From positions 1 through 39,784 of the forward strand of contig NZ_MRCD01000078.1 in the NCBI RefSeq assembly GCF_001904745.1: DNA of 39,784 nt, read 5' to 3'. The stretch is from Calothrix sp. HK-06. Its GTDB lineage: Bacteria > Cyanobacteriota > Cyanobacteriia > Cyanobacteriales > Nostocaceae. The notes under the pieces were generated by a model. It ran no database searches and was not told the origin of the DNA. It saw only the letters and a list, made by a program, of their open reading frames with translations. Positions 1 through 39,784 of the stretch are shown in pieces (positions within the stretch are counted from its first letter, which is position 1; each line of letters opens with the position of its first letter). Position numbers and translations under genes: made by a program.

Positions 1-1
1 A

Positions 2-178
2 CCATTTGCCCATGAGAATCTTGCCCAGCGTCTGGGATTGAGCGCACAAACCTTACTAGCAGAGCGGGAGAAACTCAGTGCCAAAGAGTTCATCAGCTAC
101 ACTCGCAATCGTGATCCCCGTTCGTTTGGTTGGCAGTGGAATGAAAGCGAGGAACTGTATCACCCAGTACCCGTTTAA
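2..178 (+). CDS. C-terminal end of an HTH-like hypothetical protein (5' truncated by window edge)
   Basis: An open frame enters from the left edge and ends at the TAA at 176-178, giving the last 58 residues of a protein. The segment reads like a helix-turn-helix (LAQRLGLSAQTLLAER) followed by KEFISYTRNRDPRSFGW and an HPVPV end. This layout, a small helix-turn-helix then an F-x-x-x-x-RxRDP-x-x-x-x-W tail, recurs at the C-termini of many cyanobacterial and plasmid-borne hypothetical proteins. A DNA-binding role is inferred from the helix pattern alone. The start and total length lie outside the window. No adjacent gene on the right shares its strand within 800 bp, so it ends its own transcription unit. 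Confidence 0.6.
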   Translation, partial: PFAHENLAQRLGLSAQTLLAEREKLSAKEFISYTRNRDPRSFGWQWNESEELYHPVPV

Positions 179-583
179 AAACCTAAAAGTACTAAACCTG
201 GTTCGCACTCGCAGGAAAGACGACATTGGTTGTGCTTTAACCAATTCCGAGCAATATTGGAACAAGTGTAATTACTAGGCTATACTTCTATAAAACAGTT
301 CTAAAAGCTACTTTACAGGCGCCAACTGTAAAGCAACTGTTGAGAATTGCGCTAGTTGTTGACAAAAGACAAGCTGCCGCTCCACTGCAAGCAAAAATGA
401 CCGACCGCTTGCCACCAGCCGTGATTTTGCCCGAAATTGTGTAGTGCAGAGGTAGGGTTTGCGGTATTCTAGAGATCGAGAATCAAGCTTATCACCAATT
501 CCTTCAAACAAGTGCGCGCGCTTACTTTACATCAAATCATTGACTACTTGTTGTTGTGCTGGACAACGATTGATATTGTTGTA

Positions 584-727
584 TTAGTCTTTGACATCTT
601 CTACCAGCTGCGTGGGAAACAGTCGCATTAATTCTCCACCTAAGCTACGGTTATTTTCGGCAAATGCTGCTCTTGCCTGACGCGCGCAATTTGCTGAAGC
701 GTGACGATTCGTGTTGAATTTGTGATT
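584..727 (-). pseudogene. Relic of a small protein C-terminus
   Basis: Read on the minus strand, this stretch is open for about 46 codons down to a TAA (584-586). It contains a convincing protein-like segment (RQARAAFAENNRSLGGELMR followed by LFPTQLVEDVKD). There is no plausible start codon at its beginning, because a stop in frame closes it upstream, so this is the tail of a gene whose front has decayed. I do not recognise the family. It may belong to the same decayed locus as the HTH-like tail at the window edge. Confidence 0.35.
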
Positions 728-760
728 TTAAGTCGTCCATAAATTATCAACCACCTTGTT

Positions 761-996
761 GGCAGGAACGTGCCAAAAAGGGAAAATGGTACGTTAAGGA
801 ATAAACAAAAATATAGAAATCCTTATCTGGTAAATGTTTTAGCACTTCATGAGAGGAGGAGAAAATTTTCATCAACCAACAATTGGTGGTTTTAAAAATA
901 AAAATAGCTCTGGGTTAAAAGCCTTACTAGGAAGGAATTTCAGAAATTGTAAAAATCTCTTAGCGTACCATTTTTCCGTATTGGCACGTTCCTGCC
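761..996. mobile_element. Candidate MITE or IS remnant with 39-bp terminal inverted repeats
   Basis: Positions 761-799 and 958-996 are inverted copies of one another, matching at 34 of 39 positions by direct comparison. Both begin with GGCAGGAACGTGCCAA. They enclose about 158 bp with no transposase. Long terminal inverted repeats around a short non-coding core are the layout of a miniature inverted-repeat transposable element, or of an IS that has lost its transposase. I saw no target-site duplication in the immediate flanks (ACCTTGTT on the left, CTTTACAA on the right), so the ends may be degraded or the parent may not duplicate its target. The parent family is not identified. Confidence 0.6.
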
Positions 997-1083
997 CTTT
1001 ACAAGCTTATTTTATGACGCATTTAGCATACTATGTCCTGAAAAACCTAATTTGTTAACTAACAGAAATAATTAATTTCTAAT

Positions 1084-2418
1084 TTAGTTGCTGTTAGAAA
1101 CAATATCAGGTAGTTGCTTTTCTAGTAGTCTCAGAGGTTTGTATCGATAGGCGATAATTGTCGCAAGTACTGTCAGCAATCCCATCACGATAAACATTAA
1201 ACCAATACCTCGTCCTTGACCGACACCAATAATTTTTCCAACGTTGGAAGCTAAAAGACCATTTTTTGACATTAATGGTTCAAAAATTTTGTCTGCTAGT
1301 GGTCCAGCTGCTGCATAAGCCAAAGGTAGAGATGCGTTAGCAATTGCTCCAATTGTGGCAAAGACTCTACCCTGGACGTTAGAGGGTACTTTCTTTTGGA
1401 AAATAACTAATGTTGAACTATTAATTATTGGCTGACCGAAGAAGAAGAGGAAGGCTATTAAGGCTAATAGGGGAACAGATTTATAAAAACCTGCACAGGT
1501 AATACAAATTCCACCTAATAGCATAAAGCCAAATATACTATAAATACGCTTTTGTGGTCCCTTCATAGTTGAGATGAGAATGCTACTTATTAACATTCCG
1601 ACACCACCAATGGTCATAATTGTACCAAGGTCTGTAGGTGAACCAAAAGACAATACTAATGGTGTTACTAACATTTGCACGATGCCGACTAGAAAATTGG
1701 TTATGCCGAAGAAAATTAGCAGGGCAAATAATCCTTTTCTCTTGAATATATAAACTAAGCCGTAAAATGTTTCTGTTAACCAAGGAAGCGGTTCCGCTCT
1801 ATGCCTATCTATATATTGTTTTGGGAAAGGCGCCAATATTAGAATCAGCAAAGCAACAAGAAAGCTGACAACATCTATATACAGAATTGCGTCTATCTCG
1901 ATTAGGAGTAATAAAAAACCCCCTAGTATGGGCGATACTAACCGTCCGGCAGCTTCCCCCATTTGTAACATTCCATTGGCACGACTAAGGTGTTCTTTTG
2001 GAACTAAGAAGGTAGTAGCAGATGTGTAAGCTGGCCACTGAAAAGCAGTACAACATGAACTCAACATCATACCTACACATATATGCCAAATCGTTAAATC
2101 ACCTGAACTAAATAAAATAGCGATTACTGTTGTAGCAATACCTGCTCCAAAATCACTCAGGAGCATTACCCAACGACGTGGAAATCTGTCTACCAGTGTA
2201 CCCGCGATGGGAGATATCAAAATCATTGGTAAACTGCTAAACAAGCTTAGGAGAGCAAACTGTGTTACGGAACCAGTTTTTTGATATACCCATATACCCA
2301 AGGCAAAGTTACTTAGTTGAGAACCAATTAGGGAAATCATCTGCCCAAACCAGATGAGGGTAAAAACTTGCATTCCTGTATTTTTTGGATATAGAGTTTT
2401 CATTTCTTGGTTCCTCAT
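1084..2418 (-). CDS. MFS efflux transporter (MFS_3/EntS-like) of the lipopeptide cluster
   Basis: A 444-residue major facilitator protein with about 12 hydrophobic segments. The N-terminus (TLIWFGQMISLIGSQLSNFA) and the TM2-TM3 loop signature (GTLVDRFPRRWVM) are typical of the EntS-like MFS_3 branch often encoded beside NRPS clusters. It probably acts as a drug:proton antiporter in the cytoplasmic membrane and exports the peptide product or gives self-protection. Its ATG overlaps the TGA of the upstream NRPS gene by 4 bases (ATGA), so translation is probably coupled. A second ATG five codons in (position 2403, preceded by AGGA) is equally plausible. It is the last gene of the long minus-strand operon. 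It would duplicate the export role of the DevBCA system on the other arm, so one of the two may serve resistance. Confidence 0.9.
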   Translation of the reverse strand: MRNQEMKTLYPKNTGMQVFTLIWFGQMISLIGSQLSNFALGIWVYQKTGSVTQFALLSLFSSLPMILISPIAGTLVDRFPRRWVMLLSDFGAGIATTVIAILFSSGDLTIWHICVGMMLSSCCTAFQWPAYTSATTFLVPKEHLSRANGMLQMGEAAGRLVSPILGGFLLLLIEIDAILYIDVVSFLVALLILILAPFPKQYIDRHRAEPLPWLTETFYGLVYIFKRKGLFALLIFFGITNFLVGIVQMLVTPLVLSFGSPTDLGTIMTIGGVGMLISSILISTMKGPQKRIYSIFGFMLLGGICITCAGFYKSVPLLALIAFLFFFGQPIINSSTLVIFQKKVPSNVQGRVFATIGAIANASLPLAYAAAGPLADKIFEPLMSKNGLLASNVGKIIGVGQGRGIGLMFIVMGLLTVLATIIAYRYKPLRLLEKQLPDIVSNSN

Positions 2419-5400
2419 CCTTTCACCGCAGTGTCAATCAAAGTTTTCAGGTGTGTCGCTAAAACTTCTACTTGCGGCTCAAGTATCATTGATAAATGGT
2501 CACCTGGCACGAAATGTACATCAACAGGTTGATTAGAAAATTCGCTCCAGCCCCAAGCCGCATCGCTAGGTAGCATGGTATCATCGATTTCGTCACTGGC
2601 TGCATCTTCTGGATGTAACTCGGTTGCCCGGAAAAGTACGATTCGAGTTGGGTAAATATTCTTGGGAAAATAACGAGTTTGTTTATTTGCTTGGAATACT
2701 TGCACTAAACCCCGAACTTGAGTTATCCCTGCTTCTTTTGGTAAAAGGTCAACTTTTGTTAACTGTTCTTTAAAATATTGTAATTGTTCGTCAGAATTCA
2801 GCCCTTGCAATTCGTTATACGATACATCTAGGGTTTTACCACATAGACGAGAGATAATTTGGGCAAGGTAAACTAACCATGTTTCTGCATCCCAATCAAG
2901 ACGTTCTGGTAAAATACCAGGTAGCGGCGCCGGAGTATCAAAAATTGCTACCTTCGCTACCTGGTGTCCGAGATGCTGCAATTGTTGGGCGATTTCAAAT
3001 GCTACTTGTCCACCAAAAGAGTGTCCACCTAAATAATACGGACCTTCTGGTTGTACTGTTTGTATTGCTTGGATATAGTAAGCTGCTATATCTTCTACAC
3101 TCGTATGAGGTTGCGATTCTCCATCAAGTCCCAGTGCTTGTAACCCATAAAATGGTTGCTCAGTACCAAGATGGCGTGCTAAATGATAAAAGTATAAAAC
3201 GTTACCACCAGCCCCAGGAATACAGAAGAAAGGAGGTTTGGCGCCATTCGGTTGAATTGCTACTAATGGAGACCAAGGTGAAGTTTCTGACTCTTGCCGC
3301 ACAACATCTGCCATTTGGGCAATAGTTGGGTTTTGGAATAATGTCGCTAAAGGTAAATTTTTGCCTAATTGCTGTTGGACTTGGGCGACTAAGCGCACTG
3401 CTAGGAGAGAATGTCCACCAAGATTAAAAAAGTTATCGCGAACTCCTACTGGTTGAATGTTTAAAACATTTTCCCAAATTTGTACTAATTGTAATTCTAA
3501 AGCATCGCGCGGTGGCAGATAACCTGTATTTGCAATATTACGAGTTGAAGAAGGCGCCGGTAAAGCACGACGGTCTACTTTGCCATTGGGGGTTAGAGGT
3601 AAAGTGTCCAATATTACAAATGCAGAGGGAACCATATATTCTGGCAACTGCTCTTTAAGGAATTGGTGCAATGCATTCTCTGTGGGTGTTTGTGCTGCTT
3701 GCGGGACTATATATGCTACTAGACGTGGATTACCGGGTTCATCTTCACGGGCAATAACTGCTACTGAGCGTACTTGGTCATGCTGGGCAAGTAAATTCTC
3801 TATTTCTCCTAGTTCAATCCGAAAACCGCGAATTTTGACTTGATGGTCAATACGCCCAGAATATTCGATGCTACCATCTGGTAAGAAGCGGGCTAAATCC
3901 CCTGTTTTATACATCCGCGCTTCTGCTTCGTTACTAAAATGGTTGGGAATAAATTTCTGTGTCGTTAATTCTTCTCGGTTCAGATAACCTTTACCTACAC
4001 CAGCACCAGCAATATGTAATTCACCCCATACCCCAACAGGAACTGGTTGTAGTTGGCTGTCTAATATATAAGCCTGGGTATTGGCAATTGGGCGCCCAAT
4101 TGGGATAATTTGTTTGTTGAGTTCGCGTTTACAAGTCCAGTATGTGGCATCAATACATGTTTCTGTTGGACCGTAGAGATTGTGCAGTTCCGCATTCAAA
4201 AAGCTAAAGAAACGTGCTTGCAATTCGACGGTTAAAGGTTCTCCACCGCAAAATACGTTTTTAAGTGATTGGCAGTTGCCTATTTGCTCATTTTCCAAGA
4301 GCATTCGTAACAAGGTAGGGACAAGTTGTAAAGTTGTAATTTGAAGCTCAACTATTGTTTGGATAAGATAATCGCTGTCTTGATGTCCTCCTGGTCGCGC
4401 GATAACCAATTGCGCTCCTACTAATAGGGGTGCATAAAATTCCCAAACTGAAGCATCAAAACTAAAAGGAGTTTTTTGCAGAACTTTATCTGTCTCAATT
4501 AAAGGAAAATCTTTTTGCATCCAGAGCATGTGATTACAAATTGCTCGGTGCGGCAATATTGCTCCTTTGGGTTTACCCGTCGAACCTGATGTATAGATTA
4601 CATAAGCGAGGTTATCGGCAGTTACATTACAAACTGGATTAGTAAAGTTTTTAGTTGCAACATCGAAGTCAGTATCTAAACAAATTATTTCCCCTTTGTA
4701 ATTAGGAAGAAGCCCTAATAACTTTTGTTGAGTTAGTAAAACTGGTGTTTGAGCATCCTCTAACATAAAAGCTACCCGGTCTTCTGGATACATCGGGTCA
4801 ATCGGTACATACGCACCACCAGCTTTGAGAACTCCTAGTAAACCAATAACCATTTCCAAGGAACGCTCAACGCAAATACCAACTAAAACATCGGCACCAA
4901 CTCCTAATTGTTGCAAATGATGCGCTAATTGATTTGCCCTTTGGTTAAGTTGGGTGTAGGTTAATTCTTTTTGCTTGTAGACTACAGCAATATTATTGGG
5001 GGTGCGTTCAACTTGTTCTTCAAATAGTTGATGTAGGCATTTGTGGAATGGAAAATCTACTTGCGTATTATTGAAATCTACTAGAAGCAACTGCCGCTCT
5101 GCATCACTTAAAATTTCACACTTCTCGATTGCCACTTGAGGGTTTTCGATAACGCTTGTCAACAGCTTTTGATATTGAGTTGCTAATTGTTCGATATCTG
5201 TTTGTGAAAATAAACTAGCATCATAATGAAACTCGGCAACCAGAACATCACCCTGCTGAACAAAAGAGAGTTTTACTTGAAAATAATCAATACATGTATA
5301 TTGTTTAAATATTGAGAATGTGACTATATCAGTAGAAAGATTGGGAGGTTGTTTAATAAAATCAAAGCAGAAAGGAAATTTAGGAATATTTGTATTGCTT

Positions 5401-6413
5401 TCTAAAACATCTTCCCAGTTAAAGCATTCTTGAAAAGAGTAAGCTTGGCTTTGGGCTAAAGCGACTTTCTCTAAAACTTCACTAAACTGTAAGCCACTTT
5501 TGATAGAGCAATATAATGGTACATATTTAGCAAATAGTCCCAATGCTTCCTGAAGTTCTTCTTCTGGTCTGCCATCGCAACCAGTCCCAATAATCATGGA
5601 TGATACTCCAGTTAGACGCCAAAGCAGGATTTGCCAGCAAGACATTAAAAATATACTTTCGGTCGTATCAAGCTCGGCAACTAGGGAAGCTAATTTAGAT
5701 GCTAATTGTGGATAAATGGTTTGAGTGAGGCTTTTTGGGGTAAATTGAGTTTCGTGATATAGATTTTCTTTTGGTAGTTTTAAATTGAAAATTGAACTAA
5801 TATCATTTTGGCGCCAGTATTGTTTACCAATCTCAGCGTCTTCTGATTGCAGTAATTCATTTAGCCATTCGGAGAATAAAATATACTGTACGGGTTCTTC
5901 CGCTAATTGCTCGCTATGTTCAGGTGCATTGTATATAAGACTAATTTCTGTCACCAAATTTTGCAGTGATTTTCTATCTGCGTATAGAGCAGGTAAATTT
6001 AGTAATAAATTATAATTATCAACTGACAGTTTTACGAGTGATACTTCCAACAAGGGAGCTTTTTCAAAGTCAATCGGTTGCTGCAAAGGTAATTCAAATA
6101 GAGCGGTAACAGCATTTTGTTGTTGGTCAGATTCTAGGCTGCTAAAGTCGTAATGTTGAATTGATACAATGCTATTATCTTCAATAACTTGTAACGGCAT
6201 GGTCATTCCTGGCAAGCAACGGAAGCTAGTACGAAGAATTTCATGACGTTCGATAACTGTTTGTAAGGCGCCGTTAAATCTGTCAAGATTTAGATTACCG
6301 TTAATTTCTACAGCACACAGCGCGCGGTAAGGTATGTTTGTGCTGTGCTGTAAATGCCATAGACGTTTTTGCTGAGGGGATAATTGAAAACCCTGAATTA
6401 TTCCGCTATCCAT
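2415..6413 (-). CDS. Terminal NRPS module: (degenerate C)-A-PCP-thioesterase, Gln-like A domain
   Basis: A 1332-residue NRPS. The C-like domain occupies about residues 8-440, but where HHxxxDG should stand (about 141) it has LPALYADRKS, so it should not condense. The A domain spans about 460-945 with YTSGSTGKPKG near 607 and YKTGDLARF. Its ten-residue code by alignment with GrsA is D-A-W-Q-F-G-L-I-D-K, which I recall as a glutamine code of fengycin/plipastatin synthetases. The PCP has LGGHSLL near 1002. The type I thioesterase (about 1050-1330) has Ser in GGHSFGG near 1131, a candidate Asp in AIFDTPAP and His in GDHLSM near 1307. It is the last module and releases the product by hydrolysis or cyclisation. 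The working condensation domain would be the one at the C-terminus of the upstream NRPS (7810-12387). The TauD oxygenase gene sits directly upstream. Confidence 0.93.
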   Translation of the reverse strand: MDSGIIQGFQLSPQQKRLWHLQHSTNIPYRALCAVEINGNLNLDRFNGALQTVIERHEILRTSFRCLPGMTMPLQVIEDNSIVSIQHYDFSSLESDQQQNAVTALFELPLQQPIDFEKAPLLEVSLVKLSVDNYNLLLNLPALYADRKSLQNLVTEISLIYNAPEHSEQLAEEPVQYILFSEWLNELLQSEDAEIGKQYWRQNDISSIFNLKLPKENLYHETQFTPKSLTQTIYPQLASKLASLVAELDTTESIFLMSCWQILLWRLTGVSSMIIGTGCDGRPEEELQEALGLFAKYVPLYCSIKSGLQFSEVLEKVALAQSQAYSFQECFNWEDVLESNTNIPKFPFCFDFIKQPPNLSTDIVTFSIFKQYTCIDYFQVKLSFVQQGDVLVAEFHYDASLFSQTDIEQLATQYQKLLTSVIENPQVAIEKCEILSDAERQLLLVDFNNTQVDFPFHKCLHQLFEEQVERTPNNIAVVYKQKELTYTQLNQRANQLAHHLQQLGVGADVLVGICVERSLEMVIGLLGVLKAGGAYVPIDPMYPEDRVAFMLEDAQTPVLLTQQKLLGLLPNYKGEIICLDTDFDVATKNFTNPVCNVTADNLAYVIYTSGSTGKPKGAILPHRAICNHMLWMQKDFPLIETDKVLQKTPFSFDASVWEFYAPLLVGAQLVIARPGGHQDSDYLIQTIVELQITTLQLVPTLLRMLLENEQIGNCQSLKNVFCGGEPLTVELQARFFSFLNAELHNLYGPTETCIDATYWTCKRELNKQIIPIGRPIANTQAYILDSQLQPVPVGVWGELHIAGAGVGKGYLNREELTTQKFIPNHFSNEAEARMYKTGDLARFLPDGSIEYSGRIDHQVKIRGFRIELGEIENLLAQHDQVRSVAVIAREDEPGNPRLVAYIVPQAAQTPTENALHQFLKEQLPEYMVPSAFVILDTLPLTPNGKVDRRALPAPSSTRNIANTGYLPPRDALELQLVQIWENVLNIQPVGVRDNFFNLGGHSLLAVRLVAQVQQQLGKNLPLATLFQNPTIAQMADVVRQESETSPWSPLVAIQPNGAKPPFFCIPGAGGNVLYFYHLARHLGTEQPFYGLQALGLDGESQPHTSVEDIAAYYIQAIQTVQPEGPYYLGGHSFGGQVAFEIAQQLQHLGHQVAKVAIFDTPAPLPGILPERLDWDAETWLVYLAQIISRLCGKTLDVSYNELQGLNSDEQLQYFKEQLTKVDLLPKEAGITQVRGLVQVFQANKQTRYFPKNIYPTRIVLFRATELHPEDAASDEIDDTMLPSDAAWGWSEFSNQPVDVHFVPGDHLSMILEPQVEVLATHLKTLIDTAVKG

Positions 6414-6550
6414 TAAGCTTTATTCCATTTCCAATATTGTGCTAGTTATCTATAGGGTTAGAAAAGCTATTTTAAGCACCAGCACAACACTGGAAAACGC
6501 AAATTTTTCTAAAAAATCGTTGAAAAGCTTGAAATAGAAGGATTTTTATT

Positions 6551-6642
6551 TTTTTACCACAGAGACACAGAGGGCGCAGAGAAGAGAGTACGGCTATGAT
6601 GTCGTCTTACTTCTGTGTTCTCTGCGCCTCTGTGATAAAAAT
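6551..6642. repeat. Imperfect palindromic interspersed repeat (CACAGAG family), downstream of the TauD gene
   Basis: The left arm, beginning TTTTTACCACAGAGACACAG at 6551, and the right arm, ending CTCTGTGATAAAAA near 6642, pair with a few mismatches around a short centre. The same sequence family appears at 7738-7806 on the other side of the TauD gene. Repeats with this CACAGAG/GGCGCAGAG composition are common in Nostocales intergenic DNA. In RNA it would form a strong hairpin between TauD and the terminal NRPS gene, so it could attenuate or stabilise the message. Confidence 0.65.
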
Positions 6643-6657
6643 AATTAATTAGACTGC

Positions 6658-7710
6658 TTAAGAAGAGACGCCTATGCTACGTGTGAAGGGTGTGCCCATT
6701 GCCGTCAAAACCTTTCTGGCGCCGGAGAAAGGTTTACGTCCGTGAGATACTAACATATTGTCTAACATCAAGATATCGCCTTTGTGCCAAGGGAAAACTT
6801 TAGTTTCTGCATCGATGATTCCTTGGATTTCTTGAATTACTGAGTTTTCAATTGGGGAACCGTCGCCGTAATAAGTATTGTATGGTAAATCGTCTACGGT
6901 AAATTCGCTCAAGAATTTTTCACGAAAATCTGCAAGTAAGCTTGAAACGTGCCAAAATACGATGTGATTAAACCAAATCATTTCACCAGTAATTGGATGT
7001 TGAGCTACTGCTGGACGTACTTGACGAGTTCTAAGACGATTTTCGTCTTTCCATTCAATATCAATTTGAGCATTATGACAATACTCTGCTAAGACTGTTT
7101 TATCGTTAGTCCCAAAGCTTCTCTGCCAAGGTAGTCCAAACCCATCACCAAAATTCCTAACTAACATCCATCCTTTTTCGATGAAACGCTCTCTAATTTG
7201 TACCGGAATTTTTTGGTAAACTTTTCTCATATCGGCAATTGGTGTTTCTCCTTGGGTCGCTGCTGGTTGGATGCAGCAAAACCAGATTTTCATGGGCCAG
7301 GTAATAACATACGATAATTCGTTGTGTTGTGCGATTGAGTGTTCTGGTGGAAATTCTGTAGATGTATAAACTTTGTCACTCAGTTTTGTACGTGGTGTTG
7401 CTCCTTCTACATAGTTAATGAGTTCTGAGCATATACCCTTAACGAATCCCTCGAAGTCTTCTTGGTTATTTATATCAAAACCTCTAAATAATATTCCACC
7501 GTGTTTTAATAATGTAGTTTCGATAAATTCACGATTATTCTGCGACCAAGTTTGTAAGTTTAAATCTTTGAATTTGGGCTGGATTAGTAATGGTAGCGTT
7601 TCTTCGGACTGTAAAGGTGTGATATTTACTAATTCTTGTTGCGATAAACTAATTGCTGCTGGCTTAAAATCTTTTTTCGCTAGCATTTGCTTGAATGTTG
7701 TAGTCTTCAT
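6658..7710 (-). CDS. TauD/SyrP-family Fe(II)/2-oxoglutarate-dependent oxygenase
   Basis: A 350-residue member of the TauD/TfdA superfamily, closest in pattern to the SyrP-like tailoring hydroxylases of NRPS clusters. Iron ligands can be read as His129-x-Glu131 (QHNELSY) and a distal His near 323 (SHGRKPFSG), with the Arg of RKP/ARK available for 2-oxoglutarate. The segment LLKHGGILFRGF is a typical N-terminal core strand. SyrP-type enzymes hydroxylate the beta carbon of a carrier-bound amino acid, so I infer hydroxylation of a PCP-tethered residue, perhaps the Gln-like residue of the next module. The start is supported by GGAG six bases before the ATG. The gene lies between two NRPS genes in the same operon but is bracketed by two copies of an interspersed repeat. 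Confidence 0.87.
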   Translation of the reverse strand: MKTTTFKQMLAKKDFKPAAISLSQQELVNITPLQSEETLPLLIQPKFKDLNLQTWSQNNREFIETTLLKHGGILFRGFDINNQEDFEGFVKGICSELINYVEGATPRTKLSDKVYTSTEFPPEHSIAQHNELSYVITWPMKIWFCCIQPAATQGETPIADMRKVYQKIPVQIRERFIEKGWMLVRNFGDGFGLPWQRSFGTNDKTVLAEYCHNAQIDIEWKDENRLRTRQVRPAVAQHPITGEMIWFNHIVFWHVSSLLADFREKFLSEFTVDDLPYNTYYGDGSPIENSVIQEIQGIIDAETKVFPWHKGDILMLDNMLVSHGRKPFSGARKVLTAMGTPFTRSIGVSS

Positions 7711-7737
7711 TAATTTCTCCTAGATGTTTATTTTTTA

Positions 7738-7806
7738 TTTCTCTGTGCCCTCTGTGTCTCTGTGGTGAAAGCTTTTTCCCACAGAGGTACAGAGAACACA
7801 GAGGGG
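7738..7806. repeat. CACAGAG-family palindromic repeat, upstream of the TauD gene
   Basis: An imperfect inverted repeat (CCCTCTGTGTCTCTGTGG paired with CCACAGAGGTACAGAGAACA) fills most of the 99-bp gap between the C-A-PCP-C NRPS gene and the TauD gene. It is the same family as the repeat at 6551-6642. It begins just upstream of the TauD ribosome binding site. Confidence 0.65.
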
Positions 7807-7809
7807 GTT

Positions 7810-10800
7810 TTAAGAACAAGTTGATTTACTTTTGAAAGTTTTAAATTTGTCACGACGTGCTTGCAGGAATTGCTGTTCTTTGGCAATTTGTGTTTGCTTT
7901 TGTGCGGCGCCTAGTATTTGTTTCAAGTCTGGTAAGCTTGTGTTTGTTTGAGATACAACAGTACGCAAAATAGTTTCGTAATCTGCTAGCATTCGCGTGA
8001 TAGTGTCGCTATTAAACAAGTCTGTACTGTATTCTAAGTTGCCCGTTAGTCCTTGCTCACTTTCCCATAGAGTTAACAGTAAATCAAATTTAGCTGTGCC
8101 ATCATCTATTTCAATTACGTTGAGAGTTAAATGCTCTAATTTTAAAGCGGGCATTGGAGCATTTTGGAGGACAAATTTGGATTGGAATAGAGGTGTGCGA
8201 CTTAAATTTCGTTCGGGGTTAAGAGCTGCCACTAGTTGGTCAAATGGCATATCTTGATGGTTGTAAGCTTCTAGAGTCACTTTGCGAGTGCGTGCTAATA
8301 CGTCGCGGAAAGTGGGGTTCCCAGATAAGTCAGTACGTAACACTAATTGGTTAACAAAGAAACCAATTATTCCTTCGGTTTCTACTCGGTTACGGTTGGC
8401 TACATCAGTACCAATAACTATGTCATCTTGATTGGCGTAGCAGTGCAGCAATGTATTAAATGCTGCCATTAGTGTCATAAATAAAGTGCTTCCTTCCCTG
8501 CGACTGAAAGCTCTAATTTCTTCGCTTAGGTCTTTGGATAGTTTGATATTTTGTCTTGTACCACGGTATGTTTGAACTGCGGGACGAGGACGGTCAGTGG
8601 GTAGTTCGACTGTTGGTAAATTTGCTAGTTGCTGTTTCCAATAGTCTAAATGCGCTTCCATTACTTTACCTTGCAAGTATTGATGCTGCCAGCAAGCAAA
8701 GTCTGCGTATTGGATAGATAATTCTGGTAGAGAAGCAGGTACTGCTTGGATAAAAGCAGCATATATGGCAGATAATTCTCGTAAGAATACTCCCATTGAC
8801 CAACCATCACAAATGATATGGTGCATTACTAAAAGTAAAATGTGGGATTTTTCATCAAGACGCAATAAGCTAACTCGCAGTAAGGAGTCATTTGCTAAGT
8901 CAAAAGGTTGTTGAGATGCCTCTAATATTAACTTTTCGACTTTGATGGTTTTTTGTTCTTCTGGTAAGTATTCTAAGTCTACCATTGCTAATTTAATCTT
9001 AGCTGAGGGGGAGATTACCTGTATTGGTGAACCATCTTTTATTCCAAAGGTGGTGCGTAACGCTTCGTGGCGTTGTACTATTGCTTCTAAACTTTGCTCT
9101 AAGGCGCCTACATTTAACGAACCTTTTAGCTCTAAAACTGCGGGAACGTTATAGGTAGAGCTTCCCCCTTCTAGTTGGTCTAAGAACCACAATCTTTGTT
9201 GAGCAAAGGATAATGGTAAGTTTTCTGTTCGCGCAGGTACTATTGCAGGTAGTTGAGTATTTCCTCCATCCCCGCGAATCTTATCAATACATTCGCTCAG
9301 TTCAGAAACTGTTTGATGCTGAAATAAGTATTGTAATGGTAATTCTATAGCAAAGGCTTTCTGTAATCGAGAAACAACTTGAGTCGCAAGTAAAGAATGT
9401 CCACCTGCTTCAAAGAAGTTTACATTGGCGCCAACTTCGACTCCCAAAACTTCCTGCCATACTGCTGCTACTACTTCCTCTGTTGGGGTGCGAGGTGCTT
9501 GATAACCTTCTTCAGTAGTATTAGAAAAATCTGGTGCAGGCAACGCGCGACGGTCTACTTTACCATTATGGTTGATAGGTAGAGATTCCAAATGCACGAA
9601 AACCGAAGGTACCATGTATTCGGGTAGCTTTTCCTTGAGGAATTGGCGCAGATTAACTGTAGTTGATTGATGCAATACAAAATACGCTACGATGCGTTTT
9701 TCGCCAGGTTCGTCTTCCCTGACCAAAACTACTACATCACTAATATCAGGATGCTGCTGTAAAACTGCTTCAATTTCACCTAACTCAATTCGGAAACCAC
9801 GCATTTTGACTAAATTATCGATACGACTGATAAATTCAATGTTTCCATCAGGTAAGTATCGTACCAAATCGCCAGTTTTGTAGAGATACTGAGAATTATT
9901 AAAGGGGTTGGGAATAAATTTTTCTGCATTCAGTTCGGGACGATTTAAATAACCACTAGCTAAACCATCACCTCCCAGATAAAGTTCACCTTTGGCGCCT
10001 ATAGGTACAGGTTGTAAATTACTATCTAGTACATAAGCTTGTGTGTTTGCAATTGGGCGCCCAATTGGAATACTTGTTGCTTCCGGTACATCAAGTATGG
10101 GATAGTAAGTCGAGAAAGTGGTGTTTTCTGTAGGTCCGTAACCGTTTAATAAATATTTAGGGGCGCCATGCTGCAATACTTTTTTTATCCAGCGAGGGTC
10201 TAAAGCTTCACCACCTACAAGTAGGTATTGCATTGATTTGAATGCAGTTGGCACTTCCTTAGCCATTTGGTTAAACAGTGCTGTAGTCAAGAACATGATT
10301 CCTATGTTCTGCTGTTGAATACAGGCTGCAAATTTTTCAGGAGACAATACAACATCTTGGCTAACTATAACCATATGGGCACCGTTGAGTAAAGCTCCCC
10401 AAATTTCAAAGGTGGCAGCATCAAACGAGCAGTTGGATACTTGACCGATAACATCAGTGGAATTGATGTGGATGTAATTGGTGTTAAGTACTAAACGATT
10501 AACACCTTGGTGAGGAACCATTACACCCTTTGGTTTACCAGTCGAGCCAGATGTGTAGATTATATAAGCTAAATTTTCTGGAGTAGTATTATTAATCAGG
10601 TTTTGCTGACTATTTTGCTGAATAGTTTCCCAATCTGCGTCCAAACAAACTTTTTTAACATCAATGTCCGAAAATCGCTCTGCAATGTGCTTTTGTGTGA
10701 GCAATACGGGAACTTGAGCATCTAATAACATTAAAGACAAACGCTCAGTGGGATAAGTTGGGTCTAAAGGTACGTAGGCACCACCAGCTTTTAAAATAGC

Positions 10801-12387
10801 CAGTAATCCTATAACCATGTCAAACGAACGCTCAACGCTAATACCAACTAATGTATTTGCCCCCACCCCTAAAGCTCTCAAATAGTGCGCTAATGAGTTG
10901 GCACAGCAGTTTAATTCACCGTAGGTAATACGTTTTCCTTTATGTAAAACAGCAACTGCATCAGGAGTTTTTTCAACTTGTGCTTCAAATAACTCATGGA
11001 TACATTTGCTTGGATAATCTGCTTGTGTATCGTTCCACTGCTCTAGAATTAAATACTGTTCAGCCTTGGTTAATATTTGTAATTCGTATAAACTAGCTTC
11101 TGGTTTAACGACCATCTCAGCTAGCAAAGTTTGCAAGTGTGCTAACATTTGGTTAATAGTGGCACCATCAAAGCAAGATGCATCGTAACTTACTTGTACC
11201 GATAATTGCGAACCAGGTATTACAACTAAAGTCAAAGGGTAATTAGTACGTTCAGAACCACGTACATCACTAACTTCAATACTGCCTGTTCCTTCTCGTA
11301 AAGATTCATCTAATGGATAGTTCTCAAAAACTACCAAGCTTTCAAATAAAGCTGTACCGCGCGGGACATCACTCCATGTTTGAATATCAACCAAGGGAGT
11401 GTAAGAGTACTGCTCTAAATCTACTAACAGTGATTGTAACTTCAAAAGCCACGGTAACAATTTGGCTGATGGCGCCACTTCTACCCGTACTGGCAAAGTG
11501 TTAATAAATAGCCCCACCATTGACTCGACACCTGAAAATGCAGCAGGGCGCCCGGAAACAGTCGTGCCAAAGACTACATCTTGTTCGCCACTGTAGCGGT
11601 TGAGTAATAATGACCAGGCACCTTGTAAAACTGTATTTAGGGTCAGACGGTTATTTTTAGCTAGTACTTCTAATGAATGAGTTAATGTTTGAGGTAATAG
11701 TATTTTTTCTTCTTTATATATTTGTTGCTGAGGTTTGTTATGGCTAATATCTGTGGGTTTGGTAAAACCAGCGAGAGCTTGGCGCCAGAATGCCTCAGAT
11801 TTGGAGAGGTCTTGTTGTTGTAACCAAGTAATATAATCTTTGTAAGGACGTGGGGGAGCTAAATAGAAATTTTCACCTTGAACAGCGGCTTCATAAAAAG
11901 TTAAAACTTCTTTGAGGACAATAGATAAGCACCAACCATCCATTAACAGGTGATGATGGCTCCAAATAAATTGGTAGGTATCAGCTTGCACTTGAATTAA
12001 GGTGCAGCGCATTAATGGAGCTTGTTCTACTTTAAAACCTTTTTCTCGCTCTGCTTGTAATAATTTTTCTAGTTTTTGTTGCTGCTCTATTAATGGAAAT
12101 TCTTGCCAGTCGAGGTTAACCCAAGGTAAATTTACAGATTTGCAAACAACTTGAAGCGGTTGTTTTGATTGTTCCCAAATAAATAAAGTTCGTAAAATTT
12201 GGTGCCGTTCGACTACTTGTTGCCAAGCTGCTTGAAAAGCTTTAATATCAAGGGTGCCGCGTAATGTACAGACTAATTGTTCAAAATATATCCCTGAATT
12301 TGGAGCGTAAAGGGTGTGGAAGAGCATACCCTGCTGCATTGGTGAGAGGGGATAGATGGCTTCTACGTTTTTGTTTGCTTTACTCAT
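7810..12387 (-). CDS. NRPS: C-A-PCP-C, Ile/Val-like A domain
   Basis: A 1525-residue NRPS. The first C domain (about 1-440) opens with YPLSPMQQGMLFHTLY, the usual form of DCL domains that accept a D-configured donor. This fits the epimerase at the end of the upstream protein. Its catalytic motif is HHHLLMDGW near 147. The A domain (about 460-945) has YTSGSTGKPKG near 615, and its code reads D-A-F-F-L-G-G-T-F-K, close to Ile and Val codes (DAFFLGVTFK, DAFWIGGTFK). The PCP has AGGHSLL near 997. The second C domain (about 1055-1490) starts LPLSFAQQRLWFLDQL, is LCL-like, and has an intact HHIICDGWS near 1190. The protein then ends in a basic tail. Ending on a free C domain means it probably condenses the chain onto the PCP of the next protein, whose own C domain is degenerate. 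Confidence 0.95.
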   Translation of the reverse strand: MSKANKNVEAIYPLSPMQQGMLFHTLYAPNSGIYFEQLVCTLRGTLDIKAFQAAWQQVVERHQILRTLFIWEQSKQPLQVVCKSVNLPWVNLDWQEFPLIEQQQKLEKLLQAEREKGFKVEQAPLMRCTLIQVQADTYQFIWSHHHLLMDGWCLSIVLKEVLTFYEAAVQGENFYLAPPRPYKDYITWLQQQDLSKSEAFWRQALAGFTKPTDISHNKPQQQIYKEEKILLPQTLTHSLEVLAKNNRLTLNTVLQGAWSLLLNRYSGEQDVVFGTTVSGRPAAFSGVESMVGLFINTLPVRVEVAPSAKLLPWLLKLQSLLVDLEQYSYTPLVDIQTWSDVPRGTALFESLVVFENYPLDESLREGTGSIEVSDVRGSERTNYPLTLVVIPGSQLSVQVSYDASCFDGATINQMLAHLQTLLAEMVVKPEASLYELQILTKAEQYLILEQWNDTQADYPSKCIHELFEAQVEKTPDAVAVLHKGKRITYGELNCCANSLAHYLRALGVGANTLVGISVERSFDMVIGLLAILKAGGAYVPLDPTYPTERLSLMLLDAQVPVLLTQKHIAERFSDIDVKKVCLDADWETIQQNSQQNLINNTTPENLAYIIYTSGSTGKPKGVMVPHQGVNRLVLNTNYIHINSTDVIGQVSNCSFDAATFEIWGALLNGAHMVIVSQDVVLSPEKFAACIQQQNIGIMFLTTALFNQMAKEVPTAFKSMQYLLVGGEALDPRWIKKVLQHGAPKYLLNGYGPTENTTFSTYYPILDVPEATSIPIGRPIANTQAYVLDSNLQPVPIGAKGELYLGGDGLASGYLNRPELNAEKFIPNPFNNSQYLYKTGDLVRYLPDGNIEFISRIDNLVKMRGFRIELGEIEAVLQQHPDISDVVVLVREDEPGEKRIVAYFVLHQSTTVNLRQFLKEKLPEYMVPSVFVHLESLPINHNGKVDRRALPAPDFSNTTEEGYQAPRTPTEEVVAAVWQEVLGVEVGANVNFFEAGGHSLLATQVVSRLQKAFAIELPLQYLFQHQTVSELSECIDKIRGDGGNTQLPAIVPARTENLPLSFAQQRLWFLDQLEGGSSTYNVPAVLELKGSLNVGALEQSLEAIVQRHEALRTTFGIKDGSPIQVISPSAKIKLAMVDLEYLPEEQKTIKVEKLILEASQQPFDLANDSLLRVSLLRLDEKSHILLLVMHHIICDGWSMGVFLRELSAIYAAFIQAVPASLPELSIQYADFACWQHQYLQGKVMEAHLDYWKQQLANLPTVELPTDRPRPAVQTYRGTRQNIKLSKDLSEEIRAFSRREGSTLFMTLMAAFNTLLHCYANQDDIVIGTDVANRNRVETEGIIGFFVNQLVLRTDLSGNPTFRDVLARTRKVTLEAYNHQDMPFDQLVAALNPERNLSRTPLFQSKFVLQNAPMPALKLEHLTLNVIEIDDGTAKFDLLLTLWESEQGLTGNLEYSTDLFNSDTITRMLADYETILRTVVSQTNTSLPDLKQILGAAQKQTQIAKEQQFLQARRDKFKTFKSKSTCS

Positions 12388-12467
12388 AATATTCTTGAAT
12401 GTATATGTTTTCTTATAGGGACGAAGTTTTGATTTTAAGCAGGGGTAAGATTAATCTGATTTTAAAA

Positions 12468-12493
12468 ACCTCTCCCCCAACCCCTCTCCTACA
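12468..12493. repeat. Partial copy of a CCTCTCCCCCAACCCCTCTC-type interspersed repeat
   Basis: A short copy of the pyrimidine-rich arm (ACCTCTCCCCCAACCCCTCT then CCTAC) of a repeat that also occurs in full inside the PKS gene at 24135-24231. Here only one arm remains, in the gap between two NRPS genes. Confidence 0.6.
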
Positions 12494-12535
12494 AGGATGC
12501 TGCTGGGTATTCGGGGGTGGCGCCCATCATTAGAT

Positions 12536-12621
12536 CACACGCCCACAAACGCCCACAGGCTAAAAGCCTGGGGCTTCCTTTCAATTAGCCGCACCCTTCG
12601 TTTGGTGACGGCGGGCGTGTG
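12536..12621. repeat. GC-rich structured element with closing inverted repeat
   Basis: CACACGCCC at 12536-12544 pairs with GGGCGTGTG at 12613-12621. Inside is a small hairpin AGGCTAAAAGCCT. Hairpins of this AAAAGCC type are reminiscent of IS200/IS605-family ends in cyanobacteria, but no TnpA or TnpB is present, so this could be a relic of such an element or a structured transcript segment. It lies in the 290-bp gap between the two NRPS genes. The class is inferred and weak. Confidence 0.35.
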
Positions 12622-12677
12622 TAACGAAGAGTCCTACCCCTGAATAACCAACGGTATCCTGGTTAGGTTTTTCGTGA

Positions 12678-15600
12678 TTAGAACAAATCTTTCAATTCAT
12701 CGCGTAGCATCTTTTCGATACCAAGGTCATCAGAATCATCGAAGTCACCGAAACCATCAAGTCCATCGAGTAAATTATCGAGTTCGTTTTGGTCTAAACC
12801 AGCTTCTGGGAAATCGGAAGGTGTATAACCTATTGCATCTGACATTACGCAGTGTTCGATTAAAGACCATAACTCTTCTATGTATGTTGCGGCTAACTGC
12901 TCGACTGTTTTACGGTTATAGAAGTTTTGACTATATTTCCAAGTAACCTGCAATTTGCCGTCAACCACAAATGCATCAATCTCGAATAGGTGACTGTTAA
13001 TTCCTGATTGGCTCTGGCTGAATCCGCTTGATTCTTTGGCTAATGATAACCCTGGATAATCAATTCCTACTGAGTCTAATTGACCAAGGTAGTTAAAGCA
13101 AACTTCTGCTTGTGGCATTGTTGCTAATTGGGAGCTAACTCTTGCGTCTGGACTGAGGTAACGTAGCAACCCGTAACCTATACCGCGATTGGGTACGCTG
13201 CGTAGTTGTTCTTTGATTGACTTTAATGCTTCGCCTAAATTTTTAGTGTTTTTGAGTTGTAATACTACAGGATATACTGTTGTAAACCAACCAACTGTGC
13301 GGGATACGTCTACATCTTCAAATAATTCCTCACGCCCATGTCCTTCCAGGTCAACCAGTAAGTTATTATCACCTGTCCAGTTGCTAAAGGTTTGAGCTAA
13401 GGCAGTTAGTAGTACATCGTTAATTTGTGTGTTATACGCTGATGGAACTTCCTGTAGTAACACTTTGGTTTCTTTTTTACCTAAAGTAACTGTTACTTGC
13501 TCGGTGGAAGCTACTGTGTTAGATTTTTTACTTGCACGTAAGTCTTTGGGTAAAGGAGTGACTTCTTCTCGCTCAGGCGCCATCCAATAGTTTAACTCTT
13601 CGTGGGCTTGTGGGGCGTAGGAATTGAGTCTTGATGCCCATTCTTTGAAGGATGTGGTTTTACGTGGCAATCGAATTGCTTTACCTTGTTTTAGTTGTTG
13701 ATAGCCTGTAAATAAATCTTCTAACAAAATCCGCCAAGATACACCATCAACTACTAAATGATGAACGACGAACAGTAAGCGACCGGGTTTGTTTTTGCCA
13801 AGGTGGAACAGTGCTACTTGGACAATTGGCCCATTTTCTAAGTCGAGACTAGCTTGAATTTCGTTAGCGGTATGTTCAATTGCTGCTTGTTGCTTATGTA
13901 CAGGCTGTCCTGATAAGTTAATTACAGAAAAAGGTACTATGTTATCAAAGGAAGCATTTATTTGTTGCCATTCAGATGCTTTTGGTATGTATCGCATCCG
14001 CAAAGCATCATGATGTATGAGTAATTGTTCTACTGCTTCATGTATTAAGTTTGGCTCTAAATTATGTGGAACTTCCAACAATACTGATTGATTGTAGTGG
14101 TAAGGTTCGGGTTGATTTTCGGCAAAGAACCATTGTTGAATCGGTGTAAGGGCTACGGAGCCTTTGACCATGCCTTGTTCGGCTCGAATAGAAGTTGTAT
14201 TGCTAACCACTGTTGCTAATTCCGCGATAGTTTGATGTTGAAATAATTGTTTGGGGGTAAACTGCAAACCTGCTTGGTTTGCTCTGGCAACCATTTGAAT
14301 GCTGAGTATCGAATCTCCACCTAATTCAAAGAAGTTGTCGTGAATTCCTACTTGTTTTTGTCCTAAAACTTCTGCCCAGATTTCTGCTAAAATTTCTTCT
14401 TTGCTTGTGCTTGGCTCAACTGCGATTGCTTCTTGACTGACTGCTACTTCTGGAGCAGGCAAAGCATTACGGTCGAGTTTGCCGTTGGGCATTACTGGTA
14501 ATGATTCTAATATAACGAATGCAGAGGGCACCATGTACTCTGGTAGCTTTTCTTTTAAGAAACTACGCAGGTTGCTACTACTTGGTTGTTCTTCATCGCA
14601 GACAATATAAGCGATAAGACGTTGGTTGTCGTTTTGATCTAAGCGTGTGATAACTACTGATTCTTCAATATTAGGATGTTGAGTTAGTACGGTTTCAATT
14701 TCTCCAAGTTCGATCCGGAAACCGCGAATTTTAACTTGATGGTCAATCCGACCGATAAATTCAATTGTGCCATCGCTTCTGTATCTTGCTAAATCCCCTG
14801 TTTTGTAAAGACGTGCTGTAGTTTGACTAAAAGGATTAGGAATAAATTTCTCGGCAGTTAACTCTGGACGGTTGAGGTACCCCTTTGCTAAACCATTGCC
14901 TCCAATATGTAATTCACCTTTAACACCGATGGGTACTGGTTGCAAATGACGGTCGAGAATGTAAATTTCGGTGTTGGCAATTGGGCGCCCAATAAAGAAC
15001 GTGTTAGCTTTTGATTGTTCGGTACTAAGAGAACTGTAAACGGTAGCAGTGATAGTCGCTTCGGTTGGACCATAAGCATTGCGCCAGTCTACTACTCCTA
15101 CATGCTGTTGCCAAGTATTAAATTTATCTAGCTGAACTCGGTCGCTACCTACAATCAGTAAACGTACACTTTCCGACCAGCTAACTTCGGGCATTTGGCT
15201 TACCCACTCTTGCCAGTAAGGTACTGGTAGGTTTAATACTGTTAATTTTTCTTGGTTGACAAATTCAGCAAAATCTGCAATTGTGGGTAGTTCTGTTGGT
15301 CGTAGTACTAAAGTTGCTCCACTTAACCAAGTTGGGAAGATTTCTTCTGCTGCAACATCAAAGCTAAAGCTAGCAAATTGGAGAATGCGGTCGTTTGCAG
15401 TGAGTTGGTAATCTTTGGCAATCGCGCAGTTATGATTAACTAAAGCTTGGTGTGGAATTAGTACACCCTTAGATTTACCTGTAGAACCGGAAGTGTAAAT
15501 TACGTAAGCTAAGTTCTCTGGTTTAACGTTACTAATAACATTGGCGTTACTGTTTTTGGAAATGACTGTGCTATCAGCATCTAAGTCAACAACTTTCGTG

Positions 15601-18600
15601 CTATGTGGGGGTAGTAGGTGTTTTAAGTTAGTGGTTGTTAACAAAACTGGCGCCTGAGAATCAGATAACATATGAGCCAGACGCTCTTGAGGATAAGTGG
15701 GGTCTAGAGGTACATAAGCACCACCAGCTTTGAGCGTTGCCAACATGCTAATTAGCATTTCGACGGAGCGCTCAAGGTAGATAGCAACAAGGACTTCTGG
15801 TTGTACACCTAAAGAAATTAGATAATGCGCTAATTGGTTGGCACGGTTATTTAACTCACGATAAGTTAGCTTTTCTTGAGCAAACTCTACAGCTACCGCA
15901 TCAGGTGTTAATTCTACCTGCTTTTCAAATAACTCATGGATACATTGATTACTGGGATAATCACTTTGGGTATCGTTCCATTCCACCAGCAGTTGATGTT
16001 GTTGACTAGGTGTTAACAAGCGCAGTTGCGAGATGCTTTGTTCTGGGTTCCTAACTATATGTGTAAGTAAAGTTTGAAAATGCCCTAATAAGCGCTCAAT
16101 CGTGCTGGCATCGAATAAATCTGTATTATAATCGCAATCTAAAACCAATCCGGCGCCGATTTCAGAGACATTTAAGCTCAGGTCATAATCTGCAAAGCTG
16201 ATAGGTTGAGGCAATAACTTACTAGTTAAACCGTGCATTTCTGGTACATTTACAGGTCGGTCAAAATTAAATGTAGTTGAAACCAGAAGAGACTGACTAG
16301 CATCGCGTTGGATATTGAGTTTTTCGATCAGCTTCGCGAAAGGATAATCTTGATGTTCGTAAGCTTCTAGTAAAACACTTCTCTGATTTTTGAGATGCTC
16401 GGAGAAACTAACATCGCCTAAAATATGATTACGGATGGGTAATAAGTGGCTGCAATAACCAACCATTCCCTCGCTACCTTCTATCGAACGTCCAGCAGCC
16501 GGAATACCAACTACAATATCGTCTTGCTCAGTTAAACGGTACAGTAAGGTTGTGTATGCTGCCAACAGCGTCATAAATAAGGTACAACCGTTTTTGCGAC
16601 TCAAATATTTGAGTTCTTCGTATAAGTTGGCGCCAAGTTGTAAAGATTGTCTACTACCTTTGTAAGTTTTAACTGGTGGACGTGGACGGTCGGTTAGTAA
16701 ATCTAAAACAGGGATGGAATCTGTAAATTTTTGTAACCAGTAAGCTTCATGTTCAGCCATTTCTGATGATTCATGCTGAGACCGCAAGATGTATTCACGG
16801 TACTGCATAGGCAATTTAAGTTGGTCAGCTACACCCAAGCACTCAGAAGAATATAAGTTTGATAAGTCTTGCAACATTACACCTACTGACCAACCATCGG
16901 CAATAATATGGTGTGCTGTTAGTACTAATATATGTTTTTGTTCAGCTAATTTTAAAATCTGAACACGGAAGAGAACTTCTTTTGTAAGGGCAAAAGGTTT
17001 CAAGCTTTCGGTTTTAAACCATTGACTAACTTTATCGCTATCGGCGCCGGACAAATCAACCAAAGGAACATCTAATATAAAAGATGGCAATATACGCGCT
17101 TCATCAGCTTGGCTACCGATAATAGTCCGTAATGCCTCATGACGGTCTACAAGTTTTTGCAAAGCTTGACGCATTGCTTGTAACTGCAACACCCCTTGTA
17201 ATTCTACACTTACTGACAGATTGTAAGCTAGAGAGCCTTCTTCTTCAATTTGCGTCAATATCCAAAGTTGCTTTTGTGCCGTAGTTAAAGGAGCGGTAAT
17301 AATCTCATTATTAATGACAGTATCCCTATTTGTCATGCTGAACTTCGCCTCACTACGTGAAGCATCTGGTAAATTTGAGGAAGCTTTAGGCAAAAAGCCA
17401 CCTGCGCGTAACTCCTCAACACTTTCCTTAACAGCTTGAATAAACTTGTTGACATCTTCATCAGTATGAGATGCAGATAAAAAGCAATTACGTCCTTCCC
17501 AAATATAAATTCCCCGATATAACAAGTGGTAGAATAACAAATCAATATTTTCTGAAAATGCAAACCGGAATAAAGAACCAAAATTTACAACTTTAATCGA
17601 TAATTTTTCCGCTTCAAAGTAAGCATTTAAAGTTGATACTAATCTTGTTGAACGTTGGTTTAAATCGTCGTATAAGCTCATACCACGTTCTTTTATTTCT
17701 TGAAGCACAGCCCGCGCGGCAGCCATTGTTAAAGGATGCTTACAGAACGTACCAGCAAAAAAGGTAGTATCTGCTTGTGGGTAGGACGCATCACCAAAGT
17801 TCCACATCCCACCGTCAAGACCATCCATGTATTTAGCTTTACCTGCAACCACCCCTATCGGCATACCACCACCTACTATTTTCCCGTAGGTAGCAATGTC
17901 TGCATCGACACCAAACCATGCTTGGGCGCCTCTGGGGTGAATGCGAAAACCAGTAATCATTTCGTCGAATATCAGCGCAATTCCCGCTTCTGATGTTAAC
18001 TGTCTGAGTTGGCGGAGAAAATCTCTGGGTTGTAAATCTGGGCGCCGACTTTGTATTGGTTCTACTAGTACCCCTGCAATTTCATGCGCGTGTGCTTTAA
18101 TAACCTCTAAAGATTGAGGATTATCGTATTCTAACACCAGTATATCTTCCACCATGTTTGGCGTAATACCTGGGGCAATAGGTAGCCCCAAAGGATTGTC
18201 ATTCCCATCTGTTGGCATTGCCAGGGTGCTATCAAATCCTCCATGAAAAGACCCAGCAAACATGACAATTTTACTGCGTTTGGTTACGGTACGCGCTAAA
18301 CGTAAGGCTGTCATGACAGCTTCGGTTCCTGTATTGCAGAAACAAGCACGCTCTAACCCAGTAAGTTCGGAAATTAGCTCTGCAACTTCTCCTGCAAGAC
18401 TTGTTTGGGGACCAACCTGCATACCTTTACTAAGTTGCTTAGTAATTGCAGTGGTGATAAATTCAGGGTTGTGACCAAATAAATTAACTCCAAATCCCAT
18501 TGAAATATCTATATACTCGTTACCATCTATATCCCACATTCTCGAACCAAAAGAACGTTCACCTACGAGAGGATAGAGCATTTCTTTGGTAGTAAATCGA

Positions 18601-19001
18601 AAACCTACAGAAGCTCGGTTATCTGCTAATACAGGTCGATAGGTTTGCGTAAGTTTTTTTGAGTTTTGAGTACGTTGAGTATAGCGTGTAATTAAATCTT
18701 CTAGATGTTGAGATTGGTTTGGTGTTAACCCTCGCGCGCGGATTTCAGCGGGTCGGTAAAACGCATTTGACGAGGGTTTGCTTTTTGTTGGTGCGTGTTG
18801 TGTGGGTTGAGGAGTTTGCGGAAGCGATACAACATTAGTGGTTTGGTGTGAAGAATCTTCAATTGCAAAACCGTTACTACTCAGCATTTCTAGCTGTTGA
18901 GACATTAATAGCATCTGTTGGCTAATAATTTCTTCCAACAATTCCTCTGAAATAGTGTTTTCCAGTTCGTTATTTTGATTTGTTGTAGATTGTGGGTTCA
19001 T
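12678..19001 (-). CDS. Hybrid aminotransferase-NRPS: AMT-C-A-PCP-E
   Basis: A 2107-residue protein using the ATG at 19001. A GTG at 19058 extends the frame but lies inside an intergenic repeat. A short coil (QQMLLMSQQLEML, about 28-40) comes first. A class III PLP aminotransferase of the glutamate-1-semialdehyde type follows (about 75-505; FDEMITGFR, PLP lysine in TYGKIVGGG near 373); it would convert the tethered beta-ketone to a beta-amine. Then come a C domain with HHIIADGWS near 699, an A domain with YTSGSTGKSKG near 1172, a PCP (LGGDSIL near 1561), an epimerisation domain (HHLVVDGVSW near 1750, EGHGRE, VGWFTTVYP) and an acidic tail that may dock the next protein. The A code reads D-V-E-N-I-G-A-I-T-K, which I cannot assign; Glu at position 239 suggests a basic or polar residue. 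The E domain predicts a D residue. Confidence 0.94.
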   Translation of the reverse strand: MNPQSTTNQNNELENTISEELLEEIISQQMLLMSQQLEMLSSNGFAIEDSSHQTTNVVSLPQTPQPTQHAPTKSKPSSNAFYRPAEIRARGLTPNQSQHLEDLITRYTQRTQNSKKLTQTYRPVLADNRASVGFRFTTKEMLYPLVGERSFGSRMWDIDGNEYIDISMGFGVNLFGHNPEFITTAITKQLSKGMQVGPQTSLAGEVAELISELTGLERACFCNTGTEAVMTALRLARTVTKRSKIVMFAGSFHGGFDSTLAMPTDGNDNPLGLPIAPGITPNMVEDILVLEYDNPQSLEVIKAHAHEIAGVLVEPIQSRRPDLQPRDFLRQLRQLTSEAGIALIFDEMITGFRIHPRGAQAWFGVDADIATYGKIVGGGMPIGVVAGKAKYMDGLDGGMWNFGDASYPQADTTFFAGTFCKHPLTMAAARAVLQEIKERGMSLYDDLNQRSTRLVSTLNAYFEAEKLSIKVVNFGSLFRFAFSENIDLLFYHLLYRGIYIWEGRNCFLSASHTDEDVNKFIQAVKESVEELRAGGFLPKASSNLPDASRSEAKFSMTNRDTVINNEIITAPLTTAQKQLWILTQIEEEGSLAYNLSVSVELQGVLQLQAMRQALQKLVDRHEALRTIIGSQADEARILPSFILDVPLVDLSGADSDKVSQWFKTESLKPFALTKEVLFRVQILKLAEQKHILVLTAHHIIADGWSVGVMLQDLSNLYSSECLGVADQLKLPMQYREYILRSQHESSEMAEHEAYWLQKFTDSIPVLDLLTDRPRPPVKTYKGSRQSLQLGANLYEELKYLSRKNGCTLFMTLLAAYTTLLYRLTEQDDIVVGIPAAGRSIEGSEGMVGYCSHLLPIRNHILGDVSFSEHLKNQRSVLLEAYEHQDYPFAKLIEKLNIQRDASQSLLVSTTFNFDRPVNVPEMHGLTSKLLPQPISFADYDLSLNVSEIGAGLVLDCDYNTDLFDASTIERLLGHFQTLLTHIVRNPEQSISQLRLLTPSQQHQLLVEWNDTQSDYPSNQCIHELFEKQVELTPDAVAVEFAQEKLTYRELNNRANQLAHYLISLGVQPEVLVAIYLERSVEMLISMLATLKAGGAYVPLDPTYPQERLAHMLSDSQAPVLLTTTNLKHLLPPHSTKVVDLDADSTVISKNSNANVISNVKPENLAYVIYTSGSTGKSKGVLIPHQALVNHNCAIAKDYQLTANDRILQFASFSFDVAAEEIFPTWLSGATLVLRPTELPTIADFAEFVNQEKLTVLNLPVPYWQEWVSQMPEVSWSESVRLLIVGSDRVQLDKFNTWQQHVGVVDWRNAYGPTEATITATVYSSLSTEQSKANTFFIGRPIANTEIYILDRHLQPVPIGVKGELHIGGNGLAKGYLNRPELTAEKFIPNPFSQTTARLYKTGDLARYRSDGTIEFIGRIDHQVKIRGFRIELGEIETVLTQHPNIEESVVITRLDQNDNQRLIAYIVCDEEQPSSSNLRSFLKEKLPEYMVPSAFVILESLPVMPNGKLDRNALPAPEVAVSQEAIAVEPSTSKEEILAEIWAEVLGQKQVGIHDNFFELGGDSILSIQMVARANQAGLQFTPKQLFQHQTIAELATVVSNTTSIRAEQGMVKGSVALTPIQQWFFAENQPEPYHYNQSVLLEVPHNLEPNLIHEAVEQLLIHHDALRMRYIPKASEWQQINASFDNIVPFSVINLSGQPVHKQQAAIEHTANEIQASLDLENGPIVQVALFHLGKNKPGRLLFVVHHLVVDGVSWRILLEDLFTGYQQLKQGKAIRLPRKTTSFKEWASRLNSYAPQAHEELNYWMAPEREEVTPLPKDLRASKKSNTVASTEQVTVTLGKKETKVLLQEVPSAYNTQINDVLLTALAQTFSNWTGDNNLLVDLEGHGREELFEDVDVSRTVGWFTTVYPVVLQLKNTKNLGEALKSIKEQLRSVPNRGIGYGLLRYLSPDARVSSQLATMPQAEVCFNYLGQLDSVGIDYPGLSLAKESSGFSQSQSGINSHLFEIDAFVVDGKLQVTWKYSQNFYNRKTVEQLAATYIEELWSLIEHCVMSDAIGYTPSDFPEAGLDQNELDNLLDGLDGFGDFDDSDDLGIEKMLRDELKDLF

Positions 19002-19061
19002 AATTTTATTAGACGTATGTAGCGATTGAATATTTAAAATTGTAGGTTGGGGAGCCACCGC

Positions 19062-19160
19062 GTTGCCAGGGTTCCCCTGGTTGTAGCGAGTGGCATTGGA
19101 GGAACGGAACCCAACATGAATTTTTGCTTTTTGTTGGGTTGCGCTGTCGCTCCACCCAAG
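19062..19160. repeat. Intergenic repeat filling the gap between the monooxygenase and AMT-NRPS genes
   Basis: The gap contains two small hairpins (CCAGGGTTCCCCTGG, and CCCAAC paired with GTTGGG) and a GGGTTGCGCTGTCGCTCCAC segment of a type common in cyanobacterial spacers. The alternative GTG start of the downstream gene would fall at its edge, which argues for the ATG at 19001. Confidence 0.5.
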
Positions 19161-20828
19161 TTACGCTGCGACACTATGAATAGCTTTTTGGTAGCATTCC
19201 TTCAACTGCTGCAAATGGTGTAAATTGTTGAGAACTACATTGCCATCAACTCCAAAATCTACGAAACAGGCAATTTCATCAACACCTAGGGCAATAAGAT
19301 TATCAATAATTGGCATACAAGATTTGGGACTACCAATAAGAGCGCTAGTTTGGAGATAACGCTCGTAAGCTTTCGAGAAAATGTAGTCTACATCATCTTC
19401 AGAAAGATTATCTAAATCTACGTTTAGTCCTTGGCTCTTAACTAGGTTTTTAAAAAGTCCAACAGAAGTGCGTAAATAGTTATAAAAAGGTTGACGTGCT
19501 TGTGAGCGAGCGACTTCAGCATCTTCGCCAACAAATGTATGCAGTAAAACTGTTACATGTGCAGATTTAGGGTCATGTCCATGTTTAGCTAAAGCTTCAC
19601 GGTACAAAGCAATATTTTGTCCCAATTCCTCAACTGTTTGCCCCATTAAATTGGTTAAAACACCTGCACCAATTTCACCAGCTTTGATATAAGTATCTGG
19701 ATTATTAACAATAGTTACCCAAACCGATACATCCGACTGCATAGGCATAGGGAAAAGTTTAACATTAAAATCTTTCCCTGAGCCATCACGATATTGGACA
19801 GGCTCACCTCGCCACAGCTTTTTGACTGTTTCAATTTCTTGGAACATGATATCACGATGCTTGCCAAAAGCTTCCGGCGCCAAAACAAAATCATTAGGGT
19901 GCCAACCAGAAGCAAAAGAAATACCAACTCTACCTTTAGACAAATTATCAACAACAGACCATTCCTCAGCAACTCGAATGGGATGATGAAGTGGTAACAC
20001 AACACTTCCTGCACGTAGTTGAATATTTTGAGTTTCTCTAGCGAGTGCAGCAGCTATTACTGATGGATTTGGTGAAAATCCTCCAAAAGCATGGAAGTGT
20101 CGTTCGGGTATCCATATCGCTGTAAAACCATGTTCGTCAGCAAACTTTGCCCCTTTAAATAAAAGGTTATATTTATCTTGCTCAAAGTCTGATTGATAAT
20201 TACCGAAATAATAAAGACTAAAAGATACTAAACCTGGAGTATTTTGGCTCAATTTTGTTGGTTGAATATTGCTAATGCTGGGTTTGTGTTGTTTCAGTTC
20301 TATTGGCGCAGATACTGTTGGTGTAGAGGTTACAGGTGCAGAAGTTGTGGGTGCAGAGTTTGTTGGTGTAAAACCACGTAATAATTCTAATTGCTGAGTC
20401 ATTATCTGCATCTGTTGCCTAACAATACTTTCCATTAATGAAGGATTTGTATTATTTGGTGCGTTGTTAGACATATTGTGAGATAAATTATTAGAAACCT
20501 TAAAAGGTGTTGGTGCAAGTGCAAGCAAGGGTTTAATTTCTGGTTGTTGGGGAGTATTTACAACTGGTTGTGGGGTAGTCTTTTGCTCGATGTAGCTTGC
20601 TAAAGCATTAAGTGTTGTGAGTTCTTCAAATAATTGACGTATTGAGATTTTGATACCAAATGCGTTTTCTATTTTTAAGATAGCATCGACTAGTACTATA
20701 GAATCGGCGCCCATTTCTAGAAAAGGAGCATCAACATTTATTTCTTCGGGGTCAGCTTTTAATAAGTTTGCAACAATAGTGCGTAATTTTGGCAGTACTG
20801 TTTCTGTTTGGTTGTTGGTGCTATACAT
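19161..20828 (-). CDS. ACP-luciferase-like monooxygenase (LLM/MSNM-type alpha-hydroxylase)
   Basis: A 555-residue two-domain protein. The N-terminal acyl carrier protein (about 10-85) has MGADSIVLVDAI, with the phosphopantetheine serine near 43. A Pro/Thr-rich linker carries the coil QQMQIMTQQLE (about 138-148). From about 203 there is a flavin-dependent luciferase-like domain (VSFSLYYFGNY, WIPERHFHAFGG, SFASGWHPNDFV) of the type embedded in PKS/NRPS proteins. In microginin and puwainaphycin pathways such a domain is linked to alpha-hydroxylation of the tethered beta-keto or beta-amino acyl chain. The ACP completes the split PKS module, because the upstream protein ends after its AT domain. 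The start was chosen as the ATG at 20828; an upstream TTG at 20834 adds two residues. Confidence 0.92.
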   Translation of the reverse strand: MYSTNNQTETVLPKLRTIVANLLKADPEEINVDAPFLEMGADSIVLVDAILKIENAFGIKISIRQLFEELTTLNALASYIEQKTTPQPVVNTPQQPEIKPLLALAPTPFKVSNNLSHNMSNNAPNNTNPSLMESIVRQQMQIMTQQLELLRGFTPTNSAPTTSAPVTSTPTVSAPIELKQHKPSISNIQPTKLSQNTPGLVSFSLYYFGNYQSDFEQDKYNLLFKGAKFADEHGFTAIWIPERHFHAFGGFSPNPSVIAAALARETQNIQLRAGSVVLPLHHPIRVAEEWSVVDNLSKGRVGISFASGWHPNDFVLAPEAFGKHRDIMFQEIETVKKLWRGEPVQYRDGSGKDFNVKLFPMPMQSDVSVWVTIVNNPDTYIKAGEIGAGVLTNLMGQTVEELGQNIALYREALAKHGHDPKSAHVTVLLHTFVGEDAEVARSQARQPFYNYLRTSVGLFKNLVKSQGLNVDLDNLSEDDVDYIFSKAYERYLQTSALIGSPKSCMPIIDNLIALGVDEIACFVDFGVDGNVVLNNLHHLQQLKECYQKAIHSVAA

Positions 20829-20871
20829 ATTCAATATATTACTTATGTGCTTTAATAAAGACTTTCATTTT

Positions 20872-20958
20872 TTTCTTTGCGACCTTTGCGACCTTTGCGG
20901 TTTATTTTTGAGCGAACCGCAAGTAGAGACGCGATTAATCGCGTCTGTACGCAAAGGG
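20872..20958. repeat. Tandem CTTTGCGACC repeat and a perfect 20-bp palindrome
   Basis: Two tandem CTTTGCGACC units followed by CTTTGCGG occur near 20875-20900. The perfect palindrome AGACGCGATTAATCGCGTCT follows at 20927-20946. Both are of types scattered through cyanobacterial spacers. They fill much of the 209-bp gap between the PKS and monooxygenase genes. Confidence 0.6.
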
Positions 20959-21037
20959 GAATACAAGGTAAATAAAAGATGCTTGGATTCGATATCCAAA
21001 CATCCTCTTAAAGCTATATAGGGTCGAGTGAAAAGAT

Positions 21038-24000
21038 TTATGCTGCGATTTCAGGAAAATTTGGTAAAAAATTGTTTGGTGTACGCATAGCTTCTAACTG
21101 CTGGGACATTAGCTGTAATTGTTGTTTCATCACCTTAGATATTAAAGCTCTAGATACTGTTTCGCTAGGTTGTACTGCTATTTGTGTGGAATTAATAGGT
21201 GATTTGTCAACAGTATTTTCTGTTTGAACCCAGTATCTTTTTCTTTGGAAGGCATAAGTAGGAAGTGTGACCTTTTGGCGAGAGTAGTCTTTATCAAACC
21301 CTGCCCAATCAATATCTACCCCTTGTATGTGTAAGTTAGATAAGCTTTCTAGCAATGTTTCCCAATTGCTTTGTCTTGTTGATAATGAAGGTAGCCAAGT
21401 TGCGTTTGCTTCTTGCTGGCAACGTTTGCCTAAGCTAGAAAGAACTGGTTTAGAACCTATTTCTATAAATAGTTCGTAGCCTTCTGCGAGTAAAGCATTT
21501 ACCCCTGCCATAAAGTTAACAGCTTCACGGGTATGGCTTCGCCAATATTGGGCGCCAGGTATTTGTCCTGGAAGTAGTATATTTCCTGTAACGTTGGAAA
21601 CAAAGGTAATTGTAGGCGCCCGGAATTGTACTTTATTTGTTAATTCCTCGAAAGCATCTAGCATTTCGTCCATAAAAGGAGAGTGGAAAGCGTGAGATAC
21701 TTCTAAGCGTCTAGCTTCAATTCCTTTTGCTTCGAGTTGAGTAAGTACTGCCTCAACTGCGGTAATGGCACCGGAAATTGTGATATTGTCGGGAGCGTTA
21801 ATTGCGGAAATTGTTACTTCTTGGTTGTAAGGTGCTATTGCAGCTTGTACAGTAGCTCCACTCGCAAATACGGCAGCCATTGCTCCTGATGATGTTAGCT
21901 GCTGCATTAAGCGTGACCTTTCGACAACTAGCTTGAGTCCTTCTTCGAGTGTAAATACACCTGCTACACAAGCGGCAACATATTCACCAAAACTGTGACC
22001 TATCACTGCTGTTGGCTCTACACCCCAAGATTTCCATAATTGGACGAGGGCGTATTCTAGAGCAAATAAGGCGGGTTGAGTGTAGACGGTTTCGTTGATG
22101 AGATTACTATCTGATTCAGGATATAAAACTGAGAGCAGTGGTTGATCTAAATAGGGTCGTAAAATTTCATCACATTGGTTAATGCAGTTGCGGAAGGTTG
22201 GTTGGGTTTCATATAATTCACGTCCCATGTTTACATATTGACAACCTTGACCTGTAAACATGAAAGCAATTTTTTGGCGTTTTTTGTTGCCAACGCGACC
22301 GCTTACCAACTGAGGCATGGTTTTTCCTACACTATAGGCGCCTAGTACTGTTATTAAGTCGATGTTCGATTTTACAGTTGTGGCAAGACGATGTTCAAAA
22401 TGTGAGCGTCCAGTATTAGCGCTAAAGCAAACATCTGCTATTGATGCATCAGGGTCATTACTTAGATAAGTTTCATAGCGTCGTGCTAATTCTCGCAAAG
22501 CATTTTCACTTTTAGCTGATAGTGTGAAAAGATGTAATGGACGTTGTTCGCTTGTTGTTTTTTGAATAGTCCGAGGCGCCTCTTCTAGAATTATATGGGC
22601 GTTAGTACCACCAAAACCGAACGAAGATACACCTGCTAACCGTCGTTGACCTTTCCAAGGTGTAAGTTGAGTTTTAATTGAAAATGGAGTTTCTGCGAAA
22701 GAAATGTGAGGGTTAACTTGCTTTAAGTGCAGGTGGGGTGGAATTTGCTCATGGTGTAAAGAAAGCACTGTTTTGATTAAACCAGCTATTCCAGCAGCAG
22801 CTTCTAAATGACCAATGTTAGTTTTGACTGACCCAATAACACAAGGTTGTTCTTGGGAGCGACCTTCTGAAAGTACTGCTTTCAAGGAATTTAACTCAAT
22901 GGGGTCTCCTAAGAAAGTTCCTGTACCATGAGCTTCGATATAGCTAATAGAAGCAGGTGATACACCAGCATTGTGTAATGCTTGACGAATAACTGCTTGT
23001 TGAGCAGGCCCGTTGGGAGCTGTAAGTCCATTACTGCGTCCATCTTGGTTAACTGCTGAACCTTTAACTACAGCCAAAATATTATCACCATCGCGTTGAG
23101 CATCAGCAAGACGTTTAAGAACTACAACACCACATCCTTCTCCCCGAACATAACCATCAGCATCAGCGTCAAAAGTCTTGCAACGACCATTACTAGACAT
23201 CATTCCTGCTTGGGAAAAAGTGATAGTTAACTCTGGTTTTAGTATCAAATTTACACCTGCTGCTAAAGCTAGTTCGCATTCTCCTTGACGCAGACTGTTA
23301 ATAGCTTGATGAACTGCTACCAACGAAGATGAACAAGCTGTATCTACTGCCCAACTGGGACCGCGAAAATCAAGAAAATATGAGAGACGATTTGCTGCGA
23401 TGCTAAAGGCATTACCTGTACCTGTATAAGCATCTAATGCTGAGGAATTGGGCTGTAAATGTGAGTAGTCAAAGTTACTGATACCAACAAATACTCCTGT
23501 GTTGCTTCCAGCTAGTTTATCTGGTGCTTTTACTGCGTGTTCGAGTGCTTCCCAACTTACTTCCAACAATAACCGCTGTTGTGGGTCCATACATTCCGCT
23601 TCGCGCGGAGAAATACCGAAAAATAGCGGGTCAAATTTATCTACTTGTTCTAAAAAGCCACCCCAGCGAGTATTCATTTTGCCTGGTACTGCGCGATTTG
23701 GGTCATAGAAAGTGTTTGCATTCCAACGCTCGCTAGGTACTTCACTAATCGCATCAACACCGTTACGCAGTAACTCCCAAAAAGCTTCTGGACTATTGGC
23801 GCCAGGAAAACGACAACCAATACCAACAATTGCAATTGCTTCATTATCTCTTCGAGTTTGAGATACTACCTTTTGCTGTGCTGGAGAAACAGAAGTTAAA
23901 TATTGGGCTAAAGCTGCTATCGAAGGGTAATCGTATAAAAGAGTGGGAGAAAGCTCTTGTCCCAACCATTCCTGCAATTCACCAGAAAGTCTCACAGCAG

Positions 24001-25981
24001 CTAAAGAGCTTAAACCGTATTGTGCCAAAGGTTCATAGATATCTATAAGCTTTGGAGAAACCTGTAATTGTTCTGCGACTTTGGCAATTAGCCAAGCTTC
24101 GATTGCTTCTGTGTTTGCTGATTGGCATGTTGAAGACCTCTCCCCCAACCCCTCTCCTACGAGGAGAGGTGAGTGATTCCCTCGTGCCTCCCCCTTCCCT
24201 TGTAGGGAAGGGGGTTGGGAGGTTAGGTTTTGAGAGTAAGAATCAATACTCCAAGAAGCTACGACATCAAGGGTGCCATTTTCAAATTCAGTTCGGCAAG
24301 TACTGCGTCGAACTTTACCCGAAGAGGTTTTGGGCAAACTATTTGTTTTGATTAGCAGAATGGCATGAGTTTGTAAATCGTGGTGTTCTGCTACAGCTTT
24401 ACGAATTGCTCCAATTACTTCATCCGCATTGAGCTTACGAAGGTGGCTGCGCTCTACTTCTTGGACTATTACTAACTTTTCTGAGTTGTTAATTTCAACC
24501 GCAAATGCTGCTCCACTGGCAGGACGTAAAGCAGGATGACTCTTTTCTACAGTGAGTTCAATATCTTGGGGATAATGATTGCGACCCATGATAATGATTA
24601 AATCCTTTAGGCGCCCAGTTATAAACAACTCGCCATTTTCCAGATAACCTAAATCACCTGTACGTAAAAATGATTTAGTGCTATCTGATGCTAAGTGCGC
24701 TTGAAAAGCTTGTTTAGAAAGTTCGGGACGATTCCAATAACCTTGAGCGACACTTGGGCCTGATACCCAAACTTCTCCAACTTGTTGCTCTGGACACGGG
24801 ATTAATAATTCAGGGTTTACTATTAATACTTCTTGTTCAGAATGACTTTGACCACAACCAACAATTGCCTTGGCATCACCTGCTGTAGTATTTACCACTC
24901 GGTTTTGTGCCAAATCTGTAGTTTCAATATGGCGAATAATTGGAGTTTGTGATTTCAAACCACCAGTGACTATCAAAGTCGTTTCTGCCATTCCATAGCA
25001 AGGATAAAATGCTTCACGACGAAAACCGCAAGGTGTAAAAGTTTCGGCGAAACGCTCTAAAGTTTGGGGACGTATAGGTTCCGCTCCTGTAAATGCTACT
25101 TCCCAACTGCTTAAATCGAGCGTTGCTAGTTGTTCTGGAGTTATTTGCCGTGCAGCAAGGTCGTATGCAAAATCTGGGGCACCGCTGGTGGTAGCTTTAT
25201 AGTGAGAAATTGCCTGTAACCATCGAAAAGGTTTTTGCAAAAAAGCTACTGGAGGCATTAACGCAACGGGGAAACCACCATAAAGAGGCTGTAGCACACC
25301 ACCAATTAATCCCATATCATGATAAGGTGGTAGCCAAATTACACCGTGGCTTTCGGGCGTATGTTCGTAAAATTGATAAATTAACTTAGAATTATGTAGT
25401 AAATTGCCGTGGGTAATCATTACCCCTTTAGGTGTGCCAGTAGAACCAGACGTATATTGCAGAAAAGCTAAAGTATCGCTATTTATAACTGGGTTTTGCC
25501 AAGTAGACGCGAAGTCAGCATTAAGGTTATCGGTAGCTAACCAAGGAAACGCTGCTAAAGTTTGATTTTCTGCCAATTGAGTTTTCATACCAGCTAACTC
25601 AGATGCTGTAGTCAGCGCAACTACCGCTTCTGCATCGGACACAATCGCTTGTAACCGAGACATTTTTTGGTTGCGTCGGGGTGGATAAGCGGGAACAGCA
25701 ACAAACCCAGCATACAAACAGCCAAAGAAAGCAGCGACAAATTCTAAACTCGGTGGATAAAGTAATAAAGCACGTGAACCTGGAGTTCCATGTTGAAGAA
25801 GTTGAGTTGCAATTGCGCGTGCTTTTGTATCTAATTCTTGATAAGTTAAACTAGCGCTTTCTGTTTCTCCATCCGAAAGAAAAGCATAAGCTTTAAGTTC
25901 GGGTTGATTTTGCGCTCTATAACGTAATAAATCTACTAAAGTGTTAAATTGAAGCGAATTGTTATTGTAACTAGTATTCAT
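21038..25981 (-). CDS. FAAL-ACP-KS-AT: fatty acyl-AMP ligase loading and PKS extension protein
   Basis: A 1647-residue protein. The fatty acyl-AMP ligase (about 1-580) has LQYTSGSTGTPKG near 183, LIIIMGRNHYPQDIE and KTSSGKVRR near 553. It activates a fatty acid as acyl-AMP and loads it on the following ACP (GLSSLAA near 657). The ketosynthase (about 715-1140) has Cys in DTACSSS near 882 and His in EAHGTGT and NIGHLEA. The acyltransferase (about 1255-1550) has GHSFGEY near 1329 and HAFHS near 1432, which favours malonyl-CoA. There is no KR, DH or ER, so the product is a beta-ketoacyl thioester, the substrate expected by the downstream aminotransferase. It ends in a coil (QQLQLMSQQLEAMR, 1620-1633) and has no ACP after the AT; the partner ACP is on the next protein. 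Residues 584-616 are encoded by an interspersed repeat. AGGA lies before the ATG. Confidence 0.95.
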   Translation of the reverse strand: MNTSYNNNSLQFNTLVDLLRYRAQNQPELKAYAFLSDGETESASLTYQELDTKARAIATQLLQHGTPGSRALLLYPPSLEFVAAFFGCLYAGFVAVPAYPPRRNQKMSRLQAIVSDAEAVVALTTASELAGMKTQLAENQTLAAFPWLATDNLNADFASTWQNPVINSDTLAFLQYTSGSTGTPKGVMITHGNLLHNSKLIYQFYEHTPESHGVIWLPPYHDMGLIGGVLQPLYGGFPVALMPPVAFLQKPFRWLQAISHYKATTSGAPDFAYDLAARQITPEQLATLDLSSWEVAFTGAEPIRPQTLERFAETFTPCGFRREAFYPCYGMAETTLIVTGGLKSQTPIIRHIETTDLAQNRVVNTTAGDAKAIVGCGQSHSEQEVLIVNPELLIPCPEQQVGEVWVSGPSVAQGYWNRPELSKQAFQAHLASDSTKSFLRTGDLGYLENGELFITGRLKDLIIIMGRNHYPQDIELTVEKSHPALRPASGAAFAVEINNSEKLVIVQEVERSHLRKLNADEVIGAIRKAVAEHHDLQTHAILLIKTNSLPKTSSGKVRRSTCRTEFENGTLDVVASWSIDSYSQNLTSQPPSLQGKGEARGNHSPLLVGEGLGERSSTCQSANTEAIEAWLIAKVAEQLQVSPKLIDIYEPLAQYGLSSLAAVRLSGELQEWLGQELSPTLLYDYPSIAALAQYLTSVSPAQQKVVSQTRRDNEAIAIVGIGCRFPGANSPEAFWELLRNGVDAISEVPSERWNANTFYDPNRAVPGKMNTRWGGFLEQVDKFDPLFFGISPREAECMDPQQRLLLEVSWEALEHAVKAPDKLAGSNTGVFVGISNFDYSHLQPNSSALDAYTGTGNAFSIAANRLSYFLDFRGPSWAVDTACSSSLVAVHQAINSLRQGECELALAAGVNLILKPELTITFSQAGMMSSNGRCKTFDADADGYVRGEGCGVVVLKRLADAQRDGDNILAVVKGSAVNQDGRSNGLTAPNGPAQQAVIRQALHNAGVSPASISYIEAHGTGTFLGDPIELNSLKAVLSEGRSQEQPCVIGSVKTNIGHLEAAAGIAGLIKTVLSLHHEQIPPHLHLKQVNPHISFAETPFSIKTQLTPWKGQRRLAGVSSFGFGGTNAHIILEEAPRTIQKTTSEQRPLHLFTLSAKSENALRELARRYETYLSNDPDASIADVCFSANTGRSHFEHRLATTVKSNIDLITVLGAYSVGKTMPQLVSGRVGNKKRQKIAFMFTGQGCQYVNMGRELYETQPTFRNCINQCDEILRPYLDQPLLSVLYPESDSNLINETVYTQPALFALEYALVQLWKSWGVEPTAVIGHSFGEYVAACVAGVFTLEEGLKLVVERSRLMQQLTSSGAMAAVFASGATVQAAIAPYNQEVTISAINAPDNITISGAITAVEAVLTQLEAKGIEARRLEVSHAFHSPFMDEMLDAFEELTNKVQFRAPTITFVSNVTGNILLPGQIPGAQYWRSHTREAVNFMAGVNALLAEGYELFIEIGSKPVLSSLGKRCQQEANATWLPSLSTRQSNWETLLESLSNLHIQGVDIDWAGFDKDYSRQKVTLPTYAFQRKRYWVQTENTVDKSPINSTQIAVQPSETVSRALISKVMKQQLQLMSQQLEAMRTPNNFLPNFPEIAA
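24135..24231. repeat. Interspersed palindromic repeat inserted in frame within the PKS gene
   Basis: A sequence starting ACCTCTCCCCCAACCCCTCT, with an internal hairpin (CTCTCCTACGAGGAGAG) and a second hairpin (CCCTTCCCTTGTAGGGAAGG), lies between the FAAL and ACP coding segments. It is the same repeat family as the fragment at 12468-12493. It is translated as a low-complexity linker (contains QPPSLQGKGEARGN and LLVGEGLGERSS, residues about 584-616) and keeps the reading frame. Confidence 0.8.
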
Positions 25982-26122
25982 GAGATTCCTAAAAATAATA
26001 AAATTGACATTACGTAGATTGGGTTGAGGGACGTTAACGGAGTTATCGCTTATGAAAACCTAACAAAAGACGAATATTGATACAGGTGCTTTCTTCTTTT
26101 AGATAGAGTTGCTAATGGGAAT

Positions 26123-26674
26123 TTATGCAATGCCGCAATATACTGGCTTAAGCCCTAAATTGCTATTACAAGCTTGAATTTGTATAAACAATGCATCTAT
26201 ATCTGCTTGTAATTGCAACAAATCTTGTTTAGGATTCGCAACCCAAGTATACATAGCATTCAAACTACCGTTGATAAAATTATCTTTACAAGTATGATAA
26301 TCAAACTCACCACTTGATGTTTTGGGAATACTATTTGCTTTGAGAAGTGCAATTGCGTAAACAGACAGTCCGTTATTGCGTGAAATTTCAGAACGAATAT
26401 TTCTAATGATTGTATCCACATCTAGATTTGGTAAATAAGTTCTTTTCACCTCTTGAATGACTACCAACCGCTCTTGGTAGTTTACTTCTAGAGAAAATGC
26501 CATCCCTGACCCTCGTCTTAAAGCTGGATGACTCTGCTGAACAGTGATTGCAATATGAAAACGATTATGATTACGACCTTGAATCATGATTGAGTTCCGC
26601 AAAAGGTCATCTTGGTCTACACAAACAGCTTCTTGTTCCTGATACTTATCAGCAACTAATGCTAGATTATTCAT
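26123..26674 (-). CDS. Stand-alone FAAL C-terminal-domain-like protein lacking the catalytic lysine
   Basis: A 183-residue protein aligning with the C-terminal subdomain of the FAAL in the next gene. It has IMIQGRNHNRFHIAITVQQS against IIIMGRNHYPQDIELTVEKS, and SHPALRRGSGMAFSLEVN against SHPALRPASGAAFAVEIN. The A10-type motif reads IPKTSSGEFDYHTCK, so the lysine that completes adenylation in the full enzyme (SSGK) is replaced by Glu. No N-terminal AMP-binding domain is present, so it cannot be a ligase by itself. About 45 C-terminal residues are extra. It is the first gene of the minus-strand operon, with a plausible promoter upstream. Possible roles are docking to the FAAL or ACP, or regulation; alternatively it is a decaying duplicate. 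The intact frame and promoter-proximal position argue for some function. Confidence 0.8.
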   Translation of the reverse strand: MNNLALVADKYQEQEAVCVDQDDLLRNSIMIQGRNHNRFHIAITVQQSHPALRRGSGMAFSLEVNYQERLVVIQEVKRTYLPNLDVDTIIRNIRSEISRNNGLSVYAIALLKANSIPKTSSGEFDYHTCKDNFINGSLNAMYTWVANPKQDLLQLQADIDALFIQIQACNSNLGLKPVYCGIA

Positions 26675-26708
26675 TGGTTTCTCTTTTAAATAATTAAATG
26701 GATTGTAA

Positions 26709-26728
26709 AGACGTTACATGTTACGTCT
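26709..26728. repeat. Palindrome AGACGT-N8-ACGTCT in the divergent spacer
   Basis: AGACGTTACATGTTACGTCT has perfect 6-bp outer arms and a partly symmetrical centre. It resembles the AGACGCGA palindromes at 20927 and 29446. It lies 35 bp upstream of the FAAL fragment start, so it would be in the 5' leader of that operon. Confidence 0.5.
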
Positions 26729-26803
26729 CTACATGTATTACATGAACACGTAATCTACTGTGATTACATTATTTTAGGTAGGATGATAAATTTAATATTT
26801 CAT

Positions 26804-26832
26804 ATTATAGCAGGATTTTCTTACATCTACAA
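26804..26832 (-). promoter_or_regulatory. Candidate sigma70-type promoter of the minus-strand biosynthetic operon
   Basis: On the minus strand, TTGTAG (26832-26827) and TATAAT (26809-26804) are separated by 17 bases. The -10 box is a perfect consensus and the -35 matches at four of six positions. It would start transcription about 120 bp upstream of the ATG at 26674. This is prediction from sequence only. Confidence 0.45.
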
Positions 26833-27023
26833 CAATTTGCTTTTTTGACGCACCCGTTTTCTAATCCTGTCAGTATATTACGTTTGACTTTGTACATTTA
26901 TGCACTTTCTGCATTTTTATCAATTACTTGCGTTGGTGGCTGCATAAACCGAATTGGTCAACCCTATCGAAATATAGGCACAACGCTTGAGATATGGCAA
27001 ATAGTAAGTGAGGATTCGCATTA

Positions 27024-28247
27024 ATGGACATTTTTCGTAAACCAGTAAGCTTGGAAGGGAAATCAAAAAAATTGGCTGTAGCTTTACTAGTTCCGTTAGG
27101 AATAGCAGCTATCGGTGTTCCGGCATATATTTTTTCTACCAGTTCTAATTTTCGTTTGCCAGCTACTAATCAAACAAATGTTACCCCAATTCCGGTTCAA
27201 AAGCCTGTAAATACTACTATTGCGGCGTTAGGACGAATTCAAACCAAGGGTAAAATCATTAATCTTTCCGGCCCATCAGCTTTACAATCTGCGAGATTAG
27301 ATAAAGTGTTGGTAAAAGATGGAGAGGCAGTCCGTCGTGGACAGGTAATTGCAGTTATCGATAACGTCATTCAACTTCAAGCAGCTTTAGATAAAGCCAA
27401 ATTTGGAGTTAAAGTTGCTCAAGCACAACTAGCTCAGGTTAAAGCAGGAACTACAAAACAAGCGGACATTGCTGCTCAACAAGCACGTATTGCAGACTTG
27501 GAAGCTCAGTTTAGAGGGAGTGTGAATACTCAAAGAGCTAAAATTGCCCGCTTACAAGCTGAACTGAGAAATGCCCAAACCGAATATGGGCGTTTTGATT
27601 CACTGTACAAACAAGGAGCTATTTCTGCTTCTACAAATGATACTAAGCGTTTGGCAGTAGACAGCCTGCAAGCACAGTTAAACGAAGCTCAAGCTAGCCT
27701 GGGACAAGTTTTATCATCTTTTCCCAACCAAATACAAGAAGCGAAAGCTAGCTTGGGTAAATTGAAAGAAGTTCGTCCTGTAGATGTGCAGGTTGCCCAA
27801 AGCGAACTGGAAAAAGCAATAACCGCTGTTCCAGAAGCAAAAGCCAATGTTGATTTGGCTTATATTCGGGCGCCGATAGATGGTAAAATTTTGAAAGTAA
27901 ATGTCTTTCCGGGCGAGACAATAGGTGATAAGGGGATTGTTGATTTAGCTCAAACTCAGGAAATGTACGTAATTGCAGAAGTTTACGAGACTGATATCAA
28001 TAAAATTAAAGTTGGCCAAACAGCAATAATATCTAGCAAAGCTTTAGCAAAAAACTTAACGGGTAAAATAGAAATAGTTGGGGCACAAGTAGGTAAGAAA
28101 AACGTTGTCAATAGTGACCCGACTTTAGATGTAGATTCAAGAGTGGCAGAAGTTAAAATTCGTTTAAACTCAGCAGATTCGCCTCAAGCTGCTAAGTTCA
28201 TTAATTTACAAGTAGATGTAAAAATTGAAACTGCCAATAATAAATAG
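27024..28247 (+). CDS. ABC exporter membrane fusion protein, HlyD/DevB family
   Basis: A 407-residue periplasmic adaptor. A membrane anchor lies near residues 17-38 (KLAVALLVPLGIAAIGVPAY). One lipoyl half is near KVLVKDGEAVRRGQVIAVID. A long helical hairpin rich in Ala, Gln and Glu follows (about 120-250), and the second lipoyl half is at YIRAPIDGKILKVNVFPGE. A beta-barrel region containing YETDINKIKVGQTAII comes last. The DevB-type C-terminus and the two genes that follow make this the fusion protein of a DevBCA-type exporter, which works with an outer-membrane TolC-like channel to carry amphiphiles such as glycolipids across the envelope. Here the neighbours suggest a lipopeptide cargo. GAGG lies about 10 bp before the ATG. 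It is the first gene of the plus-strand arm. Confidence 0.92.
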   Translation: MDIFRKPVSLEGKSKKLAVALLVPLGIAAIGVPAYIFSTSSNFRLPATNQTNVTPIPVQKPVNTTIAALGRIQTKGKIINLSGPSALQSARLDKVLVKDGEAVRRGQVIAVIDNVIQLQAALDKAKFGVKVAQAQLAQVKAGTTKQADIAAQQARIADLEAQFRGSVNTQRAKIARLQAELRNAQTEYGRFDSLYKQGAISASTNDTKRLAVDSLQAQLNEAQASLGQVLSSFPNQIQEAKASLGKLKEVRPVDVQVAQSELEKAITAVPEAKANVDLAYIRAPIDGKILKVNVFPGETIGDKGIVDLAQTQEMYVIAEVYETDINKIKVGQTAIISSKALAKNLTGKIEIVGAQVGKKNVVNSDPTLDVDSRVAEVKIRLNSADSPQAAKFINLQVDVKIETANNK

Positions 28248-28283
28248 TTAAGCAATATTAATTAAAATAGGATATTTTTTATT

Positions 28284-29441
28284 ATGAGCCGCCAAACACC
28301 CATTGCTTGGTTACAATTAATTCACCGTAAAGCTCGCTTAGTTGTGACAATTACAGGTGTTACGTTCGCTGTACTATTAATGTTTATACAGTTAGGTTTC
28401 CGGGATGGTCTTTATGAAGATTCAGTCACTTTTCACAAAATCATAGATGCAGAATTAGTTTTAATCCATCGCGATACCGAACGTTTTTTTGAAATGAAAG
28501 AGTTTCCTCGGAGGTATCTTTATAATATGTCAGCAAGTGATGGAATTGCATCAATTAATCCTTTTTATTTTGGGATTGGCAACTTTAAAAATATTGAGAA
28601 TTCCATAATTAGACCTTTGGTGGTTTGTGGGTTCATGCCAGATAAACCTGTTTTCAAGCTAGCAGAAATAAATCAGCAAGTAGAAGTTATTAAAGCTGCG
28701 GACACAGTATTATTTGATAGACTTTCTCGACCCGACTTTGGGCCAATTGTCGAAAAGCTAACTGCACAAGGTGAAGTTATCACAGAAATATCAAATCACC
28801 GAACCAAAATTAGAGGATTGTTTTCTCTGGGAGGTGGAGTAATGTCAGCTAGTGGTGCGCTGATTACTAGCGACTTAAACTTTTCTAAACTTTTAGATAG
28901 ACCAATTGAAAAAGTTAACATGGGGGTTGTTAAACTTCAACCAGGTGTAACTCCGCAAAGTGTGATTGCAAAACTATCGAAAGAATTACCCCAAGACGTA
29001 AAATTGATTACGATAGATGAATTCATGAAACTCGAAAAAGATACTTTAGCTCAAACTACACCTATCGGATTTATTTTTAATATGGGTACAGTTATAGGTT
29101 GTGTGTTTGGTGGAATTATTGTTTATCAGATTTTGTACACGCAAATATCAGATAGTTTATTTATTTATGCAACCTTTAAAGCAATTGGATATGGAAATAC
29201 ATATTTAGTAAAAGTCGTATTGCAACAAGCGTTTTTAATGTCACTAATTGGTTATATTCCTGGCTTTGGATTTTGTATGTATATATATAACTTCGTTCAA
29301 GAAGCGACTCGTTTACCAATGATTATGACGATTACGCGCGCAGTGATGGTGATGCTACTAACAATTGTTATGTGTTCTCTGGCTGGTTTACTAGCTATGA
29401 ATAAACTCCGTTCAGCAGACCCCGCAGAACTTTTTGGTTAA
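28284..29441 (+). CDS. devC: ABC transporter permease, DevC family
   Basis: A 385-residue permease with MacB/FtsX topology: one N-terminal membrane helix (about 17-38, VTITGVTFAVLLMFIQLGF), a large periplasmic domain, and three C-terminal helices (about 265-290, 310-335 and 350-378). The opening TPIAWLQLIHRKARLVVTI is a hallmark of DevC proteins. It lies 36 bp after the fusion-protein gene and before the ATPase gene, the usual devBCA order. The symbol denotes the family; this copy is likely dedicated to the adjacent lipopeptide rather than to heterocyst glycolipid, which is an inference from context. Confidence 0.92.
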   Translation: MSRQTPIAWLQLIHRKARLVVTITGVTFAVLLMFIQLGFRDGLYEDSVTFHKIIDAELVLIHRDTERFFEMKEFPRRYLYNMSASDGIASINPFYFGIGNFKNIENSIIRPLVVCGFMPDKPVFKLAEINQQVEVIKAADTVLFDRLSRPDFGPIVEKLTAQGEVITEISNHRTKIRGLFSLGGGVMSASGALITSDLNFSKLLDRPIEKVNMGVVKLQPGVTPQSVIAKLSKELPQDVKLITIDEFMKLEKDTLAQTTPIGFIFNMGTVIGCVFGGIIVYQILYTQISDSLFIYATFKAIGYGNTYLVKVVLQQAFLMSLIGYIPGFGFCMYIYNFVQEATRLPMIMTITRAVMVMLLTIVMCSLAGLLAMNKLRSADPAELFG

Positions 29442-29445
29442 AAAC

Positions 29446-29465
29446 AGACGCGATATATCGCGTCT
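29446..29465. repeat. Perfect 20-bp palindrome between devC and the ATPase gene
   Basis: AGACGCGATATATCGCGTCT is perfectly self-complementary and differs only in its central bases from the palindrome at 20927-20946. It lies 4 bp after the devC stop. It could form a hairpin in the operon mRNA, but no U-run follows directly, so a terminator is doubtful. Confidence 0.7.
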
Positions 29466-29504
29466 CTATATTGCTAACTCATAACTCATAACTATTCATT
29501 AATT

Positions 29505-30200
29505 ATGCTTGAATCAACTATTTCTATTCAATATGTCAATCATTACTTTGGCAAAGGCTCATTACGTAAACAGGCCTTATTTGATATTAACCTCTCAATT
29601 CACTCTGGTGAAATTGTGATTTTAACTGGTCCTTCTGGTTCTGGTAAAACAACATTATTAAGTTTAATTGCTGGTCTACGTACTGTACAAGAAGGTAGTA
29701 TTAAAGTTTTAGACAGGGAGGTATATCGAGCTAGCAATCAAAAATTATTAAAATTACGGCGCCAAATAGGGTATGTTTTCCAAAAGCATAATTTAGTACC
29801 GTTTTTAACAGCTAGCCAAAATGTACAAATGACTTTAGAGTTAGGAGGAAACCTATCTCGTAAAGAAATGTGTCATCGGGCAGAAGCAATGTTAGAAGTA
29901 GTTGGTTTAAAGCACCGCATTAACTATTTCCCCGACCAACTTTCCGAAGGACAAAAACAACGTGTAGCATTTGCACGTGCGTTAGTAACTCAACCTCAAT
30001 TAATTCTTGCTGATGAACCGACAGCATCATTAGATAAAAATAGTACAAATACTGTCGTCGAAACTTTAAAAGACCTTGCAAAAAATCAAGGTCGTTCAAT
30101 TCTCTTAATTACTCATGATAACCGGATTCTTGATATGGCCGACCGTATCGTTCACATGGAAGATGGTCATTTAATCAATGAAACCAAAAGATACATCTAG
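29505..30200 (+). CDS. ABC transporter ATP-binding protein, DevA family
   Basis: A 231-residue nucleotide-binding protein with Walker A GPSGSGKTT (about 41-49), Q-loop VFQKHNLVPFLTASQNV, signature LSEGQKQRVAFARAL, Walker B LILADEPTAS and H-loop LLITHDN. SEGQ instead of SGGQ in the signature is common in the DevA/LolD-like group. It powers the DevBC-type exporter encoded upstream. Confidence 0.93.
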   Translation: MLESTISIQYVNHYFGKGSLRKQALFDINLSIHSGEIVILTGPSGSGKTTLLSLIAGLRTVQEGSIKVLDREVYRASNQKLLKLRRQIGYVFQKHNLVPFLTASQNVQMTLELGGNLSRKEMCHRAEAMLEVVGLKHRINYFPDQLSEGQKQRVAFARALVTQPQLILADEPTASLDKNSTNTVVETLKDLAKNQGRSILLITHDNRILDMADRIVHMEDGHLINETKRYI

Positions 30201-30202
30201 CG

Positions 30203-30286
30203 GACTTCCAAAAATTAAATTCTCCATATTGTGGGATGGACACCCACCCCATAAGAAAATTTTTGTTATTTATTTAATTGGAAGTC
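30203..30286. repeat. Long imperfect hairpin repeat between exporter and oxygenase genes
   Basis: GACTTCCAAAAATTAAAT at 30203-30220 pairs with ATTTAATTGGAAGTC at 30272-30286. An inner TGGGATGG/CCACCCCA pairing closes the centre. A TGTGGGATGG core inside AT-rich arms is a recurrent cyanobacterial intergenic repeat type. It may act as a partial terminator or mRNA stabiliser. Confidence 0.6.
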
Positions 30287-30369
30287 TCTAACAAAATTTT
30301 ATAAACCCGGTTTTTTTGTATATGTCACAACATCTAACACATCTAATTTTAATTACAGAGGTATTTCTC

Positions 30370-31233
30370 ATGCAATCTACAACTAATTCCATTATCAGAC
30401 TTTATAAACCTACCAAACAAGAATTTTTAAGCCAGGTGAAGCAAGGTAAACCTTTTCTTATTAATGGTGTCGCTGACCAATGGAATGCTTATAAAAATTG
30501 GTCTAATGATTATCTTGTTAATGTATGTGGAGACAATCTTGTACCTGTTGAAACTTACGCTAAAAACTTTTCTCAAAATTACAACTACGCATGTCTAGAT
30601 AACTACCATCGTAAACCAATGCCATTTAAAAAATATCTTGATGTGGTTAACGGTAATTATAATGATGATAATTATTCTTATTACATGGCTCAGGTCGATT
30701 TTCCTAAGTATTTCCCCGAACTGGTAAAAGACATAGTATATCCAGAATACTTTCAGAAAAAGCCAAAAGTAACATATCTATTTTTTGGTTTTTCTAATCA
30801 AAAATCGACTTCAACATCTTATCTACACTTTGATGAAGTACATAATATTTTCGTGCAAATTCGTGGACAAAAACGATTTCTATTATATCCACCTTCCAAT
30901 TATCTTTCATTCTATCCGTTTCTTGAGGATAATCGCCAGACATCAACTATGAGCAAAGTCAATCCCGATAAAGCCAATATGGAATCATTTCCTAACTTTC
31001 CTTGGCAAGACAAAATCGAGATTATTCTTGAGGCAGGTGATATACTTTACTTACCGCCTTTTTGGTGGCACCATGTCACATCCGTAAGCGAAAATATCTC
31101 GTTGACTTTTTGGTATCCTCCAAGCGTCAAGGACTTTTTCACACAAACAGGTTTCTTTTCAAGTTTTTGTCAAATGGCGCCTCATGTTCTTCCTCGTATG
31201 TTAACTTCTGAGCTTAAAAAAAGTTTAACCTAA
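30370..31233 (+). CDS. Cupin_8/JmjC-like Fe(II)/2-oxoglutarate oxygenase
   Basis: A 287-residue protein using the ATG at 30370, preceded by AGAGGT at a good distance; an upstream TTG at 30316 lacks support. The fold is read from IRLYKPTKQEFLSQVKQGKP, FLINGVADQW, the metal motif YLHFDEVHN (His-x-Asp near 153-155), the strand GQKRFLLYPPSNY and GDILYLPPFWWHHV, which carries the distal His (about 234-235). This is the layout of cupin_8/FIH-type protein or small-molecule hydroxylases. It probably hydroxylates a residue of the cluster's peptide, possibly after or during assembly. A distant alternative is a housekeeping hydroxylase carried along. Its place between the exporter genes and the type II thioesterase on the same strand supports a tailoring role. 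Confidence 0.82.
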   Translation: MQSTTNSIIRLYKPTKQEFLSQVKQGKPFLINGVADQWNAYKNWSNDYLVNVCGDNLVPVETYAKNFSQNYNYACLDNYHRKPMPFKKYLDVVNGNYNDDNYSYYMAQVDFPKYFPELVKDIVYPEYFQKKPKVTYLFFGFSNQKSTSTSYLHFDEVHNIFVQIRGQKRFLLYPPSNYLSFYPFLEDNRQTSTMSKVNPDKANMESFPNFPWQDKIEIILEAGDILYLPPFWWHHVTSVSENISLTFWYPPSVKDFFTQTGFFSSFCQMAPHVLPRMLTSELKKSLT

Positions 31234-31256
31234 AATTTTAATTATTTAATACAAAC

Positions 31257-32003
31257 ATGTGTACCGCACAAACCTCTACTCGTTGGATTTGTAATCAACC
31301 AAATCGCCAAGCATCAAAACGAATGTTCTGTTTTCCATATGCAGGTGCAGGCGCCTCGGTATTTCGCAATTGGTCAAATCAACTTTTACCGGAGGTTGAA
31401 ATTTGCCCAATACAACTTCCTGGACGCGAAGGGAGAATGGCAGAACCTCTATTTACAAAACTTTCTCCTTTAGTTGAAGCATTATCAAAAGCTTTACTTC
31501 CCTACTTAGACCTTCCTTTTACCTTCTTTGGACATAGCATGGGAGCTTTAGTAAGCTTTGAAGTTGCTCGCTTTCTTCAAAGTCACTATAATATATCTCC
31601 AAAGCACCTGTTTGTTTCGGGGCGCCAAGCTCCACAATTACGTAGTTCAAAACCACCAATTCATCAACTCCCAGACAATCTGTTTATCGAAGAATTGCGT
31701 CGTTACAACGGTACACCAGAGATGGTATTACAAAATCATGAACTTTTATCTCTGTTTTTACCAATTTTACGAGCCGATTTCGCAATTAATGACACTTATA
31801 CTCACACTAATATGCCGCTTAACTGCCCAATAACAGCTTTTGGTGGATTGCAAGATTCAGGAGTTAGCCTTACTGATATTGCTGCTTGGCGATATCAAAC
31901 TAATAGTGACTTCTCTATGCACATGTTTCCTGGCGACCACTTTTTTATAAAAAACGAGCGTGAGCAACTTTTATTGCTTATTGCGGAAACGATGTACGAA
32001 TAG
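31257..32003 (+). CDS. Type II (editing) thioesterase
   Basis: A 248-residue alpha/beta hydrolase of the GrsT/RifR type. It has the opening FCFPYAGAGASVFRNW, PIQLPGREGRM, the nucleophile Ser in FFGHSMGAL (about 98-106), a candidate Asp in GGLQDSGVSLTDI, and His in MFPGDHFF. Such enzymes remove wrong or stalled acyl groups from carrier proteins of PKS/NRPS assembly lines. It is separated by only 23 bp from the oxygenase gene and ends the plus-strand arm. No clear Shine-Dalgarno is visible before its ATG. Confidence 0.94.
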   Translation: MCTAQTSTRWICNQPNRQASKRMFCFPYAGAGASVFRNWSNQLLPEVEICPIQLPGREGRMAEPLFTKLSPLVEALSKALLPYLDLPFTFFGHSMGALVSFEVARFLQSHYNISPKHLFVSGRQAPQLRSSKPPIHQLPDNLFIEELRRYNGTPEMVLQNHELLSLFLPILRADFAINDTYTHTNMPLNCPITAFGGLQDSGVSLTDIAAWRYQTNSDFSMHMFPGDHFFIKNEREQLLLLIAETMYE

Positions 32004-32181
32004 TTTCGACAACAGGCGCCTCTCCATTAAGCTACAATTTTGCGTATAAGGTAAGGTGGGCAGTGCCGATCTTTTCAACGCGAACATTAGCACTACTAGG
32101 GCGGCGCCCAAAAGCCGCTCCTGGTATTGATTATTAAGGACGACTTTAAGGTATTTTTGACAATATCATGGTGCATCAAAA

Positions 32182-32412
32182 ATGTTATCCACAGTGTTTG
32201 AGCAATTTGTACAAGAAAGTCCCATAAGTGCGATGGTACGAGTATTAATGGAACGTATTTTTATGCCAGAACGCTTGGATAACATCGTCACTCGCTACCC
32301 TGCGGGAAAACTACGTTTACGCCTTACATTCATGTCCGAAGGAAAATTCAAAATTCATTCCGAAGTCGCAGACAAATTCAAAATTAACCTCATAACTAAA
32401 GCTAGGGCTTGA
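32182..32412 (+). pseudogene. N-terminal remnant of an IS4-type transposase
   Basis: The first 40 codons (MLSTVFEQFVQESPISAMVR, then VLMERIFMPERLD) match the conserved N-terminus of cyanobacterial IS4-family DDE transposases. After that the similarity stops and the frame runs into unrelated sequence that ends after 76 codons. The DDE catalytic core is absent, so this is a broken element. Confidence 0.6.
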
Positions 32413-32460
32413 TATAAAGTTTATTAAATTTATCTCTATAAATGAATAATGCAGATAAAT

Positions 32461-32616
32461 GAGCCAGCCGCGTGGGCGGTGAGCGCAGCCACACATGCGG
32501 CGCCCATCGCCTAGTGGATTGCGCTCACCCGGAGGATTTCCCGACTTGAGCAGACTGGCATCCGCACCTGTCAATTTTCCGCCCCTGCTTAAAAGCCAGA
32601 GGCTACCAATTTCCAT
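32461..32616. other. GC-rich structured intergenic element
   Basis: A perfect 10-bp stem, GGTGAGCGCA (32478-32487) with TGCGCTCACC (32520-32529), encloses a loop with further pairing (TGGGCG with CGCCCA). Downstream AAAAGCCAGAGGCT is another small hairpin. The composition stands out from the AT-rich surroundings and resembles the element at 12536-12621. A relic of an IS200/IS605-like element or a structured RNA are both possible. Confidence 0.35.
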
Positions 32617-32621
32617 CTTGT

Positions 32622-33791
32622 TTACGTGTGATTATTCGTAATATCCAAAGAAAAATCGATAGAATTAATCAATTCTTTTGGACAATATTCTGAAAAATCT
32701 AAGTTAAGATAGATAGGCGCTTGTGAAGGCTCTTTACCATCCATTTTGTTATTCTCTCTCATTTGCTGCTCTAATTGTTGTAATACTAATAAATCTTCTA
32801 AATATTGTTTAGCCTCCTTTCGGTTTTTGTTTTTTATAATAATTTGAGATAATTGTCTATGTGGCAAAGCTAAAAATTTTAATAAATCAGAAAATGAAAT
32901 ATTAACTTGTGGATTTAGAGGTAAATTCTTGTGTGGATGATGTAATCCATTAAAAGATAAAATAATCTCCTGAGCCGTTTGATAACGTTCGTTTGGTACA
33001 TCTGCAAGCATTTTATCCAAGATATCTGCAAAACCATTATCAACTTGAACTTGAGAACGCCACTTCCATTTCAGAGATTCATCTATTAGAAAACGTGGCA
33101 TTTTACCAGTTAAGAGAACTACAGCACAAACAGCAAGCGAATATATATCACTTGAAGGGTAAGAATTACCTAGACGTAACTGTTCTGGTGGAGAGTAACC
33201 GTATTTGCCAACAACTGGTTTATAAATCGAATCGTAATTACTCAGCAAATCATTAGATAAAATTTCTGTAAAATTCTCTTTTGCTACTCCAAAATCAATT
33301 AGCATAGGTTTGGAACAGTTATAAGGTAGCATAATATTCTCTAGTGAAATATCTCTGTGAAGGATTTTACGTTCGTGGATATACTCTAAAACTGGTAAAA
33401 TGTCTAGTAGCCACGTGCGTACTTCTGCTTCAGATAATGGTTGTCCTTGTTTGGCAAGACTTTCGGATAAAATTTGTGAATAAGTCTTCCCATCAACATA
33501 GTCCTGTACCGTAAACATGCGCTCATTCTCAGTAAAATAAGCTATAAATCTTGGCACTTGAGGATGCTGAATTTTGTGCAAAACTTTAGCTTCACGTTCA
33601 AATAAGTCTTTGGATTTTTGAAGTAACTCTGGTTTGAAACTTGTTGGTACAAATTCTTTCAAAACACAAGGTTCGTTGAAACGCTGATTGTCAAATGCTT
33701 GATATGTTCTTCCAAATCCACCCGTACCGAGAAGTCGATTAATTCGATAACGATTGTTAATTACAGTTCCTGGCAGAATTTCTGTTAGCAT
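32622..33791 (-). CDS. Serine/threonine protein kinase (Hanks type)
   Basis: A 389-residue cytosolic kinase. The glycine loop is LGTGGFGRTY (about 20-29), the ATP lysine is in CVLKEF, the catalytic loop is LHRDISLENIM near 147, the DFG motif is in LIDFGVAKE near 167, and YSPPEQL and SDIYSLAVC follow. All catalytic residues are present. The kinase domain ends near 275. The remaining C-terminal part has a Lys/Glu/Gln-rich helical segment (RKEAKQYLEDLLVLQQLEQQ) and no transmembrane helix or sensor domain that I recognise. Proteins of this kind are abundant in Nostocales. No neighbour on the same strand indicates its substrate. It lies outside the lipopeptide locus and shows no sign of belonging to it. 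Confidence 0.9.
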   Translation of the reverse strand: MLTEILPGTVINNRYRINRLLGTGGFGRTYQAFDNQRFNEPCVLKEFVPTSFKPELLQKSKDLFEREAKVLHKIQHPQVPRFIAYFTENERMFTVQDYVDGKTYSQILSESLAKQGQPLSEAEVRTWLLDILPVLEYIHERKILHRDISLENIMLPYNCSKPMLIDFGVAKENFTEILSNDLLSNYDSIYKPVVGKYGYSPPEQLRLGNSYPSSDIYSLAVCAVVLLTGKMPRFLIDESLKWKWRSQVQVDNGFADILDKMLADVPNERYQTAQEIILSFNGLHHPHKNLPLNPQVNISFSDLLKFLALPHRQLSQIIIKNKNRKEAKQYLEDLLVLQQLEQQMRENNKMDGKEPSQAPIYLNLDFSEYCPKELINSIDFSLDITNNHT

Positions 33792-34201
33792 CGTTTATAA
33801 GTAGCTTATTAAACATCATTACTATTTATTAAATAGGGTTACATCTAAAGAATTATGCAATGAAGTAATCATTCTTTATCAATAAATAGGTGTAACGAAC
33901 TGCAAACATAAATGCTTCAAACTGCAAACAAGTCAATTTTGAAACCACATTAGGGGTCTTGTCAAGTTTTGGTGAAAGCTTTGGAAACGTTTTTGGCAGA
34001 GGGCAGAGGGAAGGAGTAAGGGTGAAGGAAGTATTGACCGTGTAATTTTATATAATAAAAGAATAAAAATCAGTATTTATGCTCTGCTTGTTTACTTTAT
34101 TACATGAAAATTTTAGAAAACCTGTTACCGGATAAAACCCTTCTCCGACTTGAAAGTTGTTATCTGACACTTATATTGATTAGAGGTTGAGCCGATACTA
34201 T

Positions 34202-34215
34202 AAGGGCACTTCCAG
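34202..34215. repeat. 14-bp inverted repeat flanking recombinase 1, left copy
   Basis: AAGGGCACTTCCAG here is an exact inverted copy of CTGGAAGTGCCCTT at 35451-35464. The two sites lie just outside either end of the recombinase gene. A related AAGGGCAC also begins the homologous region near 38083. Confidence 0.5.
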
Positions 34216-34220
34216 TCCGA

Positions 34221-34320
34221 GGCGCCACATCCAATAGTTTAAGTCAGTACTAATTGCCGAACAAACAGCGAGTGATAGATACCCCTATATCACTGCCATC
34301 ATGTTTGTACAAGTACAAAA
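34221..34320. repeat. Direct repeat copy A beside recombinase 1
   Basis: The segment beginning GGCGCC and continuing through GTCAGTACTAATTGCCGAAC, ATACCCCTATATCACTGCC and TGTTTGTACAAGTACAAAAC aligns with 38119-38225 with scattered substitutions and small gaps, in the same orientation. It lies immediately after the 3' end of the recombinase 1 gene. Within it AGTGATA and TATCACT (34270-34293) form 7-bp arms around a 10-bp centre, a possible recombinase binding core. Both copies can be translated to a similar peptide (NKQRV...CL..YKT), so a coding origin is also possible. Confidence 0.55.
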
Positions 34321-34324
34321 CAGA

Positions 34325-35410
34325 TCAAAATCTTGGCAACACTGTACCTGTACCTGCGTCCTTTTTCGCGCGCACATAAGCTTTCGTAGTATCAGTTTTA
34401 CTATGCCCCAACTGGTTTTGCACCTCAAAAACATTTTTATGTTCAACTGCTCTGGATGCGTGGGAATGTCTTAACCAGTGGCAGGAAAATTTAACTTTCG
34501 CCACTTCAGATATATCCTGAATCAACCGTTTAATCGCGCGGTCACTCAATGGCAAACCTTTTTTCGCTGGGTCTCTTGACATATTAGGAAATACAGGCGC
34601 CTTATCAGTAGCCATACCTCTATACTTTTTAAAAAGTTTAGAAGTTTCATGGTCTAACCCAATTTCGCGGTACTTTCCACCTTTACCCCGGAACTTAATT
34701 GTATAGTATCCCCGATTCTTATCGTCAGGCGCCGGGTCAGGTTGCCATTTGAAGTTGTGCCAATATAAACCCGGATAATCTTCCCTCGGTTTTCCCCTTT
34801 CATCACCAGGAACCGTCACCCTACCAACTTCCCCTACCCGCATTCCACTATAGAAAAGTAGCGAGAACACTAGCCAATACTTACCCTCCATTTTTTTGGC
34901 AGCGTCACCCAGCTTCTTCATTTCCCAATCTTCCAAATACCGCTCTGCCTTCGGTAAATCGCTAAAGTTATCGTAGTTTATGCTACTCGCTATATTCCTC
35001 AAAAAGTAGCCACAATTCTCTGCTGACCCATAACTCCACAGCGACCGCAGCATTAAAACCTGGTTACTTTTGGTATAAGGGGAAACCTCACCCCAAGTTT
35101 CTATAAATTCGAGTAACAATGTCAGCTGTATTAATCGCAAATCGGGTATACCTTGATTACGTACCCAGTCGAGTAATTTTTGACCAAACCTATAGTATTT
35201 ACGCTTAGTTTGCTCGCGACTTTGTGACCCAGCCCATGCCAAAATTAATTCGGAGTCGTCTGCAACAGCAGGGGTGCGGTAATAATATTGCCGGATTACC
35301 TCCTCCACCAACTCCGGTGTAACTTTTGTACTGGTATTGCTAATTACACTCGACTGTGGGGTAGGATGGAGAATTTCGACCTTCGCGACCTCAATATTGC
35401 TGGCATCCAT
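34325..35410 (-). CDS. Tyrosine recombinase/integrase 1
   Basis: A 361-residue recombinase using the ATG at 35410; a GTG at 35428 would add six residues, and neither has a clear ribosome binding site. The N-terminal SAM-like core-binding domain spans about 50-150. The catalytic domain shows Arg in YSGMRVGEV, Lys in FRGKGGKYREI, HWLRHSHAS (HxxR), LGHSKTDTT and the tyrosine nucleophile in KAYVRAK. All active-site residues are present, so it is probably functional. It has no close resemblance to recombinase 2 in this window beyond the family core. It is flanked by a 14-bp inverted repeat and by repeat copy A, consistent with sites recognised by a recombinase. It may integrate or excise the accessory segment to its right. 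Confidence 0.9.
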   Translation of the reverse strand: MDASNIEVAKVEILHPTPQSSVISNTSTKVTPELVEEVIRQYYYRTPAVADDSELILAWAGSQSREQTKRKYYRFGQKLLDWVRNQGIPDLRLIQLTLLLEFIETWGEVSPYTKSNQVLMLRSLWSYGSAENCGYFLRNIASSINYDNFSDLPKAERYLEDWEMKKLGDAAKKMEGKYWLVFSLLFYSGMRVGEVGRVTVPGDERGKPREDYPGLYWHNFKWQPDPAPDDKNRGYYTIKFRGKGGKYREIGLDHETSKLFKKYRGMATDKAPVFPNMSRDPAKKGLPLSDRAIKRLIQDISEVAKVKFSCHWLRHSHASRAVEHKNVFEVQNQLGHSKTDTTKAYVRAKKDAGTGTVLPRF

Positions 35411-35450
35411 GTGGGTAAGGGTAGTCACTCAAAAGTAAAATAGTAACTTC

Positions 35451-35464
35451 CTGGAAGTGCCCTT
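35451..35464. repeat. 14-bp inverted repeat flanking recombinase 1, right copy
   Basis: CTGGAAGTGCCCTT, the exact reverse complement of 34202-34215. It lies about 40 bp upstream of the recombinase start, where it could be a binding site for its own product or for a repressor. Confidence 0.5.
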
Positions 35465-35502
35465 TCAGGAATCTAATATATTATTCCATATATCCCGTAA
35501 AT

Positions 35503-35953
35503 ATGCCGGCACTACTAACAAGTCATGCAGTCGCGCGCGTTGGAGCGCGCCAAAGTGGGAAGTTTCATTATGCCCAAATTATCGTAAAATCTACACAGGG
35601 TATATACGTGGGTGTAGATACGGCAAAAGTCGAACGCGAGTCAATTAACTTCAAACTCCCCAAATCCGGGGTGCGAAGCGCTTCGAGCCGCTGCCTCCGA
35701 ACGCAATACAACAGCTACAGATTTAGTTATCCAAGGATTGCACCATATCTTGGGCGATGTACCCGGTGTAGAAGAAAGTGTAGAAGTCAGGCTATACCAA
35801 CTCGAAGAAGAATTCTGGCGCCGAAAACAAAACATTCAAAGTGGCGCCAACCAAGATCATGAAAGTAGGTTGACTGCATTAGAAAATAAACTTGAAGCAG
35901 TTGCTAATCAAATAACAAAATTCGAGGGTGCGCTGTTGGTAATGCTTCATTAG
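35503..35953 (+). pseudogene. Frameshifted ribbon-helix-helix-like regulator gene
   Basis: Two frames join into one sensible protein if a single G is removed from the GGGG run at 35668-35671. The first frame gives VDTAKVERESINFKLPKSG. The second continues CEALRAAASERNTTATDLVI, then a Glu-rich helical part (EVRLYQLEEEFWRRKQN) and a final coil (LTALENKLEAVANQITKFEG) ending at 35953. The FKLP strand followed by helices with ALRAAASERNTTATDLVIQG is the pattern of a MetJ/Arc-type DNA-binding domain, so the gene probably encoded a small repressor, perhaps of the adjacent divergent recombinase. Whether the shift is real decay or a homopolymer reading error cannot be told here. A GCGCGC hairpin (35533-35550) lies in its 5' part. 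The true start may be a GTG further in. Confidence 0.55.
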
Positions 35954-36203
35954 TATAAATGCATCAAAATCTCGTCGGTCAAGTTACTCTCAACCTTATA
36001 ATTCTCAACCAATCAAAATTGAACCCCACGATGAGAAAAAATTGGCTTTTAGACTTAGTACTAGCGTTGCCACACTAACCGAAAAACGTAAAACACTTAG
36101 TCCTCTTGAGTTTGAAGCTTGGACAAGGGATTTTGACAGTGTTAAACGGGGGTGGCGATTTAATGATTTAGATGGACTTTATCATGAGGTAAATGCAACT
36201 TGA
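35943..36203 (+). pseudogene. Open reading frame without a start, probable tail of a disrupted gene
   Basis: A frame open for 86 codons to the TGA at 36201. Its content is protein-like (KKLAFRLSTSVATLTEKRKT, LSPLEFEAWTRDFDSVKRGW, RFNDLDGLYHEVNAT) but there is no ATG or GTG; the first usable codon is a TTG near 36042. It overlaps the end of the frameshifted regulator in another frame, so it may be the C-terminal part of the same ancestral gene or of a lost neighbour. I do not recognise the family. Confidence 0.4.
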
Positions 36204-36500
36204 TGCATTAAAGAGGCGCCCCAACATGTACCAAAATTCCCTCTCGATTGGTAGATTGTCTATACCCCTGATTAATTCAACTTTTAGCCGCACACACTAC
36301 ACGTAAAAAATAATTATTTATACATATTATAATACGATGTAATACTACTCTTAAATGTAAATATTAGTCAACAAAGCTTGAGTCAATAAACAAATTCATT
36401 TTTGGATAAAACATTTTTACTATTATATCCAACTACATATAAATGTTGACATTATTAAAAGTTGATATTAAATTAATGCTACTGTTGACAACGCTCGAAT

Positions 36501-36821
36501 ATGGCAAAACAAGTGCATCTCTACCCGTCGAATTGGAAAGAATTAACAATCGATATAAAAAACTCGGCTGAATGGAAATGTCAGAAATGTGGTAGGATAT
36601 GCATCAAGCCAGGTGATACGATACCATCCGATTGGAGTAAATCACGGCGCCATGCACACAAGCTTCAAGTCCATCACTGGGACAGAAATCCGGCAAATAA
36701 TTCTGTTAGTAACCTAGCGGTTTTGTGTGCTGGGTGTCACCTATTTTATCACAATAGAAGGCGGGGGAATATATCTCCTGGACAGTTGTCGTTATTGGAG
36801 TTGCTGGAAGTAAATAATTAA
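36501..36821 (+). CDS. HNH endonuclease-family protein
   Basis: A compact 106-residue protein that is almost entirely an HNH nuclease domain. It has a zinc pair CQKCGR near 28-33, the HNH core LQVHHWDRNPANNSVSNLAV (His-His, Asn), the second pair CAGCH near 83-87 and a final His in FYHNRRR. All metal and zinc ligands are present. Small stand-alone HNH proteins like this are common on cyanobacterial plasmids, phages and defence or mobile islands. Its DNA target is unknown. The start ATG has no strong Shine-Dalgarno, and the 5' region is very AT-rich. It stands alone, with about 300 bp of non-coding DNA before and 600 bp after it. Confidence 0.88.
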   Translation: MAKQVHLYPSNWKELTIDIKNSAEWKCQKCGRICIKPGDTIPSDWSKSRRHAHKLQVHHWDRNPANNSVSNLAVLCAGCHLFYHNRRRGNISPGQLSLLELLEVNN

Positions 36822-37420
36822 TCTAAAAATAAGCTTTCACAAAAATATTAAGACGCATAAATACTAATTTTAATAATTAAATCTAATATCCAGTCATAAT
36901 TATGTTAAATAAAATTTATCATTTGTCCGCGCAAAAATAATTTGAAAATATCTTAACTGAGAGCGACAACAATCAGGAACCCACCCTTCGTAAAAAACAA
37001 TTTATATTATTAAATTAGTCGATTGAGTCAACAATTATAATATCGTAGCGCAACTTAAAAAACATTATTGTTAATTAAATATCGGCTCTTACATTTTTTG
37101 AGCATTTGCCTGTGCCATCTAATAATTATATGCTGGGCACCGCTTTGGTTGAATCTGGATTACTTAGTGTTTAAAGTAACATATTATAGCACTTCTGGTG
37201 GTGTGGCGAGTGCGTAGTTTAATATTGATTTTTTGCTAGGATGTTTACTACATAAGCAATTAGTCGTTTGCGTAACGGTTAATGGCAGCTATTAATGGAG
37301 AATGCCATTATCTGAATCGATATTTCAACCCAACACTACGACAATAATACCTTATGTAGTACGCTATTCCGACAAATAGCCACGATGACCTCTTAATAAT
37401 GTGTAGGTACTCTTGCTGCT
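36822..37420. other. AT-rich intergenic stretch
   Basis: No gene or convincing open frame on either strand. An 11-bp inverted repeat (TACTACATAAG at 37248-37258 with CTTATGTAGTA at 37351-37361) is present but may be chance. The base composition is clearly more AT-rich than the biosynthetic locus. Confidence 0.45.
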
Positions 37421-37819
37421 TCACCTTTTGAGTTCTTTCACCAAATATTCACCACCTGTCTCAGTATAAATAAGTGTGAAGGTAACTGTAGATAGAGACG
37501 ACTGTGAAATATCTATGTCTACTATAGATTGATTTAAATTTGTTACTATTTGTGGTAATAACTCTTCCGCAATAATTTTTAAGTTTGAATTACCACTATT
37601 AAAGTGACGCGCAGCACATACTAAATCTTCCACCCATCCTTCAGATTCTGCTAGTTTTATTATTTGGAAAACTATGTTTTGTAAATTATCTCCTCCCGCA
37701 AATGCGTCTAAGTTTTTGTCTAATTCAAACCATAACATTTGTTCTAAATTTGCTTTACTGCAAAACGCATCAAGTAAAGCTGAATGTAGTTTTTTACGTT
37801 GCTCGCCAGATAATTTCAT
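37421..37819 (-). CDS. Orphan effector-associated domain 1 (EAD1) protein
   Basis: A 132-residue protein. Its first 85 residues match the EAD1 pattern: MKLSGEQRKKLHSALLDAF, LEQMLWFELDKNLDAFAGGD, NLQNIVFQIIKLAESEGWVE and LVCAARHFNSGNSNL. EAD1 is a small alpha-helical, death-domain-like interaction module. In cyanobacteria and other multicellular bacteria it is found fused to proteases, STAND ATPases, WD40 or TPR parts of predicted conflict (immunity or cell-death) systems, and pairs with a matching EAD on another protein. Here no effector is fused; the remaining 45 residues (LLPQIVTNLNQSIVDIDISQ, then a beta-rich segment) are not recognised. It could be a free adaptor, or the front of a truncated effector. 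The ATG has a GAG-type ribosome binding site close by. A WD40 protein end lies 1.4 kb away on the same strand. Confidence 0.75.
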   Translation of the reverse strand: MKLSGEQRKKLHSALLDAFCSKANLEQMLWFELDKNLDAFAGGDNLQNIVFQIIKLAESEGWVEDLVCAARHFNSGNSNLKIIAEELLPQIVTNLNQSIVDIDISQSSLSTVTFTLIYTETGGEYLVKELKR

Positions 37820-38280
37820 ATTCTCAAGTTAAAATTTGTATATATCACTCGAAGAAAGTCAATTATTTTTCTTGCTTCAAGCTATTTCTTTAATTTAGCG
37901 TCAATAGTTAATTTAATTTATTTAAATCGGTGTTCCTTTCAAAATAAATCAATTTGATTAGTATATTTAACCTAGTGCGATAATGGCGATTTCCGCACTA
38001 TCATTTTTCTCAGGTATATCAACACTTTCAGGGTTTTATCGAAAATCGACTAATTTAAAACTCTGTCTTACAAGTTCACAACGAAGGGCACCTATCAACC
38101 AAGATAGCAAAATTCACGGCGCCGAAACCCTGAAGGTATAGTTAGCGTTAGTACCAATTGACAAATAAACAACGAGTAGGAATACCCCTGGCATCAATCA
38201 TAAATTGTTTGTGTGAGTATAAAACTTTAGATTTAAAACCACTTGGGGGACTTATAATTTCTGTAAGTAAGAAATTAATT
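37820..38280. other. Spacer between EAD1 gene and recombinase 2, with small palindromes
   Basis: AT-rich with no gene. It contains TAGTGCG paired with CGCACTA (near 37974-38001), CTTTCAGGGTTT facing AAACCCTGAAGG (about 38023 and 38126), and repeat copy B (38119-38225). The open frame extending recombinase 2 upstream to a TTG at 38158 runs through copy B and is not taken as coding. Confidence 0.45.
38119..38225. repeat. Direct repeat copy B beside recombinase 2
   Basis: It starts GGCGCC and continues GTTAGTACCAATTGACAAAT, AACAACGAGT, AATACCCCTGGCATCAATCA and TGTTTGTGTGAGTATAAAAC, aligning with copy A (34221-34320) in the same orientation with substitutions and short gaps. It lies just upstream of the recombinase 2 start, whereas copy A lies just downstream of recombinase 1. 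The 7-bp symmetrical arms seen in copy A are not conserved here. Confidence 0.55.
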
Positions 38281-39267
38281 ATGTCCGATTTTCAAATTAC
38301 GGTTATACAAACGGAACTACTGGCGCCCGTCGTTGATTTTCCTCTCGACCAGGACACGGACGTTATCAAACAGTTGCTTGCTGATACTCGCTCATCAAAC
38401 ACGAAGCGCGCGTATGAGAAAGACCTGAAAGATTTTTTTAAGTACATTACCGGGCGCCTGCCTGATTCAAATTTAGTATTAGAGTTTTTACAATTAGACC
38501 AATCTCACGCCGTCGCAGTAGTCCTTAAATATAAGTCGCACTTGGTGAACGAGAAGAAGTTAGCTGAAGCAACGGTGAACCGGCGCCTGAGTGCAATTAA
38601 GTCTTTAGCAACAATGGGGCGAAAGTTAGGGTATTGTTCCTACACCTTGGAAGATATAAAAGGTGAGAAGGTAGAAGCATACAGAGATACTACAGGGATT
38701 CCAGCAGCAGAATACGCGCGCGTTATTGGATTAATAGATAGGACTACTGTTAAAGGTAAACGTGATTATGCGATTTTGCGGTTGCTTTGGGATAATGCGC
38801 TGCGACGTTCCGAAGTTTGTAACTTGAATGTTGGTGATTTTGATGCCCAAGCTAAGACATTAAGGATACTGGGTAAGGGTAAGGGTACTCAAAAAGTTAC
38901 CATTGATTTAAGTTTTAAAACAACTGAGGCTATTACAGATTGGTTGATTGCTTGTGGTGGCGCTACTAAATTGAAGGCACCTCTATTTACTGTGCTTGCT
39001 TATAACGGTAATGGTACGCGGTTGGGTGGGGAAGCAATAAGGCGCCTGATTGATGAATTATCAAAAGCCGCAGGTATTACTAAAAAGATGTCACCTCATA
39101 GGGTGAGACATAGCTCTATTACTACTGTGCTTGATAAGAATAACGGGAATTACCGCGCGACACAACGGTTTAGTCGTCATAAGAAAACTGATACTGTGAT
39201 TAAATATGATGACAATAGACAGAAGCTACAAAAAGAGATGACCGATATATTGGCGGATTTAATATGA
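38281..39267 (+). CDS. Tyrosine recombinase/integrase 2 (XerC/D-like)
   Basis: A 328-residue recombinase taken from the ATG at 38281; a longer frame from a TTG at 38158 runs through a repeat and is rejected. The N-terminal core-binding domain (about 25-125) has TKRAYEKDLKDFFKYI. The catalytic domain shows Arg in WDNALRRSEVCNL, Lys in LGKGKGTQKV, HRVRHSSITT (HxxR), SRHKKTDTV and the tyrosine in VIKYDDN. All active-site residues are present. The size and layout are those of XerC/D-like recombinases carried by mobile elements in cyanobacteria. Its 3' end overlaps the 3' end of the convergent WD40 gene by 9 bp. The neighbouring repeat copy B may be part of its recombination site or control region. 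Confidence 0.9.
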   Translation: MSDFQITVIQTELLAPVVDFPLDQDTDVIKQLLADTRSSNTKRAYEKDLKDFFKYITGRLPDSNLVLEFLQLDQSHAVAVVLKYKSHLVNEKKLAEATVNRRLSAIKSLATMGRKLGYCSYTLEDIKGEKVEAYRDTTGIPAAEYARVIGLIDRTTVKGKRDYAILRLLWDNALRRSEVCNLNVGDFDAQAKTLRILGKGKGTQKVTIDLSFKTTEAITDWLIACGGATKLKAPLFTVLAYNGNGTRLGGEAIRRLIDELSKAAGITKKMSPHRVRHSSITTVLDKNNGNYRATQRFSRHKKTDTVIKYDDNRQKLQKEMTDILADLI

Positions 39268-39783
39268 GTCCAGATATGGCTTACAAGTTTCCTTCGCTTT
39301 TTTCTCATCTGCACTCTCAGGTTTCTTGAAAACCGGATGGTCGGCTAATCGCTCGCAGGCTGTTTTCAACCAAGTGTCTAATTTAATATCCCACATCCTG
39401 ACGGCGCCATCTTCACCCCCACTGAGGATTGTTTGCCCATCTGTGCTTATTGCTACAGAATATACGTTACCTTGATCACCTTTAAAAGGTTCGCCTATTT
39501 GCTGACCCTTGCGGTTCCACATCCTGACGGTGCCATCTGAACTCCCACTAAGGATTGTTTGCCCATCTGCGCTTATTGCTACAGACCATACGGAACCCTG
39601 ATCACCTTTAAAAGGTGTAGCCATCGGCTCACCCTTGCGGTTCCACATCCTGACGGTGCCATCTAAACCCCCACTGACGATTGTTTGCCCATCTGTGCTT
39701 ATTGCTACAGACAATACGTCACCTTGATGACCTTTAAAAGGTGTAGCCATCGGCTCACCCTTGCGGTTCCACATCCTGACGGT
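39259..39783 (-). CDS. C-terminal part of a WD40-repeat protein (5' end beyond the window)
   Basis: A frame open from the right edge to a TAA at 39259. It carries about three and a half WD40 blades of about 42 residues (SVAISTDGQTILSGGEDGAV, VRMWNRKGEP), nearly identical to one another, then a tail WLKTACERLADHPVFKK and CKPYLDSY. This tail is typical of the end of large cyanobacterial WD40 proteins whose N-terminus carries a NACHT/STAND ATPase, caspase-like protease or pentapeptide domain; which one is outside the window. The blades form a closed propeller used for protein binding. The near identity of the blades at DNA level suggests recent expansion. The gene converges on recombinase 2. Confidence 0.85.
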   Translation of the reverse strand, partial: TVRMWNRKGEPMATPFKGHQGDVLSVAISTDGQTIVSGGLDGTVRMWNRKGEPMATPFKGDQGSVWSVAISADGQTILSGSSDGTVRMWNRKGQQIGEPFKGDQGNVYSVAISTDGQTILSGGEDGAVRMWDIKLDTWLKTACERLADHPVFKKPESADEKKAKETCKPYLDSY

Positions 39784-39784
39784 G

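Follow-up and report, generated by a model that had tools for sequence, protein, structure and literature searches.

The window, that is, the whole stretch of 39,784 nucleotides analysed here, carries a gene cluster with the domain series FAAL-ACP-KS-AT / ACP-LLM / AMT-C-A-PCP-E / C-A-PCP-C / TauD / C*-A-PCP-TE. The initial annotation had given this same series, and all of it was found with strong Pfam matches. On the reverse strand, the FAAL-ACP-KS-AT loading and extension protein (21038..25981; Pfam) adjoins a protein consisting of an ACP and a luciferase-like monooxygenase (LLM; 19161..20834), a proposed α-hydroxylase that reaches 545.6 bits against TIGR04020 (cut-off 244.45). These are followed by an aminotransferase with NRPS module 1, AMT-C-A(Arg-like)-PCP-E (12678..19058; Pfam), in which the A1 domain (14454..15953) has the pocket code DVENIGAITK. 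The E domain of this module was matched by the Condensation model, as E domains generally are. Module 2 and the condensation domain of module 3 share one protein, C(DCL-like)-A(Ile/Val)-PCP-C(LCL-like) (7810..12387; Pfam; code DAFFLGGTFK), where the C subtypes were assigned from their place behind the E domain and from the closest match, without a subtype model. A TauD-type Fe/2OG hydroxylase (6658..7710; PF02668, 2.5e-46, and trees), for which trans action on residue 3 is proposed, lies before module 3, C*-A(Gln code)-PCP-TE (2415..6413; Pfam). The latter begins with C*, an interface-type condensation homologue (5049..6413) with NLPALYADR in place of HHxxxDG, continues with an A3 domain with a Gln-type pocket (3564..5048; code DAWQFGLIDK), and ends with a TE containing GHSFGG. 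Pocket codes were read from a multiple alignment with a GrsA stretch as numbering reference and are provisional, as are in part the Asn and Gln meanings given to them; residues 2 and 3 come out as Ile/Val-like and Gln-like, as read before.

The two exporters of the initial annotation are an MFS protein (1084..2418, reverse strand; PF07690, 5.6e-40) and an ABC exporter at 27024-30200 on the forward strand, composed of a DevB-family membrane fusion protein (27024..28247; TIGR02971), a DevC-type permease (28284..29441; TIGR01185) and a DevA-type ATPase (29505..30200; TIGR02982). The presence of two Fe/2OG oxygenases likewise stands according to Pfam: besides TauD, a Cupin_8/JmjC-like enzyme (30316..31233, forward; PF13621, 2e-48) is encoded, followed by a type II thioesterase (TEII; 31257..32003, forward; PF00975, 1e-46). 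A small ORF on the reverse strand (26123..26674) encodes an orphan FAAL C-terminal-like domain, with Pfam matches below the cut-off and counterparts adjoining FAAL in five relatives. The cluster had been taken to end at 32003. However, a Ser/Thr protein kinase gene follows (32622..33791, reverse; PF00069, 3.9e-37), with a 55-60% identical counterpart within the cluster in all four relatives checked and another in G473; because these counterparts sit inside the relatives' clusters, the end is placed at 33791. At the other side, the contig starts 1083 bases past the MFS gene, and further cluster genes may lie past this edge.

Seven related clusters in one taxonomic family

Of 217 genomes in the window's taxonomic family, seven contain a related cluster, counting that of the window. 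With up to seven candidates scored per genome, A1 domains 72-77% identical to that of the window were found in six of the 217 besides the window, the next best being 63%; in a sample of 291 genomes of the order (five candidates scored per genome), nothing except the window exceeded 62%. All seven clusters, the G348 one being divided between two stretches some 130 kb from each other, share AMT-C-A(DVENxGAIT), a variable module, TauD, C*-A-PCP-TE and MFS. FAAL-ACP-KS-AT, DevBCA, the kinase and the orphan FAAL domain were also seen in six of the seven. They apparently represent a small family of cyanobacterial lipotripeptide pathways that is undescribed in open-licence PubMed Central, and as such a new lipopeptide target. 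One of the hosts, G473, is probably Trichormus variabilis 0441 or a closely related strain, since a TauD occupies an identical coordinate in the plasmid NZ_CP047244.1 of that strain.

In an identity matrix of five clusters (G348 and G473 left aside), the window and its four relatives agree at 79-81% in FAAL and 81-85% in KS, and the window MFS is 76-77% identical to those of G352, G362, G413 and G396. The window TE (56-58%), E (54-55%) and C2/C3 (52-53%) are far from the relatives' domains, which makes the window cluster a recombinant that might behave differently. Cupin_8 is optional in the family: G352 and G362 have full-length copies, those of G413 and G396 are short or interrupted, and none was seen in G473. 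By sequence, the nearest PDB entries to Cupin_8 are JmjC hydroxylases, headed by JMJD5, and a plasmid search with the cupin gave three records, all below 31% identity.

The A1 code fits nine of the ten positions of the Arg consensus (PMC12283262, section 11), with N where the consensus has D. DVENVGAIT or DVENVGATI is found in two C-A-PCP-R enzymes that resemble AerM and follow Pro-type modules, and AerM takes Arg (PMC10143770). Residue 1, to which the initial annotation gave no name, is thus probably best read as Arg from its code. Speaking against Arg, the code of the cyanopeptolin Ahp position, DVENAGVVTK, is three positions from the A1 code (PMC2533009), and this code is carried by two A1 relatives at 58-60% identity (L183 and L188). 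A search of open-licence PubMed Central for the A1-type codes DVENIG and DVENVG found no paper.

TauD and the interface-type domain C*

The HH catalytic residues are absent in all 44 C* domains adjoining TauD, recognised by similarity to the window C*, and are kept in all four other C/E domains of the window. C* is full-length, its replacement motif recurs across the clade, and the window C* falls into one clade with 36 others found beside TauD (support 98/98*). The window has further features of an interface module: C* stands between TauD and A, a separate, intact C(LCL-like) domain with HHIICDG for the same module ends the preceding protein, and the adjacent TauD is a consistent partner, as the TauD and C* trees group the window with the same 10 entries. 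The substrate is where it departs. The siderophore interface classes described in PMC12971057 act on Asp or His, and since A3 has a Gln code instead, the window module is a variant rather than a siderophore module. By analogy, TauD and C* together are best regarded as the layout of a trans β-hydroxylation module, as in the β-hydroxyaspartate siderophores, and not as two oddities, and TauD should hydroxylate the carrier-bound Gln of module 3. The order C / TauD / C*-A recurs elsewhere in the order and agrees with the C-TauD-C-A(Asp) layout published for potashchelin (PMC7100376).

Cyanobacterial TauDs adjoining Asp-coded modules share about 50% identity with the window TauD. Among 45 TauDs, which, like those in the smaller TauD and C* trees, came from stretches at the top of match lists and are not a random sample, one has no C* in its stretch and four have no readable A code. 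Of the 41 readable partner codes, 19 are Asp and four fit none of Asp, Asn and Gln, two of these (SSRDVAMGI) being possibly misaligned. On the tree of these 45 the Asn label needs four changes and acid and amide partners are not separated; therefore, substrate choice is not readable from TauD alone. An early clade of Asn- and Gln-coded TauDs, considered as an acid/amide classifier, was broken once seven more TauDs placed Asn-coded ones elsewhere. TauD, C* and a Gln pocket also occur together in another context in G328, and a plasmid search with TauD gave 78 records, all below 60% identity. No paper on hydroxyglutamine in cyanobacterial lipopeptides was found in open-licence PubMed Central, and we know of no interface-domain system that yields 3-hydroxyglutamine.

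Joint exchange of TauD, C* and the A3 pocket

The clusters of G352 and G473 are sisters in their backbone. By blastn, their DNA matches at 77-86% between module 2 and MFS, apart from two blocks. One of these, about 4.3 kb long, spans TauD, C* and the A3 pocket, the Gln code being swapped for an Asn-like one. Here the match is lost with 54 bases of the module 2 gene still to come, and it returns within the C*-A gene at residue 780, immediately past the pocket core YGPTE. In trees of six clusters (G348 left out), the backbone parts (loading, transport with kinase, A1, and AMT-C1) pair G352 with G473 at 100, whereas the TauD, C* and A3 trees separate the window and G352, whose A3 domains are 80-81% identical, from the other clusters at 100. 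The TE tree places G352 with G473 at only 76. From the blocks and the conflicting trees it follows that hydroxylase, interface domain and pocket moved together. This suggests a single exchangeable cassette, swapped between species, that comprises TauD, C* and the part of A3 which selects the substrate; the A-domain tail, PCP and TE seem to have stayed behind, with sharp edges. In module 2 of the same pair, the A-pocket was exchanged with the C domains in place, and AMT and C1 of G362 and A2 of G413 and G396 were exchanged in the relatives; exchange as such is therefore common here.

Taken as a whole, a lipotripeptide family in which C* docks TauD, Gln is β-hydroxylated and TauD, C* and A3 travel as an exchangeable cassette is the reading to which we give a probability of roughly two in three. 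FAAL would put a fatty acid on the first ACP, and KS-AT would extend it once with malonyl, on the ACP that belongs to the LLM protein. A 3-amino group would then come from the aminotransferase and, in the window member, a 2-hydroxyl from LLM. Module 1 would add an Arg-like residue, epimerised in the window, and module 2 Ile/Val; residue 3 would be condensed by the LCL-like domain that ends the C-A-PCP-C protein. C* would have no role in condensation and would serve as the interface domain on which TauD docks to β-hydroxylate Gln on the module 3 carrier. TE would release the product by hydrolysis or cyclisation, with export by MFS and DevBCA. The predicted product is 3-amino-2-hydroxyacyl-D-Arg-Ile/Val-(3-OH-Gln). 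About as likely as not is a more specific proposal, namely that TauD, the interface domain and the A-half are a transplantable unit that switches between β-hydroxy-Asn and β-hydroxy-Gln, the TauD/C* pair reading the side chain set by the pocket, and that the version in the window and G352 is Gln-specific and makes 3-hydroxyglutamine. For engineers who transfer β-hydroxylation from one peptide synthetase to another, it matters which parts must travel together, and the apparent natural exchange between these two close clusters offers a direct, testable rule.

Alternative readings and the acyl head

C* might be merely a decayed condensation domain, with TauD acting on the lipid, a free amino acid or the released peptide. 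This appears improbable, given the full length of C*, its single clade with a recurring motif and its joint move with TauD and the A3 pocket, whereas the pocket exchange in module 2 left the C domains in place; in its favour, the docking of TauD on C* is itself a proposal, and the roles of Cupin_8 and TauD could be shared or interchanged. In laxaphycins, the hydroxylation of Leu and Asn has been proposed to be the work of Cupin_8 (PMC7524897). The laxaphycin/scytocyclamide pathways resemble the window in a FAAL-ACP, KS, AT-ACP-AMT head giving a β-amino acyl group and in their Cupin_8 genes. Their peptides have 11-12 residues, unlike the three of the window, and their hydroxyasparagine is ascribed to Cupin_8, whereas the hydroxyamide here is provisionally ascribed to TauD/C*. 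Very improbable is a siderophore, in which TauD and C* came from β-hydroxyaspartate siderophores and the product chelates iron. The Asp-coded partners of many TauD relatives speak for it, as do the CyanoBH_Asp classes of hydroxylase described for cyanochelins (PMC12971057), but the partner A domain is Gln-type, the Asp code occurs in none of the three A domains, and this reading was dropped. One hydroxyamide is also a poor chelator, and no TonB receptor or siderophore uptake gene was found among the window proteins scanned. The potashchelin/cyanochelin modules share with the window FAAL loading and the C / TauD / second C-like domain-A-PCP layout (PMC7100376), although not the three-residue product.

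A linear lipopeptide of the microginin type, with a 3-amino-2-hydroxyacyl head as the inhibitor of zinc aminopeptidases and with TauD and the cupin as decoration, is unlikely. A head of the microginin/puwainaphycin kind, as first proposed, is supported by FAAL, one PKS extension, a class-III aminotransferase and an LLM of the MupA/Atu3671 family. The order differs, being ACP-AMT-LLM-C in those pathways and ACP-LLM / AMT-C in the window, which has in addition the TauD/C* module, DevBCA, the kinase and the orphan FAAL domain. No N-methyltransferase was matched by Pfam in the window, in agreement with the initial annotation, and an epimerised residue right after the head is unusual for microginins. 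The earlier suggestion of a microginin-like metallopeptidase inhibitor is weakened by the nearest clusters, six TauD lipotripeptide clusters in whose fetched stretches no LLM was seen; in genome-wide checks of G352 and G328, the former matched with nothing but the ACP part and, outside the cluster, a single partial LLM at 30%, and the latter with weak partial matches alone. What the family would have in common is Arg-X-hydroxyamide without the α-hydroxylated head. Of the seven clusters, that of the window was the only one seen to have an LLM, an epimerase in module 1 and a TEII (for TEII, the comparison covered the cluster spans of four relatives), so that a bestatin-type pharmacophore is not a family trait and its α-hydroxyl looks peculiar to the window. 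A microginin pathway is therefore not the best reading of the cluster, and microginin proper was dropped. The three residues, once taken as a contrast to microginin pathways, do not serve as one: microginin pathways range from two to six NRPS modules, and oscillaginins with three residues exist (PMC12250027). The window LLM is 74% identical to that in a KS-AT-ACP-AMT-LLM-C protein of G216, and a scan of named genome contigs gave two loci, in Nostoc linckia FACHB-104 and Trichormus sp. M33_DOE_039, both with the KS-AT-ACP-AMT-LLM layout.

Organization of the cluster and its relatives

The domain series read in the initial annotation was borne out by Pfam and NCBIfam searches. The window (positions 1-39784 of a 43815-base contig; genome, 10.0 Mb) encodes on its minus strand, in biosynthetic order, an orphan FAAL C-terminal domain, FAAL-ACP-KS-AT, ACP-LLM (LLM, luciferase-like monooxygenase), AMT-C-A-PCP-E, C-A-PCP-C, TauD, C*-A-PCP-TE and MFS, where C* is a condensation homologue without the catalytic HH. 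DevB, DevC, DevA, Cupin_8 and TEII are on the plus strand. The translations retain the catalytic residues, namely KS DTACSSS, AT GHSFG and HAFH (malonyl type), the carrier serines, TE GHSFGG, and the HNE and distal His of TauD.

A search with A1 (A1-A3, the adenylation domains of modules 1-3) in 217 family genomes returned the window together with genomes G362, G396, G413, G473, G352 and G348 at 72-77%, the next match being at 63%; in the order sample, the window alone of 291 genomes exceeds 62%. All seven clusters share AMT-C-A (code DVENxGAIT), TauD, C*-A-PCP-TE and MFS. FAAL-ACP-KS-AT, HlyD-FtsX-ABC, the kinase and the orphan FAAL domain occur in six, the window's included, the exception being G348, whose cluster was fetched in part only. 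AMT carries a fused ACP at its front in the six relatives, in place of the window's separate ACP-LLM protein; neither LLM nor TEII was found within the relatives' fetched stretches. The epimerase is in module 1 in the window and in module 2 in the six relatives. The window, G352 and G362 encode a full-length Cupin_8; those of G413 and G396 are short or interrupted, and none was seen in the G473 cluster. For residue 3, the window and G352 have the Gln code and the remaining five clusters DATKxGEVG. We take DLTKIGEVGK to be an Asn code and, by analogy, DATKxGEVG as well. The cluster is real and of a known system kind; the microginin likeness that headed the initial annotation is not its point of interest, which lies in the exchange record of the relatives.

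Based on established knowledge of these families, in particular published sections on the puwainaphycin (PMC4219810) and microginin (PMC12250027) pathways, a fatty acid would be loaded by FAAL, extended once, beta-aminated and alpha-hydroxylated by LLM, after which three NRPS modules would extend it and the product would be exported. C*, TauD and the A3 code suggest that carrier-bound Gln is beta-hydroxylated, and release may occur either as a free acid or as a ring. The proposed targets of laxaphycin Cupin_8 proteins, in an excerpt of PMC7524897, are the residues of epimerase modules; by this precedent, the target in the window would be residue 1.

C* and TauD as a putative interface module

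The window's contig has five full Condensation matches, of which C* scores lowest; at the site of HHxxxDG in the other four, C* reads NLPALYADR. TauD matches were found in the order sample (77 of 291 genomes, E 1e-30), including a single TauD of this kind in the window's genome, and in the family (123 of 217 genomes, E 1e-60). In 40 stretches, 39 around TauD and LLM matches and one the window's own contig, the gene order C / TauD / C*-A is recurrent beside TauD. HH is absent from all 44 C* domains downstream of TauD, a set picked by similarity to the window's C* and therefore not blind, and is kept in the other window domains (4/4). The C* domains form one clade (support 98/98*). Partner codes, readable for 41 of 45 TauDs, comprise 19 Asp, 15 Asn-like, 3 Gln and 4 other; the partner-module code DLTKIGHV matches that of SrfAB Asp in an extract of PMC3207962, and the Asp/Asn section of PMC12283262 names DLTKIGEVGK. 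The potashchelin line, as laid out in part of PMC7100376, is FAAL-ACP-C-TauD-C-A(Asp)-PCP, the same C-TauD-C-A layout as in the window, although the partner A domain is for Asp there and for Gln here. The missing HH, the single clade, the recurring order and the potashchelin layout favour an interface role for C*, with TauD as the partner and Gln replacing Asp. In stretches L069, L070 and L077, which may hold further interface modules, C* is followed by the unusual A codes SSRDVAMGI (possibly misaligned) and DSALIAEVW.

Exchange of a putative beta-hydroxylation cassette

Between G352 and the clusters of G362, G413 and G396, identity is mostly 70-93%, with FAALc2 down at 62-64%. Identity is lowest in C* (42-43%), TauD (51-53%) and A3 (55-59%), and is back at background in TE (88-90%) and MFS (88-91%). 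Exchange is also visible in AMT and C1 against G362 (61-64%), and in A2 (61%) and PCP1 (68%) against G413 and G396. In trees of six clusters, G352 and G473 pair at 100 for the loading protein, transport plus kinase, A1 and AMT-C1, and at 76 for TE; in those of TauD, C* and A3, the window and G352 are split from the rest, each at 100.

A blastn comparison of G352 and G473, spanning the module 2 gene through MFS, gave matches at 86, 77 and 84% and two gaps. The first gap takes in the A2 pocket, residues 689-846. The second starts 54 bases ahead of the module 2 gene end, includes TauD and C*, and runs to residue 780 of the C*-A gene, next to the conserved PIGRPIANTQ behind the YGPTE core; the ~67% matches inside it are background homology. 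Module 2 exchanged only its pocket; in module 3, C* and TauD moved along with it. A different pathway, in genome G328, likewise combines TauD, C* and a Gln pocket (63%, 49% and 63%). This co-occurrence and the joint exchange are the best evidence that TauD, C* and the A3 pocket work as a unit. The relatives' clusters record a sharp-edged exchange of this putative beta-hydroxylation cassette.

Residue specificity and accessory features

Multiple alignment gave the codes DVENIGAITK (A1), DAFFLGGTFK (A2) and DAWQFGLIDK (A3). A2 differs at one position from the cyanopeptolin synthetase code for Ile/Val, DAFFLGVTFK (in a portion of PMC2533009), and A3 at one position from the Gln code DAWQFGLINK (in a portion of PMC3992020). 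A1 fits the Arg consensus in section 11 of PMC12283262 at 9 of 10 positions, position 278 being N, not D. Around further A1 relatives at 58-62% identity, 20 stretches were fetched. In L182 and L193, a C-A-PCP enzyme (DVENVGATI or DVENVGAIT) lies behind a Pro-type module and ends in the thioester reductase TIGR01746, which is the C-A-T-R layout of AerM, placed behind a Choi module with Arg as substrate in the relevant passage of PMC10143770; L190 combines DVENIGAIT with the same reductase. Two other relatives, L183 and L188, carry DVENAGVVT, the code of the Ahp position in cyanopeptolin (PMC2533009). The likeliest identity of residue 1 is Arg, with Lys, Orn, Har and an Ahp precursor as less likely alternatives. 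FAAL-ACP-C-A(DVENVGAIT)-PCP-E, then C-A with an Asn-like code, is found in L178 (G111) and L179 (G440), with no AMT within these stretches, and may represent another lipid-D-Arg-like pathway. L060 (G014) encodes a FAAL-LLM protein without intervening PKS, then C-A-PCP-E and C-A-PCP-TE, possibly an oxidised-acyl dipeptide pathway.

The FAAL-ACP linker carries an in-frame insertion at 24134-24208 (FAAL protein residues 592-616), a repeated element that is absent from the four relatives read; its 21-base core pattern occurs at 11 genome places, the window's included, with <=2 mismatches (reversed control, 0). The orphan FAAL C-terminal-like domain (26123-26674) adjoins FAAL and has counterparts in five relatives; at the SSGK lysine site of FAAL it reads SSGE, and the relatives GK or RK. 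Three QQxxxMSQQLE-like helices, possible docking helices, lie at the junctions of the PKS-part proteins, at the C-terminus of 21038-25981, in the middle of 19161-20834 and at the N-terminus of 12678-19058; the FAAL protein of G352, G413 and G473 ends in one such helix, and none was found in G362 by this pattern. The Ser/Thr kinase (32622-33791), inside the cluster in all four relatives checked, may be a dedicated regulator; across the window's genome, 49 kinase matches reach E 1e-20. Next to the cluster lies a possibly mobile region (34325-39774), with two integrases of phage type, an EAD1 protein, WD40 repeats and a weak match to HNH.
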